Of a stretch of DNA of 64,000 bases, positions 1 to 64,000 are shown piece after piece (the first letter of the stretch is position 1; each line of letters starts with the position of its first letter). Location of the stretch: NCBI GenBank assembly GCA_905221615.1, contig CAJNDT010000942.1, positions 47,280 through 111,279 of the forward strand, written 5' to 3'. This DNA is from Symbiodinium sp. CCMP2592 (Eukaryota > Sar > Dinophyceae > Suessiales > Symbiodiniaceae). The position numbers were made by a program, and so were the translations under genes. Under the pieces are notes generated by a model that saw only the letters and a list, made by a program, of their open reading frames with translations, was not told where the DNA came from and did not search any database.

Positions 1-2
1 AG

Positions 3-1043
3 CTTCCTGACCTTCGACGATTGTGGTTCGAGGCCAACACGTTTGCCTTGTCTGATCTCAAGTCACGGGTGGAACGATCTTCTCTTGATCCTCCTCGGGA
101 GCTTCCTTTGGCCGAGCGCTTGACTCGCCTACAGAATCAAAAGGCTCGGCTATCAGGGATTGTGTTCACCGAACGGGTGGAACCGGCACATAGCCTCATC
201 GACAAAATCCAATCCATGGTCGATTCCGGGACGCTCACATACCTACCGCCGCACAAGTGCCCATCCAGAGCGTTGGAAATTTCCAGTGACAAACCTTCTC
301 AACAAGTTACGCTTGATGCTCAAGGCGGCTTGAAAATATCGAAGAAACACGCCGACCTGGAATGCGACGTTCGAGGAGAACTTCGACTTCGGGAGGCCTT
401 CACCCGACGGGCGCTGGCCTTCGACCAAATCGGTCTCATGTCGTTTGCTGCCCACGAGGCGTGGCACACCTACTTGTTCGACTCAGTGACTCGTGACCCT
501 CCACCTGGTCACAAGTTCACCAGCGTTGCTCAGGCTCTGAACGCTGACCGTGAGCTGTGGCAGATCCTTGCTCAAGAAAGTCGTGGCTCCATCAAGGTCA
601 TCGGGGGCGTCAAGCCCCCCTTGGATGTCTTCATCGAGCGCCTGCAAACCCATACTCGTGTCAATGTTTGCTTGGCCAACCTCCCGCAGGCCACCGGTGG
701 AGGCAAAGGCGACAAGGGCGATCGCGGTGGCAAGGCCGATGGCAAAGGTGACCGCGAAGGCAAGGGCCGTGGTGGTCGCGGCAAAGGTCGTGGCGACAAA
801 GGCGGTCAGAAGCGCAAGTGGGATGATGCTCAAGTGGACCCCGAGATCCTGCAGCTGCTCAAGGAGATGCCGAAGGACTGTGTCTCGCGCATGCCCAAGA
901 CTCGCCAGTTCTTATGCGTGTTGTTTCAGCACGGCAAATGCCCTGATCAGTCCAAAGCCCGATGCGACCGTGGCTTGCACAATTGTTGGCATAAGGACTG
1001 CCTCAAGAAAGGAGTGCCGTACTGCGAGTGCCGTCACTCTTGA
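3..1043 (+). CDS. Gly/Lys-rich zinc-finger protein, retroelement Gag-like (5' truncated)
   Basis: Open frame from the window edge to a TGA at 1041-1043; no ATG is visible at the start, so the protein begins outside the window. The N-terminal two thirds are of mixed composition and not recognised. Around 700-815 lies a low-complexity run of Gly, Lys, Asp and Arg (KGDKGDRGGK-like), typical of RNA-binding tails. The C-terminus is Cys/His rich with spacing C-x7-C-x7-C-x4-H followed by further Cys and His, resembling a degenerate CCCH finger. The next open stretch (1044-3377) is in the same frame, separated only by this TGA, so the two may be one polyprotein with a stop to be read through or a mutated codon. 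A nucleic-acid-binding Gag-like role is inferred from composition and context; no family was identified with certainty. Confidence 0.5.
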   Translation, partial: LPDLRRLWFEANTFALSDLKSRVERSSLDPPRELPLAERLTRLQNQKARLSGIVFTERVEPAHSLIDKIQSMVDSGTLTYLPPHKCPSRALEISSDKPSQQVTLDAQGGLKISKKHADLECDVRGELRLREAFTRRALAFDQIGLMSFAAHEAWHTYLFDSVTRDPPPGHKFTSVAQALNADRELWQILAQESRGSIKVIGGVKPPLDVFIERLQTHTRVNVCLANLPQATGGGKGDKGDRGGKADGKGDREGKGRGGRGKGRGDKGGQKRKWDDAQVDPEILQLLKEMPKDCVSRMPKTRQFLCVLFQHGKCPDQSKARCDRGLHNCWHKDCLKKGVPYCECRHS

Positions 1044-3377
1044 CTAGGCAGCTCAGGCCTGCCTACCACTGACGCCGCTCCCTTTGCAATTTTCGTCGAG
1101 CTGTGTTGTGGCTCGGCCTCTCTTTCACATGCTGCCGCCTCTCAGGGATGGCAGGTTTTTCCTATTGATCATCATGGAAACCGTTTTGAGCCCAAAGTGT
1201 CGTGCCTGCCCATCGATTTGGGCACACTTTCTTCGCACCGCTTGATCGACGATATGATTCATCAGCTCAGGCCCCTCTGGCTACACTTCGGATTGCCGTG
1301 TGGCACTGGAAGTCGCGCTCGTCAGCTGCCCATCAGTTCTGCGTTGCGGGCGCAGGGCGTGCCACAGCCCCGACCGCTCCGATCTGCCAAGTTCCCTCTG
1401 GGCTTACCTGATCTTAAGCCCCATGAACGCCTCCGGGTCGAGGCTGCCAACGCTGTGTATAGCACTTGTGTGCGGGCCCTGTTTGCTGCTTGGAAGGTCA
1501 ACGCCTTGGTGACCATCGAAAACCCTGCGCGGGCCTGGACATGGGCCGCTCTCGCTGCTTTGATCTGCCAGTTTGCACGGGACAATTCTTGTCCCGCCTT
1601 CGCTGATTGGTACTTCGAGCTTCAGGACGTGTCGCTCTCCCTTTGCATGTTTGGCGGAAATCGCCGCAAGGACACGCGCCTTCGCTGCACGCCGAAGGTC
1701 TTCGAGGTTCTTTCGGTCCCCTGCGACGGGAAGCATTCTCATGTTCCGTATGGGCAAAAGATGCGTATGGGTACTTGGGTCTTCGGTACATCGTCTCAAA
1801 CGCAATACCCTCATGTCTTTTGCCGAAAGCTCGTACGGGCGGCATCTGCTGCTGTGAGTCCGGCTCTGTTCCGTGAGACCACTCGGCAATTCAGGTTGGA
1901 CACGCTTGCTGCTGCCGGCGCCCAGACCCTAAAGCATGCCTCCCTGATCCCTGAGTTCCGTCAGATTGTTTGGGCCGACCGGGCGCCCAATCCCGATGCC
2001 AAACCTTTGCCCGACATGATGCCTCCCAAGGATGGCGCCTCGGCTGGATGCTCTGCTAGACCTTCATGGCCTGTGCTCCCTGGCCAGGCCCCTGTGGACT
2101 CTCCCGCTCCTCTCGATGCCCCTGCGGTCGAGAAGCTTGCTTGGTCGTTGCTCCAGCAGGAGACTTGCACGCAGGATGATGTTTTGCAACTTGTCAACCT
2201 CTTGGAGCCCTCTCTGCGCTCCCGCCGTGGGGCGACCGCTGAAGGCTTGGCATGGACTTGTGGTGCCTACGTTTTCTCTTCCCAGGTGGGCCTTCACAGT
2301 GTGTCTCGGTCTATGCCGCACGTGTGCCGCCTTCTCGCGGCTACTGTTCAGCACTTCGCCCCGGGTGCCGTGTACACTTCTTTGGCCGTCTTCGACAACT
2401 TCTACGGCCCTGAACATGTTGATGCTCACAACGACCACCAGTTCTACAATGTCATCATTCCGCTCTCCCGCTTTTCCAACGGCGGTGTGCGTGTGAAGGG
2501 TCAAACCTTGCCTGTTCATGCAGAGCCATGCTTGCTTCAGACCAGCTTGCCGCACAAGGCTATGCCGGCCCAGGGTCGCCGCACAGTCTTGGTGGCATTC
2601 ACGGTTCGTGACTGGCGCAATCTTCCGCCCCGTGATTTGGCGGTTCTTCGTGATCTGCACTTTGCCTGGCCCGGCCTCTCTGACTGCCCCTCCAATTTGG
2701 CGGGGGAAGGCGAGGTTGGAGGACCAGTCTTCACCCCGAGTCCCAGTAAGGCTTGGGGCGTGTATCACACGATGCAGGAACACTTTGATCTGGCAACCAA
2801 ACTGGAGCATCCCGCTGAGTCGTCAAGCACCGTCCCCGATTGCATAAGAAGGGCGATATTCGACCTGGCTACCAAGGGCCCAGAGGAGATTGCGAAGATG
2901 AGGCATGAGACCCTTTCGAACATTGAGGCGAGGGCAAATGAGCTTGGGACCAGCGAAGACCACCCCATCACGGGTGGCAAGTGTCTTCAGCTCTTCCGAG
3001 AGTTGATCGAGGAAACTGGTTTTCCGGATAAGGAGGTCTGCCGCTTCATGGAAGAGGGAGTGTCTCTTGTAGGGGCCGAGGCTCCTTCTCCTTTGTTTCC
3101 GACCAGGCCCAAGCCCATGAGGGCCACTCCCGAGCAGCTTGATTCACAGGCCATTTGGAGGCGCCGTGAGCTCCTCTCAAAGCCGCCTCAAAAGTTGTCG
3201 CAGGAGGAGCTGACCATCTTGAATGATGAGACAGACGAAGAATGCCGATTGGGTTTTCTCGAGGGGCCGTTTGATTGCGAGGAGAAAGTGACAGAGAGGT
3301 TGGGAACCAGCCAGTGGACTCCAAGCCAAAGATTTTTGCTCTTGCAGGGAGAAGCGAGAAAAGCCGCGTGTTACTGA
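1044..3377 (+). CDS. Retroelement polyprotein segment: SAM-methyltransferase-like plus 2OG-Fe(II) oxygenase-like
   Basis: The frame is open from just after the TGA at 1041 to a TGA at 3375-3377. About 1095-1180 encodes VELCCGSASLS...GWQVFPIDHHGN, which has the shape of a class I methyltransferase SAM-binding loop. Downstream, LPCGTGSRAR (about 1290-1320) and IENPARAWTW (about 1515-1545) resemble the PC and ENP motifs IV and VI of C5 cytosine methyltransferases, though the Cys context is not canonical. At 2400-2650 EHVDAHND supplies an H-x-D pair and PHKAMPAQGRR a distal His and Arg, the iron and 2-oxoglutarate ligands expected of AlkB-like/prolyl-hydroxylase folds. The 3' 600 bases are not recognised. 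There is no ATG near the start; a GTG at 1197 is only a nominal start. Similar methyltransferase-oxygenase ORFs recur in dinoflagellate retroelements (recalled, not searched). Activity is unproven. Confidence 0.55.
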   Translation, partial: LGSSGLPTTDAAPFAIFVELCCGSASLSHAAASQGWQVFPIDHHGNRFEPKVSCLPIDLGTLSSHRLIDDMIHQLRPLWLHFGLPCGTGSRARQLPISSALRAQGVPQPRPLRSAKFPLGLPDLKPHERLRVEAANAVYSTCVRALFAAWKVNALVTIENPARAWTWAALAALICQFARDNSCPAFADWYFELQDVSLSLCMFGGNRRKDTRLRCTPKVFEVLSVPCDGKHSHVPYGQKMRMGTWVFGTSSQTQYPHVFCRKLVRAASAAVSPALFRETTRQFRLDTLAAAGAQTLKHASLIPEFRQIVWADRAPNPDAKPLPDMMPPKDGASAGCSARPSWPVLPGQAPVDSPAPLDAPAVEKLAWSLLQQETCTQDDVLQLVNLLEPSLRSRRGATAEGLAWTCGAYVFSSQVGLHSVSRSMPHVCRLLAATVQHFAPGAVYTSLAVFDNFYGPEHVDAHNDHQFYNVIIPLSRFSNGGVRVKGQTLPVHAEPCLLQTSLPHKAMPAQGRRTVLVAFTVRDWRNLPPRDLAVLRDLHFAWPGLSDCPSNLAGEGEVGGPVFTPSPSKAWGVYHTMQEHFDLATKLEHPAESSSTVPDCIRRAIFDLATKGPEEIAKMRHETLSNIEARANELGTSEDHPITGGKCLQLFRELIEETGFPDKEVCRFMEEGVSLVGAEAPSPLFPTRPKPMRATPEQLDSQAIWRRRELLSKPPQKLSQEELTILNDETDEECRLGFLEGPFDCEEKVTERLGTSQWTPSQRFLLLQGEARKAACY

Positions 3378-3560
3378 CAACTTGAGGGACTCTGGCGTCA
3401 ATGCGTCGTTCGGGTCCACATCTCTGCTGCAGCTTCACGACCTGGATTTCGTCGCTTCTATGGCTCTCTTCGTCGCAAAGGTCTGGAGCGACAAGGAGAG
3501 GGTGCGTGTTTCCCTTCAGTCGGGTGAGGTCCTCGATAGAGTAGAGTAGGATAGTTTTTT
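3378..3560 (+). other. 3' tail of the retroelement ORF
   Basis: Sequence after the TGA at 3375. A GTAGAGTAGGATAG stretch is followed by a T-run and a CT-rich tract (about 3555-3580). No further ORF was recognised. The tail merges into sequence that reappears inverted downstream (see the fold-back repeat). Confidence 0.3.
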
Positions 3561-4985
3561 TTTCTCTCTCTGGGGAGGGTGTTCCAGTTCCCTACTCTGT
3601 AGTAGCTACGAGGCTAGTTTCTAGACATGGGGTAGAATTCGATACTCGGAGGGTCTGTCGATTTTGAGGGCTGGAGGCCGTACGGCTCGCAATCTTAGGG
3701 GCTCTAAAGTGCTTGCAAAACGGGCGCGCGCGGCATCGGAGGCAGTTTGAAGACGCGAAGGGGGTTCGCGAGCTGTTCGGAGCTGTTTGGGAAGCGACGC
3801 GCGCTTATGCGCGCTCTGTTGGCGCGGGGACTTGGAAGCAGCTCGTAGGTCGCTCGCGAGCTGCTGGGCTGCAGCTCTACAGCCGGCCGGCTCGGAGGCT
3901 TTATTTTTTATATAAAACCTAAATGCCTCGATGCCAGACCCCGGGATTGAGGCATTTATTTTTTTTATAAAAATAAATCCTCCGAGCCGCTCGTGAGCTG
4001 TTGGGCTGCAGCTCGTAAGTCGCTCGTCGGCTGCTGGGCTGCAGCTGGTAAGTCGCTCGTAGGTCGCTTGTGAGCTGCCGGCAAGTAGCTCGTGAGCTGC
4101 TGGCGAGTGCTCGTAAGTTGCCAGCAAGCAGCTCGTGAGCTGCTGGCGAGTGCTCGTAAGTTGCCAGCAAGCAGCTCGTAAGCTGCTGGCGAGTGCTCGT
4201 CAGCTGCTGGCAAGAGGCGCGCCCTTAAAGTTCCTCCAAAGCCCGTTTTGCAAAGACTTTAGAGCCCCTAAGATCGTCAGAGCTGCGGGCCGTAGGCCCG
4301 CGAATCGATAGTGCTCCAAAGTATCGAATTCTGACCTATGTCTCGAAGTAAGGCTTGTAGCTATCACAGAGTGGAGCGCTGGAACACCCTCCCCAGAGAG
4401 AGGCGCGCGAGTCTGTTCGGCGCGGAGGGCGTGGGAGTAGTTCGAGTTGCTGAGTTGCGGTTCAAGAGTCGCCGTGTTGCGGTTCAAGAGTTGCTGAGTT
4501 GCGGTTCAAGAGTCGCCGTGTTGCGGTTCAAGAGTTGCTGAGTTGCGGTTCAAGAGTCGCCGTGTTGCGGTTCAAGAGTCGCTGAGTTGCGGTTCGAAAG
4601 TCGCCGTGTTGCGGTTCAAGAGTCGCTGAGTTGCGGTTCAAGAGTCGCTGAGTTGCGGTTCGGAAGTCGCTCGTGAGCTGCTGGCGAGTGCTCGTAAGTT
4701 GCCAGTATGTAGCTCGTGAGCTGCTGGCGACTGCTCGTGAGTTGCCAGCAAGTAGCTCGTAAGCTGCTGGCGAGTGCTCGTCAGCTGCTGGCAAGTGGCG
4801 CGCCCTTAAAGTTCCTCTAAAGCCCGTTTTGCAAAGACTTTAGAGCCCCTAAGATCGTCAGAGCTGCGATTCGCGACAGTGCTCCAAAGTACCGAATTCT
4901 GACCTATGTCTCGAACTAAGGCTTGTAGCTATCACAGAGTGGAGTGCCGGAACACCTTCCCCAGAGAGAGCGAAAAAAGCTCTTT
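3560..4985. repeat. Fold-back repeat cluster with inverted and direct copies
   Basis: The segment at about 3560-3730 recurs as its reverse complement at about 4208-4410 and again, in the same orientation as that second copy, at about 4797-4985. Shared landmarks include the TTTAGAGCCCCTAAGAT block, a GTATCGAATTCT-like block and GGAACACC(C/T)TCCCCAGAGAG. Between the copies are GCTCGTAAG/GCTGCTGGCGAG-type tandem units (3980-4210 and 4670-4800) and GAGTTGCGGTTCAAGAGTCGC-like tandem units (about 4440-4670). ORFs called here on either strand are translations of these repeats. No gene is supported. Confidence 0.75.
3889..3988. repeat. Inverted-repeat hairpin
   Basis: Arms GGCTCGGAGG (3889-3898) and CCTCCGAGCC (3979-3988) are perfect complements. 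An inner pair TAAATGCCTC / GAGGCATTTA is also complementary and is separated by A/T tracts that also pair imperfectly. The centre holds GACCCCGGGATT. It could be a miniature fold-back element or a terminator-like structure; no coding potential. Confidence 0.7.
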
Positions 4986-5540
4986 TTTTTACTTCCTCCG
5001 GGTACAAGCCAGAGGAATGAGAAGAATGACAAAAATGACAAGCTCCAGCCGCTCCGAAAAAAAATAAATAATTAAATAATTAAATATTGCCTCGATGCCT
5101 GGAAGGTCGAAGTTCGCGAAAAGCTCTATTTTTGACTTCCTCCGGGTACAAGCCAGAGGAATGACAAGAATGACAAAAATGACAAGCTCCAGCCGCTCCG
5201 AAAAAAATAAATAATTAAATAATTAATTATTGCTTCGATGCCTGGAAGGTCGAAGTTCGCGAAAAAGCTCTTTTATTTACTTCCTCCGGGTAGAAGCCAA
5301 AGGAATGACAAGAATGACAAGTCCCAGCCGCCCCGAAAAAAATAAATACTTAAATAATCAATTATTGCCTCGACGCCTGGAAGGTCGAAGTTCGCGAAAA
5401 AGCTTTTTTTTTTTTTTTTTACTTCCTCCGGGTACAAGCCGGAGGAATGACAGGAATGACAAAAATCACAAGCTCCAGCTGGCGCGAAAAAAAACTAATT
5501 AAATAATTAATTATTGCCTCGATGCCTGGAAGATCGAAGT
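4970..5540. repeat. Tandem array of about 140-bp units with GAATGACAAGAATGACAA core
   Basis: Four consecutive units each contain AAAGCTCTTTT, ACTTCCTCCGGGTA(C/G)AAGCC, GAATGACAA repeats, GCTCCAGCCG, an AATAAATAATTAAATAATT tract and GCCTCGATGCCTGGAAG(G/A)TCGAAGTT. The opposite-strand form of the core, GTCATTCTTGTCATT, occurs just downstream at 5634-5660 and again at 11606-11640 and 11881-11915. No gene. Confidence 0.8.
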
Positions 5541-5752
5541 TGGTGATTCACTTCCAAGTTCGTGAAGTTCACTTCGAGTTAACTTCACGACGAATATTCA
5601 TTAATTAATTATTTTTCGGGCCGGGTGGACCTTGTCATTCTTGTCATTCTTGTCATTTCGAGATGTTTTTTGCGGTAAAGCTTCTTGGCCCGCAGTTGGC
5701 CCGCAGTTGGACACACCCATGTATCAGTTTTTGACACATGCCTCCACCAAAT

Positions 5753-6376
5753 TCAGGATGTCACGGAGGCAGCGGAAAGCCCGCTTCTCTCAGCGCTTCT
5801 CGGTGCTGCTCGGTCGCCCGAACATAGGCTTGCGGAACATAAGCTGCGAGCGCCCACATGCGGCCCTCGTGCGGTTCCACCATGTGATAGCGCCGGGCGT
5901 CGAAGCTGACAGGTTTGTCGTGCATGTCCAGCCACCCCGCAGCTCTCGTTCCCCCTTTTTGTCGGCCAGCCAGGCCGTCGAGTCCCCTTCATCGTCTTCG
6001 ATCTGAAATCCCCCAGACCCTGTGCATGATTCAAGTGCTCTGGCATGTTCTGAATGTCGCGGTGCAGGCCCATGCGCGGATTGAAGAGCACGGCGATGGA
6101 CGTCCAGGTGCCGCTCGGAAAGCGGCTCTTAAGAAAGCAATTCACGGCCGCGCAGGCCTCCCGTAGGCCGTTGCATTGGAGACCCCGACCACCCCGCCGT
6201 GTCCGAACAGCCCCAGCGTAGCGTATCTCTCGACGCCCGCGGCCCCACCGCCCGGGTGCGGCCCCGGTGCTTCCAGTCCGCCGACCACAGGTCCAGCAGC
6301 CGCACGAGATTGGCTTCGCTGGGCTCCTCCGTGGTGTTCCGGCACGCCAAATCCATTTTTTTGACATTGACACCAT
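5753..6376 (-). pseudogene. Decayed retroelement ORF with 2OG-Fe(II) oxygenase-like motifs
   Basis: On the minus strand a stretch translates as a 2OG-oxygenase-like core: TWTSIAVLFNPRMGLHRDIQN has the H-x-D iron ligands and is followed by an LGDF strand. The reading then breaks: the continuation, with WLDMHDKPVSFDARRYH, VEPHEGRMWALAAY and PQAYVR (distal His and Gly-Arg), lies in a different frame at about 5795-5930. At least one frameshift therefore separates the two halves of the fold. The same architecture, more distantly, is seen in the + strand ORF at 1044-3377, so this is probably a fragment of a related retroelement in the opposite orientation. Upstream (6376-6780, minus) frames stay open but nothing was recognised. 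The fragment is flanked by repeats on both sides, and function is unlikely. Confidence 0.5.
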
Positions 6377-6899
6377 TTATCACCCAAAAACACCCATGCC
6401 CCTAAAACACCATGCCGCACCCCAATTTTTTCGGATTTTGGACCCGCCCGGCGAGGGTGTGGCGCAACGACCCCCCAGCGCCGCCCGTTTTGCGAGACGA
6501 CCACGCATGGATGCAACCCCGGATTTCGGAGTGCACCCTGCCTAGGTTTTGAACACGATTCCGTTCGAATCGCGGATTCCCTGCCGAATCGGTGCCGGCA
6601 AGCCCGGAACGTGGTCGGGGAGGGTTTAGGATGGGTCGAACACAGCCACACGGACTCGCCGGGCCTCACGCAGCGGGCGTGCTTCTGATTTTGGAGGTGC
6701 GCCCTGCCTATGTTTCGCGAACCCTGCCGGGCCCGCCAAAAGCGGCACAGCCAGCCCCGAGAAGGCCCGTGCAGGGCAAACAAAAAGCTTCTTGGAAGCT
6801 TTGTGGCGAGCGCGCGATTTCGGCGGGTACGTCCCCCAGGTTCGGCCGAAGATTTCGTGGCTTCGGGCGCTGGCGGCGAGCCTGTGGGCCGTCACCGAC

Positions 6900-7260
6900 T
6901 TGATCCGTGGGGGTTTAGGATGAGCACGATTGGGGCCGTGGGCCTGTCGGCGAGACAGATCCTGGTGAGACAAGCGAGCAACGAGACAAAGCGGTTGTCT
7001 CAATGTCTCGTTTGTCTCCCTCGTCCTTCTGGAGGGCCGGGCTGGTAGAAGGCAGTTTGTCTTGCTTGTCTCCCTCGTCAGTCTGGGGGGCCGGGGTTGG
7101 TAGAAGCGAGTTTGTCTCAATGTCTCGCTTGTCTCCTGGAAATGCCCGGCTGGTAGAAGGGAGTTTGTCTCAATGTCTCGTTTGTCTCCCTCGTCTCTCT
7201 GAAGGGCCGGGCTGATAGAAAGGGAGTTTATCTCAATGTCTCGCCTGTCTCGCCTCTTTT
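6900..7260 (+). repeat. Tandem repeat, GTTTGTCTCAATGTCTCG unit
   Basis: About five degenerate units of roughly 60-70 bp, each containing TTGTCTCAATGTCTCG(C/T)(T/C)TGTCTCC and GGGCCGGGCTGGTAGAA. ORFs crossing it have peptide repeats created by the array and are not credited. Between 7265 and 7940 there is a GCCGTCGTC-rich low-complexity stretch (about 7485-7600) and otherwise nothing recognisable. Confidence 0.7.
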
Positions 7261-7941
7261 TTGGGTGTCGGGGCGCAAGGGGGTTTGGCTCGGAGCGGCG
7301 GCATGTTCATGGATTTTTTGCTCGGTGATGTTATTTTTTAGCTTGGTAGCCGTAGTTTCGTTAGGCTCGCCGATTTTCGCAATACCATTTGGCTTGAATG
7401 CTTTCTTCTTATTTTTTGGGTGTGGTTTTTGGCTCAGGGCACCCTAACCTTGCGAATGCTTTGCCATGGGCCCTGCAACTTATTGTCGCCGCCGCCGTCA
7501 CCGTCGTCACAGCGTCGTCCGAGCCGAGCGTCGTCCGTCGAGGTCATCGTCCGAGCCGAGTGCGCCATCGAGCGTCCGAGTGCGTCGTCGCCGCACCCGC
7601 TCAGTCTTGGGCGGGTTTTTTGAGCAGTCTTACAGGCTTCGTCAAAACACCCTGGGTATCCACCGGCCTTCTAAAACCACTCAAGCCTGGTTTCTTGTTT
7701 GCAGTCGCTTGTTTTGAGGGATGTTCTTCTTCGGTGGTTATGATATCCATGACCATGAGGAACTGCAAATTTTACCCACCACAGCCTGTAAAAAGCTTGG
7801 TTTAAGATCAGCATGTGACACTTCTGCAAGCGTGAAATCTGCAGTACATACACTGCGCAATCAGCCGCTGTGTGAGTTGATTGGCCAGAAGGAGCTACCT
7901 GGGAGCGGCAGACCTTCTTCTGGCTCAAATGAAGGTCTAAC

Positions 7942-9333
7942 TTGCACGTCGTGCTTGAACACAGCAAGACATTGAAGCCAATGCAGCCAATGCAATCAAT
8001 TTTGTTCCATTGTCAACTGTCGCTTTCGCCTGGCTTAACTCCATCTGTCGTTGATAAAATGGCTTGGATGGCGTACATCTCTATTACTTCAATGCTGTTT
8101 GGAACGTTTGGCAAGGCTACGGTCTGTCCTTTGAGTTCATGCCAAGCATTGGATTCCTGGACGCAAGCTTGCTACCTGCGCCTGCACAAGCCATCGAAAG
8201 TTGTTGCCGGTGGGACAGCTTTCGTGACGTTTTGGGATTGTCCTTATTCGTTCCCCGTGGCGCTTCGCATGGCTCCAATCAGTCCAAAAGAGTGGCCGGT
8301 GGAAGAGCATTTGTACCAGTCGCAAAGCTTGCAAAGCCTTCAGCAGAAATTTCAGCAACCAATTTCACTTGAGGACGAGTGGGTGCATGCCAGCCTCTAC
8401 TACAGCCTTCAAGCTACAGCACCATCCGTGCGCAGATTTACAAACGACGTTGAAATCAAGAGTGAAGGGTTGTGGCGGCAGAGAGTCAGCACGACAAAGC
8501 TAATGTTTTTAGTCGTGCCAATCGCAGCAGAGTGTGAGCTCTGCGTCGAGCATTCCGGCAGCCTGGAGGTGTTGAAGGCGAAGAATCAAGAGAGAACGGA
8601 CCTTCAAGGCGCTCTTCGCTTGCGGGTTTCGGTCCTTCAAGAGTTCGCCCGTCTGGATCTTTCAGATTTAACGCATGCAGAGACAGTCCTCTTTATCTGG
8701 GGCTTCCTCACTGATATAGCAGTGATGGCCAGCATGGGCTTGTGCTTCGATTGCCATATGGGAAATATCGTGCTCAAACTCGACCAATACGGTAACAAAA
8801 TATTCGCATGGCTGGACTTCGGAGGGCGGACTGGTGGCGAAATGTTTTTCAGACAGCTCACCGACACGCTCATGGCTGGTGTGGGTCGCCTACAGGAGCT
8901 TGGCGCAAATGCCACAGCGAAGTCGCTGTCCGAACTTGCCCGTTCGTTCTCGGCACACCCAGGGCTGGACCAGGTGGCTGAGCGAGCGCAGGAGATCCTG
9001 ATCGAGACAGCGCCAGATTACGGGTTTGCGACCCATGTACTTCAACGTGTGGGGCCCCTTCGTCCAGATCGGCTAATGAGCTTGCAAGAGAGACGTCCTC
9101 GCGCAGGCCATGTTCGACATGCGACAATGCCTTCTTTCGCAAGCATGTTGCATACTCACCACAAACCAAAAACGCTGGCTGAGAAGTCTGGTAGTATGGT
9201 TTTGTTTTGTCTGTCACCGTTCTCTGCTTCGGTGTTTCAGAAGTTGCAAGGTTTGAGACCGTTGCTCCAGGTGCTAAGACGTGTGTCTATGTACGCTGGA
9301 GGATTACAGATACCAGCCTTCGGCGTTCTGTGA
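7942..9333 (+). CDS. Protein-kinase-fold (APH/ABC1-like) hypothetical protein
   Basis: A 463-codon frame. The nominal first codon is TTG and the first ATG is at 7981, so the true start, or an upstream exon, is uncertain. Near residues 265-300 the motif CHMGNIVLKLD is followed by AWLDFGG. This matches the H-x-G-N catalytic loop and D-F-G metal-binding loop of aminoglycoside-phosphotransferase / ABC1-type kinase folds. Upstream, a KAKNQERTDL segment and hydrophobic helices could be remnants of the N-lobe, but no convincing glycine loop is visible. Downstream helices fit a small C-lobe, and the last 60 residues look like run-through into non-coding sequence. Proteins with the HxGN plus xxDFGG pair are common dinoflagellate orphans (recalled). 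It could phosphorylate a small molecule or be an inactive pseudokinase; the sequence does not decide. Flanks are repeat-rich and no neighbour suggests a pathway. Confidence 0.5.
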   Translation: MHVVLEHSKTLKPMQPMQSILFHCQLSLSPGLTPSVVDKMAWMAYISITSMLFGTFGKATVCPLSSCQALDSWTQACYLRLHKPSKVVAGGTAFVTFWDCPYSFPVALRMAPISPKEWPVEEHLYQSQSLQSLQQKFQQPISLEDEWVHASLYYSLQATAPSVRRFTNDVEIKSEGLWRQRVSTTKLMFLVVPIAAECELCVEHSGSLEVLKAKNQERTDLQGALRLRVSVLQEFARLDLSDLTHAETVLFIWGFLTDIAVMASMGLCFDCHMGNIVLKLDQYGNKIFAWLDFGGRTGGEMFFRQLTDTLMAGVGRLQELGANATAKSLSELARSFSAHPGLDQVAERAQEILIETAPDYGFATHVLQRVGPLRPDRLMSLQERRPRAGHVRHATMPSFASMLHTHHKPKTLAEKSGSMVLFCLSPFSASVFQKLQGLRPLLQVLRRVSMYAGGLQIPAFGVL

Positions 9334-10470
9334 GGCAAGACCTCTGAGCCCGTCGTCTGGGTGCGGGAGCTGGCCCGGAACAAGGACAGTGTTGTGAGCG
9401 CACCCGGTGTTAGCCCTGTCGTTGAGTTCTTGGCCGGCTTGGCGGGCCCTGGCGCGGGGTGTGGGCGAGGGGCTCCGGATTGCTGGAGTGTTTCTGAGCG
9501 TCGGCAGGGGCGGAGCATGACACGTCGGGGAGGCGGTTCGGGAGGCGGTTCGGGGCTGGGAGTTTGGACACCACTCGCCGCGCAGGATGGGACGGTCACC
9601 GCCAAGCTGAGGCCCAAGGAGGATTCCGATTGCCGGTCGTTTTGGAGGAGCGCCTCTGCGCAGATAAGGTCTCGTCAAGAGGGCGAGGATGAGCTCGAGC
9701 CGGCGTTCCAGGTGTCCCCTCAGGCCATCTTCGCCGAACCATGTCAAGTGGAAAGTGGAGTTGGCGATCGCGTGTCAGCAGGACCACCCAGGCTCGAGAC
9801 TCAATAATGTGGACGATTTGAAAACAGACCCGGCCTCGGCATGTTTCCTTTGCTCATGGCCCGACATTTGCCCCAGTTCACGAGGCCATCAAGCAGAGGA
9901 AGTCTAACGCCCTACGAGACGTTGATCCTGATCAAATTGACGTATATCTCTACTCAAAAGAAGCGCGGAGCCCCAGACTGCTTTTTTCTGTTGGCTCATT
10001 CCTGGCTTCCGATTTTGGCAGGCTGGAGCGTGGCGACGCATCGAAGACGAATCGGAAGTCCTGCGTCGGGACACCACCAGGCCCAACCCTCGGCTCTGTG
10101 ATCGGCCATTTGACTTCCACGTGACGGCAGCACTGCTAGGCTAGATTGCTACGGCTTTTTGCCGCGACCGGCAACTTGAAAGGCCGGGCGATGTGATTTG
10201 TGAAGGAATCGGAGAATCAGTGCTGTGCAGGCACCATCTGGCTCTGCATATCCTTTTGCACGGTCTCTCCCAGTTTCACATGTCAAGGTTTGCGATGTGC
10301 ATCATGCCAGTCTTCGGTGTGGTCAGTTTTGCTGCAAGTGGCGGGCTTAGATCGGCGGCATTAGCGATCTAGGTCACTGCTGTAGTGAACTAGATGACTG
10401 CAGCCAAGATGTCCCTAATTCCTGGCCACACCACGTTTAAAGTTTAGATTAAGCTCTCGTGTCGTGCAGG
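9334..10470. other. No supported gene
   Basis: Open frames on both strands overlap between 9361 and 9807 without recognisable motifs and with similar quality on each strand. This is expected of GC-rich non-coding sequence. Nothing functional is called. Confidence 0.4.
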
Positions 10471-11535
10471 TCCCCGGTTATCCCTAAGTCCGGCCCCTCA
10501 GCGCCCGAATCCTCCAGAACCCTGAACCTTACTAGGCTGCCCTGTGAGTGCCCTGCGGTGGCAAGGAGCCGACACAGTCGACCGCCGCCGTGAGCAGCGG
10601 ATGAGCCCGGATGGTCCACCCTCCTTGCACAATTGTTTGGGTTACTTAGAGTCAGACAGCATCGTATCTAGATGCCTAGGCGACTTAGGGTCAGGGCCGG
10701 TTCAACACATACATGTAGTAAACAAGCACTTCAAGTCTGCCTTGCAAGCAATATTTGGAATTTGTAAACAATCTCTGTTTGGAAACCCTAAATGCGTGGA
10801 AAAGGGCGTGAGTGGGGCAAGGAGGGCGACCCGGGGGCGAGGGCCCGGTCTGGCCAGTCTCGGAAGATCCCGATGCACGCTTGATGCGGGGACGCGGCCG
10901 ACCGGCCGACGTTGCACAGCATCGAGAGGGGTGCCACAAAAAACCACCGAAGGCCGTGGAGTGCAAGTGACTGCATCTGAGCGCGCAGCATGCTTGAGGG
11001 CTGAGTGAGTGTGTGTGTGTGTGTGTGTGTGTTCGTGCTTGTCGGTCAGTGGTTCTTTGTTTTTTTCCTGGGCCGGGGGGCGGGCTGGACCCGATGCCGA
11101 AGACGAGGCCATGAAGGAGTGTCATCGCCTGTGTAGTCGTTTTTTTCGAAGCAGCTGTTGTGCAGGTCCATCCGAGGAGAAGTTGTCGGGCCACAGAGTG
11201 GATGTTGGGTTCCACGGTTGTCCCTCAGTCCCGAACCTCCTTGAAGTCCGAACCCCCTAGAACCCCTAGCCCTTTAGGCTGCCCTGTGAGTGCCTTGCCA
11301 TGAGTGCGTGTGCTTCCCCCGGTTGTTCCTAACTCCCGAACCCCAGCGCCCGAACCCCTAGAACCCTTAACCCCCCACTAGGCTGCCCCTGCGAGTGTCG
11401 TGCGAGTGGTGTGCGAGTGCCCTGCAAGCGCCTTGCGAGCGAGTTTGGGTTGTCCCTAACTCCCGAACCCCAGCACCCGAACCGCTAGAAACCCTTAATC
11501 CCCACTAGGCTGCCCTGTGAGTGCCCTGCGACTTG
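10470..11535 (+). repeat. Dispersed units CCTAACTCCCGAACCCCAGC...CTAGGCTGCCC
   Basis: Units at about 10470-10560, 11215-11300, 11318-11420 and 11450-11535 share TCCCTAA(G/C)TCC, GAACCC(C/T)TAGAACCC, a CACTAGGCTGCCC block and GTGAGTGCC(C/T)TGC. The intervening sequence (10560-11005) has no recognised gene. Confidence 0.65.
11006..11032 (+). repeat. TG microsatellite
   Basis: Uninterrupted TG dinucleotides after GAGTGAG. The opposite-strand ORFs here encode Thr-His runs made by the microsatellite. Confidence 0.9.
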
Positions 11536-11559
11536 CCGGGAATAGAGGCGAGGGGGATT

Positions 11560-11940
11560 GGTTAATTATTTATTTATAATCTATTTTTGGGCCGGCCTGG
11601 AGCGTGTCATTCTTGTCATTCTTGTCATTTCGAGATGCTGTCCGGTAAGGCTCCAAAACGCCGCGAATCGTAACCGTTTTCTGTGTCTTACCGCAACCTT
11701 CCGAAATGACAAGAATGACAAAAATGACAGGTCTCAGGGCCCCCCAAAAAATAAATAATCAAATAATTAATTAATTGGCTCCTCGGGGTGGAGTCCAAAA
11801 GTCATGCTACGACTTGCCGGGCATTGAGGCCAAATAATTAATTATTTTAATTATTTATTTTTTTTGGGGGCCCTTGAGACTTGTCATTCTCGTCATTCTT
11901 GTCATTTCGAGATGCTCTGCGGTAAGGCTCCCAAACAGCC
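11560..11940. repeat. GTCATTCTTGTCATT repeats in both orientations
   Basis: TGTCATTCTTGTCATTTCGAGATG occurs at about 11606-11640 and, with one change, at 11881-11915. Between them (11702-11730) lies the reverse form AATGACAAGAATGACAAAAATGACA. A/T tracts (TTAATTATTT-like) flank each, so this is a small fold-back of the same family as 4970-5660. Confidence 0.7.
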
Positions 11941-12218
11941 ACAGTTAGGGGGGGGGGCATCCCCCTTTTCCCATGCTACGCCCCAACGCCTCAACCGAAA
12001 AATCCCTGTACCCCACCCTACACTTTACAACTTTACCACCGAAAAACACCGAATTTGACATCCTCGCCTCACCCAATTTAACCAACAGTAAACCGAAAAT
12101 TCCCAACATCTGAATCCCAAACCAACTTTCAAAACCACCCCCTAACTCACAAACCCGAAATTCACGATTTTTTAAATTGAAAATTCTGCTCAATGTTCTT
12201 TGTCGTTGAATAGAATTA

Positions 12219-12458
12219 TCATTGGTAATATTTGTACTTAACCTCATACAATTTGATTATGTCCTTCTGTAATGAAAACTGTTTATCTAAATATCTGATT
12301 TCTTTATCAAAATGTTCTTGCTCTTCTTTTTCTATTACGCATTTTTGCTTTATTTCTACAATCTTGCTTTCCCTGCTTTCATTGATGATTTCTAATTTTT
12401 TTAATTCGTGCTTTGCTACTCTGTATTGTATCTCAAACAGTTCGTCGTGAACGGTCAT
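12219..12458 (-). CDS. Small coiled-coil protein
   Basis: 79 codons from ATG at 12458, rich in Glu, Lys and Ile with heptad-like spacing over most of its length, so a single helical coiled coil is likely. It follows the 83-aa gene on the same strand. The gap between them (12459-12500) is A/T only and holds repeated AAGTTTTAAAA, similar to the gap upstream of the neighbour. No family was recognised. Density of genes and AT-rich codon use match the rest of the island. Confidence 0.55.
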   Translation of the reverse strand: MTVHDELFEIQYRVAKHELKKLEIINESRESKIVEIKQKCVIEKEEQEHFDKEIRYLDKQFSLQKDIIKLYEVKYKYYQ

Positions 12459-12500
12459 ATATTATAAACTATATATTTTTTAAAACTTTTAAAACTTTTT

Positions 12501-12752
12501 TTATACATAAACATCGCCGTCCTTTTTGATTTCGTAGTATTCCATCGTTGTTGGTTTTGGGTTTGTAATATCTCCGTTGTTTAGTTTTGTCAAATACGCT
12601 TTTCTTTTATTTTGATATGTTGTATCTTTTGATTTTGTTGTGGTGCTGGGGACTGGTGTAAATAGTTTGTTGTGTATTTCTTCTATTTTGTTATTAATAT
12701 TTTCTAAGGTGTTGTTGATGTCGTTAAGTGTGTCTTCCAAACCTTCAGTCAT
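12501..12752 (-). CDS. Small helical protein of the viral element
   Basis: 83 codons from ATG at 12752. The first 30 residues have the pattern LxxxINNxLENINNKIEEI, a short coiled coil. A Ser/Thr-rich linker follows, then a KR-containing region ending in YYEIKKDGDVYV. No domain was recognised. It sits 36 bp downstream of the helicase end on the same strand, and its upstream gap again carries TTTTAAAA tracts. It could be a structural or regulatory viral protein. Confidence 0.5.
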   Translation of the reverse strand: MTEGLEDTLNDINNTLENINNKIEEIHNKLFTPVPSTTTKSKDTTYQNKRKAYLTKLNNGDITNPKPTTMEYYEIKKDGDVYV

Positions 12753-12788
12753 ATAAAATACTAAACATTATTTTTAAAACTTTTATTC

Positions 12789-13340
12789 TTAAAATTGTTC
12801 CTTATCGCTTGCCGCGCAGTTGCATTTCTTACAGTATGCTATGCAGTTGCTTATGGTATGACTCTGTGAATTATCTTTCCTTTGTGCTGTTAGATTCGTT
12901 GTTATGTTTCCGCTTTTTAACTTAACATAAAATTCTACACTGCGCTTTTCACAGAAACCGTTTAACCTATCTAACATCCATTGGGCAGTTATGTAATTCT
13001 TATGGTCTATCTTTCTTTTGCCTGCCCTGTCCTGTTCTTTGTAGTTCTGCACCTTGCGCTCTAAATATTTAAAGATACATTGTTTATTAAATGTAGTATC
13101 TTTATTATCATCATACCTGTAAAGACTGACCTTATTTAAATCGGTTGCTCTCGTGATTGCCGTCCATAACCACTCCTTAGAAATATTGAAATGATGATAA
13201 TCAAAGATTGTTATACCCGTGTTTATGCTGGAACCCTGCACGCTATGGCAGGTATAACAGTAACTAAATATAAAGTGCTTCCTTAAAACATCAATGGGTA
13301 GGGTTTGTATAAATCCTTCGTGTTCCTCTTTTAGTTTCAC
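12789..13340 (-). CDS. SF1 helicase C-terminal part (motifs V-VI), frame-shifted from the polymerase-helicase gene
   Basis: The N-terminal 75 codons hold YCYTCHSVQGSS, an SF1 motif V type (T-x-H-x-x-Q-G), and WLWTAITRATDL, motif VI (TAITRA). These complete the helicase whose Walker motifs lie in the preceding ORF. The nominal start is a GTG overlapping the TGA of that ORF (13337-13340), and one missing A at about 13341-13343 would join the frames. The protein is therefore a frame-shifted tail rather than an independent gene. The last 60 residues include a Cys cluster (CIAYCKKCNC), a possible metal site. The break is a single base with intact motifs on both sides, so sequencing error, recent mutation or slippage are all possible. 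Confidence 0.7.
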   Translation of the reverse strand: MKLKEEHEGFIQTLPIDVLRKHFIFSYCYTCHSVQGSSINTGITIFDYHHFNISKEWLWTAITRATDLNKVSLYRYDDNKDTTFNKQCIFKYLERKVQNYKEQDRAGKRKIDHKNYITAQWMLDRLNGFCEKRSVEFYVKLKSGNITTNLTAQRKDNSQSHTISNCIAYCKKCNCAASDKEQF

Positions 13341-14527
13341 TTATCGCCGTTAATCTCATGAATAATGTATCTAAAATTAACTTGAAATTTATATTCGGTT
13401 GTTTTTAAATACTCCCTGCATATAACCACCTCGCCTATGTCATATTCGTTTTTGTGATTCTGGCACCTCCTTATTTCGTTGCTTACCTCCTTGCACGTAT
13501 CGTTTAAGTATGCTATGTTGTTATTGTTTGTTTGTATGTCGTCGGTGTATTTGAAGTATTTTTCTATCAACTGTTTCGTTTTAACTTTGTTTATAAATAT
13601 GTCGTCGTATATGTTTGCTAATTTGTCTTTGTCCTCCTGAGTTGTTAACCGCTTACACTCCCGTAAATAAATATGATATTTAAATATTTTGTTTATGCAG
13701 TGGTTTGCATATACTTCGTGGTCGTGTAGGTTAGTTATTTCCGAAACGGGTTTTAACTGCTTACCGTCGCCGGTTGCCACCACCGTTAAATCCTTATGTG
13801 TTTCGACGAACTCCCTAATTTTATTCAAAACCCTTAACCCGTTAAAATAAATCTCGTCAAACACTATAACATCATAATTAGAATAGTCAAACTTTTCTAA
13901 TTTTTCGTCGCCCACTGCTATGGAAAAGAATTTGTTAATTGTCGTGGCATCCTTTCCGTATTTTTGAACCAGTTTATTAGTGGGACACACGAACAGCACT
14001 TTTAAACCTAAGTCCCTGATTTTTTCGCATATATAACTTTTACCAGAACCGGCATATTTCGCCCTAATCGTCACGTGCTTTACTGAAAAATATTCTCTAT
14101 GATTTTCGTTGTGTCGTATTCGTTTTGTATGTCTATCTTCTTGTTTATATACACCGGTATTTTGATTCCTTTGTTTTTTTATGTGATAGTCCTCGCTGGG
14201 CATAATTATATCGTCGTTGCTTTTATTTACTCTCCATTGACCTATGCACTTTGTAGATTCCCCCGATTTAATTCCCAGTGCTTCTTTTGCTGTGGGCAGG
14301 TCTTCGGCGTTTATAACAAATGCATCGGTTTTGACACTATAAGGTTTAACACCGCGTTTAAGTAATCTGTTATAACACTGATACATATTAAAGTTATGCT
14401 GTTGCAGTAGCACTTCCTTTATATAAACGAACCCATTTGCCAATTTCGTGTTATCGGATATATTTACTATGTAATATGACTCACCATCTGATATTTCGTT
14501 CCATTCGGTGCATTCCTCGTCGTCCAT
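13337..14527 (-). CDS. DNA polymerase B palm motif C joined to SF1 helicase N-terminal half
   Basis: The start of this 396-codon frame continues the polymerase palm: YSVKTDAFVI (residues about 63-72) has the shape of PolB motif C, with KTD replacing the usual DTD. After a basic linker, KYAGSGKSY (about residue 160) is a Walker A motif, VIVFDEIYF is Walker B and TGDGKQLKPV is SF1 motif III. Together they identify a Pif1/RecD-like superfamily 1 helicase. Helicase motifs V and VI are in the next, shifted frame (12789-13340). The upstream 186 bp to 14713 encode the PolB motif-B-like stretch KQVAVVNFGLL in yet another frame, reached by single-base changes at T-runs 14721-14728 and 14566-14570 (+ strand). 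The original gene was therefore a polymerase-helicase fusion of roughly 1,280 residues. Confidence 0.75.
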   Translation of the reverse strand: MDDEECTEWNEISDGESYYIVNISDNTKLANGFVYIKEVLLQQHNFNMYQCYNRLLKRGVKPYSVKTDAFVINAEDLPTAKEALGIKSGESTKCIGQWRVNKSNDDIIMPSEDYHIKKQRNQNTGVYKQEDRHTKRIRHNENHREYFSVKHVTIRAKYAGSGKSYICEKIRDLGLKVLFVCPTNKLVQKYGKDATTINKFFSIAVGDEKLEKFDYSNYDVIVFDEIYFNGLRVLNKIREFVETHKDLTVVATGDGKQLKPVSEITNLHDHEVYANHCINKIFKYHIYLRECKRLTTQEDKDKLANIYDDIFINKVKTKQLIEKYFKYTDDIQTNNNNIAYLNDTCKEVSNEIRRCQNHKNEYDIGEVVICREYLKTTEYKFQVNFRYIIHEINGDK

Positions 14528-14713
14528 TTCATAAAACTTAACTTCTTCTTCTGTTAGTTTGTGTATTTTTCTCCGTATTTTTGTTGAAAATCCGATGCCT
14601 CCTTTAGATTTTTAAACAGTATGCTTTTTTGGTCGGTGCTGTTGGTTCTTTCTAAAAGTCCAAAATTCACCACCGCCACCTGTTTTTTAATTGCCATGTC
14701 CTCCTCGTCGTTT

Positions 14714-16654
14714 TCACTTATTTTTTTTGTCCCATAACTCCCCGACTATGTTTTTATAATTCACAGAATGCTGGAATGAAGGTTGTTTATAACTTATGGT
14801 TTTGATTTGTGATGCGTCCAACTGCTTTAAATACAAACCGTATAAGAGACAAAACTTCTTGCTTAACATTATATTAATTTTCTCGCCCGTGTTCTGAACA
14901 TAATATAAGGTGTAATCGTGCATTTTGTTAAAATCCATTTGTTCTGTATATGGTTGCCACACGTCAAACTGATTAAAACCGAATGTCTCCACAATATCCA
15001 TAAACGATTTAGTAAATGCTTTGGACATATCCAGTTCCACTTTCGGCATCGTATCCGAAAACTTATGTGATACAAACATACCTACAGGCACTATGGTTTT
15101 CGCCTCTTCGTATATATCTATGTCCACTTGGTTATAAAACGGTTTATGAAGTGGATTAAACAAAGACTTATTAAAATCAAACATTGCTCTATTCATATTG
15201 TTATAGGTTTCTTCGTTGTCTATTGCCATACATCCGTCCGACGATGTTTTTATCAAGTTCTGGGTTTTGACTATAAAGGTGGTTTTCTTCAATTTCATTC
15301 GTATCTCTGACACTATACCCGCTTGAAAACGAATTTTAGGTTCATATCCACCGCCCAGCGTTTGAAATAATATTTTTGTTAAGTTGTTGTCTTCGGGCAC
15401 TAAGTATTTCGTTATAGGTTCTTTATCGTTGCTGACCAGTTTTAATATTTCGTAAGCATCCTTAATCATTATAAGTTGTGGCGGTTCTTCCTTTTCGTTT
15501 ATGTGATAATCGGTAGATGCTGTAACTATGGGTTTTTTGCCTACATTGTCCAGTTTCTGCTGTATGCTTTTTAGGTTGTTGTTCATTGTGTAGATGTGAT
15601 TGTTTTTCACAAAAGCATAGAAACATTTGAGTTTTTTGTTTGCCTCTTCCGGTTCGTGTCTGTATATAAGGTTTTCACAGCAGTCAAAAATTCGGGCAGG
15701 AATCCTGTAATGTTTAAAGACTTTATCCATTTCATTAATGGTTGCCCCCCTGCTGTAAAAATCGTTTCTACCGATTATTTCCATAATCCTTTCCCTCGTT
15801 AGTCTGTCCCTTCTTTTATCATTCATAAGACTGTCTTTATAAAAATCGCTTAAAGCATTAATCCAACATTGATTATCAACATGTTCGTTGTTGCTTATCG
15901 CTTCCTTTAGGTTGTATAAGTTATGATTAACAGGGGTGCTGACATAACGATGGTATATAGATATAAGGTTGATGTCGGTTAAACTTTCGTCCATAATGTT
16001 AAACTTCTCGCCTTTTTTATTGACTACCTCCACCTGTTGTATTTTAATTGCGTCAAACAGGTTGTCATAATATCGTGTTAAGTCATCCACCATTTCCTTA
16101 AAATCCTTGTCCTTGTTCAGCACTTCTATTACCTTTTCAAATTCTTCATTTGCGTTTTCCTTTCTTTTGCTTACGAAGTCCTCTTTGGTTTCAAATCTGA
16201 AAATAAGATTTTTAACGAGTGCTTTATCAAAGTTTTTTGCTTTGATGGTCGCCTGTCTCATGTCAAAGTTTTCAATGTAAAAGGCCGTTTCAAATTTTTT
16301 AAAAGCGGGTTTCACCTTTTCGTTTCGCGGTTTCCTTGTGGTATAAAGTTGGAAATTTATTAAATATGTGTTTTGACTTTTGGTTTCCGCCAGACTTTCG
16401 TTTAATGGTTTTGCCTTTTTAGTTTTTGGTATGGTGTCCTTGTATTGCTTGAATGCTTTTTCATAGGTTTTTTTGTTCTTAGAGGTTAAACCTTTTATTA
16501 AATTCTCGGCGGTTGCTATGTTTCCGATTTTACGCTCCTGGTATAACTTGATGATTTCGTTAATTCTTTTTTGTGTGGTTTTGTTTGCTCCTTCTGCCAC
16601 CTTGTCCTTTAATTTGTTAAGTTGGATGAGATTACTCCTAATAAACTTGCTCAT
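14714..16654 (-). CDS. Family-B DNA polymerase, N-terminal and palm part (virus-type)
   Basis: The frame is open to 16735, but I place the start at ATG 16654 (MSKFIRS) because the 80 bp before it contain the promoter-like motif shared by other genes of the element, so the extra 27 codons are probably leader. Residues about 540-560 hold VELDMSKAFT, a PolB motif A variant (D-x-S-K-A-F/Y), followed by FNQFDVWQPY and then LSKKFCLLYGLYLK, a recurrent element of this polymerase group. An earlier segment, QCWINALSDFY...HIYT, has a Cys and a late His, reminiscent of a papain/OTU-like site, but this is speculative. No clear 3'-5' exonuclease motifs were located. The frame stops at a TGA just after an A8 homopolymer (T8 at 14721-14728). 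A protein-primed viral replicative polymerase is inferred. Confidence 0.72.
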   Translation of the reverse strand: MSKFIRSNLIQLNKLKDKVAEGANKTTQKRINEIIKLYQERKIGNIATAENLIKGLTSKNKKTYEKAFKQYKDTIPKTKKAKPLNESLAETKSQNTYLINFQLYTTRKPRNEKVKPAFKKFETAFYIENFDMRQATIKAKNFDKALVKNLIFRFETKEDFVSKRKENANEEFEKVIEVLNKDKDFKEMVDDLTRYYDNLFDAIKIQQVEVVNKKGEKFNIMDESLTDINLISIYHRYVSTPVNHNLYNLKEAISNNEHVDNQCWINALSDFYKDSLMNDKRRDRLTRERIMEIIGRNDFYSRGATINEMDKVFKHYRIPARIFDCCENLIYRHEPEEANKKLKCFYAFVKNNHIYTMNNNLKSIQQKLDNVGKKPIVTASTDYHINEKEEPPQLIMIKDAYEILKLVSNDKEPITKYLVPEDNNLTKILFQTLGGGYEPKIRFQAGIVSEIRMKLKKTTFIVKTQNLIKTSSDGCMAIDNEETYNNMNRAMFDFNKSLFNPLHKPFYNQVDIDIYEEAKTIVPVGMFVSHKFSDTMPKVELDMSKAFTKSFMDIVETFGFNQFDVWQPYTEQMDFNKMHDYTLYYVQNTGEKINIMLSKKFCLLYGLYLKQLDASQIKTISYKQPSFQHSVNYKNIVGELWDKKNK

Positions 16655-16690
16655 ACTATACCTTAGATATATAATTATATTAAATGTTTT

Positions 16691-16715
16691 TTCTTTAAGT
16701 AGTTTTCCAAAAAAA
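16691..16715 (-). promoter_or_regulatory. Shared promoter-like motif upstream of polymerase gene
   Basis: The + strand reads TTCTTTAAGTAGTTTTCC followed by an A-run. The same near-palindromic block occurs at 18258-18283, 18818-18843 and 19554-19579, each 20-37 bp before a minus-strand ATG with an A/T-rich TATATA stretch between. Recurrence at gene starts, not ends, argues for a viral promoter. Confidence 0.55.
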
Positions 16716-16731
16716 CTTTTTTCATTATTTT

Positions 16732-17687
16732 TCAAACCTTTAACAATTCAAAGCGCATATATGGGCGACTGTTTCCTTTTACATAAAATAAACTGTTGAT
16801 ATTCTTTTGTTCTATTTTTTCCACTTCGTAAGTGTCTTTGCTCCAAACGCTGGTGCGTTCTTTTTCTCCTGCTTTTTTTTTCTCCTGTAAATTTTAACTT
16901 TACTGCCTTGTTCTATTGTTGGATATTTCCTTGTTCTGGTTGCTTGTTGGGTCATATTCTGTGTTGCTTTCAGTTCGTTTTTCTCCTTCATTGCCTCCTT
17001 CGGTGTCATTTTAATAGCGGAATGTTCCATTTTATTATTATAGGTAAGCAAAATTTCAAAAATGTAATCGGTCCATTGAATATTTTCTTTGCCTTTCTTT
17101 TCGCCACGCTCATCGCGCGATTTCGCTTTGCTCATGTCTGCCTCTACTCGTTTGTAAAGCATATCTTTAAATGTTCTAATTGCTCGTTCGCTGTGGTTTG
17201 CATGTGCTCGCGTCCTGTGGTGTTGTATGCCCTGTTCCTTTAAATAATCCTGTATTGATGTTGTGTTTAATGCGCCTTCGTCGTCTGTAAATAATATTTT
17301 TGGTTTGCCCCCCATTTTGTTCATTGTCTCTATCATTCCTGATGCTATGTTTGCTTCGTCTTTGTTTTTAATCGGTGCGACCTGCATAAACCGACTAAAA
17401 ACATCAATCATAATTACACCGACTCTAAATTTTTGATTTTCCAAATCGTTTATAAAGAACAAATCCATGTGAAATTCATAAAAGGGTTCAGGGGCGATGA
17501 ATGTATTTCTGCCCCTAATCTGTTTCTTTTGCTCTACGTTTTCTCTAAAAGAATTATCAATGTCTGCCATTGTTATGGATTTATCTTCTTCTCTCGCATC
17601 TTTTAAGGTTTGTTTTTTGCTTCCAAACCCTGACCTATCAAAATAAATCGCGTTTATTATATCATTCTTTTTATTGTTTTCGCTCAT
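16732..17687 (-). CDS. rve-family (retroviral-type, Polinton) integrase
   Basis: From ATG 17687. The uninterrupted frame of 291 codons ends at 16812, with the domain continuing to 16732 in another frame. Catalytic acidic residues are visible: D75 in FHMDLF, D135/D136 in ILFTDDEGAL and E167 in ANHSERAIRTFK. This D,D,E arrangement defines the RNase H-fold core of rve integrases. The N-terminal 65 residues lack a clear HHCC zinc finger. After GSKVKIYRR an A9 run (T9 on + at 16873-16881) shifts the frame; the shifted frame encodes DTYEVEKI...YVKG...YMRFELLKV, the typical SH3/chromo-like C-terminal domain. The break is thus a single homopolymer indel. The enzyme would insert element DNA into host chromosomes, which fits the island being integrated. 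Confidence 0.85.
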
Positions 17688-17747
17688 AATAAAAAGGATG
17701 AGATATTTATGTTAATAATTTCTTTTTTTATTTTCCCGTTTTGTCTT

Positions 17748-18236
17748 TTACAAAAATATTTTCCTCAAATATTTTTCCATGATATCAAGTTCTTCATTTG
17801 AAAGGTGCTGTGCACACCGATGCAGATAAACTTTGTAGCATAAAATGTTTAAATCCAAGTAGTGCGACTTTTTCATATTAAGTATCTGTTCTCGTGTCCA
17901 GTTTTTTTGACTTCCACCACAAAAGCGGTCAAAATAAGAACTTGGTATTGAAACACAATTCCACATATGCATCCACACCTCGTGTAAATAACTGGCACTG
18001 TATTTGTTAATGTATTTTGCTAGGTTTGTGTCTTTCAGTTCTTCTCTTAAACTGCTTGGACTACTATAGTCTTTAAATTCAGACGGGCGTTTTCTCAGTA
18101 TGTCTTTAATCTCATACTCGTCGCACCTCGTACACCGAATATATTTTCAAATATCATTGTTTAATTCTATGGGAAGATGGGTTTTACATAAAAGGGCGGT
18201 TGTTGTTTTTAAGTCGTCACACTGCTCACACACCAT
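17748..18236 (-). CDS. Cys-rich small protein A, with in-frame TGA at codon 30
   Basis: ATG at 18236 starts MVCEQCDDLK..., and the frame meets TGA at 18149-18147 (codon 30). It then remains open for 132 more codons to a stop at 17748. C-x2-C pairs lie on both sides of the stop (CEQC before, CTRC after), as if one zinc ribbon spanned it. The region after the stop is helical, with Trp, Cys and His and no recognised family. The paralogue at 18304-18798 has a stop at exactly the same codon. Options are two genes (a 29-aa peptide plus a downstream ORF), readthrough, or inactivation before duplication. The leader carries the shared promoter-like motif 22 bp upstream. Confidence 0.5.
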
Positions 18237-18257
18237 ATCTAACATATATAAAAAACA

Positions 18258-18283
18258 TTTCTTTAAATAGTTTTCTAAAGAAA
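18258..18283 (-). promoter_or_regulatory. Shared promoter-like motif, protein A gene
   Basis: TTTCTTTAAATAGTTTTCTAAAGAAA on the + strand (26 bases; the two ends are complementary), 22 bp before the minus-strand ATG at 18236. It is nearly identical to 18818-18843. Confidence 0.55.
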
Positions 18284-18303
18284 TGTTTTTATAAAAATCA
18301 CTT

Positions 18304-18798
18304 TTAATTAATTAATGATGTGATGTATCTTCTCATAAATAAAGCGTCTTCCTTTTTCATTTTTTTATCACACAACTCACCATAAAAGTCAATAAAAAAT
18401 GACATCAAATTTATTTGGTATTTCGCTTTCGTATTTTTTATTCTCTCTTGGTAGTATATTTGTGTCTGTGTCATTGTGTTATTCCAAAACCTCCCATTTA
18501 CATAAAATTGTATGCAGTGGGTTATATACTTTACAAACTCCATAGAAAATTTATTCGCTTGTTGTTTTGTTTTAGTTGTTTTTAATTCCATTTTAACGTT
18601 TTGAAGGGTGTAATGAAAAACTATACATGCTATGTTATGCTTCCTGGATAATGTTATAAACCTTTTATGGTTGCATCTGTTATCACACTGCATACACCTG
18701 ATATATTTTTAAATATAATTGTTTAATTCTATGGGAAGATGGGTTTTACATAAAAGAGAGGTTGTTGTTTTTAAGTCGTCACACTGCTCACACACCAT
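18304..18798 (-). CDS. Cys-rich small protein B, paralogue of A, with in-frame TAA at codon 30
   Basis: ATG at 18798. The first 29 codons are almost identical in DNA to protein A, then TAA at 18711-18709 falls at the same codon as the TGA in A. After the stop, KYIRC and a Cys/His segment (MQCDNRCNHKR) continue in frame for 135 codons to 18304, but the remainder is only weakly similar to A (aligned FY...W...Y patterns and a helical end). The abrupt change from near identity to divergence suggests that promoter plus 5' coding sequence was homogenised or duplicated as a cassette. Without readthrough, translation could start at the ATG at 18693. Function unknown. Confidence 0.5.
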
Positions 18799-18817
18799 AT
18801 ATAATGTTAAGAAAATA

Positions 18818-18843
18818 TTTCTTTAAATAGTTTTCCAAAGAAA
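18818..18843 (-). promoter_or_regulatory. Shared promoter-like motif, protein B gene
   Basis: The + strand reads TTTCTTTAAATAGTTTTCC then AAAGAAA, 20 bp before ATG 18798, with an A/T-rich TATAT stretch between. Near-palindromic. Confidence 0.55.
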
Positions 18844-18867
18844 TTTTTTATAAAAGTAATTACTGTT

Positions 18868-19055
18868 TCGGGACACCCGTCCCCAAACACCGGGGACACC
18901 CATCCCCAAACACCGGGGACACCCATCCCCAAACACCGGGGACACCCATCCCCAAACATCGGGGATGCCTCATATTTCAATTTAAAAATGTCCCATCCCC
19001 AAACATCGGGGATGAGCATCCCCAAACACCGGGGCCACCCATCCCCAAAACATAA
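18868..19055. repeat. GC-rich 23-bp minisatellite inside the AT-rich island
   Basis: Units of CCCCAAACACCGGGGACACCCAT-like sequence repeat about seven times, with one A/T-rich interruption at about 18967-18990. Units contain CCCC...GGGG complementary ends. Composition is unlike the surrounding viral DNA. Minus-strand translation gives a repeated FGDGCPRCLGMG peptide, which I attribute to the repeat rather than to a gene. Confidence 0.8.
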
Positions 19056-19128
19056 AAAATATTCAAACATATTATCAAAAATTATTCAAAGAATATTAAT
19101 TTTAATAAAAAATATTATTAAAATTAAT

Positions 19129-19528
19129 TTATTCTTTTGTTGGTGCTGTTTCTTCTTGTTCTTTTACTGTTTTCTTTTTACTTGCTTTCTTTGGGTTTGG
19201 TTCTTTTGGTGCTTTTGGTTCTTTAGGTTCTTTGATTTTTTTGTTCGCTTAAATACATCTGTGTCTTTTAAAACATTCGCATTTTCCATTGGTATTACTT
19301 GTCTTTTGCAATTAATTCTTCATTTATCTCATCCTCGTTTACTGCTATTGATTGCTCTTGTTCTTCCAAAATTTTGTTAAGTTTTTTTCGTCTTGAATGG
19401 TTTCGTGTGTTTTCTCTCTTTTTCATCATAAACGTTTCGTCTTTTTTTTTGCGATAATACAATCTTCCATAAATTGCCAGTTGCTCTTTTATCTCTTCCA
19501 TTGTCATATCCTCGGGCATAGTAGGCAT
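19129..19528 (-). CDS. Basic Lys/Pro-rich small protein (frame-shifted)
   Basis: ATG at 19528 opens 77 codons, a charged helical N-terminal half with YYRKKKDE and RRKKLNKILEEQEQ. The frame closes at 19295, but a shifted frame continues with VIPMENANVLKDTDVFKRTKK. After an A7 run (about 19240) another shift gives KEPKEPKAPKEPNPKKASKKK and an end at 19129. With those two single-base shifts the protein would be about 133 residues with a histone-H1-like KEPK tail, suggesting DNA binding or packaging. Alternatively two or three small genes overlap. The shared promoter-like motif lies at 19554-19579. Confidence 0.5.
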
Positions 19529-19553
19529 TAATCTATATATTATATACAGAATA

Positions 19554-19579
19554 ATTCTTTAAATACTTTTTTAAAGATT
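19554..19579 (-). promoter_or_regulatory. Shared promoter-like motif, basic protein gene
   Basis: The + strand reads ATTCTTTAAATACTTTT then TTAAAGATT, the most diverged copy, 26 bp from ATG 19528 with TATATATTATATA between. Confidence 0.45.
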
Positions 19580-19867
19580 ATGTATTTTAAAGATTGCAGT
19601 TTTGATATTTTTTACATTGTTAAATTTTTAATAATTTTTATATTGAAATTTTTCATAAAACTATTATGAAAAACTTCCAAACTAATTAGCAATACTATCT
19701 TATGTAGTATCAATTATGTAAGCGTTCCAAGATACTTTCCCGTTTCTCTTGCTCACTTACGATGTCTGGGACTTTTCCGAGCATTGGCACAATGGGTTTC
19801 TCCTGTTTCATTGTCTGGGGGGACTTCTGTACTCTGTCAATATTATATAGATATTAATTTTTATATA
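19580..19867. other. Intergenic, with possible 33-aa minus ORF
   Basis: Mostly A/T-rich. A minus-strand ORF 19811-19710 encodes MKQEKPIVPMLGKVPDIVSE and continues for 13 residues. It is less AT-biased than the island and is preceded by TCCCCCCAGACA. It could be a small gene or a host-derived insert; the support is weak. Confidence 0.3.
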
Positions 19868-20278
19868 TTAATCTAATAATTGCAATTGATATGCTTGTTT
19901 CAACTCATATACTTCTCTCTCTAATTTTATAAGGCGTTCATCTACTGATATTCCCCTCCTAAATCCTGTATCAATATCTTCAATTTTTTTAAAATTTTCA
20001 TTTCATCTATCTTTTTTTCCAGTTCTTCTATTCTTTCCTCTATCGTTAATTTTCGTGGTTGAATTTCAGGCGATGTATCTCTTCCAAATGATATTATTGA
20101 CGTTTCTACAACTTCTTCTAAAACTACTTTTCCCTCTTTTTTATCAATAATTTGTTTCTTATCTTTAATCAAATTGTTTCTTTTTACATTTACAAGCAAA
20201 ACAAGACATACCATTTTTATCAAATTGAAACCCTCCATTGTTTTCATTTTTGTTATTGTCTTTGTTTGCGTCAGTCAT
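19868..20278 (-). CDS. Small Cys-containing coiled-coil protein (frame-shifted)
   Basis: ATG at 20278 (MTDANKDNNKNEN...) leads to a short Cys cluster, MSCFACKCKKK. The frame then closes, but a shifted frame carries KKQIIDKKEGKVVLEEVVE and a long helix TIEERIEELEKKIDEMK. A second shift at an A7 run (about 19985) allows DTGFRRGISVDERLIKLERE and continues to a TAA at 19868. Read with both single-base shifts this is one protein of about 135 residues with a zinc-binding-like N-terminus and coiled-coil C-terminal half. The track-like frame 19942-20247 alone is a fragment. No family recognised. Confidence 0.45.
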
Positions 20279-20284
20279 ATTTAT

Positions 20285-20449
20285 TTATATTAGAAATATT
20301 ATGTTTTTCTTCAATTTCAAGTATTGTAATACTCCTTTACAAATTTCTAAAAAAGAATAACAGCATCGCCTATATCTCGGTTCTGTTATTACTATTTGCT
20401 CTACTGCTTCTAACTCATTTATCGCTTTAATGTATTTGTCGTAATTCAT
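20285..20449 (-). CDS. Small protein, divergent partner of the ATPase gene
   Basis: 54 codons from ATG 20449 (MNYDKYIKAINELEAVEQIV). The frame extends to 20467, but the internal ATG leaves a 37-bp divergent A/T-rich promoter region before the ATPase ATG at 20487. RYRRCCYSFLEICKG forms a Cys-containing helix. Unknown function. Confidence 0.45.
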   Translation of the reverse strand: MNYDKYIKAINELEAVEQIVITEPRYRRCCYSFLEICKGVLQYLKLKKNIIFLI

Positions 20450-20486
20450 TATATAATTAAAATACAAAACTTTCTATATAAATATA

Positions 20487-21266
20487 ATGACTAATAACAT
20501 ACCGATTGTCAAACCAATAGACATTCCAGAATACAAATACAAAAACTCAAAATATGATATGATGCCGATGCTTCCGCTTAGAGGTATATTAGTTGCTTCT
20601 TCAACTGGCGGTAAAACGGTATTGATACAAAATCTCATATTGAATATTTATAGAGGTTCCTTTGAAAGAATATTTATATTTAGTCCTAGTGTCCATGTTG
20701 ATGATACATTTAGACCTGTTAAAAAATACATAAGTGAAGTAATGAATGTTGATACTGAAAAAGAAAAGGTATTTTATGAAAACTACGACCCAGCGGATTT
20801 ACAAAAGATAATTGACACTCAACATAAAGTAATAGAGTATCAGAAAAAGAACAAACAAAAAGACTTACATTCAATATTGATAGTGATAGACGACCACGCT
20901 GACGACCCTAAAACCGTAAGATATAGTAATATATTACATGGTCGTTTTACTCGAGGCAGACATAATGCCATTAGTGTTATAGTTTCTACACAAAAATATA
21001 ATGTTTTAGCACCTATTATAAGATTGAATGCGTCCGCACTATTTATATTCCGCCTTAAAAACATGAACGAAGTCAATGCATTTATAGAAGAAAATAGCGC
21101 GTTAGTTGATAAAGAAGAATTATACGAGATGTATAGAATTGCCATAAATGATGCACCATATTCATTCTTATATATAAATACCAATGCAAAAGATGTTAAT
21201 AAGATGTTTTATATTCGTTTCGAAAAATTACTAAAAGTTGAACATTCATTAGACAATCAATATTAA
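20487..21266 (+). CDS. A32-like genome-packaging ATPase (FtsK/HerA superfamily)
   Basis: 259 codons from ATG 20487, the only long + strand gene of the island. ASSTGGKT (residues 37-44) is a Walker A loop of the poxvirus A32 / Polinton ATPase style. LIVIDDHADD (131-140) is Walker B, ISVIVSTQK (162-170) fits the conserved T/S-Q sensor motif, and RGRHN just before it could provide an arginine finger. The length of about 260 residues is normal for this family. The protein would drive DNA into preformed capsids, so its presence implies that the element descends from a virion-forming virus even though no capsid gene is seen. It is transcribed divergently from 20285-20449. Unlike its neighbours it has no frameshift. 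Confidence 0.85.
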   Translation: MTNNIPIVKPIDIPEYKYKNSKYDMMPMLPLRGILVASSTGGKTVLIQNLILNIYRGSFERIFIFSPSVHVDDTFRPVKKYISEVMNVDTEKEKVFYENYDPADLQKIIDTQHKVIEYQKKNKQKDLHSILIVIDDHADDPKTVRYSNILHGRFTRGRHNAISVIVSTQKYNVLAPIIRLNASALFIFRLKNMNEVNAFIEENSALVDKEELYEMYRIAINDAPYSFLYINTNAKDVNKMFYIRFEKLLKVEHSLDNQY

Positions 21267-21319
21267 TTAATAATATTATTTTATTATAATATTATCAATT
21301 AACTGTAATTTGAAAAATC

Positions 21320-21538
21320 TTAAAACGATGAGTTGCTACATAAGTTTATTGCTGGTAAACGATACACAATTTTGTCACTCTTCTTTTCTTTCACCTCTTT
21401 AATATCTTTTATCATTTCTTTCAATGCTTTAATCTGTAGTTTATCAATATTACTTAAATCTAGTTCATTTTCATTAATATTATTTATTTGATTAATACAA
21501 TCATTCTCATTATCGCCTTTTGAAATTTTACTTCCCAT
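21320..21538 (-). CDS. Small protein with N-myristoylation-type start
   Basis: 72 codons from ATG 21538. The start MGSKISKGD fits the eukaryotic N-myristoyl signal (M-G-x3-S/T with a following Lys), suggesting membrane anchoring. The middle is helical (LQIKALKEMIKDIKEVKEKK). In large DNA viruses, small myristoylated proteins are often virion membrane or entry-complex components, but no homology was recognised. It is convergent with the ATPase gene. Confidence 0.5.
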   Translation of the reverse strand: MGSKISKGDNENDCINQINNINENELDLSNIDKLQIKALKEMIKDIKEVKEKKSDKIVYRLPAINLCSNSSF

Positions 21539-21548
21539 ATAATATAAC

Positions 21549-21725
21549 TTATATTATTCCTAATTCATTTAATATTTCTTCTGTTTTAACTTTAATCCTT
21601 GTTATTTCTCGCCAATTATAAAAACTGAAATATAATATTAATAGTTTCCTTGTATAGTTCTTTGTTAAACTAAATATTTTAATTTTCATTTTCTTTTCAA
21701 TTTTATCATTAAACAACCTAATCAT
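21549..21725 (-). CDS. Small basic hydrophobic protein (58 aa)
   Basis: ATG at 21725 to TAA at 21549. The sequence begins MIRLFNDKIEKKMKIKIF and contains a hydrophobic stretch LLILYFSFYNW, a possible membrane segment. It fills the gap between the fibre end and the myristoyl-type gene with only short spacers, which supports it as a gene. No family recognised. Confidence 0.4.
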   Translation of the reverse strand: MIRLFNDKIEKKMKIKIFSLTKNYTRKLLILYFSFYNWREITRIKVKTEEILNELGII

Positions 21726-21787
21726 TAATTAGACTTATTTTTTAATTTCGTTAGTTCACTTTTCAAATATGTTATAGACTTTTTCAT

Positions 21788-22153
21788 TTATTTTAGCATT
21801 TCTTTAATTTCTTCATTTTCTTTTATTGTATGTTGTAAAGCACTCCATAAAATCGGAGTTGTTTTTGTATAATCCATTCTTAAATAACCATCTTTACCAT
21901 CCATTACAATATTATCCCTTTCATCTGGCATCTTATCAGTTTTAAAATCATTTGCTATAAATCCTATGCACTTTTGTTTCGTATTCTTTTTAATATATGA
22001 TTTTGGTTTAATATATTTAACTATATCTATTGCTTTCTTTTGGTCAATTTCTTTAATATTATCTTTTAATTTTTTATCTGATGTATCTGTTAAATTACCA
22101 TTATAATTAATATCTCCTATAATATCTATGCCGTTTGTATTTACTTCAAACAC
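21788..22153 (-). CDS. Fibre C-terminal S74-type intramolecular chaperone domain
   Basis: This frame encodes TSDKKLKDNIKEID...KYIKPKSYIKK...KCIGFIANDF, the hallmark of the peptidase S74 / intramolecular chaperone domain that ends viral fibres and trims itself after trimerisation. The SDKKLKDNI segment contains the conserved Ser-Asp region. It is not a separate gene: in shifted frames between 22204 and 22360 the fibre protein is continuous (LRNPDTDGQTIIEIGT before this, FTSEGDFDVDIGA earlier), so the whole is one fibre gene broken at A7 22206-22212 and near 22355. Confidence 0.8.
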   Translation of the reverse strand: MFEVNTNGIDIIGDINYNGNLTDTSDKKLKDNIKEIDQKKAIDIVKYIKPKSYIKKNTKQKCIGFIANDFKTDKMPDERDNIVMDGKDGYLRMDYTKTTPILWSALQHTIKENEEIKEMLK

Positions 22154-22352
22154 GTTCTTCGTGCCGATTTCAATAATCGTTTGTCCATCTGTGTCAGGAT
22201 TTCTTAAAAAAATTGATGAACTGCCTCAACTATTTCTGTATGTGTAATGCTAAATCTTTCAAAGAAATTGACAGAACTACCTAATACTCTAAATTCTGGT
22301 GTTCCTGTCGCTCCAATATCTACATCAAAATCTCCCTCACTTGTAAATTTAC

Positions 22353-23478
22353 CTATATTATTGTATTAACTGTATCATTAAATAATGTTGGTTTATTTAG
22401 TGTTATACCGTTAGCATCATTTAAATTTATAAATATGTCTGATGCCGTCGGGTCTAATAGTCTGTTTGTTTGAATACAAAAATTCTGCTCTATTGTTGAA
22501 ATATAGTTTAATGAAAAATTAGCGTTTGACTGTTGATATATTCTTCCTCTACTATTTATTAAAATATTATTATTAAATGTAGTAGCACCACCAAATCTAA
22601 CTGTTGAACTAAAATTAGAATTACCCCCACCTACATTAAGAATATCAACGACTGCATTTGTACCGATGCCAAGGCGATTACATCTTACAGCATTTGAACT
22701 ATTCATATTTAAAAATAACTGTTGTGATGTATCACTCTGAGTATATGCATCAATACTAAAACCACGGAAGCGAAGTTTCCCACTATTATTAGCAACTGAA
22801 AAAACATTACTCGCGTCTGTTGTATTTTTAAAAAATTCAATACCATTATTATTAGTTAATGTTATTGTATCTCCACCTATTGCAACATTATTATTTACTT
22901 CTAAATCTTCAACTTTCGTTGTTCCTCCTACGCTTAAAAAATATCCGCTTTCATGTGCTTTTCCTATTCCCACTTCTGCACTTGTTAAACTTCCTAATCT
23001 CATCCTGTTAGAATTATTAGATGCTGAATTATCATTTAATATCATAATATTACCGTCTTCTGTATTTGCATTAGTGCATTTTAAGTTATTATTAACATAT
23101 ATCCATTGTGCCGTTCCATCTCTAATTCTTAGCATTGGGTCAGTGTTATTAGACACCCTCCATAATTGAATACCATTAGCACTAACTGGAAGAAAAACTG
23201 TATCAGTATTAAATGATACAGCACCATTAATAAATAATTGTTTATAGAATACTGTTCCGTTAGTTGTATTACTACATTCTAAGTAAGTATTTGTGTCAGT
23301 GTCGTCATTATTTCCGTTAATTAATCTTATACCACTTGCTGTTTCATTTATAGACAAATCTAATGTAATATTAGATTTTGTAGCATTTGTGTATCTTTCA
23401 ATACTTGTATTACTATCTACTAATTCAATAGGATTACTAACACCACCACCAGCACCTGCTATTAATGTATCAACCTCG
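22353..23478 (-). CDS. Asn-rich viral fibre protein, 5' end replaced by host DNA
   Basis: About 375 viral codons of Asn/Thr/Ser-rich beta-repeat sequence (NNVAIGGDTITLTNNNGIEF style, repeated LxVGGxT and LGIGTN turns), typical of virus fibres that end in an S74 chaperone. The frame formally extends to 23588, but codons beyond about 23478 (GEV... and upstream) are GC-rich and antisense to an ankyrin-like host sequence, so they are not native. The true N-terminus, which would anchor the fibre to a virion, is missing. A frameshift at about 22355 separates this part from the chaperone end. Receptor-binding function is inferred from family knowledge. Confidence 0.65.
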
Positions 23479-23502
23479 CCTCCCGAGGCCAAAGGAAGAT
23501 GA

Positions 23503-23847
23503 CAGCGAAATGAACCTGCAAATGAGGACGTGCAGGACCCCGCCCATCGGGCGTTGCTGACTGCTGTCAAGGCAGGAAGTGCGGCCACAGTGTATGAACT
23601 GCTTGCTGCTGGCTATCCTTCTGAGGGGCCCCTTTTGGGACGGGCCCTCCTCGAGGCAGTGGAGCACACGGATCCGCTTGCTGTCTCCCGGCTTCTGTTG
23701 ATCGCCAGGGCTGACCCTGGATTTGAACAGGCAGGTGGCGACGGTGATTGCACGCCTTTCGGATTGGCTGTTTATTACCGCGTGTGGGATACTGTACGGT
23801 TGTTTTTGTGCAACTCAGTTGCGCTCCGGCCTAGTACATGGCTGTGA
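23503..23847 (+). CDS. Ankyrin-repeat-like exon fragment
   Basis: Open from the island boundary, after a TGA at 23500. HRALLTAVKAGSAATVYELL and GRALLEAVEHTDPLAVSRLL follow the helix-turn-helix rhythm of ankyrin repeats, and PFGLAVYYRVWDTVRLFL is a third. It probably represents an exon of a host ankyrin protein cut by the insertion or by a chimeric junction. No start codon is present, and the exon end is uncertain, perhaps near 23820. Confidence 0.45.
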   Translation, partial: QRNEPANEDVQDPAHRALLTAVKAGSAATVYELLAAGYPSEGPLLGRALLEAVEHTDPLAVSRLLLIARADPGFEQAGGDGDCTPFGLAVYYRVWDTVRLFLCNSVALRPSTWL

Positions 23848-24099
23848 CGGCACATCGCCTGTGACGAACCTAGTAAGTCCTGCGTGGAGTGTTTATGCCC
23901 GGGGTTTCACTGACTGAGAGCGCCGGAGCATGGAGGCACATCGGTGCATGTTCAAACGTGCCTGTTGGGCATGACCCAATGCAGGGTGTTTTGCTCTCAG
24001 CCGACGTGCTCGACATTAGCGCTGCTTGCTGCCTGGGTCGGCGATTCCGCCGCACCCGCGTGTAGGTAGTGCCTGCGCCTGGCCGCCCCTCCTCATAGC

Positions 24100-24384
24100 A
24101 TGGCGACGCCGCCGACTGCTGCGGCTGCGATGCCGGCAGTGACTGGCCTGGTCCTGCAACTGGAGGGCCATCGGGCGCCGGGACGTTGGGAGGCCCTCGG
24201 GGCCGGCCTGAATGTTCCTCACCACGATTCCCTCTACAACTGCAACTTGGTGGTTGTTGAAGCCAACCGACGCATTGCCTGGCTCAAGTGTGTGACGGCT
24301 GACCCCCGTTCGGCAGCTACCGGGATTATCTCCTACTACGACACCCAAGGACGTCATGGCTACCAAGCATTCTACCACAGCTGA
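24100..24384 (+). CDS. Hypothetical exon-like ORF
   Basis: 94 codons from ATG 24100, GC-rich. The segment LEGHRAPGRWEALGAGLNVP...CNLVVVEANRRIAWLKC has globular composition. A similar phrase pattern (WRRLDAGINVRGGD) occurs in another frame at 24670-24720, so this may be one exon of a repeat-bearing gene. No family recognised. Confidence 0.25.
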   Translation: MATPPTAAAAMPAVTGLVLQLEGHRAPGRWEALGAGLNVPHHDSLYNCNLVVVEANRRIAWLKCVTADPRSAATGIISYYDTQGRHGYQAFYHS

Positions 24385-24399
24385 GGGAGGGATGAGGAG

Positions 24400-26790
24400 C
24401 AGAGGCTCTGTAGCCGGTTTGGCCGCTACCCTGTGAGCGGATGTCGGCGCTGAGGGGGAAAGCGATGCCCATCGTTGTTCTGCCTGCTCATGGGTCAGTC
24501 TGCTCTCCCCTGCAACACAAGTCCGACCCCCTTCTATATCCCGCTAGCCCTTTTGCTCAGGTGAAGCCCAGCAATTGAAGCCAAGCATTCGCTTGAGCTT
24601 CTGCCCGCCGCCACTGCCTGCCTGCGTTCGCTCTGTCGGCCTCAGGCTGGGTACATTGGCGATATGGCCGTACCCCATTGGCGCCGCCTGGATGCCGGCA
24701 TCAATGTCCGAGGGGGCGACATCTTCCACTACGACATCCGGCAGGACGGCACTTTCGCTCTCTCAGAGGCCGCCATTGATTTGAGCATCGCACACCGCAT
24801 GCTAGACACCACGCGCGCACTCCAGATGCGTATCTTGGTGTCCTGGGGAAGGTGCTTGTGTGTAAGAACCGGTTTTCAAGCTGGTGAAGGCGGCTCTCGC
24901 AGCGCTAATGCGTCGTGTGATGGGATAGCACTGCACATTTAGAGTCTGCAATCTGCATACCAAGCTAGAGCAAACTCCAGTGCCTGGTGCATGTGTTCAG
25001 ACTCCAAGCTATCGAAAGCTTTGGTCATGTCGAGAGCTTCGGTGATGGCGCCACCAATGCCTGCTGCCTCTGACGTGCATGCTCATGCTGAAGGGTCAAA
25101 CGTTGCATGGCAAAGCTTGCGTGCAACTGAGCTCCTGGCCTCATGCATGCTGAAAATCTCTGGTGAGCCTGTGCGCGGTACCACGCATGCCCGTAAATGC
25201 AAATTGTGGGAAACTGGCCACCGCCTGATAAAGTGCCTCCCAAGTTCTGCAACGGCTTCTGGCATGGACTTCCCGACAGGGTCCGCCACCCGGACTTTTT
25301 ACCCCCTTTACCTGGCTCAAATGTCAAGCACAACCACGTGCCGGGGCCGGCTTACACTGATCTGTTTGTGGCCGGGACTTGAGATCTTGGAGCTGCTTTT
25401 AACATTTCCACATACGCTTGACCGCTCCTGCTCCTGCGACCGCATGCTGCAAGGTCTCGTCCAGCAGGGTCTAATTGATGTCATTGGTGTTCCAGCGCTC
25501 CAGCAATGCAAGACGATCTGCAACCGCACTTCTATATGCCTGCGCTTGAAGTTCTGTCTCAGCTGAGTCAGCTGAGACGCCTTGCGATCCGGTTGCCGGC
25601 GGGCTGCAGTAGCAATCTGCTGGGATGCTCGCACACAATGGCCACCAAGTACCTATGGGTCCAGACAAACCTGAACATGTTTGGACAGAGAGTCATTGCC
25701 ACGGCTTCGTGTGGTGATGTCAATTTGGCGCTTCGTCCCTCCCTCCGGGGTGAGTTGGAAGGTGTGTTTGCAGAAAGCTGAATGTCGAAACAAACTCCAG
25801 GAGAAGACGTTGTTTGGCAAAGAATGCCGGAAGACGCCAGCCGCCACCCCAAACCCACTTCATATCCCCAAACCCGCCAAGACACAGTCGTAGGAGTGTT
25901 TCCGATGGAGTCATCCAACTGAGAGTGCCACTCGCAGGCTGTACGGTTTTTTTTCTGCAAGCCCCCACCCCCCGTAGAATTCTAACAAAGATGTCCGGAG
26001 CCATCTGCTGCATGAACATGCGCTTTGCAAAGCGGTGATGTCCTGAACACCGTTTTAAATTGCTATTGTATAGTTAAAACGGGGTTGAGCTGGATTCCGC
26101 CTGAAACATGAGGGGTTTTGCATGTTTCGACATCGAGCATGAGCAACACCACGCCTTTTGGACACCACGCTCCGGTAGATTTTGGAGGGCATGGGACCAA
26201 AGTGAAAGCAACAGACGTGGTTTGGGTGGCCTGGGACCAAAGTGAAAAGCAGCAGACCCAAAGCTGCCAGTGAGCAGGAGCTTTTTCACGGCTTCGGGGA
26301 GTGGCCCTTGTTCCTCAACCCCCGATTCAATAGCAGCATATATTTGAAGCGGGATATGTCCTTGAATCCCAGTTTTTGCAAGGGAAGGCTTACTTCGCCG
26401 TCCGTCCCGGTTTCACGCAGTGTTTTAGGATGTGGTGAAAGAGCTAGTATTTGTGGGGATTTGCACTTCTGACAGAGTCGCACGGAGTAGTGGGGTCCGG
26501 AGTGGCTGAAATTGTAGCAGTTGCTACGAATTCGTTACTCCATGCGACGTTTTGGTAAATCGGACTAGAAAGAGCTGGTATAGTTTGAAGCAAGTCAACA
26601 CGTCTCAGCGGCCCTGCAGGAGGGTTTAGGACAATAGCAACCCGCGTGCTTTTCGTCGAAACCGCGCGTTTGATGCTGTGTGTTGGGTTTAACGTTTTTT
26701 TGCGGATGGGGTTCCACACAATGAAACATAACAGAGAACATGTTCGGGGCCCAAAACCGCCCAATCCACTTATGTGTTGTGATATGGTCT
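24400..26790. other. No supported gene
   Basis: Overlapping frames exist on both strands (for example 24991-25566 + and 25025-25333 -) with no recognisable domains, signal or exon structure that I can defend. Confidence 0.35.
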
Positions 26791-26799
26791 GTTGTGGCC

Positions 26800-27055
26800 T
26801 CTAAACGCCTTGATGTGGCCTGAAAACCACAGTTCGTGGCCCTGATGTGGCCTGAAATCCACACGTTTGTGGCCCTGATGTGGCCGGAAAACCACGTGTT
26901 TGTGGACTCTTGTGGCTTCAAAACCACAGGTTTGTGGCTGGATGTGGCCTCCAAGCCGCACGTTTGTGGCCCTGATGTGGCCTGAAAACCACACGTTTGT
27001 GGCCTCAAAGCCACACGTTTGTGCCCCTGACATGGCCTGAAAACCACACGTTTGT
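26800..27055. repeat. Minisatellite with GTGGCC...CCACA palindromic core
   Basis: About eight degenerate units of GTGGCC(C)TGATGTGGCCTGAAAACCACACGTTT type, 30-36 bp each. GTGG and CCAC inside each unit can pair. The minus frame gives a repeated GHIRATNVWFS peptide caused by the array. Confidence 0.8.
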
Positions 27056-27056
27056 C

Positions 27057-27085
27057 GGGACCCTATAATACTATTCAAGGGTCCC
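27057..27085. repeat. Short perfect hairpin
   Basis: GGGACCCT (27057-27064) and AGGGTCCC (27078-27085) are reverse complements around a 13-base A/T-rich loop, immediately after the minisatellite. Confidence 0.6.
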
Positions 27086-27099
27086 CACACGCAGCAGAC

Positions 27100-29140
27100 T
27101 AGCGACATGAGGCACCAGATCAGAATTTTAGTCCAGTGTTTTTCCCAAGTCGCTTGCCCTGACCCCGGAGAGCAAACCGAAATTGTACGCTGCACAAGGC
27201 AAACTCATGTGGGAGCCTCTAGAGTAATTCTCCCGGACCTTGTCTCGACCTTCATTTTGACAGATTTGACGGGTTCATGTTCGAGACCGAAAAACCCTTC
27301 GAAAACGTGTGCGCCACAGGGGCCTCCCCAGAACGATCCCCAGCCTCCAACCCTGAGAGTTTCGAAACCCCAATGCAGTACCCAAAACCCCGAACCCCTG
27401 AACCTAGCTCAAGAAAAAACCCAAACCCAAAACTCAAAGGTTAAAATAAATCCTAAACGTGCCCTGATTTCCAAATCAACCACCTTGGGTGAGACCGTAG
27501 CAGGAATCCTTCAAGTGTGGAAGCTTTGAACACTCGAGGTTTAAAACTGAGTATTAACTAAGAACCTTAACAATGCCCATAAGATTGTGAAAAAGGGTTG
27601 GCCAAGTTTAAGTTAGCTTGAGGGTCATGAAACATGACTTCGTGTGTTTCGGTGGCCATGTTACCTGGCCGTTTCTTACCAAAGCACGGAGACTCCCACA
27701 CTGATGCGGCAGCACGGAGTTCGGATGGTCGTGTTCAAATGTCTGGTTGTACATTGGCGTCGCCAGCGTTCGGTGGGGGTCTTGGCCGTTGTTTCCAGCC
27801 TTAGGGAGGATTGCGTCTTTCGAAAACCTAAACCCCAGACCCTCAACCCGAAAGCTCAACCCGAAATCCTAAATGCTGAAACAAAAGTTTGCCGACTTCA
27901 CAGCTTCCTCAGTCAATTGGTGGCATGGTGAAGTTCTTGTTTCTTGCTGTTACAATTGCCTTCGTCACCAGGGAGATTATCACTCTACGGTTCTTGTCGG
28001 TGGTCTTCTCCTCACTCAAGCATCGTGCGTCATATGCAAAATGTGCACCGGTCATGTCATTGGCTGAAGCCTGCTCACCACACACCGGTTTCGCAGAGAC
28101 TCCTGGATATCTTAAGCTCTTTAGAACCTTGTGCTTGTTTGTGGCATGTTCCTTGTTCGGGTGCTTTGGATTCTCTGAAGCTGTCCAGGCTGTCCTCTCG
28201 TGCCGCTGCAGGAACGGTCCCGCCTTTATGGCGACAAATGGGGCCGTGCTTTTGCGTTCTGAAAGCTCTGGCCCAAAAGGGTGGGGGCATTTGCGATTTT
28301 TCCGCCGCTGAAGCAAGTCTTCGTCGTGGTTTAAGCTTTTCCACGTGCTCTTCAGTGGCCTTGGGGCGTAAAATAGAGTACCATGTTTACACGGACTGGC
28401 ATCGGTTGCGTCTCACTGTTTGCTGCCCTATGATGTTTCGGCTCAAGACATGAGCATGCTCGGTTTTGTGTGAGTCCCACCGACAGCTTCATGAGTCGCA
28501 GCGCAAGAGGCCAATCTGAGAAGCGTCCGGACATGTTGACAAGGTACTCTGAAAAGCTGTGGCTGCATGGAAGGCAAGTGGCATGCCGTCCGCCTCTTAA
28601 GCTGTAGCCTTTGAGGTTACTGACGAAGGCAGCTTTGAATGCACAGCTCGAAGAAAGCACGGGATCCCATCGACTCGAGGGCTGACACCGTCAGAGCTTT
28701 TCTTTGATTTCAGGTGTTCTGCGATTCTGCGCTCGCGAACTGCAGCGCATGATGCAGCTTGAAGGGCCCAAAAGCATTGTGTTCGTGATGCCACCGACCA
28801 AAGAGCGTGTTTGGAATGGTATACGTCAGGTCTGCGTGCAACAGGCCGTAGCCACAACTGCTTCGGGAGTCGTGGCAATGTAGATCCGATCATCGAGCCT
28901 CATTGCCTGCGTGAGAATGTCCCACTTTCTGGCTCTAGGGCTTCTTTCTTTGCCCTTGCAGTCACTATCGGCAGCAACTGTAACAGGGCTGTTTCTTTGC
29001 CCTTGCAGTCTCTATCGACAGTAATTGTAAAAGACACCGGCGAAGCAATGCAGCACATCCAAGTAGCCCTTCACGTCATCTCCTTGTCAGTCATGAGCAG
29101 GCAAAGCAGCTAAGTCACCTCCGTTCCAGACTTAGCTGCA
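27100..29140. other. Non-coding host sequence
   Basis: CCCAAACCC / CTGAACC-type degenerate repeats (about 27340-27430 and 27825-27870). From 28935 to 29030 a roughly 60-bp block containing TTTGCCCTTGCAGTC and CTATCG(G/A)CAG is present twice in tandem, giving two candidate splice acceptors. ORFs at 27889-28453 are not supported. Confidence 0.4.
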
Positions 29141-31330
29141 ATGCCGCCGTCGCAAGAAGACGATTTGCAGGACATTGCTGTGGATGATGCACTCTTTGCT
29201 GGTGAGCATGATGCCGTGGCAACAGCTGAAGAGAGCTTGGTGCCGGATCTGCCCGGGACTCCAGCAGCAGCCACGACAAGCCGCAGCGATCGCCATTCCC
29301 GCTCCCTGCGGACACGGCGTGACCCTCAGCCACCTGCAGCGGTGCCCCCTCACCTTCCTGGTCCAGCATGGGAAGGAGCAACGGCTGTTGATGCTTCCAC
29401 CCAAACCGAATCGCGAAATCTCCGGCATCGCTGCAAACGATCGATGTCTGCTTCATGCCAGCTACTGCGGCAGTACAGTGTCAAAGAAAGACTTGCGATT
29501 GCTTTCTTGTGTGTTATACCCTTGATACTGGCCATCGTTGTGCTTTCGATGTCTATGTTTTTCGTTGGGCAGTGGATGCCGGAAGGGCCGTCATCGCAGC
29601 CTGCAGCTACCACCACATCGTCATACACATTCAGCCCAACGAACGAAGATGGCTTGGTCTCGGAAAACAACTTGACCTACTGGTGCACAGAAGGCGTGCT
29701 GGCGGACGACATGCAGTGTCGTGACGAGTGCCCAGCAGGATCTGTGGCCGTGGAAGATACAGAGATGCTTGCGCAGGGCGTCAAGGTGCGCACTTGTTCA
29801 TCAACGATTACCACGGACATTGAGAGCATCGTGCAGCCCATGATAATGGCAACCAGCCCTCTGCCCGGTGAGACAATGGTGCCTTGCACAGCCAGGCTAA
29901 TGCTCATTTTCAACACTGAGGTACAACCTGGCTTAAGCAGCGCCTGTGTGAGACTCCTTCCACGAAGCACTGACTCGGCAGAACCTGTAATCATACCCGT
30001 CTCCTCCGCAGTTTTTGCACACCACTCTGTGCAGTTGATGCCCCCCACCATCCTCAGACCGGGCACCACCTACGACGTCATTACTGACGCATTCAGCTTT
30101 ATGGACTCCTCGCAGAGGGATGCGCTCCCGCTTCCCTTCAGCTTCACCACCGCCCCGGCCGCCAGCCTCAACATGGTTTCCATGAACGTCACTTTGGGTG
30201 GCCTGAGCTATGCCAAACTCATGTCATTGCCCATGGAAGCTGAAAAGGTTCGGCAATTGCTTGCCCAGGAAGTGGCAGCCTTCTCCGGCGTCTCAGTCAG
30301 TGATGTGCGCATTCAGTTAAAGCCAGGCTCCGTCGTCGGTGAGTCTCGGATCGTCTTCAACACCCGCAACTCAAGCGAGGCAACCCGCAGCATCTTGCAG
30401 ACCGGGCGCTCTGAGCTCGCCGGCAGCATTGTCACCCGACTGCAGGACGAGGACCTCGCGGCAGTGACGGAGCCAGGGCGCAGTTTGCAGGCGGAGCTGC
30501 AGATCCCTGATCAGGAAAGCTTTGTCTTTGGAGTTCCAGAGGTCTTGGCCGTGTACCCTGAGATGGCCATGGATCTGGAGTTTGCAAGCACCAACACGTC
30601 GTTGCCGATCGATTCTGAAGTGAGGCTTCAGTTTAGCGAGCCCATTCAGATTGGAGGGCCAGAGCGGGTGAAGGCACACGCCAGCAACAGCACCGTTCTC
30701 CTGAAACTCTTGGAAATCCGTGGAGCTGTGGTGCGTTTGCAGCTCCCAGGCACCTCTATGAAACCCGGAGCAATTTATCGCCTCGTCGTGGAAGAGGGGG
30801 CATTTCTGAGTTTGACAGGAGCGAACTGCACAGGCGAGATTCGTTACTTCCAGAGCCAGGGTCCACAGGAAGGCATGTGGAACTGCAGAGCAGCTGCGGA
30901 GTGTGAGATCGGGCTGCTTGGCGACATCCCGACTGACAGCCTCGTAGGATCCAGCCCTCTGGGTGGCTGCGCCGCCAAAGCTGCGGGGCATCCCTCCTTT
31001 CAGGGTCCTTTCCAAGTGGCGTGGGCCGTGGTGAATGTTACGAACTCCTCGTTCCTCGGCCCTCCAGCATCTTCCGAACAGCAAGGCCCCTGGGAGTACT
31101 CGCTGTGCTGGAGGCCAAGCACGGATGCTACCTTTGCAGTGCCGTTCGGCACTTTGGTCGTGGACGGCCCTTCGGTCGCCGGTTCAGATGTCGATTGCTC
31201 TCTGGGGGCGGATTGTATCCTGGACATTCCAGGCTCTGCTCACGAGGACTCTCTGGCGATCCACCGTGGAGATTGCGATGGTGATGTTCTTCTACAGGCG
31301 AGGAGCGGTTGTGCGAATTTTTGCATCTAA
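29141..31330 (+). CDS. Membrane-anchored adhesin-like protein, exon 1
   Basis: ATG 29141 opens 729 codons. Residues 1-117 are hydrophilic and presumably cytosolic. About 118-142 (IAFLCVIPLILAIVVLSMSMF) is a transmembrane signal anchor, leaving a large luminal/extracellular part with many N-x-S/T sites and Cys. A segment TSPLPGETMVPCTARLMLIFN resembles an SbsA/Big-5 Ig-like strand pattern, and a second at QFSEPIQIGG looks like another copy. Between them GVSVSDVRIQLKPGSVVGES fits the SEA-like pattern often seen in dinoflagellate surface proteins. Near the end, WEYSLCWRP introduces an LCW-type repeat found in large alga adhesins (recalled). The stop at 31328 is probably beyond a splice site or a break, as LCW sequence resumes in another frame downstream. 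Confidence 0.6.
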   Translation: MPPSQEDDLQDIAVDDALFAGEHDAVATAEESLVPDLPGTPAAATTSRSDRHSRSLRTRRDPQPPAAVPPHLPGPAWEGATAVDASTQTESRNLRHRCKRSMSASCQLLRQYSVKERLAIAFLCVIPLILAIVVLSMSMFFVGQWMPEGPSSQPAATTTSSYTFSPTNEDGLVSENNLTYWCTEGVLADDMQCRDECPAGSVAVEDTEMLAQGVKVRTCSSTITTDIESIVQPMIMATSPLPGETMVPCTARLMLIFNTEVQPGLSSACVRLLPRSTDSAEPVIIPVSSAVFAHHSVQLMPPTILRPGTTYDVITDAFSFMDSSQRDALPLPFSFTTAPAASLNMVSMNVTLGGLSYAKLMSLPMEAEKVRQLLAQEVAAFSGVSVSDVRIQLKPGSVVGESRIVFNTRNSSEATRSILQTGRSELAGSIVTRLQDEDLAAVTEPGRSLQAELQIPDQESFVFGVPEVLAVYPEMAMDLEFASTNTSLPIDSEVRLQFSEPIQIGGPERVKAHASNSTVLLKLLEIRGAVVRLQLPGTSMKPGAIYRLVVEEGAFLSLTGANCTGEIRYFQSQGPQEGMWNCRAAAECEIGLLGDIPTDSLVGSSPLGGCAAKAAGHPSFQGPFQVAWAVVNVTNSSFLGPPASSEQQGPWEYSLCWRPSTDATFAVPFGTLVVDGPSVAGSDVDCSLGADCILDIPGSAHEDSLAIHRGDCDGDVLLQARSGCANFCI

Positions 31331-31371
31331 GGCCTAGGGCTTGCCAGGCAACAGGACCTATTTCAAAGTGA

Positions 31372-31842
31372 TTGTTTCACCCTGAGGCGGTCAGCTCGGA
31401 GAACAGATCGTTGAAGAACGGCTTGCTGCAGCTGGGCACCGACGCCGTTGATGCCCTGCTTGCCGTTTGTTGGTCGCCACGGCTCATGCACGAGCCGCCC
31501 CTGGTCTATGTCGGAGAGCTCATGGTTTCAGGGCCCTTCGGGCTTCAGAGTGAGGGCTTAGCCCCTGCACCTTCGAAGCCCTTCGACTTGACAGTTGTGG
31601 GGCTGGGTATGCCCATCTCCGCCACAATCCGCCTTTACCACAACTCCTCGTGCAGTATTCCGTCAGTGGACGCCAACAGGCAGCTTGAGTTCCGAATCTC
31701 CCAGACAGGCTTTTCGGGCAGCCGGGAAACATCGCAGAGATGGCAGATCCCGGCACTGGACCCTGGGATCTATTGGGTCTGCTGGTGCCATGCGCGCAGT
31801 TGCAACGACCCCGTGGCTGTGGGAAGCTTCGAGGTGCCTTGA
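31372..31842 (+). CDS. LCW-type extracellular exon, continuation
   Basis: Frame ending with TGA at 31840. LLAVCWSP and IYWVCWCHARSC repeat the VCW/LCW pattern of the preceding exon, and the same strand and spacing make this part of the same gene. The short stretch 31331-31371 (TYFKVIVSP in another frame) suggests that the coding sequence continues with a frame change or a very short intron. Confidence 0.45.
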   Translation: MFHPEAVSSENRSLKNGLLQLGTDAVDALLAVCWSPRLMHEPPLVYVGELMVSGPFGLQSEGLAPAPSKPFDLTVVGLGMPISATIRLYHNSSCSIPSVDANRQLEFRISQTGFSGSRETSQRWQIPALDPGIYWVCWCHARSCNDPVAVGSFEVP

Positions 31843-32479
31843 GCGTGTGAAATTGCATGTTCCGAGCCCGAGAAACAGGCAGGTGACGCCCCAGGAGACA
31901 TAGGTCGCGCACGATGGCACATCATGAAGGCTAGGTCTATAGGTGCCAGGCTACTGGCAACTGCAGTCGCGTGTCCGACTCCTTCTGGCCTCAGGTGCCG
32001 GATCAATTTTCGGACGAGGATTGTTCTTGATCTTGTTTCAAGCAGCCCGGGTCATCCGGTGGCTTCCATTCTCGGCCGTTTCAAAAGAGCACTACAAGCT
32101 TACCACTGCGGTTTGTCAAACGTAATTGGCCACATGCTCAACTCAGAGCATGCAAGAGACCACGACCGGCCCACGCAGCCTTCGACGACCAGGTCAGAAC
32201 ACACAGGACCAACGGCCACCTCAGACCACAACAACAGAGCAGTGACCAGCTCACAGCACAAAGCCAAGAGGAAGAGTTCATATATGTGATGCAGCATTCA
32301 GCTCGAGGGTAAGTGATTCTGTTTTGAGCTCGTTCGTCCTTTCATGCTTCACCGAGCGCAAACGTGCCTACCAGAAGGCTTCAGTGTGCCTCACATACTC
32401 TTTTCCAATCTTCGAGTCAGGCTGTATCCGGACAGTTCTGCTCGTTACCAAGCCCCAGTCAATGCCTGCAACCTGCCAG

Positions 32480-34765
32480 GTGCATGTTACCGTCTGTGGC
32501 GATGGAGTACGCGAGGCCTTCGAAGAGTGTGATGATGGCAACTCGGAGCAGGATGACGGATGCAGCAACTGTTCTATCGATGCTGGATATGAGTGCTTGC
32601 TGCGGCGTGGAGGCGACTTGTGTGGCGAACTCTTCGATGCTGCACTGACTGCCACCATGAAGGCAAGGAAGGATGGTGCTCAGAGACTTGCAGAGGGATT
32701 GTCCTGGTACGTGGAAGCGGATGCCCTTGACCTATGCCTTCAGCTCGCAGAGCCCGTTGCACTTAGGGAGATGAAGCTAACTTTACCACCAATGTTTCAG
32801 AACCAGGAAATACTCATCCAACTTGATCTCGCTGAGCTTGGCCGGTTTCAGACCTTGATGCTGCTCAGCGTCACAAGTCCGGATGAAATAAGTGATGAGA
32901 GTCTTGAAGACTTGCGTGGCTTCGGCCTCAGATTGCAAACAGCCGAGCCGATCATTGCTTGCGAACACAATCGTTCCAATGTGTCGAGGTCCAGTGACCT
33001 AGCTCCGCAAGTTTGCAACCTGCCCGTGAAATACCTGCCGGATACGCACACAATCTCCATCGACTTTCCCATGACTGCTGAACTAGTGGCATCCCAGGTG
33101 AACGTGGCCATGAACACATCATCCTGGTCACAGCTGGGCTTCCAGAAAGTGGAGATGTTGGCAGCAAAGCTGCCCGCTATCGCATGCCCGCTCTTGCATC
33201 GTAACTTCTGTGCCAGCCTCCACCGTCCCAGTCGATGCTTTGCCGGTTACACTGCCCTAAACACCTGTGGAGAGTGCCAAGAAGGCTACCAGGGCATCCT
33301 AGCCCCGAGCACGGAGCCTTGTTTGGCGATTCCTCTTCAAGAGTGCTTGCTGTCGGACTGGGCTGACTGGACACAGTGCTCCAAGACCTGTGGTGTGGGC
33401 TGGCACACACGTCAGCGCGAGATCCTTCAGCACCCTCACTCCAGGGCGGCAGCTTGTCCGAAGACCATAGAAAGGAGCAAGTGCAGCCTGGAAAGCTGCC
33501 CGATAGTCGCTGAATTCTGTATCAACAGCTCAAGCACGCAAGCGTTTGCAAGTGAGTCTCCGAGAGAGCGGCGCTTGCACCAGAAAGATCGGCGGCTGCG
33601 TGAACCGTCGCTGCAGCGGCCCCGATTTCTGGCCGATGCTCCCCCCGAGATTCTGCGGCTTGTTGACCATTTTGATGCGATTCCACATGTCAGTGTGGCC
33701 GAGAGCAGTGAGGAGTCCGAGCAATCGTGCAGTCTCAGCGCACGCGGAGAGCAAGCAGCCTATCCGCTCAGCTCCCCGAATCAGGAGCAGAGGAAGTGTA
33801 GAGACGGCTTTTTCGTTGAACAAGCTATTGTAAAGTGTCGGGACTCTCGATCTGATGATTGCTCTGCTGCAAGTTCACTGGCTGAGTCGCACTGCTTTGT
33901 GCACTTATGCTGTGAGCCGTGTGCAGCCGGCTGCAAGCATTGCTCGGGGCCGGGAGAGCACGATTGCTCGCAATGTCAACGTGGGAAGCTTGTTCTGCAT
34001 CACTTCGATGGCCGATCCGAGTGCATCTCCCGGATGCAGTGCGAAGAGCTCGGGTGCCATCGACCCTCCAATGATGGAAGATGTGTGCCAGAAGTTAGCA
34101 TCGATTGTGCACATGTTGCTTTGGCTTTTGGTAGCACGGAAGAGGCCCTTCTGCACCTTGCAGCAGACGATGCAAGCTGTCCTGGCCCCCAAACGGCTTC
34201 AGATGAGGACTTGCGCCCTGCGGTGTGCACTGAATTCGCTGCTGCTGTTTGCACGAACAACCCCAGGGAGTTGTGCTACAGGGATGCTTCATGCATGTCC
34301 CCGGCACCGCGAAGCAGAGGCTTCGGCTGTGGAGCTGGGGGTCATTTGCAGTGCCGCTTTTGTGGCTTTGGCGACCATGAACCCTGTCCCAAGATGGCCA
34401 GCGTCGCAGGCTCGACCTCTCGACGGCTAGCATCGAAGAAGGCCAGCACTGACAAATATGGGTGCAAGCAGCAGCGCAAGGAGCACAAGTACATGAACCA
34501 GCAGGTCACAGATAAGGCGTTTGCGTCTATGGGTGCTTCTGCTGCTTTTGAGATGGCCCGGCCCAAGATCGTCAACTTTTTGGAAGACCATCTGGAGCCC
34601 GGCCTTTCGGGCGGGCTGGCAAGGGCGCTGAACGGCTCTGTTGGAGCAAAGCTGCAAGAGCAAGCAGAGATTGCCAGGGGTGCTCTGTCTGCTGGCCTTC
34701 TCCAAAAGCTTCGAGTTACTTGGCTGGACTGGACCGGGCCGGTGGTGCTGTTGAGATCCTGCTGA
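32480..34765 (+). CDS. Extracellular exon with DUF4215, thrombospondin type 1 and Cys-rich segments
   Basis: A CCTGCCAG acceptor at 32472-32479 leads into VHVTVCGDGVREAFEECDDGN, then DGCSNCSIDAGYEC, a textbook DUF4215 / Myxococcus-type Cys-rich repeat. At 33349-33506 SDWADWTQCSKTCGVGW followed by KCSLESCP is a thrombospondin type 1 repeat with the W-x2-W and C-S-x-T-C-G core. At 33905-34060 CCEPCAAGCKHCSGPG with CSQCQRG is furin-like Cys-rich. A CRFCGFGDHEPCP motif follows, then an amphipathic helical tail. The frame upstream of 32480 (to 32324) is probably intron. It lies in the same direction as the adhesin exon and is likely the same gene. Interaction with matrix or partner cells is inferred. 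Confidence 0.65.
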   Translation: MHVTVCGDGVREAFEECDDGNSEQDDGCSNCSIDAGYECLLRRGGDLCGELFDAALTATMKARKDGAQRLAEGLSWYVEADALDLCLQLAEPVALREMKLTLPPMFQNQEILIQLDLAELGRFQTLMLLSVTSPDEISDESLEDLRGFGLRLQTAEPIIACEHNRSNVSRSSDLAPQVCNLPVKYLPDTHTISIDFPMTAELVASQVNVAMNTSSWSQLGFQKVEMLAAKLPAIACPLLHRNFCASLHRPSRCFAGYTALNTCGECQEGYQGILAPSTEPCLAIPLQECLLSDWADWTQCSKTCGVGWHTRQREILQHPHSRAAACPKTIERSKCSLESCPIVAEFCINSSSTQAFASESPRERRLHQKDRRLREPSLQRPRFLADAPPEILRLVDHFDAIPHVSVAESSEESEQSCSLSARGEQAAYPLSSPNQEQRKCRDGFFVEQAIVKCRDSRSDDCSAASSLAESHCFVHLCCEPCAAGCKHCSGPGEHDCSQCQRGKLVLHHFDGRSECISRMQCEELGCHRPSNDGRCVPEVSIDCAHVALAFGSTEEALLHLAADDASCPGPQTASDEDLRPAVCTEFAAAVCTNNPRELCYRDASCMSPAPRSRGFGCGAGGHLQCRFCGFGDHEPCPKMASVAGSTSRRLASKKASTDKYGCKQQRKEHKYMNQQVTDKAFASMGASAAFEMARPKIVNFLEDHLEPGLSGGLARALNGSVGAKLQEQAEIARGALSAGLLQKLRVTWLDWTGPVVLLRSC

Positions 34766-35267
34766 GTGTGTTGAAGGTCAGACGTAAGCGTTGACTTTGC
34801 TTTCTCAGTACTGCCTTGCTCTTCCAGTCCTCTTCCTCATTTCTGCTTGTGAGAATCTCCATCTTTGATTTCCTCCGGTCCGGGCGATCGGCAAACACTT
34901 CAACTCTCCAGTCCGACAAATCTCTCGTTCTGGCTTCCATGTAGAAGAAGCGCACCTTCCGAAGTTCCATCGTAGGCCGTAGGCAACGATCATGGGGGTT
35001 TGCCTGGGAAGAGGAGAAGGAAGGCATTGTTGTCGGGGTCAGCAGAAATTCAGATAATGCTTTGTCGCTGGATGCGCAACTGATATGGACAGAACACACG
35101 AACAACCAGGTGGCTACCCAAACATAGTCGGTTGGGGTTGGGTGTGGTGGCGAAATATGGTCATCGAGTCCAAGATTGTCGTGCTTTACTTCATACGGTG
35201 CGGCATAAGGATTCCAGATTGATGTTGTATTTTTCGGCGCGGTATGCTGTTGTGTTCCGTTCAGCAG

Positions 35268-35393
35268 TGTGGAGGTTCCTATCCTCACCGAAATGCTGGA
35301 GTCTCTTGACGGGCTGGCGATTCATCTAAAGAGCACCATGACCCAAGGGCTGGCGCAGGTGGCCAGCATCTTGGTGCAGGAGAGCCATCCCCT
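35268..35393 (+). CDS. Short amphipathic exon
   Basis: TTCAGCAG (35260-35267) precedes a frame encoding TEMLESLDGLAIHLKSTMTQ and GLAQVASILVQESHPL, with GTGTGA after. The peptide resembles MTQGVVDSLVQG in the block at 37568, so the gene carries repeated helical units. The exon assignment is tentative. Confidence 0.35.
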
Positions 35394-35713
35394 GGTGTGA
35401 CAAGCATAATTTCAGATTCATGCAGTGAAGCTGCCATCTGAGAGCTGACATGTGGACTGCATGTATTTTGCTCTGCCAGGAAGCCGTGGATTTGATGCTC
35501 CCTCCTTTGAACATCACAGGCTGGCAGAGATGCACCAAAAGGATCGGATTCACTTTCGCGGTTGTCAAGTGTTGTTCAGAAGCATTGGGGAGACCGTAGA
35601 TCTAGGGAGAGCATGGCCGAAAACCGATCCCATCTCCACTCCGGTAGACTACGCGATAACTGCCCAACGCAGGTCATTTGCCATCCACTGCCTCGGCAAC
35701 TGGTGCTGAACAG

Positions 35714-37081
35714 GTTCAAGCTCTCAGCAGTGAAATGGCAAGGTTGCGGGATAGTCTGTTGAGACGCCTCACTGCCGTCCTCCACGCAGAGACCGAGCGC
35801 TCTCTGGGTCGGGCCAGTGACCGCGCAGCAGGTGACTTCCTCGCAAACGGCGCCCGCTTGCTGAGCTCGGGCCTGAACGGTACCGGTGCCGAGTTGGATG
35901 CGAGCGTCTCCGAGGCCGCCGACTTCGCACTGGCGGACGTAGCTTGGGACGTGACGGAGGCCGTCCGTCTTGAGACGCTCGCATGGATTGACGAGATGCT
36001 TGGGGAGCCAGGGCTGGGAAGGCGGCTCAGCCTGAAAGTCGAGGGCACCGTATACTTCACAACTCATCCGAAACACACCATCGATGACTTCAAATACGAT
36101 TTTGATGACTCAAAGAACGAACACCAGGTGTGGAAAATTGGTCTCGCCAGCACGCCGAAAACGCAGAAAGATCTGGAGAAGGAGCAACGCCTTCCAAAAG
36201 GGCAGAGGTGGGCCGAGAAGTTTCAGAAGGCAGTCACCAGAGCAAAGTCTCACTCCGAGAAGATATTGAAGATCATGTTGGTTGATGGCAGGTACGCCTA
36301 CTCGCCCGAATGTGTGGAGCACTGCACACACTATCGGCTGGGCAAGCAGGATGCCAAGAACCTCCAGGTTTGTGACTCGCGCATGTACCCGTTGGCATGG
36401 GTACACCTGGATGACCGCAACTGCCACTGCAAAAGTAACAACAAGCTTGATGAGCTTCACATAAGAAAGGAAAAGCTAAAAGATGAGAACGGGAAGACGT
36501 TGAAGACGAATGATGGTCATTCGGAGTGGTTTGGCTATGATTGCAAGAAGAAGGAGGACGGCGATACCGACGACAACTGCGGCGAGAACGATATTTGGGC
36601 CCAGGCGCTGACGTGTGCAGACGAGCTTCAGAAAACAAGTCAGGAAACAATGACGGTTTGCGTGTGCGATGCACCCACGGATACCAGGAACAGTAACGGA
36701 GCGTGGAAAACATGGTACAAGGCGAATTGCAAGCGGCTGCAGTCAAAAGACAAGTTGACGGACGATTGTCCTCTCCGTGACGACATCAATAACTACATCG
36801 TGGAAGGGTTGGCGGCCAAGACAGCCGACAAGGCATGGAAGCAAGCATTGAAGGATTTACAGAAGAAGCTGGCAAGACAGCAGAAGAAGAAGAGAGACAA
36901 GCCTTACTCGCAGCAGGGCCCGTCAGACAATGCAAAGAAGCACAAGGCAACACATCAATCAAGAAGGCTGAGCCAGGCCACAGAGCAGGCAGAGGGCCTG
37001 GCTGACCACATACTCCGATCTGTTGGGCGTTCCCTCCGCGACCAGGCCTGGAATGTGTTGCGGTTTGTGCCTGCGATGCCT
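35714..37081 (+). CDS. Helical/Cys-containing exon of the large surface gene
   Basis: An AACAG acceptor at 35709-35713 is followed by VQALSSEMARLRDSLLRRL and a long helical segment with two LxxWIDEML-like stretches. A folded-looking region then holds several Cys (CVEHCTHY, RNCHCKSNN, YDCKKK, TCADEL, CVCDAP). The tail is Lys/Gln rich (KKLARQQKKKRDK). ORF sequence after about 37081 (GTTAAC) appears to be intron. No known family. It continues the direction of the preceding exons. Confidence 0.5.
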
Positions 37082-37567
37082 GTTAACCTAAACTTCTCAG
37101 AGCCGCAAGCAACACTACATCAGACCATCCTTTACGGTTGCTGGATCTTCAGCAGCTCTCACTGACAGGTGTTGCGAGGCTTTCAGGGTGTGACTGGCTC
37201 GTTGATCGCGGCAGAAGACAAGGCGAGAAGCTGCTTGATGCAGTGAATTTGGTCATCATGCTCATCTTGAGTAGCCGCCGGCGCCCCGAGCAGTTTTGGG
37301 CAATCCTTTCAAGTGCCTGCCAGGCCTTGGAAGCCATTGGCAGGTTCGTGACTCCCCTTGTGGACACAACCACGCGCCTCGGCTGCCGTTCTCTAACTGA
37401 ACAATACCTTGACGGCATTCCGTCGTGAGGCCCATGTCAAATCTTTCACTTTCTCTGCGATTCGTGAGCTCTGCAATGCAGGCAAGCGTTGCATGACCTA
37501 GCTTACGCGGCGCTGGCTTCTCTGGCGCGCACTCTGGGACTCGACTTGGGCTCTGATCTGGACATGG

Positions 37568-38224
37568 GTGCTACTGCCATACGTAATCGCAGTACCTAGG
37601 AACATGATACGACTGCTTGCCCGGCAGGACTTTATCCTCAGACCCCTGAAGCGAGCAGTTCGGGCACTCCTCCACTCCATGACCCAGGGCGTCGTGGACT
37701 CTCTGGTGCAGGGCGTCGTTGATGAGGTTGAGACGGCAGTGTCCAACCTTTTCGGCGCGGTTGGGGGTTGGGCCACAACGGAAGTCGGTGGACTTATCGA
37801 ACACTTGATTCAAAACATCCAGGCCAAGGTGCAGAAGTCCGGACAGCCATCGAAAATGGCTGGGAGCATCGTCTCCGCAAGTGTTTCGGCCATTTCTGAG
37901 ATGCCAGCGGAAATACGAAGGAAGAGGCTCCTGCCCAAGCTTTGGGCAGCAGTCAAGGACGCGATGTCGAAGTCTGCTGCAAGCATGAAAGCTTTCATCC
38001 CAGAGCAGCTCAGGACTTTTTCTACCAACATCAAAACAGCGTTTCGCGACTTCAGTGCCAGCTTGATGCAAGCGTTGGCAAGAGGGCTGGTGGTGACGGC
38101 TGCAAACCTCGGGACAAAGCTCCTGACACCTCGTCTGTCCACGTACATTCTTGATCCAGCCACAGCCCTCGTGGAGACTCAGGCCGCACGCGGGCGGCTC
38201 ACGGGACAGCTGCTGATTTCGCAC
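37568..38224 (+). CDS. Amphipathic helical exon
   Basis: FILRPLKRAVRALLHSMTQ, VVDSLVQGVVDEVETAVSNL and further Ala/Leu/Val helices with regular charged positions run through this frame without Cys. A helical bundle or lipid-surface-associated segment is plausible. The frame after about 38224 reads into intron. Function unknown. Confidence 0.45.
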
Positions 38225-38445
38225 TTCACAGTAAGGGTCCGAACAACATCTGGCTCATTCAAAGATGTCCGTTGGCTGTTAAGGATCTTCAGAGATGTCG
38301 AGGTTTCGAATTTTGGAAACAGGCGAAGCTGTTCTGTTTGGTGGAGATAGAGGGGTGTGTCTTCGGCTGATGGACCAGTTTCACAAATCAGAGCTTCATA
38401 AGCGTGATTGACGAAGAAGAGTCTGTCGAGTGAGTCCAACAGATG

Positions 38446-38632
38446 CTTCTCCAGCAGGCCTTGCCAGCATTGAGCGCTGCCATCGCCGGCGTGGATGTCA
38501 TGGGTGACCCCACATCGGTGGTCGATGACGACGACATGGATGCCGTGGAGGCTGCGTGGTTTCGGAACAGCAGTTGTAAACTGTCTAGCGTGGTTGGAGG
38601 CCGGATGGTATTGCATATCATTGCACTACATT
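38446..38632 (+). CDS. Short helical exon (tentative)
   Basis: LQQALPALSAAIAGVDVMGD followed by VDDDDMDAVEAAWF, an Asp-rich acidic stretch. The reading frame and composition resemble neighbouring exons. Splice sites are not certain. Confidence 0.3.
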
Positions 38633-38958
38633 GAATTACGTCATATTTCAGGGTGCCAGAGCCGGACGTTGACAGGATCCGGATGTTTTCTGCGCGGTTG
38701 TGTTTGTCAGGACCCCGTGGCAGCGGATTTGCTGGCTGCAGGCAGCATAGCAGCCAGTGGCCTTGCTACGGCCGTGGCACAGTGTATGGCCAATATGAAG
38801 GACCGCTACCAGGTAATTTAAGGCTAATGGAGAATGTGCAGGTTCAGGCATTGTGTTTATCGACAAGTTCTTGAAAGCAAACGAGCTGTTTTCCTTGCGA
38901 CGGGTGTCCCGAACTTGGGTCCAGTTTTCGGACTGACAGTGCAGCTGCCTTTTGGCAG

Positions 38959-39414
38959 GAGCCTCTGCGACATCTGATCTCACATGAAGCTGAACCTTTG
39001 GCTTCGGCCATAGTCTGGGGTGTGCTGAAACTCCTGCCCTTCCCCTCGCAGAGCCACTTGGCCGATGCTATTCGCAGCTACTCCCCAGAAGTCGAACTCG
39101 AAGACTTGTGGCGTGTGGTTGTGGAGGCCATTAGCGATGCGGTTGGCACATGCTTAGCGCCTGCTGTCAGTGCCGGCGCTATGGTTCAGGGACTCCTCGC
39201 AGAAGTGCAGGGTCAGGAGGACCTGCAGCTTTGCGATGGACTGACCGATGTGCTGCACGTGGAAGTCATCCGTGTGCCAGACTCTCCTTCGTACGGTGCA
39301 AACCTGACGTTTGGGGAGCTTAAAGTCAAGTATGGCTCTACGACTTATGACCTTCGGCTGGACACGCTTGAGCCTCCATGGCAGAACAATGCGCCGAATC
39401 TCTCCAGGATCGGG
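38959..39414 (+). CDS. Exon preceding the ILEI-like domain
   Basis: The TTTGGCAG acceptor (38951-38958) starts EPLRHLISHEAEPLASAIVW, then helices and a beta-rich end (LTFGELKVKYGSTTYDLRLD). The donor is probably the GTTGGTT at about 39415. The last part could be a beta-sandwich strand pair leading into the next domain. Confidence 0.45.
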
Positions 39415-39494
39415 GTTGGTTCATGGTTCATAGGTGTTCACCGCCTTCTATAGGAGCTCCCTCCTTCCCTTCTGGCATCTCTCTCTTTCTGCAG

Positions 39495-39945
39495 GATCCC
39501 CGCAGGGGAGTATGCGGCCACTTACAGGCGGAGTGGAAATACTGTGGTTTGCGGAAAGGACAAGGTGATGCTTCCAGCTGTTCCGGATCGCTATGCAATC
39601 TCCATCGGCTGTGGTGACTTTGGCGTTCTGGCAGAGTCGCAGGGCTCCATCCTCCTTGGGCAAGGCAAGATTGAGCGACCTTTGGCCAGAGTCCTCAATG
39701 GACAAACTGCCCTGGAGTCCTTCCTTGCCCTCTTGGACAGTCATGAAGGAAGCATTTTAGTCGCCGTCCGTGATGCGCCGGAAGTCGTGGCTACAGACCG
39801 ACAGAGCGTGCCGGAGCAGATGGCTCGCTTGGCCGTTGGGGCCTACGTGCCACAGAACGCCGCTGCCGACATGGGCGTGCATGCGGCGGAGGGCTGGGGA
39901 TTCGACTTCGCCATTTGCCAGAACCAGGCAGGGACCCGAGGTTTG
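39495..39945 (+). CDS. ILEI/FAM3-like domain exon
   Basis: A CTTTCTGCAG acceptor ends at 39494. GSILLGQGKIERPLARVLNG, then ALESFLALLDSHEGSILVAVRD and MARLAVGAYVPQNA reproduce the order of the ILEI/PANDER fold: strand, variable loop, FL..L..., G-x-I-V-x-x-x-x-x-D, then a conserved G. The domain is known from FAM3 cytokines and several lectin-like glycan enzymes. Its use here in a surface protein is inferred, and the exact family match needs a profile search. Confidence 0.4.
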
Positions 39946-40095
39946 CAATGTTTACAACTTTTGCAGTCTAGTGCCAACGTGTTCAGCTCTTTCCGATGCG
40001 GAGGCTGCGGTTTCGTTGGGGCTCCAGTCCCAGGGCAGCTGTGCCGTCGTCGCGACGGCGGGGTCGCGCTGTGCGGTCAGTTTCCCCGGGCATAA

Positions 40096-40420
40096 CCTCC
40101 AGGACCTGGAGTACGGTCTAGGCATAGGTTCTTGCGCCACTACTGCATTATGAAACCATCACATAGAGCTTTCCTGATTTCTACAAAAAAAACATGAAAG
40201 AACCATGGAAGAGTCTATTACTGCCGTGAGCCAGAAGGCCACAGTGGTAATTGTAGTCCACGATTCCTCTCATGTACGAAATCGTGAAAATGGGAAGATA
40301 CGGCAGGATTTGGGGTTTGGTGCAGTAGTGTCTTGGTTTCCCTAGAGCCTATCCTTAAGGCTTGAAGATGGCCTTGGATCCTACATACTACTCATGGCAG
40401 CCGTTGCATGATACACACCC
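40096..40420 (+). other. Intron or spacer
   Basis: No frame of note. A run of A at about 40183 and AT-richer sequence than the exons. Confidence 0.3.
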
Positions 40421-40423
40421 GGA

Positions 40424-40672
40424 GTGAAGGACTGGCTGGCGGGAGAGGACGTCCACGGCTTCTCCAGTAGTCTTATGTCCGATGAAACTGCTACATTTGC
40501 GACTTCAGCGGGCTCCTTCACTGTGCACGCGCAGTTTCTGCAAGAGTATGAGGCCTACAAAGCTTCATCGGCATGGGCGACCTGGATGGAGATGTCCAGA
40601 AGCCCACGCTGTCAGGAGATTCACATTGTTGGCCATAGCCTCGGAGGACTGGTTGTGTTAAATCGAACCGAG
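40424..40672 (+). CDS. Class 3 lipase exon with nucleophile elbow
   Basis: SFTVHAQFLQEYEAYK followed by CQEIHIVGHSLGG matches the class 3 (fungal-type) lipase pattern: V-H-x-G-F preceding helix and G-H-S-L-G-G with the catalytic Ser. The ORF after the elbow reads into intron (GGTTGTG donor-like). Further lipase segments follow in separate frames, so this is one intron-split enzyme, possibly fused to the upstream ILEI-like and adhesin exons. Confidence 0.6.
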
Positions 40673-40876
40673 CAACATCCCATCCTGGTCCATCCTTGCT
40701 TGCAAAGCAACTCGTCCCGAAAGCTGTTCCTTCCTGTGCCCAGAGATCGCCGTGGGCACATTCGTTCACGTCTGTCACCTTTACTGGCTGTGCATTGGTT
40801 GCAGAGAAAAGTCTAATCGTCCAATGTGCGCGGAGGAGCGGTTGCTGTTCTGCATCGGCTGGACCGTCCGATGCAA

Positions 40877-40936
40877 ACTTCTCCGACATGGCTGCACACA
40901 TTCGGAGCCCCGAAGCTGTCGCTGGACTGAGTTGTC
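40877..40936 (+). CDS. Class 3 lipase exon, FGAPKL segment
   Basis: TWLHTFGAPKLSLD is encoded in a short frame. The T-F-G-A-P motif is the signature strand after the nucleophile elbow in class 3 lipases. This is too short to be seen as an independent ORF and is supported only by the motif and its order after the GHSLGG exon. Confidence 0.5.
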
Positions 40937-40995
40937 AAGAGTTCTGTTGCTGAGACCTGCATGTTCGTCTAAAGCGAGACAGCAGCGGACTGAGG

Positions 40996-41802
40996 TTGCT
41001 AGGCGAGACCCAGATGGACTGCAGCAACCATTTCCGTTACTGGTTGCAGAATGGCGATGACTGCGGAGATCCTGTCACTGCTCTCCCACCGACCTTGCAC
41101 CATGGCCCTGTCCAAAGTGTGCGACTTCTTCGGAACAACTCCGAGATCACGACGGAGCACGGGCTTTGCCGTGCTTCGGATGCTGGTAGCAACTGGGAAC
41201 AAGGCCTTACATCTGAGAGCTGCAGGAGATTGCATGCACCAGAAACCTACTTGAGCTCTGTCGTCGACGATGATTGCATGGACGGTCTTGCATTGCATGT
41301 CACCGGCCTACTGGTGAACGACCTGCATGGCACCACCTTTGCTTACCCAGGAGATCGAGTTGGCTTGACGTGGATGTCCTGCAAGGTCTCCACGGTTCTC
41401 GTTTCGCTGGAAGCCGGTGCGGCTGGTGATGTCGTGAAATCCTGGTTGGTGGATGCCCGCGCTAAGCGCTTCGTCATGGTATGGGAGGACAGACCTCTGC
41501 GCCAGCATCGCTTCAAGATCCAGGCCCGGGACCGCGGCAGCATCTCTTCTACCTCCAGATGGTTTCAGACTCCACCCGCTCGATGCCAGAGCTTTTCAGC
41601 TTCTGACGAGGATGCGCTGGCAGGCGCGGGTTGTACACGTGCACACCCCAACCTGCCTGGAGGTCTCAGGGTGGTCGGCACAGCAGGGGGGCACCCGGAG
41701 CGTGATCGCATGCATGTGGGCTGCGCTTGTAAGGTGACCTTTCACGGGATCCCTCGTTTCCTACAGTGTGCCCCGCAATTACCAATTCGTCATCCAGCTT
41801 AA
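40996..41802 (+). CDS. Class 3 lipase C-terminal exon with additional domain
   Basis: DCSNHFRYWLQNGDDCGDPV and TALPP carry the D-P-V-x-x-L-P-P segment that holds the catalytic Asp of class 3 lipases. A His (HHGP or HAPE) could complete the triad. From about 41290 the frame encodes HVTGLLVNDLHGTTFAYPGD and a beta-rich stretch ending RHRFKIQARDRG-like, possibly an Ig-like or C2-like domain. The last 50 codons (LPGG onward) are probably intron. Activity needs the intact triad and is not assured. Confidence 0.5.
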   Translation: MLGETQMDCSNHFRYWLQNGDDCGDPVTALPPTLHHGPVQSVRLLRNNSEITTEHGLCRASDAGSNWEQGLTSESCRRLHAPETYLSSVVDDDCMDGLALHVTGLLVNDLHGTTFAYPGDRVGLTWMSCKVSTVLVSLEAGAAGDVVKSWLVDARAKRFVMVWEDRPLRQHRFKIQARDRGSISSTSRWFQTPPARCQSFSASDEDALAGAGCTRAHPNLPGGLRVVGTAGGHPERDRMHVGCACKVTFHGIPRFLQCAPQLPIRHPA

Positions 41803-42050
41803 GTGCGCAAGGTTCCTAATGCCACAACTGTCGACAATCATAACGAAATGCTTGTGGATGCAACTTCTGTCAGATTTGAACTCCATCTTGACATGGGCAT
41901 GCATTCATATCCTCTGAGCAATTCGCAGCCCGTTGCAGACTTTCCCACTGAGCCGCAACTCAACAGCCCAAGGCCCAAAGACGCTGAACCGTAAACCCCA
42001 AACCCCGAAGCTCTGAACCCTGAAGTCAGATTCTGCCGAAGCCTCTAGGT

Positions 42051-42250
42051 TTGGACAGAGCCTTGGATGCTGGCACCGCGGCATCCGAAGTCATGCGCTC
42101 GACTCTCTGGAGTCAGCTGCAAGGCCTCTTGCCGGAGCTGCAGAATCGTGCAGACCAGGCACCAAAGGGCAAAGCCATCTTGACAAGACTGCTAAGCTCG
42201 TGTCTGACTCCATGTTGTCTGTGTCCGTGGATTTTGCTTTGTCTGCGTGC
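42051..42250 (+). CDS. Short helical exon
   Basis: DRALDAGTAASEVMRSTLWS and QLQGLLPELQNRADQ form an amphipathic helix like those at 37568. After about 42190 the frame runs into TG-rich sequence. Terminal host exon before the retroelement pair. Confidence 0.3.
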
Positions 42251-42343
42251 GTGCGTGTGTGTGTACACGCCTGAACATGGTGTCAGAGTGAGCCTTCCGA
42301 TGCAGTAGTTTGCAAGCGATTTCTTTCAGGCAGGGGGGCCTGG

Positions 42344-42387
42344 CATCAGATTTCGGACCGAGCCTGACAAAGCTACGAAATCTGATG
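42344..42387. repeat. Perfect 12-bp inverted repeat
   Basis: CATCAGATTTCG (42344-42355) and CGAAATCTGATG (42376-42387) flank a 20-base loop, 200 bp upstream of the first terminal repeat. Confidence 0.6.
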
Positions 42388-42558
42388 GGAAGCAAAGGCT
42401 GATCACCCTTGTGTACCAGCGCAAAGGCCAGCCCAAACTACCCCAAAAGACGCTGTTGTTTTCGTACTTGGCCTTCAGTGATACTGCATGGTTGCCGCAA
42501 TCTGTCTCTCGTCTGATCCTGTCTGTCTTCCTTCGCATCAGTTTGCCAAGCCAAAGTA

Positions 42559-42590
<32 letters not shown>

Positions 42591-42593
<3 letters not shown>

Positions 42594-42860
42594 ATCCCTG
42601 TTCCGAAGGGTCGATTGTGTGTCATGCAGGGGGTGCAAGAAGCATTCTGGAGTCTTGCACCAATGAAGACGCTCCAGTTTGCTTGTGATATCACGGGAAG
42701 ACGTTCCTGTGACGTACCTGCATAACGGCCGCCCGAAATACCCCAAAGATGCCGTTGTTTCACAGTTGGCCAAAATGACAAGATCGAGTAACTTCAAGCA
42801 GCTGACTCTTCTGACTTTGAGAGTGTGATTCGAGACCTGCGACACGATGTGTCAAGTGTG
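42591..42860 (+). repeat. Terminal direct repeat 1 (270 bp)
   Basis: Begins TCCATCCCTGTTCCGAAGGG after about 29 bases of TG microsatellite and ends GTCAAGTGTG. It differs from repeats 2 and 3 at a handful of bases, for example GCCAAAATGAC here against GCCGAAATGAC. Confidence 0.85.
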
Positions 42861-43163
42861 CTTCACAACGGCATTCCCTATGGGCGCCGTGTCTCCCAGA
42901 GGTAGCTCTGGCGTTGACTTTCCCGATTGACTGTATAAGCATTGGATGACTTTCCCTGATTCTATATCCATGCTTGCAAGCTGACTTTCTCAATGAGTCT
43001 TCACCGAATGCTTCTACCGAAACCTGAATGCTGACTTTCTCATTGACTGTCTATGATCAAGTCGACTTTCCCGAATCTGACTTTTTCGCTGACTTGTCGC
43101 AGGTCTTTGGCTACAAACCGAGTTTCTGAGCTGTACTTCTGAGTAGTTGCTGATCAGTTTGCC
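42861..43163 (+). promoter_or_regulatory. Leader with repeated TGACTTTC motifs, copy 1
   Basis: About eight (T)GACTTTC(C/T) motifs separated by 10-35 bases precede the first ORF. A TTGTCGCAGG acceptor-like site lies at about 43097-43106. Likely promoter or 5' UTR; function not shown. Confidence 0.45.
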
Positions 43164-44861
43164 ATGGATTCTTCAGGAAAGAGACGCAGTACCCGCACAT
43201 CAACCCCTCCCCCTCCTCCCCCACCTCCTCCTCCCCCTCCATCCTCCCCCTTCCCCCATCTCCCTGTGCCTCCCCCTCCCACTTCCACCCCTGCCCCCGC
43301 CCGTGGTACCACAGCGAAGTGGATTCCACCCCCCCCTCCCCTTCCCCCTCCCGCCTTCCCCCCGCCACCCCCCACTCTTGCAGTCTGCCCAGCGCCTGCC
43401 TCATCTTCTTCTTTGCCGGTCCCTTCTGCATCCGATGTTGGAGCGAGAGCTACAGATGTAACTCCTACTGTGATTGCTGCTCGTCCTGTAAATGATCGGC
43501 AGATTATGCAGCAAGAGGTTCCCCCCGCAATCACTCTTCATGCAGACGGCACAGGTTTCCGGTTGTCGTTTCGTTCGGTGGCTGATTTCGCTGAATACTC
43601 AGCGATTATGGCAGCAAACTTGACACATGTCCGAGGCCACAGAGATGTGTATGCTGGCCTCAACAATTTGCTTGACATTCAGCAGTCTGTTGTTTCTCAA
43701 CGGAATCAGTCAGCAGCATCTGTTCAGAGCCAACAGTCAGCCATCACGTATCAAACGGATGATTCAGACCAGCCAACAAAGCGACTTCGGCAAGTCCCTG
43801 GAAGTGAAGTTTCTCTTGTTGCAGATCCTAACAGCATTCGACTTCGTGCAATTTGTGATCAGATTCCTGGTACTCATGCAGATCGCGTAGGGTGGCAGCT
43901 CAGTGCGGACCAGACTTACGTCTTTCGAGTTAGACCTTTGCAAGACTCGTATGAGCATTTTGAGAATCGATCTCTTCTCAAAGGGCATGTGGAAGTTGAG
44001 TGGGAGCAAGATTCAAACTTCTTCGTGATTCCTGAACTTCGTGGGTTGGAAGTACGAGATGAAGAAGCGAAGCTGATACGCGTGTATTCATCTAGCTTCA
44101 ATTGGGTCGCATTATACCCCATGTTTACTGCTCTACGTCACTTGATCAGTTCCAGCCCTGGCCGTATGAAATCGGCATGTGAGATTTCGTCAAAGATACC
44201 GGCCAATCTTGAGTTGCAGGTTCCCAGCTCTCTGATGCAAAGCACGGCGGACTATCTGATCAGCCTGTTAGGTCTTCCTCCCCACGCTGTCAATTCGACA
44301 GCATTGAAGTATGTCTCTCAGGCAATTGCAGCAGCTGACCAAGCCGCAAACATTCATTCTGTGGAGCTTCGTTCTTTGTCGAGTTCGTGCAAGTGCTTGA
44401 GCATCCACTTCACCCACTTTGAGAGGACCATGATCAGGTCGCATGCTTCTGCAGCAGGGATTCGTCGTTCTCCTGTTGCACACAACACAACAGTGGCAGC
44501 GGCTGCATCAATCCTTCTTGAGGGAGCGATCCGACCTTCTTGGTGGGATGCTAGTGACAGCAAGTGGTCCCCACCAATTTCCTTCTATGCTAGGGCTCAC
44601 ACTTCAGATGCAGAACAAGCACAAGAGGCAGCGGCCAAGTACGGTGGCATTCTGAGTGAGCGTCCGGTGTGCATTTTCGGACATGCGTTTAATCGTCAAG
44701 GATCCCTCACACCTCCCCATTCAAGAATCCCCATGGGAGGGGTCGAAGGTGACCATTCTTGCAGCTACATTCGTGATGTTGCCCGTGCCAAAGATGGCAG
44801 ATGGGTCTTTCGCTCGTCATGTTTCATCCCGGAAGCGCTTCTTGTTTTTTGGAGGGTCTGA
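43164..44861 (+). CDS. ORF1, 565-aa Pro-rich protein with ART-like C-terminal segment, copy 1
   Basis: ATG 43164. Residues 1-90 are basic then almost pure proline runs (Pro-rich tracts split by SSPFPHLPV), suggesting SH3/profilin-type contacts or disorder. The centre (about 120-370) looks globular and unrecognised. From about 440, HNTTVAAAASILLEGAIRPS, FYARAHT and a Gly-Gly region with RWVFRSSCF resemble the H-x-T...G-x-I-R-P...FYARA core found in ADP-ribosyltransferase / RNA 2'-phosphotransferase-like dinoflagellate proteins (recalled; weak). Copy 2 differs at two residues (H to R near 376; R to A near 447). First gene of the unit, so probably the most abundant product. Structural or RNP role possible. 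Confidence 0.6.
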   Translation: MDSSGKRRSTRTSTPPPPPPPPPPPPSSPFPHLPVPPPPTSTPAPARGTTAKWIPPPPPLPPPAFPPPPPTLAVCPAPASSSSLPVPSASDVGARATDVTPTVIAARPVNDRQIMQQEVPPAITLHADGTGFRLSFRSVADFAEYSAIMAANLTHVRGHRDVYAGLNNLLDIQQSVVSQRNQSAASVQSQQSAITYQTDDSDQPTKRLRQVPGSEVSLVADPNSIRLRAICDQIPGTHADRVGWQLSADQTYVFRVRPLQDSYEHFENRSLLKGHVEVEWEQDSNFFVIPELRGLEVRDEEAKLIRVYSSSFNWVALYPMFTALRHLISSSPGRMKSACEISSKIPANLELQVPSSLMQSTADYLISLLGLPPHAVNSTALKYVSQAIAAADQAANIHSVELRSLSSSCKCLSIHFTHFERTMIRSHASAAGIRRSPVAHNTTVAAAASILLEGAIRPSWWDASDSKWSPPISFYARAHTSDAEQAQEAAAKYGGILSERPVCIFGHAFNRQGSLTPPHSRIPMGGVEGDHSCSYIRDVARAKDGRWVFRSSCFIPEALLVFWRV

Positions 44862-44914
44862 GTGCAACATGCTGCTTTGACCGGCCACGTCTTCAAGTTT
44901 CTTCCGTTGTCACC

Positions 44915-45023
44915 TGCAAGGGACGTGCAAGTGTACTGCAAGTGAGAAGAGCAAGTGACGTGCAAGGGATGTGCAAGAGTTTATGCATGGGACGTGCAAG
45001 TGACGTGCAAGGGATGTGCAAGA
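44915..45023 (+). promoter_or_regulatory. TGCAAG spacer array 1, copy 1
   Basis: Repeats of GACGTGCAAGTGACGTGCAA and GGGATGTGCAAGAG. It is followed by TTTCTTCATGAGCCGTCTTG and AGTTGCAG at about 45045-45052, identical to the sequence after array 4, then ATG 45116. An acceptor-like AG before the ATG fits cis- or trans-splicing of a polycistron. Confidence 0.6.
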
Positions 45024-45115
45024 GTTTCTTCATGAGCCGTCTTGAGTTGCAGCTTTTTGATCAGAAGTGTCGTTAGTGATTCCGCGCATCCAGATTTGTT
45101 GATAGATCTGAAACC

Positions 45116-46282
45116 ATGGCATGGAACGGGCAGTGGGACAACAGCACAGGGTACGGGAGGTCCCAGCAATCGTGGGGTCAGCACCGCTATCAGCCGTATA
45201 ACTCGGGAAGTTGGAATGATCCCAACCTCTCCAAGTCTGCACCTGCTAGTCAGCCACCTCCACTACCTCCGCCTCCTCTTTCTTCGGCACCTTCATCTTC
45301 GCCGTCTACTCCCATGCCATGTCATCAAGGTCCTGGTCCTGTTCCTGCACTACCGAATGGATGGGCGTTAGATCGGGATCATTATGATTCAACGGTGCTT
45401 CATGGGTTGTCCTTTCGTAAGTCCATCGAAGCCACCCCGTGGTCGCGGAAGAAAGGGATCGCAGGAAAAGACCCACTCAGCATTCCTGTTCAGGAATTCC
45501 TGTTTCATGGAGTCTCAGATTGGCGTCTTCGAGCATTGAGTCATGGCAAGTTTTTCAGTGTTGTGCCAGTTGCTACGGTTGCCGAAGCAGTGTTCATGTC
45601 GCAAGTGACGAAGAACCTTCGAGATCGCAAAGTTGACATCGATGCAGTTGCTACGCATCTCTTTCAGGCCGCTAATCCATCTACAATCATTCCCAACAAG
45701 AACACGGATTGTGCAGCTCTGTTTCAGCCGATGGTTGACAAGATCGTTCAGCTCATGTTTGACAACATGCCGGTGTCTGCAGGCGTCGATCAATCTCAGA
45801 AGTTTCTTCAAGTTACGGAAGAGCTCAATCGCCGCCGCGAACAGTTACAAGCCGCAGGACTTCCCGTTACCCCCACGAAACCCGCTTTGCAAACACAGCT
45901 CCCGGTTGCCTCGCAATCTAGTGCTCCGTGTCCACAATCCGTGACACCACCGCAGACTTGGGAGAGTGACCTCAAGCGTAAGATCGACAGTGTTCCTGCA
46001 GAAGCCCTGAATGATCACAAAGCCCGACTAAAGGGATCAGGAGAGGGGGACGTCGACAAGTGGATCCAGAGCTTCAAACGACCCCTAGGAAAGCGCTTTG
46101 TCGATTTTCAAGAACACATTGTGTCTGTCTCCAAGCTTGTGCAGATCAACTACGGAGGCAAGGAGAAAGCAAAACTGCAAGAACTTGCAGTAAAATTCGG
46201 GATCTCGGCGACTTTTGCATCTAGGATGGGTATCAAGAGTCTCTCTACGTGCATTGCAGCAGCAGCCTTTCAGGTTGTCTGA
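45116..46282 (+). CDS. ORF2, 388-aa protein, copy 1
   Basis: ATG 45116 (MAWNGQWDNS). The first 80 residues are Gly/Ser/Tyr/Gln rich and then Pro rich (PPLPPPPLSS). A central globular part (DPLSIPVQEFLFHGVSDWRL onward) has no recognised fold. The C-terminal third is Lys-rich helical and ends with a helix-turn-helix-like LQELAVKFGISATFASRMGI. No Cys-x2-Cys zinc knuckle is present. A Gag-like or nucleic-acid-associated protein is an inference only. The gap to the RT ORF is 84 bp with a TTACAG site and no TGCAAG array. Copy 2 differs at one residue (V to A near 345). Confidence 0.6.
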   Translation: MAWNGQWDNSTGYGRSQQSWGQHRYQPYNSGSWNDPNLSKSAPASQPPPLPPPPLSSAPSSSPSTPMPCHQGPGPVPALPNGWALDRDHYDSTVLHGLSFRKSIEATPWSRKKGIAGKDPLSIPVQEFLFHGVSDWRLRALSHGKFFSVVPVATVAEAVFMSQVTKNLRDRKVDIDAVATHLFQAANPSTIIPNKNTDCAALFQPMVDKIVQLMFDNMPVSAGVDQSQKFLQVTEELNRRREQLQAAGLPVTPTKPALQTQLPVASQSSAPCPQSVTPPQTWESDLKRKIDSVPAEALNDHKARLKGSGEGDVDKWIQSFKRPLGKRFVDFQEHIVSVSKLVQINYGGKEKAKLQELAVKFGISATFASRMGIKSLSTCIAAAAFQVV

Positions 46283-46366
46283 ATTGCACACAGCCTTGCT
46301 TCCAATCAACTCTCCGCAAAGGAGATTCGGTCAGCACATGTTCTTATTACAGAGGTTGGCAAGTTC

Positions 46367-49024
46367 ATGTCGTTTGTGCTTCAGTTCATTCCGCATGTGG
46401 ACAAAGTGATGGCCATTTGGTTGCAAGGTTTTTGTCATCTGATTCTACTGTTCTATTACTCCAGGGGTACTTCGCCAGAACAACGGCTGCTTGAAAAATT
46501 GCGCAAAGCTGGAGTCACGCCGTCTGATTACACGTTCACACGGTTCCAGAGTCCTTGTGCAGTTTATTTGAAAGCCCCTGTGTCCTGGAGTACGCGTTCT
46601 TCGTTCAAGCAAAGAGACAGATGGATGTATGTTGGAAGTACTTCAATTACTATTTCCAAGCGTGAATTCAACCGGCAATCCAAACTCAAGCAAGTTCTCC
46701 GTGAGCAATATGTTCAAGTTGAACCAGCCATTCGTATTTGGGCTTCGCTGGGCAGGTATTTCGACTTTTCTACGCTTTGTCTGTCTGTTCATGATGACTA
46801 CAAACAAGCGTGGGTGCAAGAGCATGTTCTTATTGATCGATGGCAACCCAGATTGAATTCACCGTTCATTGACCGTTTCTTCATTAAGTCTGCATTGGGA
46901 TTCAAGAGACTCAGGCCACGTCCATCTCTCAAGAATGTTTCATTGTTTTCCAGACTTTGGGTCAAAGTTCGAAGACGTGCTGCTTCAACAAGTACTCCGA
47001 TTCGATGTTTGATGGATAAAAGCCAAGCGTGGTCGCTCTTGTACGATTTGGCATCGTTGACCTCGGCATCTTTCTCTGCTGCGAAAATTGTCAGATCTGC
47101 CAAAGTCTCGACGTTAGAGTTGTACGCGATGTTCCGCATGGCCAAGATCATGGAGCAGCCTTTCAGATCTAGAGTGGTACAGCTGCTCAAGTCTGCGCTC
47201 AAGTTTCGTAACTGCTCTGTACCCCGACATAACAAGTCAGTCACTCTACCATTTCTGTCTCACCCCACTTTTGCTGCCCATGTCTCCTCTTTTCTGTCTC
47301 ATACCATCCAGCAGTTCAAAGGCATTTGCATCCCGTTTCACCTCCCCTCTAAGACGCCGAGAGAGTCTGCTCCTCAATCGTTGGGCTCCATTCTTCACAA
47401 TCACTTTGAGTGGGAGAAGCAGCTTGCTGATACACCAGTTGATCACCTTCCATGCAGATGCCAACAATTTCAGCAGCAGCACCCCAATGTGGACTTGGTG
47501 GATGGACATGTGGCTACTGGACTTGAGACGTTGTCATTTCGCCAACCTGTTCTTAGAGAACTTGCTCAGGCCAATTCTAAATCCCTTATCTTCCCATCGA
47601 AAGCCAAGTACATCAAGGAGGCGACCTCTTCGTACAAGAGTTGGTGCAAGACGCATTTTATTCCCTTGCATACTCTTTCCATGTGGTTGCAGTTCATTCA
47701 TTCTGAGTGGCAGCTTCACCTTCGCCATATGTGCTCATGCCCGAAATTCCAGGAGTGTCATGCGTTGCAGCTCAAAGACATCGTGTGTACAGATTGGGTA
47801 ATTCACCTTGCTGATCACGAATCCACTCATCTCATGGTTTTTTGCCCCAGATTCTATTTCCAATCCTGCCATCGAGTATGGTCAGATGTCAAGGTGTTCA
47901 GCCCTATGCCCATGTCTGTTGCGTCAGCGAAGCTTTTTCTTTGTGCGCACGTCCCGTCACCACTGGTTCGCAAGTACCCTTGGGGATTCAAGTTGGATGC
48001 CAATCTGCCTGTGGGACAGATTTTTCTCAAACGCAAAAAGGCCTTCAAATCAGGACGAACCATCATCAGCTACAAGAACACAGCCTTGGGCCCTATTCTT
48101 AGGGCAGCGGCGATTTGCATTGACCAAATGGTCAACACAGTATGGCCTGGTTCTTTGTCACGCAGTGTTCCACAGATTTGGCATCACATTCACCAGGTGT
48201 TCAGACAGTGTCCGTTGGAAGTTGAACTTGAACTGCTCAATGACGATCTGGTCGGGTTCTTTAATTCCGTGCCACAAAGCCGTATCCTGGAAGCAGTGGA
48301 GATGTTGGTTCGCATGTTCACAGCAAGGCACCCTGATGTCAAATTGTCAGTGTGCATCAACGAGAAGAGCAAACACTTTCGTTCAATTCATGGGAGGATT
48401 TCTAATATTCGTCGACACTTCGATTGGAAGACCATCGATCCATTCGACTTGGTTACCATTGTTCGTCTCAGCTTCGAATGTGGCTTGTTTGTGGCGTTGA
48501 ATCGAGTATGGAAGCAAGTTGATGGTACGTCCATAGGTAACCAAATCAGCCCTGTCCTCTCTTCCCTTCCAGTGGTGATGACTGAGCTTGGTTGGGCAGC
48601 AATGTTCCCGCAGATCTCGAGCTTCCCTTCTACGTTCCTTGCAAGATACGTGGACAATCGTTTGGTGATTGCACCCACCGAGGTGCACAAAACAGTGCCT
48701 TTTCAAGTCTTCAGCCAAGAAACTTTTTATGGCTCTCCGATTGTTCTTGAAGCTGTCGGTGATGGTCACTTTTTGGGACTTGATATTGATGTCCGAAACC
48801 GAACTATTTATTATATCCAGCCCAAGTTCCTTTGGCAAGTTCGACATCCCATGAGTGCAGGCAGCGAACGATTGCTGGTGTCAGGTGCGAAGTCGAGAAT
48901 CTCTCTTATCCGTAAGTACACTTGGCCAACGTGCCAAGCAGAAGTCGCCGTTCATACCTTTGTACGGTGGTTGGCGAACCTCGGATACCCATTTCGCCTG
49001 TGTGAAGCTTTGATGAAACGATAA
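46367..49024 (+). CDS. ORF3, GIY-YIG endonuclease / reverse transcriptase (885 aa), copy 1
   Basis: ATG 46367. N-terminal GIY-YIG-type nuclease: AVY (65-67), MYVG (87-90), basic R99/R103, EHVLIDRWQPRLN with Glu152 and Asn164. A metal-site-like LPCRC...VDGHVATG occurs at 362-384. RT domain: GRTIISYK (563-570), motif A NDDLVGFF (625-632), motif B GTSIGNQISP (720-729), motif C RYVDN (760-764) and HFLGLDIDV (801-809). The usual Y-x-D-D is Y-V-D-N, so the second Asp is replaced. N-terminal placement of GIY-YIG is known from a subset of Penelope-like elements. The nuclease would nick the target to prime reverse transcription of the element RNA. No RNase H. Copy 2 carries an 8-codon deletion and G724D. 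Confidence 0.8.
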   Translation: MSFVLQFIPHVDKVMAIWLQGFCHLILLFYYSRGTSPEQRLLEKLRKAGVTPSDYTFTRFQSPCAVYLKAPVSWSTRSSFKQRDRWMYVGSTSITISKREFNRQSKLKQVLREQYVQVEPAIRIWASLGRYFDFSTLCLSVHDDYKQAWVQEHVLIDRWQPRLNSPFIDRFFIKSALGFKRLRPRPSLKNVSLFSRLWVKVRRRAASTSTPIRCLMDKSQAWSLLYDLASLTSASFSAAKIVRSAKVSTLELYAMFRMAKIMEQPFRSRVVQLLKSALKFRNCSVPRHNKSVTLPFLSHPTFAAHVSSFLSHTIQQFKGICIPFHLPSKTPRESAPQSLGSILHNHFEWEKQLADTPVDHLPCRCQQFQQQHPNVDLVDGHVATGLETLSFRQPVLRELAQANSKSLIFPSKAKYIKEATSSYKSWCKTHFIPLHTLSMWLQFIHSEWQLHLRHMCSCPKFQECHALQLKDIVCTDWVIHLADHESTHLMVFCPRFYFQSCHRVWSDVKVFSPMPMSVASAKLFLCAHVPSPLVRKYPWGFKLDANLPVGQIFLKRKKAFKSGRTIISYKNTALGPILRAAAICIDQMVNTVWPGSLSRSVPQIWHHIHQVFRQCPLEVELELLNDDLVGFFNSVPQSRILEAVEMLVRMFTARHPDVKLSVCINEKSKHFRSIHGRISNIRRHFDWKTIDPFDLVTIVRLSFECGLFVALNRVWKQVDGTSIGNQISPVLSSLPVVMTELGWAAMFPQISSFPSTFLARYVDNRLVIAPTEVHKTVPFQVFSQETFYGSPIVLEAVGDGHFLGLDIDVRNRTIYYIQPKFLWQVRHPMSAGSERLLVSGAKSRISLIRKYTWPTCQAEVAVHTFVRWLANLGYPFRLCEALMKR

Positions 49025-49140
49025 AAGCGGTTTGCAATCAGTTGACAGTCGACAGCAGACCTGCAAATGTTAGCGAAGCTGATATGTGTGTACTCACCTA
49101 GATTCAATTGGGTCAACCGAAAACGACAGATCACAGTGAT

Positions 49141-49260
49141 GAGCAAGGAATATGCAAGCGGATTGCAAGGGATGTGCAAGCGGATTGCAAGTGACGTGCA
49201 AGTGGACAGCAAGTGATATGCAAGGGTATGCGAGGTTTGTGCAAGTGCAGTGCAAGTGAT
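49141..49260 (+). promoter_or_regulatory. TGCAAG spacer array 2, copy 1
   Basis: Units such as GGATGTGCAAGCGGATTGCAA and GTGACGTGCAAGTG. The second half closely matches array 5 (CAAGTGATATGCAAGGGT(A/G)TGCGAGGT). Confidence 0.6.
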
Positions 49261-49350
49261 TCGTGGCAGTGTCTTGCATGCAATGTGCCTGCTTAAGATC
49301 TTTTAATTGCCTCGTTCAGTTCCAGCATTCGGCTTTCAGCGGTACACGCC

Positions 49351-49608
49351 ATGTCGGATCGATCCCGATCGCGTTCTCCGACTGTTTCGTGGCGATTTTA
49401 TTGGGTGAAAAATCAAGGACCCAATGGCAATGAAACGTGGTGGAAATCTTGGTTTCCCGCCACCTCTCGCTGGATTTCGGATCGACTGGCTGCTGACAAT
49501 CAGTGGCACCGAACTTCTCAGACGACCTCTTCGGTGGACTTGAACCTCCCTACTGAGAGCGCTAATTCTTTGTCACCCCGAAAACGCAAGCGAGATGCAT
49601 CACCGTAA
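49351..49608 (+). CDS. ORF4, 85-aa protein, copy 1
   Basis: ATG 49351 (MSDRSRSRSPTVSW). The N-terminus is a short Arg-Ser stretch, the middle has WYWVKN-like aromatic residues and W-x-R spacing, and the end is basic (SPRKRKRDASP), a likely nuclear localisation signal. Identical in both copies. Small RNA-binding or splicing-factor-like protein by composition; no family. Confidence 0.55.
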   Translation: MSDRSRSRSPTVSWRFYWVKNQGPNGNETWWKSWFPATSRWISDRLAADNQWHRTSQTTSSVDLNLPTESANSLSPRKRKRDASP

Positions 49609-49856
49609 GAGCATTTATCATGTTGGAACAGCGGACGACTTGTCTGCTTAATTCGTTTTCCCAATTGACATTTTTGGGACAATCATCATTCCTGGATTAG
49701 AGCGCCTGCACCGCTGAAGTGGAACCGTCTTTGCGCATTGAAAAACAGCGCGTAGGAGCATTACGCTCGGTTGTTTGCCTTTTTCGTTATTCCTCTCTCC
49801 CCTCTCTCTCTCTGTCTCTCGGGAAGCCGAAGGAGTCTTTCTTGTTTACTCATGTG

Positions 49857-50231
49857 ATGCCGCCAGCCGTTTCCGTCTTGTTTTCTCGGCACACCGATAT
49901 GGCTTCTCGTCAAGACAATGGGGTACCATATGACGATCTCCCTGATGATGCCAGTTCCTGGTCTTCGGCTTTCGATCCTCCCAAAGACTCGGCACCCACA
50001 GAGGTGGCGTCTTGGGTTAAGAAGTCCTCCAACAAGTGCAAGAAGACCAAGAAGTCCAAGAAATCAAAGAGGGTGAAAAAGGACCGGTTACCAAACAAGT
50101 CTCCGAAGTCCATGAAGTCTAAGAAGGACAAACGTGAGCGTTCACCTGTTCCTTCTGAAGCAAGTGATATTACGCTTGGGGATCCGATGCAGATCCTGCA
50201 GCACGGTCGAAAGCTTGTGCAAAAATGCTGA
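49857..50231 (+). CDS. ORF5, Lys-rich protein, copy 1
   Basis: The frame is open from 49719, but I start at the ATG at 49857 or 49899 (MASRQDNGVPYDDL) because 49790-49830 is a CT-rich tract typical of an acceptor region. The core is KKCKKTKKSKKSKRVKKD, then KSPKSMKSKKDKRERS, a highly basic tail-like region with SP sites, followed by a short acidic end. Identical in copy 2. A chromatin- or RNA-compacting role is inferred. Confidence 0.55.
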   Translation: MPPAVSVLFSRHTDMASRQDNGVPYDDLPDDASSWSSAFDPPKDSAPTEVASWVKKSSNKCKKTKKSKKSKRVKKDRLPNKSPKSMKSKKDKRERSPVPSEASDITLGDPMQILQHGRKLVQKC

Positions 50232-50450
50232 TTAGAGCTAACCTCCGCTGTGCATGCCATTTTTGGTATGTTGCACAGTGTCCCAACCGAAACGTTTGAT
50301 TCTTTTTTGATTTGGTCACCGGGAGTGTACAGGATTACATGTCACTTGCTGAAAAACTACCAGAGCAAGAGTTGTGCCCCGTGTCCTGGAGTACGAGTTC
50401 TTCGTCCAAGCAGAGTGAAACGTCAGCAGTTGCGTCCGTGTGCCAGTGTC

Positions 50451-50551
50451 ACTGCAAGGGTGTTGCAAGGGATGTGCAAGGGACGTGCGAGTGATGTGCG
50501 AGGGACGTGCAAGGGATGTGCAAGTGACGTGCAAGTGACGTGCAAGCAAGT
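50451..50551 (+). promoter_or_regulatory. TGCAAG spacer array 3, copy 1
   Basis: The array follows AGAGTGAAACGTCAGCAGTTGC. Units AAGGGATGTGCAAGGGACGTG; ends GTGCAAGCAAGTGTT before ATG 50612. The opening resembles that of array 4. Confidence 0.6.
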
Positions 50552-50611
50552 GTTAGTGCTGTGCATCGCAGTGTTTTCGGCCAAGAAACCAGATTACCTG
50601 AGTAAGCAAGC

Positions 50612-51247
50612 ATGCCGACGGTGCCACCTTCGGATCCCAACATTGATGAGTTCCTGAGAGCGCTCACCCATTCAGCGCGTGTGAGATTGCTCAACTTTGT
50701 ATCACGACCACAACTTCGTCAAGCTCTCGTACTTCAGTTGACAGCTTTTGTGCGTGACGGGACAGAAAGAATGCTGCAGCAAGAGTTGCGTCGCTTGGAT
50801 GAGAGGGATAGAGCAAACCTGCGTGAAGAACGCCCTAGCAGTAGCGGAGCTTCAGGATCACGTTCGTCCAGATCCCACCCCTATGCACCTCCATCCTCTC
50901 TGCCATTATCGAGGAGTACACCGAGTGCAGGCAGCGACAACCCTTCGTCCAGTTCTGCACCTCCTTCTGGCCCTCCCCCTGTTCCCCCTCCTCCCCTCCC
51001 TCCCCCTCTTCCCCCTCCCTTCTTCCCCCCGCCCAGTGCCAGTGCTCCTGTCTTTCCACCCCCAGTGCCACTTGCAAGCTTGGCGCATCGTGTGTCTGAA
51101 TCTTCTTTGGTGTCCAATGCTGCTTCGTCGTCGGCCGCACCTACATCTTCAGCCGCGTCAGGTACTCCGATTAGATCCAAACCTATGCCTACCAGAAGAC
51201 GTGTTTCACGCCGACGGCGACGCAGTCAGTCTTCTGATCTTAGCTGA
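50612..51247 (+). CDS. ORF6, 211-aa Pro/Ser/Arg-rich protein, copy 1
   Basis: ATG 50612 (MPTVPPSDPNIDEF). Residues 1-70 are helical with RLLNFVSRPQLRQALVLQL and LQQELRRLDERDRANL. The middle is Ser then Pro rich (PPPPLPPPLPPPFFPPP), and the end is Arg rich (TRRRVSRRRRRSQSS). The pattern of helical dimer, disordered linker and basic tail is that of nucleocapsid-like or mRNP proteins; this is inference. Copy 2 has four extra residues in the Pro region (215 aa) and S to P near 180. Confidence 0.6.
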   Translation: MPTVPPSDPNIDEFLRALTHSARVRLLNFVSRPQLRQALVLQLTAFVRDGTERMLQQELRRLDERDRANLREERPSSSGASGSRSSRSHPYAPPSSLPLSRSTPSAGSDNPSSSSAPPSGPPPVPPPPLPPPLPPPFFPPPSASAPVFPPPVPLASLAHRVSESSLVSNAASSSAAPTSSAASGTPIRSKPMPTRRRVSRRRRRSQSSDLS

Positions 51248-51415
51248 GTATGACTGATGTGATAGGATTTCACTTGTATCTGTAACGCATGCGAGTGCTG
51301 AAGTGAGAAAAACTGTGCCGTAGACGCCAGTGCTGAGAGTACTCGTTTACCCGCGTTGTGGTACACACCAGAACAGTGTTGCAGCACCCTGCTCAAGTCT
51401 TGTTCCATTGCGCTA

Positions 51416-51805
51416 ATGTCGAGCAACTCAGCGTGCGATCCGTTGGCACCTCTACAACGCTGGATTTCCTACACACAACAGGAGCTGATCACAATCAGAG
51501 GTGAATTCCGTCATTTTCGTGAAGAAGCATTGTCCGTCCAGAAGATCCAACAAGCTCAACTCGACGTGCTCACCACACAAATCAGGGACACTGAGGCTCA
51601 GGTGGCGGAAGTTATGTCCGCCACCACAGAACTGTTTCAGAAACTTCAGAAGACCAACGAAGTGGTGGGGAACTTGCTGACAGATTTGAATTCTCTTCAA
51701 TCTGTGACTACTCATTGCGTTAATTCTCTTCAACATCAAGAAACAACAGAGTTGCCCCCAACACTTCCAGCAGAAGAAGTTGACGAAATTGAAGTCTCAG
51801 AGTGA
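51416..51805 (+). CDS. ORF7, coiled-coil protein (about 129 aa), copy 1
   Basis: The frame extends to 51356, but ATG 51416 (MSSNSACDPLAPLQRW) is the first. The segment ISYTQQELITIRGEFRHFRE through LLTDLNSLQSV is a continuous heptad-like coiled coil, and the end is acidic (EEVDEIEVSE). Identical in copy 2. An oligomerisation partner for ORF2 or ORF6 is conceivable. Confidence 0.55.
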   Translation: MSSNSACDPLAPLQRWISYTQQELITIRGEFRHFREEALSVQKIQQAQLDVLTTQIRDTEAQVAEVMSATTELFQKLQKTNEVVGNLLTDLNSLQSVTTHCVNSLQHQETTELPPTLPAEEVDEIEVSE

Positions 51806-51845
51806 AACGAGAGCAGTTGCAAACAAGCGTTTGTGTGCCAGTGTC

Positions 51846-51956
51846 AGTGCAAGGGTGTTGCAAGGGATATGCAAGGGACGTGCAAGTGACGTGCAAGGGA
51901 TGTGCAAGAGTTTCTGCATGGGACGTGCAAGTGACGTGCAAGGGATGTGCAAGAGT
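51846..51956 (+). promoter_or_regulatory. TGCAAG spacer array 4, copy 1
   Basis: Opening like array 3 (GTGTCAGTGCAAGGGTGTTG). Its end and the following GAGTTTCTTCATGAGCCGTC match array 1; AGTTGCAG at about 51976-51983 precedes ATG 52021. It is 12 to 20 bases shorter in copy 2. Confidence 0.6.
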
Positions 51957-52020
51957 TTCTTCATGAGCCGTCTTGAGTTGCAGCATTTGACATCCAGTGA
52001 AATTGTGTAGGTTGTCCATC

Positions 52021-52329
52021 ATGAAGCGCAAGGCTAGCGAAGCCAATTTGCCTTGGAGTACCAGCCGCGACTACAATTTTCGGATGTGGGTCCGTGTTTG
52101 CAGTCGGGCAACCGGACACGAGACTATTATTCTTCACATCCAGTTATCAATCAACGATTCCATCAACGCTGCCAAATACCTTGTTGCGATGCAACTTTGG
52201 GAGAAGTTCGGCTGGTGGCCTAGGTTGCACACCTTCCAGCTTGTACAAAACTTTCGTCACCTTCGGTTTACAGAACCTGTTACGACTGCTCAAACCCTCG
52301 AACCAGTCGATTTCGTCGTTACGGTATAA
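52021..52329 (+). CDS. ORF8, 102-aa protein, copy 1
   Basis: ATG 52021 (MKRKASEANLPW); frames upstream to 51997 are spacer. Begins with a basic KRK and contains DYNFRMWVRVCSR, a beta-rich centre (ETIILHIQLS) and FVVTV at the end. Reads like a small single beta/alpha domain. No family recognised. Copy 2 differs by one residue (A to G in SINDSIN(A/G)AKY). Confidence 0.5.
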   Translation: MKRKASEANLPWSTSRDYNFRMWVRVCSRATGHETIILHIQLSINDSINAAKYLVAMQLWEKFGWWPRLHTFQLVQNFRHLRFTEPVTTAQTLEPVDFVVTV

Positions 52330-52359
52330 AAAGAGCCCACCTCTTTGTCAAGTCAAGAG

Positions 52360-52465
52360 CAGTGACGTGCAAGGGATGTGCAATCGGAATGCAAGTGATG
52401 CGCAAGTGAATTGCAAGTGATATGCAAGGGTGTGCGAGGTCTGTGCAAGTGCAACGCAAGGAGTG
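52360..52465 (+). promoter_or_regulatory. TGCAAG spacer array 5, copy 1
   Basis: GACGTGCAAGGGATGTGCAA, then the GATATGCAAGGGTGTGCGAG type end shared with array 2. Confidence 0.6.
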
Positions 52466-52513
52466 TGCAGTTTTGCCTCAAGCACTTGGAAAATTGTGTA
52501 GACCCCGAACATC

Positions 52514-52990
52514 ATGGATTGGGCTGCTTCTGATGTGCTCGATAACGTCTTGATGTACGTGTTGCCGATCAGAACCAGAATCACATTCATTACCCGCCTC
52601 GATCCAGATGATGACGTTGAAGAGGCACAACCCATCACTGACACCATGGTGGCGTACACGTTTCTGCGACGTGGGATGCAGGAGTTTCGGCTGTCCTCTT
52701 CGACTAAGTGGACCATGGGCTTTCAGTCTCTGCATACCACCATCCGTTTTGCACAAATCAATGTCGTGGCATGCACCATGTTGAGCAGCCCGTCAAAAAG
52801 GTGGATGAGAGCTGTCGTAGGTCAAGTACAGGAGCGTTTGCGAGTGAGTATCGTGTCACTGGCCAGCGTTGCGTACCAAACTGCAACTCAATGTTGCATG
52901 TACTTTGATGCCGATGCGGAAGAAGCAGAAGTTGAATTGCATTTAGTGCACAGACTGCGCTTCCTGAGGTTTCGTAGCCCGCTCTCCTAG
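52514..52990 (+). CDS. ORF9, 158-aa protein, copy 1
   Basis: ATG 52514 (MDWAASDVLDNVLMYV). Alternating hydrophobic strands (RTRITFITRLD, WTMGFQSLHTTIRFAQ, LHLVHRLRFLRF) and a DDDVEEAQP acidic loop suggest a folded beta-rich domain. No family recognised. Identical in both copies despite the RT differences, which argues for constraint or very recent duplication. Confidence 0.55.
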   Translation: MDWAASDVLDNVLMYVLPIRTRITFITRLDPDDDVEEAQPITDTMVAYTFLRRGMQEFRLSSSTKWTMGFQSLHTTIRFAQINVVACTMLSSPSKRWMRAVVGQVQERLRVSIVSLASVAYQTATQCCMYFDADAEEAEVELHLVHRLRFLRFRSPLS

Positions 52991-53035
52991 GTGTCTTGAG
53001 CATTAGACTCTTCCATGAATTTCAGTGAAAAAAGC

Positions 53036-53110
53036 AGCAAGGGATGTGCAAGGGACGTGCAAGTGACGTGCAAGGGACGTGCAAGGGATGTGCAAGTGAC
53101 GAGCAAGGGA
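53036..53110 (+). promoter_or_regulatory. TGCAAG spacer array 6, copy 1
   Basis: GGGATGTGCAAGGGACGTGC units after ORF9, close to the 3' terminal repeat, so the motif is not restricted to the upstream side of ORFs. Confidence 0.55.
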
Positions 53111-53151
53111 TCTGAAAGTTTCTACAACGAGCCCAGTTGGGCTTGTGTGTG

Positions 53152-53421
53152 TCCATCCCTGTTCCGAAGGGTCGATTGTGTGTCATGCAGGGGGTGCAAG
53201 AAGCATTCTGGAGTCTTGCACCAATGAAAACGCTCCAGTTTGCTTGTGATATCACGGGAAGACGTTCCTGTGACGTACCTGCATAACGGCCGCCCGAAAT
53301 ACCCCAAAGATGCCGTTGTTTCACAGTTGGCCGAAATGACAAGACCGAGTAACTTCAAGCAGCTGACTCTTCTGACTTTGAGAGTGTGATTCGAGACCTG
53401 CGACACGATGTGTCAAGTGTG
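53152..53421 (+). repeat. Terminal direct repeat 2
   Basis: Follows CAGTTGGGCTTGTGTGTG. Ends into TG units that connect to repeat 3. Differs from repeat 3 at about two bases (AAAACGC against AAGACGC; ACCGAG against ATCGAG). Confidence 0.85.
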
Positions 53422-53431
53422 TGTGTGTGTG

Positions 53432-53701
53432 TCCATCCCTGTTCCGAAGGGTCGATTGTGTGTCATGCAGGGGGTGCAAGAAGCATTCTGGAGTCTTGCA
53501 CCAATGAAGACGCTCCAGTTTGCTTGTGATATCACGGGAAGACGTTCCTGTGACGTACCTGCATAACGGCCGCCCGAAATACCCCAAAGATGCCGTTGTT
53601 TCACAGTTGGCCGAAATGACAAGATCGAGTAACTTCAAGCAGCTGACTCTTCTGACTTTGAGAGTGTGATTCGAGACCTGCGACACGATGTGTCAAGTGT
53701 G
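53432..53701 (+). repeat. Terminal direct repeat 3
   Basis: Starts TCCATCCCTG ten bases after repeat 2 ends. Repeats 2 and 3 are therefore back to back, joined by TGTGTG. Confidence 0.85.
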
Positions 53702-54006
53702 CTTCACAACGGCATTCCCTATGGGCGCCGTGTCTCCCAGAGGTAGCTCTGGCGTTGACTTTCCCGATTGACTGTATAAGCATTGGATGACTTTCCCTGA
53801 TTCTATATCCATGCTTGCAAGCTGACTTTCTCAATGAGTCTTCACCGAATGCTTCTACCGAAACCTGAATGCTGACTTTCTCATTGACTGTCTATATGAT
53901 CAAGTCGACTTTCCCGAATCTGACTTTTTCGCTGACTTGTCGCAGGTCTTTGGCTACAAACCGAGTTTCTGAGCTGTACTTCTGAGTAGTTGCTGATCAG
54001 TTTGCC
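53702..54006 (+). promoter_or_regulatory. Leader with TGACTTTC motifs, copy 2
   Basis: Same as 42861-43163 with a TA insertion (CTATATGATC against CTATGATC). Confidence 0.45.
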
Positions 54007-55704
54007 ATGGATTCTTCAGGAAAGAGACGCAGTACCCGCACATCAACCCCTCCCCCTCCTCCCCCACCTCCTCCTCCCCCTCCATCCTCCCCCTTCCCCC
54101 ATCTCCCTGTGCCTCCCCCTCCCACTTCCACCCCTGCCCCCGCCCGTGGTACCACAGCGAAGTGGATTCCACCCCCCCCTCCCCTTCCCCCTCCCGCCTT
54201 CCCCCCGCCACCCCCCACTCTTGCAGTCTGCCCAGCGCCTGCCTCATCTTCTTCTTTGCCGGTCCCTTCTGCATCCGATGTTGGAGCGAGAGCTACAGAT
54301 GTAACTCCTACTGTGATTGCTGCTCGTCCTGTAAATGATCGGCAGATTATGCAGCAAGAGGTTCCCCCCGCAATCACTCTTCATGCAGACGGCACAGGTT
54401 TCCGGTTGTCGTTTCGTTCGGTGGCTGATTTCGCTGAATACTCAGCGATTATGGCAGCAAACTTGACACATGTCCGAGGCCACAGAGATGTGTATGCTGG
54501 CCTCAACAATTTGCTTGACATTCAGCAGTCTGTTGTTTCTCAACGGAATCAGTCAGCAGCATCTGTTCAGAGCCAACAGTCAGCCATCACGTATCAAACG
54601 GATGATTCAGACCAGCCAACAAAGCGACTTCGGCAAGTCCCTGGAAGTGAAGTTTCTCTTGTTGCAGATCCTAACAGCATTCGACTTCGTGCAATTTGTG
54701 ATCAGATTCCTGGTACTCATGCAGATCGCGTAGGGTGGCAGCTCAGTGCGGACCAGACTTACGTCTTTCGAGTTAGACCTTTGCAAGACTCGTATGAGCA
54801 TTTTGAGAATCGATCTCTTCTCAAAGGGCATGTGGAAGTTGAGTGGGAGCAAGATTCAAACTTCTTCGTGATTCCTGAACTTCGTGGGTTGGAAGTGCGA
54901 GATGAAGAAGCGAAGCTGATACGCGTGTATTCATCTAGCTTCAATTGGGTCGCATTATACCCCATGTTTACTGCTCTACGTCACTTGATCAGTTCCAGCC
55001 CTGGCCGTATGAAATCGGCATGTGAGATTTCGTCAAAGATACCGGCCAATCTTGAGTTGCAGGTTCCCAGCTCTCTGATGCAAAGCACGGCGGACTATCT
55101 GATCAGCCTGTTAGGTCTTCCTCCCCGCGCTGTCAATTCGACAGCATTGAAGTATGTCTCTCAGGCAATTGCAGCAGCTGACCAAGCCGCAAACATTCAT
55201 TCTGTGGAGCTTCGTTCTTTGTCGAGTTCGTGCAAGTGCTTGAGCATCCACTTCACCCACTTTGAGAGGACCATGATCAGGTCGCATGCTTCTGCAGCAG
55301 GGATTGCTCGTTCTCCTGTTGCACACAACACAACAGTGGCAGCGGCTGCATCAATCCTTCTTGAGGGAGCGATCCGACCTTCTTGGTGGGATGCTAGTGA
55401 CAGCAAGTGGTCCCCACCAATTTCCTTCTATGCTAGGGCTCACACTTCAGATGCAGAACAAGCACAAGAGGCAGCGGCCAAGTACGGTGGCATTCTGAGT
55501 GAGCGTCCGGTGTGCATTTTCGGACATGCGTTTAATCGTCAAGGATCCCTCACACCTCCCCATTCAAGAATCCCCATGGGAGGGGTCGAAGGTGACCATT
55601 CTTGCAGCTACATTCGTGATGTTGCCCGTGCCAAAGATGGCAGATGGGTCTTTCGCTCGTCATGTTTCATCCCGGAAGCGCTTCTTGTTTTTTGGAGGGT
55701 CTGA
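54007..55704 (+). CDS. ORF1, 565-aa Pro-rich protein, copy 2
   Basis: ATG 54007. Near identical to copy 1: only the two residue changes listed for 43164-44861 were noticed. One is R to A through adjacent CG to GC bases. Pro-rich tract, central part and ART-like C-terminal motif (HNTTV...IRPS) are intact, so the product should be equivalent. Confidence 0.6.
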   Translation: MDSSGKRRSTRTSTPPPPPPPPPPPPSSPFPHLPVPPPPTSTPAPARGTTAKWIPPPPPLPPPAFPPPPPTLAVCPAPASSSSLPVPSASDVGARATDVTPTVIAARPVNDRQIMQQEVPPAITLHADGTGFRLSFRSVADFAEYSAIMAANLTHVRGHRDVYAGLNNLLDIQQSVVSQRNQSAASVQSQQSAITYQTDDSDQPTKRLRQVPGSEVSLVADPNSIRLRAICDQIPGTHADRVGWQLSADQTYVFRVRPLQDSYEHFENRSLLKGHVEVEWEQDSNFFVIPELRGLEVRDEEAKLIRVYSSSFNWVALYPMFTALRHLISSSPGRMKSACEISSKIPANLELQVPSSLMQSTADYLISLLGLPPRAVNSTALKYVSQAIAAADQAANIHSVELRSLSSSCKCLSIHFTHFERTMIRSHASAAGIARSPVAHNTTVAAAASILLEGAIRPSWWDASDSKWSPPISFYARAHTSDAEQAQEAAAKYGGILSERPVCIFGHAFNRQGSLTPPHSRIPMGGVEGDHSCSYIRDVARAKDGRWVFRSSCFIPEALLVFWRV

Positions 55705-55757
55705 GTGCAACATGCTGCTTTGACCGGCCACGTCTTCAAGTTTCTTCCGTTGTCACC

Positions 55758-55866
55758 TGCAAGGGACGTGCAAGTGTACTGCAAGTGAGAAGAGCAAGTG
55801 ACGTGCAAGGGATGTGCAAGAGTTTATGCATGGGACGTGCAAGTGACGTGCAAGGGATGTGCAAGA
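55758..55866 (+). promoter_or_regulatory. TGCAAG spacer array 1, copy 2
   Basis: Matches array 1 of copy 1, with the GAGTTGCAG site before ATG 55959. Confidence 0.6.
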
Positions 55867-55958
55867 GTTTCTTCATGAGCCGTCTTGAGTTGCAGCTTTT
55901 TGATCAGAAGTGTCGTTAGTGATTCCGCGCATCCAGATTTGTTGATAGATCTGAAACC

Positions 55959-57125
55959 ATGGCATGGAACGGGCAGTGGGACAACAGCACAGGGTACGGG
56001 AGGTCCCAGCAATCGTGGGGTCAGCACCGCTATCAGCCGTATAACTCGGGAAGTTGGAATGATCCCAACCTCTCCAAGTCTGCACCTGCTAGTCAGCCAC
56101 CTCCACTACCTCCGCCTCCTCTTTCTTCGGCACCTTCATCTTCGCCGTCTACTCCCATGCCATGTCATCAAGGTCCTGGTCCTGTTCCTGCACTACCGAA
56201 TGGATGGGCGTTAGATCGGGATCATTATGATTCAACGGTGCTTCATGGGTTGTCCTTTCGTAAGTCCATCGAAGCCACCCCGTGGTCGCGGAAGAAAGGG
56301 ATCGCAGGAAAAGACCCACTCAGCATTCCTGTTCAGGAATTCCTGTTTCATGGAGTCTCAGATTGGCGTCTTCGAGCATTGAGTCATGGCAAGTTTTTCA
56401 GTGTTGTGCCAGTTGCTACGGTTGCCGAAGCAGTGTTCATGTCGCAAGTGACGAAGAACCTTCGAGATCGCAAAGTTGACATCGATGCAGTTGCTACGCA
56501 TCTCTTTCAGGCCGCTAATCCATCTACAATCATTCCCAACAAGAACACGGATTGTGCAGCTCTGTTTCAGCCGATGGTTGACAAGATCGTTCAGCTCATG
56601 TTTGACAACATGCCGGTGTCTGCAGGCGTCGATCAATCTCAGAAGTTTCTTCAAGTTACGGAAGAGCTCAATCGCCGCCGCGAACAGTTACAAGCCGCAG
56701 GACTTCCCGTTACCCCCACGAAACCCGCTTTGCAAACACAGCTCCCGGTTGCCTCGCAATCTAGTGCTCCGTGTCCACAATCCGTGACACCACCGCAGAC
56801 TTGGGAGAGTGACCTCAAGCGTAAGATCGACAGTGTTCCTGCAGAAGCCCTGAATGATCACAAAGCCCGACTAAAGGGATCAGGAGAGGGGGACGTCGAC
56901 AAGTGGATCCAGAGCTTCAAACGACCCCTAGGAAAGCGCTTTGTCGATTTTCAAGAACACATTGCGTCTGTCTCCAAGCTTGTGCAGATCAACTACGGAG
57001 GCAAGGAGAAAGCAAAACTGCAAGAACTTGCAGTAAAATTCGGGATCTCGGCGACTTTTGCATCTAGGATGGGTATCAAGAGTCTCTCTACGTGCATCGC
57101 AGCAGCAGCCTTTCAGGTTGTCTGA
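55959..57125 (+). CDS. ORF2, 388-aa protein, copy 2
   Basis: ATG 55959. Same length and composition as copy 1; the only residue change seen is EHIASVSK in place of EHIVSVSK. The Lys-rich C-terminal helix is intact. Unknown, possibly Gag-like. Confidence 0.6.
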   Translation: MAWNGQWDNSTGYGRSQQSWGQHRYQPYNSGSWNDPNLSKSAPASQPPPLPPPPLSSAPSSSPSTPMPCHQGPGPVPALPNGWALDRDHYDSTVLHGLSFRKSIEATPWSRKKGIAGKDPLSIPVQEFLFHGVSDWRLRALSHGKFFSVVPVATVAEAVFMSQVTKNLRDRKVDIDAVATHLFQAANPSTIIPNKNTDCAALFQPMVDKIVQLMFDNMPVSAGVDQSQKFLQVTEELNRRREQLQAAGLPVTPTKPALQTQLPVASQSSAPCPQSVTPPQTWESDLKRKIDSVPAEALNDHKARLKGSGEGDVDKWIQSFKRPLGKRFVDFQEHIASVSKLVQINYGGKEKAKLQELAVKFGISATFASRMGIKSLSTCIAAAAFQVV

Positions 57126-57209
57126 ATTGCACACAGCCTTGCTTCCAATCAACTCTCCGCAAAGGAGATTCGGTCAGCACATGTTCTTATTACAGAGGTT
57201 GGCAAGTTC

Positions 57210-59843
57210 ATGTCGTTTGTGCTTCAGTTCATTCCGCATGTGGACAAAGTGATGGCCATTTGGTTGCAAGGTTTTTGTCATCTGATTCTACTGTTCTATT
57301 ACTCCAGGGGTACTTCGCCAGAACAACGGCTGCTTGAAAAATTGCGCAAAGCTGGAGTCACGCCGTCTGATTACACGTTCACACGGTTCCAGAGTCCTTG
57401 TGCAGTTTATTTGAAAGCCCCTGTGTCCTGGAGTACGCGTCCTTCGTTCAAGCAAAGAGACAGATGGATGTATGTTGGAAGTACTTCAATTACTATTTCC
57501 AAGCGTGAATTCAACCGGCAATCCAAACTCAAGCAAGTTCTCCGTGAGCAATATGTTCAAGTTGAACCAGCCATTCGTATTTGGGCTTCGCTGGGCAGGT
57601 ATTTCGACTTTTCTACGCTTTGTCTGTCTGTTCATGATGACTACAAACAAGCGTGGGTGCAAGAGCATGTTCTTATTGATCGATGGCAACCCAGATTGAA
57701 TTCACCGTTCATTGACCGTTTCTTCATTAAGTCTGCATTGGGATTCAAGAGACTCAGGCCACGTCCATCTCTCAAGAATGTTTCATTGTTTTCCAGACTT
57801 TGGGTCAAAGTTCGAAGACGTGCTGCTTCAACAAGTACTCCGATTCGATGCTTGATGGACAAAAGCCAAGCGTGGTCGCTCTTGTATGATTTGGCATCGT
57901 TGACCTCGGCATCTTTCTCTGCTGCGAAAATTGTCAGATCTGCCAAAGTCTCGACGTTAGAGTTGTACGCGATGTTACGCATGGCCAAGATCATGGAGCA
58001 GCCTTTCAGATCTAGAGTGGTACAGCTGCTCAAGTCTGCGCTCAAGTTTCGTAACTGCTCTGTACCCCGACATAACAAGTCAGTCACTCTACCATTTCTG
58101 TCTCACCCCACTTTTGCTGCCCATGTCTCTTCTTTTCTGTCTCATACCATCCAGCAGTTCAAAGGCATTTGCATCCCGTTTCACCTCCCCTCTAAGACGC
58201 CGAGAGAGTCTGCTCCTCAATCGTTGGGCTCCATTCTTCACAATCATTTTGAGTGGGAGAAGCAGCTTGCTGATACACCAGTTGATCACCTTCCATGCAG
58301 ATGCCAACAATTTCAGCAGCAGCACCCCAATGTGGACTTGGTGGATGGACATGTGGCTACTGGACTTGAGACGTTGTCATTTCGCCAACCTGTTCTTAGA
58401 GAACTTGCTCAGGCCAATTCTAAATCCCTTATCTTCCCATCAAAAGCCAAGTACATCAAGGAGGCGACCTTTTCGTACAAGAGTTGGTGCAAGACGCATT
58501 TTATTCCCTTGCATACTCTTTCCATGTGGTTGCAGTTCATTCATTCTGAGTGGCAGCTTCACCTTCGCCATATGTGCTCATGCCCGAAATTCCAGGAGTG
58601 TCATGCGTTGCAGCTCAAAGACATCGTGTGTACAGATTGGGTGATTCACCTTGCTGATCACGAATCCACTCATCTCATGGTTTTTTGCCCCAGATTCTAT
58701 TTCCAATCCTGCCATCGAGTATGGTCAGATGTCAAGGTGTTCAGCCCGAAGCTTTTTCTTTGTGCGCACGTCCCGTCACCACTGGTTCGCAAGTACCCTT
58801 GGGGATTCAAGTTGGATGCCAATCTGCCTGTCGGACAGATTTTTCTCAAACGCAAAAAGGCCTTCAAATCAGGACGAACCATCATCAGCTACAAGAACAC
58901 AGCCTTGGGCCCTATTCTTAGGGCAGCGGCGATTTGCATTGACCAAATGGTCAACACAGTATGGCCTGGTTCTTTGTCACGCAGTGTTCCACAGATTTGG
59001 CATCACATTCACCAGGTGTTCAGACAGTGTCCGTTGGAAGTTGAACTTGAACTGCTCAATGACGATCTGGTCGGGTTCTTTAATTCCGTGCCACAAAGCC
59101 GTATCCTGGAAGCAGTGGAGATGCTGGTTCGCATGTTCACAGCAAGGCACCCTGATGTCAAATTGTCAGTGTGCATCAACGAGAAGAGCAAGCACTTTCG
59201 TTCAATTCATGGAAGGATTTCTAATATTCGTCGACACTTCGATTGGAAGACCATCGATCCATTCGACTTGGTTACCATTGTTCGTCTCAGCTTCGAATGT
59301 GGCTTGTTTGTGGCGTTGAATCGAGTATGGAAGCAAGTTGATGGTACGTCCATAGATAACCAAATCAGCCCTGTCCTCTCTTCCCTTCCAGTGGTGATGA
59401 CTGAGCTTGGTTGGGCAGCAATGTTTCCGCAGATCTCGAGCTTCCCTTCTACGTTCCTTGCAAGATACGTGGACAATCGTTTGGTGATTGCACCCACCGA
59501 GGTGCATAAAACAGTACCTTTTCAAGTCTTCAGCCAAGAAACCTTTTATGGCTCTCCGATTGTTCTTGAAGCTGTCGGTGATGGTCACTTTTTGGGATTT
59601 GATATTGATGTCCGAAACCGAACCATTTACTATCTCCAGCCCAAGTTCCTTTGGCAAGTTCGACATCCCATGAGTGCAGGCAGCGAACGATTGCTGGTGT
59701 CAGGTGCGAAGTCGAGAATCTCTCTTATCCGTAAGTACACTTGGCCAACGTGCCAAGCAGAAGTCGCCGTTCATACCTTTGTACGGTGGTTGGCGAACCT
59801 CGGATACCCATTTCGCCTGTGTGAAGCTTTGATGAAACGATAA
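57210..59843 (+). CDS. ORF3, GIY-YIG / reverse transcriptase, copy 2 (877 aa, altered motif B)
   Basis: ATG 57210. Domain order as in copy 1, but a 24-bp in-frame deletion removes eight residues (MPMSVASA) between FSP and KLFL, upstream of the RT core. Other changes: S74P, F256L, S421F, L805F and I817L in copy-1 numbering, and G724D, which turns GTSIGNQISP into GTSIDNQISP inside RT motif B. A charged residue at that loop position is unusual and may impair dNTP/template placement. RYVDN is kept. The copy may be catalytically weak and depend on copy 1. Confidence 0.75.
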   Translation: MSFVLQFIPHVDKVMAIWLQGFCHLILLFYYSRGTSPEQRLLEKLRKAGVTPSDYTFTRFQSPCAVYLKAPVSWSTRPSFKQRDRWMYVGSTSITISKREFNRQSKLKQVLREQYVQVEPAIRIWASLGRYFDFSTLCLSVHDDYKQAWVQEHVLIDRWQPRLNSPFIDRFFIKSALGFKRLRPRPSLKNVSLFSRLWVKVRRRAASTSTPIRCLMDKSQAWSLLYDLASLTSASFSAAKIVRSAKVSTLELYAMLRMAKIMEQPFRSRVVQLLKSALKFRNCSVPRHNKSVTLPFLSHPTFAAHVSSFLSHTIQQFKGICIPFHLPSKTPRESAPQSLGSILHNHFEWEKQLADTPVDHLPCRCQQFQQQHPNVDLVDGHVATGLETLSFRQPVLRELAQANSKSLIFPSKAKYIKEATFSYKSWCKTHFIPLHTLSMWLQFIHSEWQLHLRHMCSCPKFQECHALQLKDIVCTDWVIHLADHESTHLMVFCPRFYFQSCHRVWSDVKVFSPKLFLCAHVPSPLVRKYPWGFKLDANLPVGQIFLKRKKAFKSGRTIISYKNTALGPILRAAAICIDQMVNTVWPGSLSRSVPQIWHHIHQVFRQCPLEVELELLNDDLVGFFNSVPQSRILEAVEMLVRMFTARHPDVKLSVCINEKSKHFRSIHGRISNIRRHFDWKTIDPFDLVTIVRLSFECGLFVALNRVWKQVDGTSIDNQISPVLSSLPVVMTELGWAAMFPQISSFPSTFLARYVDNRLVIAPTEVHKTVPFQVFSQETFYGSPIVLEAVGDGHFLGFDIDVRNRTIYYLQPKFLWQVRHPMSAGSERLLVSGAKSRISLIRKYTWPTCQAEVAVHTFVRWLANLGYPFRLCEALMKR

Positions 59844-59959
59844 AAGCGGTTTGCAATCAGTTGACAGTCGACAGCAGACCTGCAAATGTTAGCGAAGCTG
59901 ATATGTGTGTACTCACCTAGATTCAATTGGGTCAACCGAAAACGACAGATCACAGTGAT

Positions 59960-60079
59960 GAGCAAGGAATATGCAAGCGGATTGCAAGGGATGTGCAAGC
60001 GGATTGCAAGTGACGTGCAAGTGGACAGCAAGTGATATGCAAGGGTATGCGAGGTTTGTGCAAGTGCAGTGCAAGTGAT
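59960..60079 (+). promoter_or_regulatory. TGCAAG spacer array 2, copy 2
   Basis: Same sequence and position as array 2 in copy 1. Confidence 0.6.
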
Positions 60080-60169
60080 TCGTGGCAGTGTCTTGCATGC
60101 AATGTGCCTGCTTAAGATCTTTTAATTGCCTCGTTCAGTTCCAGCATTCGGCTTTCAGCGGTACACGCC

Positions 60170-60427
60170 ATGTCGGATCGATCCCGATCGCGTTCTCCGA
60201 CTGTTTCGTGGCGATTTTATTGGGTGAAAAATCAAGGACCCAATGGCAATGAAACGTGGTGGAAATCTTGGTTTCCCGCCACCTCTCGCTGGATTTCGGA
60301 TCGACTGGCTGCTGACAATCAGTGGCACCGAACTTCTCAGACGACCTCTTCGGTGGACTTGAACCTCCCTACTGAGAGCGCTAATTCTTTGTCACCCCGA
60401 AAACGCAAGCGAGATGCATCACCGTAA
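60170..60427 (+). CDS. ORF4, 85-aa protein, copy 2
   Basis: ATG 60170. Translation identical to copy 1, including the RS-type start and the KRKRD basic end. Confidence 0.55.
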   Translation: MSDRSRSRSPTVSWRFYWVKNQGPNGNETWWKSWFPATSRWISDRLAADNQWHRTSQTTSSVDLNLPTESANSLSPRKRKRDASP

Positions 60428-60675
60428 GAGCATTTATCATGTTGGAACAGCGGACGACTTGTCTGCTTAATTCGTTTTCCCAATTGACATTTTTGGGACA
60501 ATCATCATTCCTGGATTAGAGCGCCTGCACCGCTGAAGTGGAACCGTCTTTGCGCATTGAAAAACAGCGCGTAGGAGCATTACGCTCGGTTGTTTGCCTT
60601 TTTCGTTATTCCTCTCTCCCCTCTCTCTCTCTGTCTCTCGGGAAGCCGAAGGAGTCTTTCTTGTTTACTCATGTG

Positions 60676-61050
60676 ATGCCGCCAGCCGTTTCCGTCTTGT
60701 TTTCTCGGCACACCGATATGGCTTCTCGTCAAGACAATGGGGTACCATATGACGATCTCCCTGATGATGCCAGTTCCTGGTCTTCGGCTTTCGATCCTCC
60801 CAAAGACTCGGCACCCACAGAGGTGGCGTCTTGGGTTAAGAAGTCCTCCAACAAGTGCAAGAAGACCAAGAAGTCCAAGAAATCAAAGAGGGTGAAAAAG
60901 GACCGGTTACCAAACAAGTCTCCGAAGTCCATGAAGTCTAAGAAGGACAAACGTGAGCGTTCACCTGTTCCTTCTGAAGCAAGTGATATTACGCTTGGGG
61001 ATCCGATGCAGATCCTGCAGCACGGTCGAAAGCTTGTGCAAAAATGCTGA
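60676..61050 (+). CDS. ORF5, Lys-rich protein, copy 2
   Basis: Start at ATG 60676 or 60718 (MASRQDN). Identical to copy 1 including the Lys-rich core. Confidence 0.55.
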   Translation: MPPAVSVLFSRHTDMASRQDNGVPYDDLPDDASSWSSAFDPPKDSAPTEVASWVKKSSNKCKKTKKSKKSKRVKKDRLPNKSPKSMKSKKDKRERSPVPSEASDITLGDPMQILQHGRKLVQKC

Positions 61051-61269
61051 TTAGAGCTAACCTCCGCTGTGCATGCCATTTTTGGTATGTTGCACAGTGT
61101 CCCAACCGAAACGTTTGATTCTTTTTTGATTTGGTCACCGGGAGTGTACAGGATTACATGTCACTTGCTGAAAAACTACCAGAGCAAGAGTTGTGCCCCG
61201 TGTCCTGGAGTACGAGTTCTTCGTCCAAGCAGAGTGAAACGTCAGCAGTTGCGTCCGTGTGCCAGTGTC

Positions 61270-61370
61270 ACTGCAAGGGTGTTGCAAGGGATGTGCAAGG
61301 GACGTGCGAGTGATGTGCGAGGGACGTGCAAGGGATGTGCAAGTGACGTGCAAGTGACGTGCAAGCAAGT
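61270..61370 (+). promoter_or_regulatory. TGCAAG spacer array 3, copy 2
   Basis: Same as copy 1. Confidence 0.6.
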
Positions 61371-61430
61371 GTTAGTGCTGTGCATCGCAGTGTTTTCGGC
61401 CAAGAAACCAGATTACCTGAGTAAGCAAGC

Positions 61431-62078
61431 ATGCCGACGGTGCCACCTTCGGATCCCAACATTGATGAGTTCCTGAGAGCGCTCACCCATTCAGCGCGTG
61501 TGAGATTGCTCAACTTTGTATCACGACCACAACTTCGTCAAGCTCTCGTACTTCAGTTGACAGCTTTTGTGCGTGACGGGACAGAAAGAATGCTGCAGCA
61601 AGAGTTGCGTCGCTTGGATGAGAGGGATAGAGCAAACCTGCGTGAAGAACGCCCTAGCAGTAGCGGAGCTTCAGGATCACGGTCGTCCAGATCCCACCCC
61701 TATGCACCTCCATCCTCTCTGCCAATATCGAGGAGTACACCGAGTGCAGGCAGTGACAACCCTTCGTCCAGTTCTGCACCTCCCTCCTTCCCTCCCCCTG
61801 GCCCTCCCCCTCTTCCCCCTCCTCCCCTCCCTCCCCCTCTTCCCCCTCCCTTCTTCCCCCCGCCCAGTGCCAGTGCTCCTGTCTTTCCACCCCCAGTGCC
61901 ACTTGCAAGCTTGGCGCATCGTGTGTCTGAATCTCCTTTGGTGTCCAATGCTGCTTCGTCGTCGGCCGCACCTACATCTTCAGCCGCGTCAGGTACTCCG
62001 ATTAGATCCAAACCTATGCCTACCAGAAGACGTGTTTCACGCCGACGGCGACGCAGTCAGTCTTCTGATCTTAGCTGA
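61431..62078 (+). CDS. ORF6, 215-aa Pro/Ser/Arg-rich protein, copy 2
   Basis: ATG 61431. The proline tract is enlarged by four residues relative to copy 1 (extra FPPPGP-type segment), an expected slippage change; L to I near position 98 and S to P near 170. Helical start and Arg-rich end unchanged. Confidence 0.6.
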   Translation: MPTVPPSDPNIDEFLRALTHSARVRLLNFVSRPQLRQALVLQLTAFVRDGTERMLQQELRRLDERDRANLREERPSSSGASGSRSSRSHPYAPPSSLPISRSTPSAGSDNPSSSSAPPSFPPPGPPPLPPPPLPPPLPPPFFPPPSASAPVFPPPVPLASLAHRVSESPLVSNAASSSAAPTSSAASGTPIRSKPMPTRRRVSRRRRRSQSSDLS

Positions 62079-62246
62079 GTATGACTGATGTGATAGGATT
62101 TCACTTGTATCTGTAACGCATGCGAGTGCTGAAGTGAGAAAAACTGTGCCGTAGACGCCAGTGCTGAGAGTACTCGTTTACCCGCGTTGTGGTACACACC
62201 AGAACAGTGTTGCAGCACCCTGCTCAAGTCTTGTTCCATTGCGCTA

Positions 62247-62636
62247 ATGTCGAGCAACTCAGCGTGCGATCCGTTGGCACCTCTACAACGCTGGATTTCC
62301 TACACACAACAGGAGCTGATCACAATCAGAGGTGAATTCCGTCATTTTCGTGAAGAAGCATTGTCCGTCCAGAAGATCCAACAAGCTCAACTCGACGTGC
62401 TCACCACACAAATCAGGGACACTGAGGCTCAGGTGGCGGAAGTTATGTCCGCCACCACAGAACTGTTTCAGAAACTTCAGAAGACCAACGAAGTGGTGGG
62501 GAACTTGCTGACAGATTTGAATTCTCTTCAATCTGTGACTACTCATTGCGTTAATTCTCTTCAACATCAAGAAACAACAGAGTTGCCCCCAACACTTCCA
62601 GCAGAAGAAGTTGACGAAATTGAAGTCTCAGAGTGA
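62247..62636 (+). CDS. ORF7, coiled-coil protein, copy 2
   Basis: ATG 62247 (MSSNSACDPL). Identical in translation to copy 1. Confidence 0.55.
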   Translation: MSSNSACDPLAPLQRWISYTQQELITIRGEFRHFREEALSVQKIQQAQLDVLTTQIRDTEAQVAEVMSATTELFQKLQKTNEVVGNLLTDLNSLQSVTTHCVNSLQHQETTELPPTLPAEEVDEIEVSE

Positions 62637-62669
62637 AACGAGAGCAGTTGCAAACAAGCGTTCGTGAGC

Positions 62670-62768
62670 CAGCAAGGGATATGCAAGGGACGTGCAAGTG
62701 ACGTGCAAGGGATGTGCAAGAGTTTCTGCATGGGACGTGCAAGTGACGTGCAAGGGCTGTGCAAGGGT
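62670..62768 (+). promoter_or_regulatory. TGCAAG spacer array 4, copy 2 (shortened)
   Basis: About 19 bases shorter at the opening (CGTTCGTGAGCCAGCAAGGG in place of the GTGCCAGTGTCAGTGCAAGG segment) and with GGCTGTGCAAGGG in place of GGATGTGCAAGAG. The array tolerates change without loss of the downstream ORF. Confidence 0.6.
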
Positions 62769-62832
62769 TTCTTCATGAGCCGTCTTGAGTTGCAGCATTT
62801 GACATCCAGTGCAGTCGTGTAGGTTGTCCATC

Positions 62833-63141
62833 ATGAAGCGCAAGGCTAGCGAAGCCAATTTGCCTTGGAGTACCAGCCGCGACTACAATTTTCGGATGTG
62901 GGTTCGTGTATGCAGTCGGGCAACGGGACACGAGACTATTATCCTCCACATCCAGTTGTCAATCAACGATTCCATCAACGGTGCCAAATACCTTGTCGCG
63001 ATGCAGCTTTGGGAGAAGTTCGGCTGGTGGCCTAGGTTGCACACCTTCCAGCTTGTACAAAACTTTCGTCACCTTCGGTTTACAGAACCTGTTACGACTG
63101 CTCAAACCCTCGAACCAGTCGATTTCGTCGTTACGGTATAA
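62833..63141 (+). CDS. ORF8, 102-aa protein, copy 2
   Basis: ATG 62833. One residue differs from copy 1 (SINGAKY). Several silent changes occur around it, for example CACATCCAGTTGTC against CACATCCAGTTATC, consistent with purifying selection on the protein. Confidence 0.5.
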   Translation: MKRKASEANLPWSTSRDYNFRMWVRVCSRATGHETIILHIQLSINDSINGAKYLVAMQLWEKFGWWPRLHTFQLVQNFRHLRFTEPVTTAQTLEPVDFVVTV

Positions 63142-63171
63142 AAAGAGCCCACCTCTTTGTTAAGTCAAGAG

Positions 63172-63277
63172 CAGTGACGTGCAAGGGATGTGCAATCGGA
63201 ATGCAAGTGATGCGCAAGTGAATTGCAAGTGATATGCAAGGGTGTGCGAGGTCTGTGCAAGTGCAACGCAAGGAGTG
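63172..63277 (+). promoter_or_regulatory. TGCAAG spacer array 5, copy 2
   Basis: Same as array 5 of copy 1. Confidence 0.6.
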
Positions 63278-63325
63278 TGCAGTTTTGCTTCAAGCACTTG
63301 GAAAATTGTGTAGACCCCGAACATC

Positions 63326-63802
63326 ATGGATTGGGCTGCTTCTGATGTGCTCGATAACGTCTTGATGTACGTGTTGCCGATCAGAACCAGAATCACATTC
63401 ATTACCCGCCTCGATCCAGATGATGACGTTGAAGAGGCACAACCCATCACTGACACCATGGTGGCGTACACGTTTCTGCGACGTGGGATGCAGGAGTTTC
63501 GGCTGTCCTCTTCGACTAAGTGGACCATGGGCTTTCAGTCTCTGCATACCACCATCCGTTTTGCACAAATCAATGTCGTGGCATGCACCATGTTGAGCAG
63601 CCCGTCAAAAAGGTGGATGAGAGCTGTCGTAGGTCAAGTACAGGAGCGTTTGCGAGTGAGTATCGTGTCACTGGCCAGCGTTGCGTACCAAACTGCAACT
63701 CAATGTTGCATGTACTTTGATGCCGATGCGGAAGAAGCAGAAGTTGAATTGCATTTAGTGCACAGACTGCGCTTCCTGAGGTTTCGTAGCCCGCTCTCCT
63801 AG
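63326..63802 (+). CDS. ORF9, 158-aa protein, copy 2
   Basis: ATG 63326. Identical to copy 1. Confidence 0.55.
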   Translation: MDWAASDVLDNVLMYVLPIRTRITFITRLDPDDDVEEAQPITDTMVAYTFLRRGMQEFRLSSSTKWTMGFQSLHTTIRFAQINVVACTMLSSPSKRWMRAVVGQVQERLRVSIVSLASVAYQTATQCCMYFDADAEEAEVELHLVHRLRFLRFRSPLS

Positions 63803-63847
63803 GTGTCTTGAGCATTAGACTCTTCCATGAATTTCAGTGAAAAAAGC

Positions 63848-63923
63848 AGCAAGGGATGTGCAAGGGACGTGCAAGTGACGTGCAAGGGACGTGCAAGGGA
63901 TGTGCAAGTGACGAGCAAGGGAT
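63848..63923 (+). promoter_or_regulatory. TGCAAG spacer array 6, copy 2
   Basis: Same as array 6 of copy 1. Confidence 0.55.
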
Positions 63924-63963
63924 CTGAAAGTTTCTACAACGAGCCCAGTTGGGCTTGTGTGTG

Positions 63964-64000
63964 TCCATCCCTGTTCCGAAGGGTCGATTGTGTGTCATGC
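63964..64000 (+). repeat. Terminal direct repeat 4, truncated
   Basis: First 37 bases of the terminal repeat (TCCATCCCTGTTCC...) after GTTGGGCTTGTGTGTG, cut by the window end. Confidence 0.8.

Follow-up and report, generated by a model that had tools for sequence, protein, structure and literature searches.

Penelope-like elements (PLEs) are compact retroelements of 4-6 kb with one or two ORFs, and those with an N-terminal endonuclease (EN) are defined by a CxC motif between the EN and the reverse transcriptase (RT). Naiad and Chlamys, the N-terminal EN+ PLEs of Craig et al. (2021), reportedly combine an N-terminal GIY-YIG domain, the CxC linker and a microsatellite target with one main ORF. 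The brown alga Ectocarpus is among the hosts given for Chlamys (PMC12477816). Canonical EN+ PLEs, Penelope and Poseidon, are described in excerpts of PMC3846280 and PMC11167929 as single-ORF elements with a C-terminal EN and a hammerhead ribozyme; their cargo can move between pseudo-LTRs (pLTRs; PMC3846280) and a self-cleaving RNA lies at the pLTR-ORF region (PMC11167929). The multi-ORF exception, according to an excerpt of PMC6431247, is the Terminons (Athena) of bdelloid rotifers, EN-deficient giant telomeric PLEs of up to 40 kb with hammerheads. From Symbiodinium, LINE and DIRS retrotransposons with a DNA methyltransferase (DNMT), SymbioLINE and SymbioDIRS, are known (PMC5890265, in excerpt). 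No multigene GIY-YIG PLE of dinoflagellates was found in the literature titles and abstract openings searched, a scope outside which most subscription papers lie.

The window analysed here comprises 64,000 nucleotides of Symbiodinium sp. CCMP2592 (C942:47280-111279; contig C942 is 111,279 bp long). A sequence-only reading had described in it a nine-ORF Penelope-like element present as two neighbouring copies of about 10.8 kb, and both the blastn alignment and the common ORF order bear out the nine ORFs and the two copies: unit 1 (42576-53416) and unit 2 (from 53417) start 10,841 bp apart, and their alignment, 10,627 columns long and opened by 4 gaps, shows 98.955% identity. Each unit is ~10.84 kb long and carries nine ORFs in the same order on the + strand, the strand of all features given below. 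The direct terminal repeats, put at 270 bp by the same reading, are present and measure ~280 bp; they lie on both sides of unit 1 (left, pLTR-like, 42576-42855; right, 53137-53416) and at the start of unit 2 (53417-53696), the last two abutting at 53416/53417. The contig ends inside the right repeat of unit 2, leaving its first 45 bp (63956-64000).

ORF1 (43164-44861 in unit 1 and 54007-55704 in unit 2; 565 aa) has a Pro-rich N-terminus and a C-terminal domain akin to protein X, which follows the RT in family B (see below), and ORF2 (45116-46282 and 55959-57125; 388 aa) has a low-complexity N-terminus followed by a conserved domain. In ORF3 (46367-49024, 885 aa; 57210-59843, 877 aa, thus 8 aa shorter), a putative GIY-YIG-like domain at the N-terminus is followed by the CxC linker and a putative RT with YVDN. 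They are followed by ORF4 (49351-49608 and 60170-60427; 85 aa, Ser-Arg-rich at its start), Lys-rich ORF5 (49857-50231 and 60676-61050; 124 aa), Pro-rich ORF6 with an Arg-rich tail (50612-51247, 211 aa; 61431-62078, 215 aa), ORF7 (51416-51805 and 62247-62636; 129 aa), ORF8 (52021-52329 and 62833-63141; 102 aa) and ORF9 (52514-52990 and 63326-63802; 158 aa). Arrays of 11-bp units occupy the unit 1 spacers between ORFs 1 and 2 (44915-45057), 3 and 4 (49135-49262), 5 and 6 (50411-50546), 7 and 8 (51834-51988) and 8 and 9 (52355-52460), and the region 3' of ORF9 (53037-53126). No residue differs between the units in the ORF4, ORF5, ORF7 and ORF9 proteins, and few differ in ORF1, ORF2, ORF6 and ORF8; the claim that order and content are kept with most small ORFs identical held for the order and for these four proteins, ORF6 and ORF8 differing slightly.

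A genome search for further copies yielded 1,222 candidates, and 48 of the 51 scored RT copies were free of stops. In the annotated frame, pN/pS was 0.26, 0.16, 0.09, 0.18, 0.28, 0.19, 0.18, 0.08 and 0.23 for ORF1 to ORF9, respectively (n = 18-22 copies; the 20 fetched copies ranked highest by score once those of the window were set aside), as compared with 0.83-3.08 in the other + frames. Since these values of 0.08-0.28 are the lowest in the annotated frame for every ORF, the nine ORFs are real genes under selection. The sequence-only reading had itself considered that the small ORFs might be lost, frame-broken or unconstrained elsewhere; with constraint in nine of nine ORFs, it was not refuted. 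Its enlarged GIY-YIG and RT lineage with extra genes stands as regards the fixed, constrained gene set, GIY-YIG being recognised at the level of motifs and hence called GIY-YIG-like. ORF1 is constrained, yet its frame is interrupted around residues 96-110 in 8 of 22 copies and intact in 11; for ORF6, 15 of 22 copies are intact. In 19 of the 20 fetched copies the ORF5 frame stays open up to 150 aa, versus 124 aa in both window units, and its true start probably lies further in than the first codon of the window ORF, because in 8 of the 20 the match begins 1-2 bases inside that codon. The loss of ORF7-9 in three copies (L015, L019, L023) is only apparent, as runs of N start there. In another copy (L028), similarity to the unit is lost inside ORF5.

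Besides the family of the window units, A, the genome carries RT families B, C and D, gene content being complete for A, B and C and partial for D. The B and C RTs are 36-37% and 34% identical to ORF3. Both families are, like A, multigene and flanked by repeats (318 bp, 100% identical, in B; ~400 bp, 98.3%, in C), the three families measuring about 8-11 kb with six to nine genes. An ORF2 homologue followed by the RT is common to all three, and B or C also contain homologues of ORF2, ORF4 (53% in B, 95% in C), ORF5, ORF8 (related to a 129-aa ORF of C) and the C-terminal domain of ORF1. In these related families the gene order differs from that of A, one module being common. No shuffle of 500 reached the score of the ORF1 C-terminal domain against protein X of B; against protein X of C 120 of 500 did, which is not significant, and the link goes via B. 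Homology of ORF9 to a 201-aa ORF of B was rejected (16 of 500 shuffles). Genes of B and C showed pN/pS of 0.11-0.30, save 0.52 for B ORF5, each from one two-copy comparison; in the compared C copies, X is frame-broken in C1902 and the ORF8-like gene in C5060.

At the nucleotide level, A and C are similar only in the ORF4-ORF5 block (49268-50363 in unit 1; 89.8% over 1,111 bp). In A this block sits between two of the 11-bp arrays, those of spacers 3-4 and 5-6 marking its left and right edges; B and C contain no such arrays. A and B have a repeat core in common (91.9% over 148 bp). Because A and C share this block alone while their RTs are 34% identical, sequence comparison indicates that modules are exchanged between related families.

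The RNA of the terminal repeat is predicted to form a covarying hairpin with loop pairing of pseudoknot type. In the unit 1 left repeat, the modelled motif (42626-42721) consists of a closing stem, an 8-bp hairpin, the linker AATGAAG, a strand pairing with the hairpin loop and a second hairpin; the right repeat (53187-53282) has the linker AATGAAA and an intact stem, and the unit 2 left repeat contains the motif at 53467-53562. The 8-bp stem is perfect in 11 of 12 distinct variants, the twelfth having lost one arm, with double changes at six of the eight pairs; none of 500 shuffles reached the covariation score, and the loop pairing exceeds all 5,000 permutations. These counts leave out the right repeat of C1902, in which most of the hairpin 5' arm is gone, and a relic at window positions 42329-42420. 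The pattern matched 1,737 times genome-wide and 0 times in the reversed control, other collections giving 4 matches with stems of 1-2 bp. Motif pairs in the genome are spaced 1-1.6 kb, and the motif may also mark short non-autonomous derivatives. Rfam 15 gave no family at gathering in the whole window. At E<=5, only a sub-threshold ribosomal leader and a lncRNA were returned for the unit, both outside the motif, and sub-threshold miRNA/snoRNA models for the fetched loci, one of which (mir-308; minus strand, E 1.3) overlaps the L031 motif. No hammerhead was detected in 42301-54100 (E<=5), the whole window (gathering) or five repeat-bearing loci (E<=5). The stem order does not fit the Pistol and HDV ribozyme topologies. 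The repeat RNA is perhaps a self-cleaving ribozyme or a pseudoknot recognised by the RT.

ORF3 itself matched no RT or GIY-YIG model in Pfam or NCBIfam, and PDB searches with profiles A1 and A5 returned neither an RT nor a nuclease; the assignment of both domains therefore rests on motifs and relatives. The GIY-YIG-like pattern AVY...Y(V/I)GST...R...E...N, which has no Pfam match, occurs in ORF3, P0001, P0002 and family B; the family C RT protein has its (T)VY...YVGST part, and P0003 is without the YIG part. C363 and C365 of the CxC linker are invariant in six of six sequences, and YVDNR is found in all five proteins containing that region, the second Asp of motif C being replaced by Asn. Below curated cut-offs, RVT_1 matched the relative P0003 (E 0.0022) and the group II RT model TIGR04416 matched P0003 (1.5e-7), the B RT (3.7e-4) and the C RT (0.11). 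An IMG/VR scan with A1 gave no match. AlphaFold models of ORF3 (alignment A1) and ORF1 (A3), with pLDDT of 40 and 31, were too poor and were discarded.

We consider it likely that these elements represent a modular, polycistronic multigene retroelement lineage within or sister to the N-terminal-EN PLEs, a placement made by motifs, repeats and target site. More tentatively, they could constitute an undescribed class of modular virus-like retroelements, in which a GIY-YIG-like/RT (YVDN) protein, a Gag-like ORF2 and shifting accessories are swapped as cassettes and the terminal repeats carry a new structured RNA. A new retroelement class outside the PLEs, with an RT of group-II-like affinity, true LTRs and virus-like genes, seems unlikely: it would agree with RT relatives being detected only by group II RT, RVT_1 and a phage RT family, each weakly, with individual copies flanked by two repeats of one type, and with YVDN and module sharing, both of them unusual; however, the GIY-YIG-like N-terminus, CxC linker and microsatellite target fit the N-terminal EN+ PLEs. 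Furthermore, pLTRs and tandems belong to PLE structure according to excerpts of PMC3846280 and PMC11167929.

In Pfam, no match of any of the nine ORFs passes the curated cut-off; ORF7, with 17 matches below it (best E 0.0016), is probably a coiled-coil protein. Against PDB sequences, A1-A5, ORF8 and ORF9 had either no match or matches at chance level. An ADP-ribosyltransferase-like reading of the ORF1 C-terminal domain and a ubiquitin-like one of ORF8 were motif impressions to which Pfam and PDB gave no support. That the units are an integrated virus or retrovirus-like genome and not a transposon, as the nine genes, module sharing and small basic proteins could suggest, is very improbable, since capsid, packaging ATPase, protease and envelope had no match above chance (Pfam; PHROGs for ORF1, 2, 3, 8 and 9, with a chance-level tail-protein match of ORF8, E 0.28), in searches that can miss such families, and a transposon would account for the high copy number, the tandems, the microsatellite target and the motif pairs 1-1.6 kb apart.

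A (TG)n tract adjoins the left junction in six of seven readable copies (W1, C890, C2, C5033, C612, C1902); the divergent B copy C480 has TGTGTGTG only, the long tract being absent. Not countable were C287 (N at its left), C2201 (without a 5' end), W2 and C979b (adjoining another unit) and C115 (repeat start unplaced). In the C979 tandem, one repeat is common to the copy and its neighbour, one copy carries matching variants in its left and right repeats, and L011 is consistent with 5' truncation. Copies occupy internal positions of contigs of up to 2.8 Mb. An LTR retrotransposon of Ty1/Ty3/DIRS type with a captured GIY-YIG domain would explain the direct terminal repeats and the matching left and right variants, but it is still less probable than a virus: integrase, protease, RNase H and tyrosine recombinase have no match in the nine ORFs at E<=1 in Pfam, insertion is at (TG)n, one copy appears 5'-truncated, and RT motif B ends in E, unlike the LTR pattern. 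Finally, it is scarcely credible that the units are an ordinary RT element with a single gene, the small ORFs being artefacts of G+C-rich spacers: although no ORF passes a Pfam cut-off and several are of low complexity or Pro-rich, the codon-level test (pN/pS 0.08-0.28 versus at least 0.83 in other + frames) refutes this, and accessory homologues recur in B or C.

For the multigene PLE-type lineage, a hypothesis regarding its propagation may be proposed. The repeat would drive a genome-length RNA, from which gene-sized mRNAs would be made, in a dinoflagellate most likely via spliced-leader trans-splicing (no spliced-leader sequence was found in the window with up to 3 mismatches). The GIY-YIG-like domain would nick a (TG)n/(CA)n tract, baring a CA strand to which the RNA could anneal by its UG-rich 3' end, so priming target-primed reverse transcription (TPRT). 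In its folded state, the repeat RNA might cut tandem read-through RNA into units or serve as a handle by which RT/EN picks its own RNA. ORF2 would be a Gag/ORF1p-like RNA packager, ORF1 and ORFs 4-9 might form or tune the RNP, and the 11-bp arrays of family A could be joints for module recombination. A GIY-YIG-like domain, constrained genes and a cassette common to two families, all in one multigene lineage, suggest that virus-like gene sets can evolve in retrotransposons without LTR-type machinery, and the 1,737 pattern matches provide a large natural RNA set directly testable for self-cleavage or RT binding.

Among known systems, Naiad and Chlamys resemble these elements in the N-terminal domain, here putatively GIY-YIG-like, CxC linker, C-terminal RT, pseudo-LTRs, tandems, microsatellite target and the hammerhead not being found; they differ from the nine constrained genes, inter-family module sharing, uncatalogued repeat RNA and YVDN in motif C seen here. 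SymbioLINE and SymbioDIRS are likewise dinoflagellate retroelements carrying an extra gene, but of LINE/DIRS type with DNMT cargo, and the text of PMC5890265 contains neither 'Penelope' nor 'GIY-YIG'. Canonical EN+ PLEs, as excerpts of PMC3846280 and PMC11167929 describe them, also have pLTRs, tandem or partial-tandem copies and 5'-truncated copies, whereas the repeat here is predicted to form an unrelated covarying pseudoknot-type structure instead of a hammerhead. The Terminons are similar as large multi-ORF PLE-type elements with accessory and coiled-coil ORFs and head-to-tail arrays (PMC6431247, in excerpt); unlike them, the elements described here are without a hammerhead, possess a GIY-YIG-like domain at the motif level and lie inside contigs at (TG)n.

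The 10.84-kb unit is present as two direct copies, at window positions 42576-53416 and 53417-64000, the second of which is cut off by the contig end. The sequence-only reading of two adjacent copies with nine plus-strand ORFs each held up: unit 1 and unit 2 are 98.955% identical over 10,627 columns (blastn), and the order of the ORFs is the same in both. Repeats of ~280 bp begin at positions 42576, 53137 and 53417; the window ends inside a fourth, 45 bp into it. The genome searched comprised 1.098 Gb in 5,383 contigs, the window included, and the ends were read in six copies besides the window. The element starts after (TG)n and ends with ...TCAAGTGTG, followed by a TG run. On contigs C890, C2 and C5033, the left and right repeats within each copy are of the same type, the copy on C979 has one repeat in common with its upstream neighbour, and that on C2201 begins within ORF1 without a 5' end, which is consistent with 5' truncation; the left end of the C287 copy consists of N. 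Long (TG)n was found at six of the seven readable left junctions of the window's element type (family A) and its divergent relatives, families B and C, the seventh (C480) having TGTGTGTG only. Within (TG)n, target-site duplications are indistinguishable. Further copies lie on the same strand 10.6 kb (loci L010/L025, C979), 21.1 kb (L015/L019, C4257) and 13.6 kb (L016/L028, C4926) apart, spacings that indicate recurrent tandem or near-tandem arrays.

The small ORFs are genes. For the possibility that they were spacer artefacts, the sequence-only reading had proposed codon-level constraint as one test, and such constraint was found in all nine ORFs, ORF4 being intact in 22 of 22 copies. When the RT protein was searched against the genome, 51 matches were scored among 1,222 candidates, which is a lower bound; all 51 extend over the full query length (96-100% identity), and 48 of them contain no stop. 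Constraint was measured on both window units and the 20 copies that ranked highest after them, a sample of 22 that is biased toward similar, intact copies by this ranking. After exclusion of rows where the match covered <60% of the ORF length, 20, 22, 22, 22, 21, 19, 18, 18 and 18 rows were kept for ORF1-9, and the mean pairwise pN/pS values were 0.26, 0.16, 0.09, 0.18, 0.28, 0.19, 0.18, 0.08 and 0.23, respectively (pairs are non-independent). The annotated frame had the lowest pN/pS of the six in 9/9 ORFs; the other two plus frames gave 0.83-3.08, and one minus frame per ORF was also low (0.12-0.44), probably because its wobble position is shared with the coding frame. Intact copies among the 22 numbered 11, 19, 20, 22, 21, 15, 18, 17 and 17 for ORF1-9, and the absence of ORF7-9 from L015, L019 and L023 coincides with N runs. 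Against this, the frame of ORF1 is broken near residues 96-110 in eight copies, possibly through decay, through misassembly of C-runs or because the true start lies elsewhere, and both window units have a shorter ORF5 than 19 of the 20 fetched copies.

Protein searches returned three relatives of ORF3, which encodes the GIY-YIG-like domain and the RT (P0001, 75% identity over 54%; P0002, 37%; P0003, 37%), five of ORF2 and nine of ORF1. The ORF2-like P0007 and the ORF1-like P0010 have the same longest contig value, 29,218 bp, which suggests, without proving it, that the two are linked. With P0002 as query against the host genome, 53 matches were listed (50 of 1,232 candidates scored), and every listed match was in families other than A: those in family B were mostly 55-62% identical and included 17 stop-free 919-aa frames, and further ones outside B were 43-44% identical. 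RT motif C reads YVDN, not YxDD, in all five proteins containing the region, across divergent families; in family A, the RT bearing it has a pN/pS of 0.09.

Repeats of 318 bp with 100% identity flank family B (L041/L042), and repeats of ~400 bp with 98.3% identity flank family C (L043/L044); the RTs of B and C share 36-37% and 34% identity with ORF3, respectively. The gene order is ORF2, RT, X (the protein encoded after the RT), ORF5, a 201-aa ORF and ORF4 in B, and ORF2, RT, X, ORF4, ORF5 and a 129-aa ORF in C. In the relative on C115 (family D), the RT is 44% identical to P0002 and is followed by a 615-aa X, and the 3.8 kb read downstream of the RT contains neither ORF4/5 nor a second repeat motif. 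Between families, the X proteins share 32% identity. ORF1 matches the X of B in its C-terminal part, and ORF8 matches the 129-aa ORF of C (each score reached by 0 of 500 shuffles); direct comparison of the C-terminal part of ORF1 with the X of C gave no match (120 of 500). The small ORFs of B and C have pN/pS values of 0.11-0.30, except for ORF5 of B (0.52), whose start was probably taken too far upstream; each value comes from one pairwise comparison. In family C, X is frame-broken in C1902 and forms one 626-aa frame in C5060, where the 129-aa ORF is frame-broken.

At the nucleotide level, A and C match only at window positions 49268-50363 (89.8%, 1,111 bp; blastn, E 1e-6). This block comprises ORF4 and ORF5 and is bordered by arrays of an 11-bp unit (49135-49262 and 50411-50546); the encoded ORF4 proteins are 95% identical, against 34% for the RTs. 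The longer repeat variant of A has 148 bp in common with the repeat of B (91.9%). From these sequence comparisons, both stretches may be read as exchange between families. In family A, arrays of 4 to 13 units each (loose unit count) follow ORFs 1, 3, 5, 7, 8 and 9, with none between 2-3, 4-5 or 6-7. All six were present in every copy with a fully aligned spacer (n = 16, 21, 21, 10, 18 and 3; copies with incompletely aligned spacers were left out). The arrays are absent from families B and C and thus serve as markers of joints in A, not as a general signal.

The repeats contain a motif of GCAGG, a hairpin, AA(C/T)GAA, a strand that complements the loop of this hairpin, in most cases a second hairpin, and GTACCTGC. 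It is present in all 17 repeat ends that were scanned, although at the right end of C1902 most of the 5' arm of the hairpin is missing. Defined on A, B and C, the motif was then found upstream of the RT in a divergent B copy and in family D. Across six variants, 76/76 counted cells pair (two were set aside), and double changes occur in six of the eight hairpin pairs; the covariation score was reached by 0 of 500 shuffles and by no slid version, and 3 of 500 shuffles attained as many doubly changed pairs. With five new variants from a genome pattern search, a perfect 8-bp stem is present in 11/11. Loop-to-strand pairing summed over own partners was 103, against a maximum of 93 in 5,000 permutations, and single variants are uneven: for five of the 11 (W1, the window's unit 1; C5033; CL; C2_33641; C2_64341), the strand of another variant pairs as long or longer. 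Of 5,000 shuffles, 127, 116 and 298 reached the loop pairing of W1, C5033 and CL, and none that of C979L. The motif pattern matches the genome exactly at 1,737 places (reversed control, 0), and elsewhere it has one match in IMG/VR and three in GTDB species genomes (described as 257 billion bases), these four having stems of just 1-2 bp. Among the first 100 places, listed by contig, neighbouring motifs of equal length on one strand formed 31 pairs, spaced 0.95-1.6 kb (7), 5-6 kb (4), 8.1-9.6 kb (7), 9.9-11.0 kb (12) and 14.6 kb (1) apart, as the terminal repeats of full elements and of shorter derivatives should be. The seven closest pairs may belong to short non-autonomous derivatives that the element mobilises. 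Rfam returned nothing above threshold for the repeat RNA. Immediately to the left of unit 1, the stretch 42329-42420 is a relic similar to another repeat variant, and its CATCAGATTTCG is complementary to CGAAATCTGATG, like the loop pairing of the motif; unit 1 seems to lie beside an older related insertion.

Elsewhere in the window, an A+T-rich block at ~12500-24000 (26-37% GC, against ~50-58% around it) contains a Pox_A32 packaging ATPase (20460-21266, plus strand, E 7.4e-10), helicase domains (13337-14611 and 12789-13340, minus strand) and an rve integrase match (16812-17708, minus strand, E 4.6e-7, just under the cut-off). Judged by its sequence, the block is a predicted Polinton/virophage-like insertion; endogenized polinton-like viruses of Oxyrrhis are the subject of a 2025 paper (PMC12721341). 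A 205-nt direct repeat occurs twice at 4083-4868 (581 bp apart, 96% identical), and a long open frame at 29114-31327 with a bacterial Ig-like domain (Big_5, E 9.9e-9) is probably part of a host gene.

A model of the element's propagation may be proposed: transcription would most likely start from the repeat, gene-sized mRNAs would be made, presumably by trans-splicing, and the RT/EN (endonuclease) would target (TG)n, where target-primed reverse transcription would proceed with UG:CA annealing; the folded repeat would serve unit-length processing or recognition by the RT. Of all this, what the data show is limited to the anatomy, the constraint, the covariation and the target; any function given to ORF1, 2 and 4-9 is guessed from its composition and place in the unit.

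The nearest known kind of element is the N-terminal EN+ Penelope-like element (PLE) as reported by Craig et al. 2021, and membership in this group is likely but unproven. The Terminons, EN-deficient giant PLEs, show that PLEs can reach a large, multi-ORF form (PMC6431247), and PLE repeats are described as able to carry cargo (PMC3846280). In a canonical PLE, a hammerhead lies at the terminal direct repeat, the pLTR (PMC11167929), whereas the repeat of the window's element has an unrelated structure.
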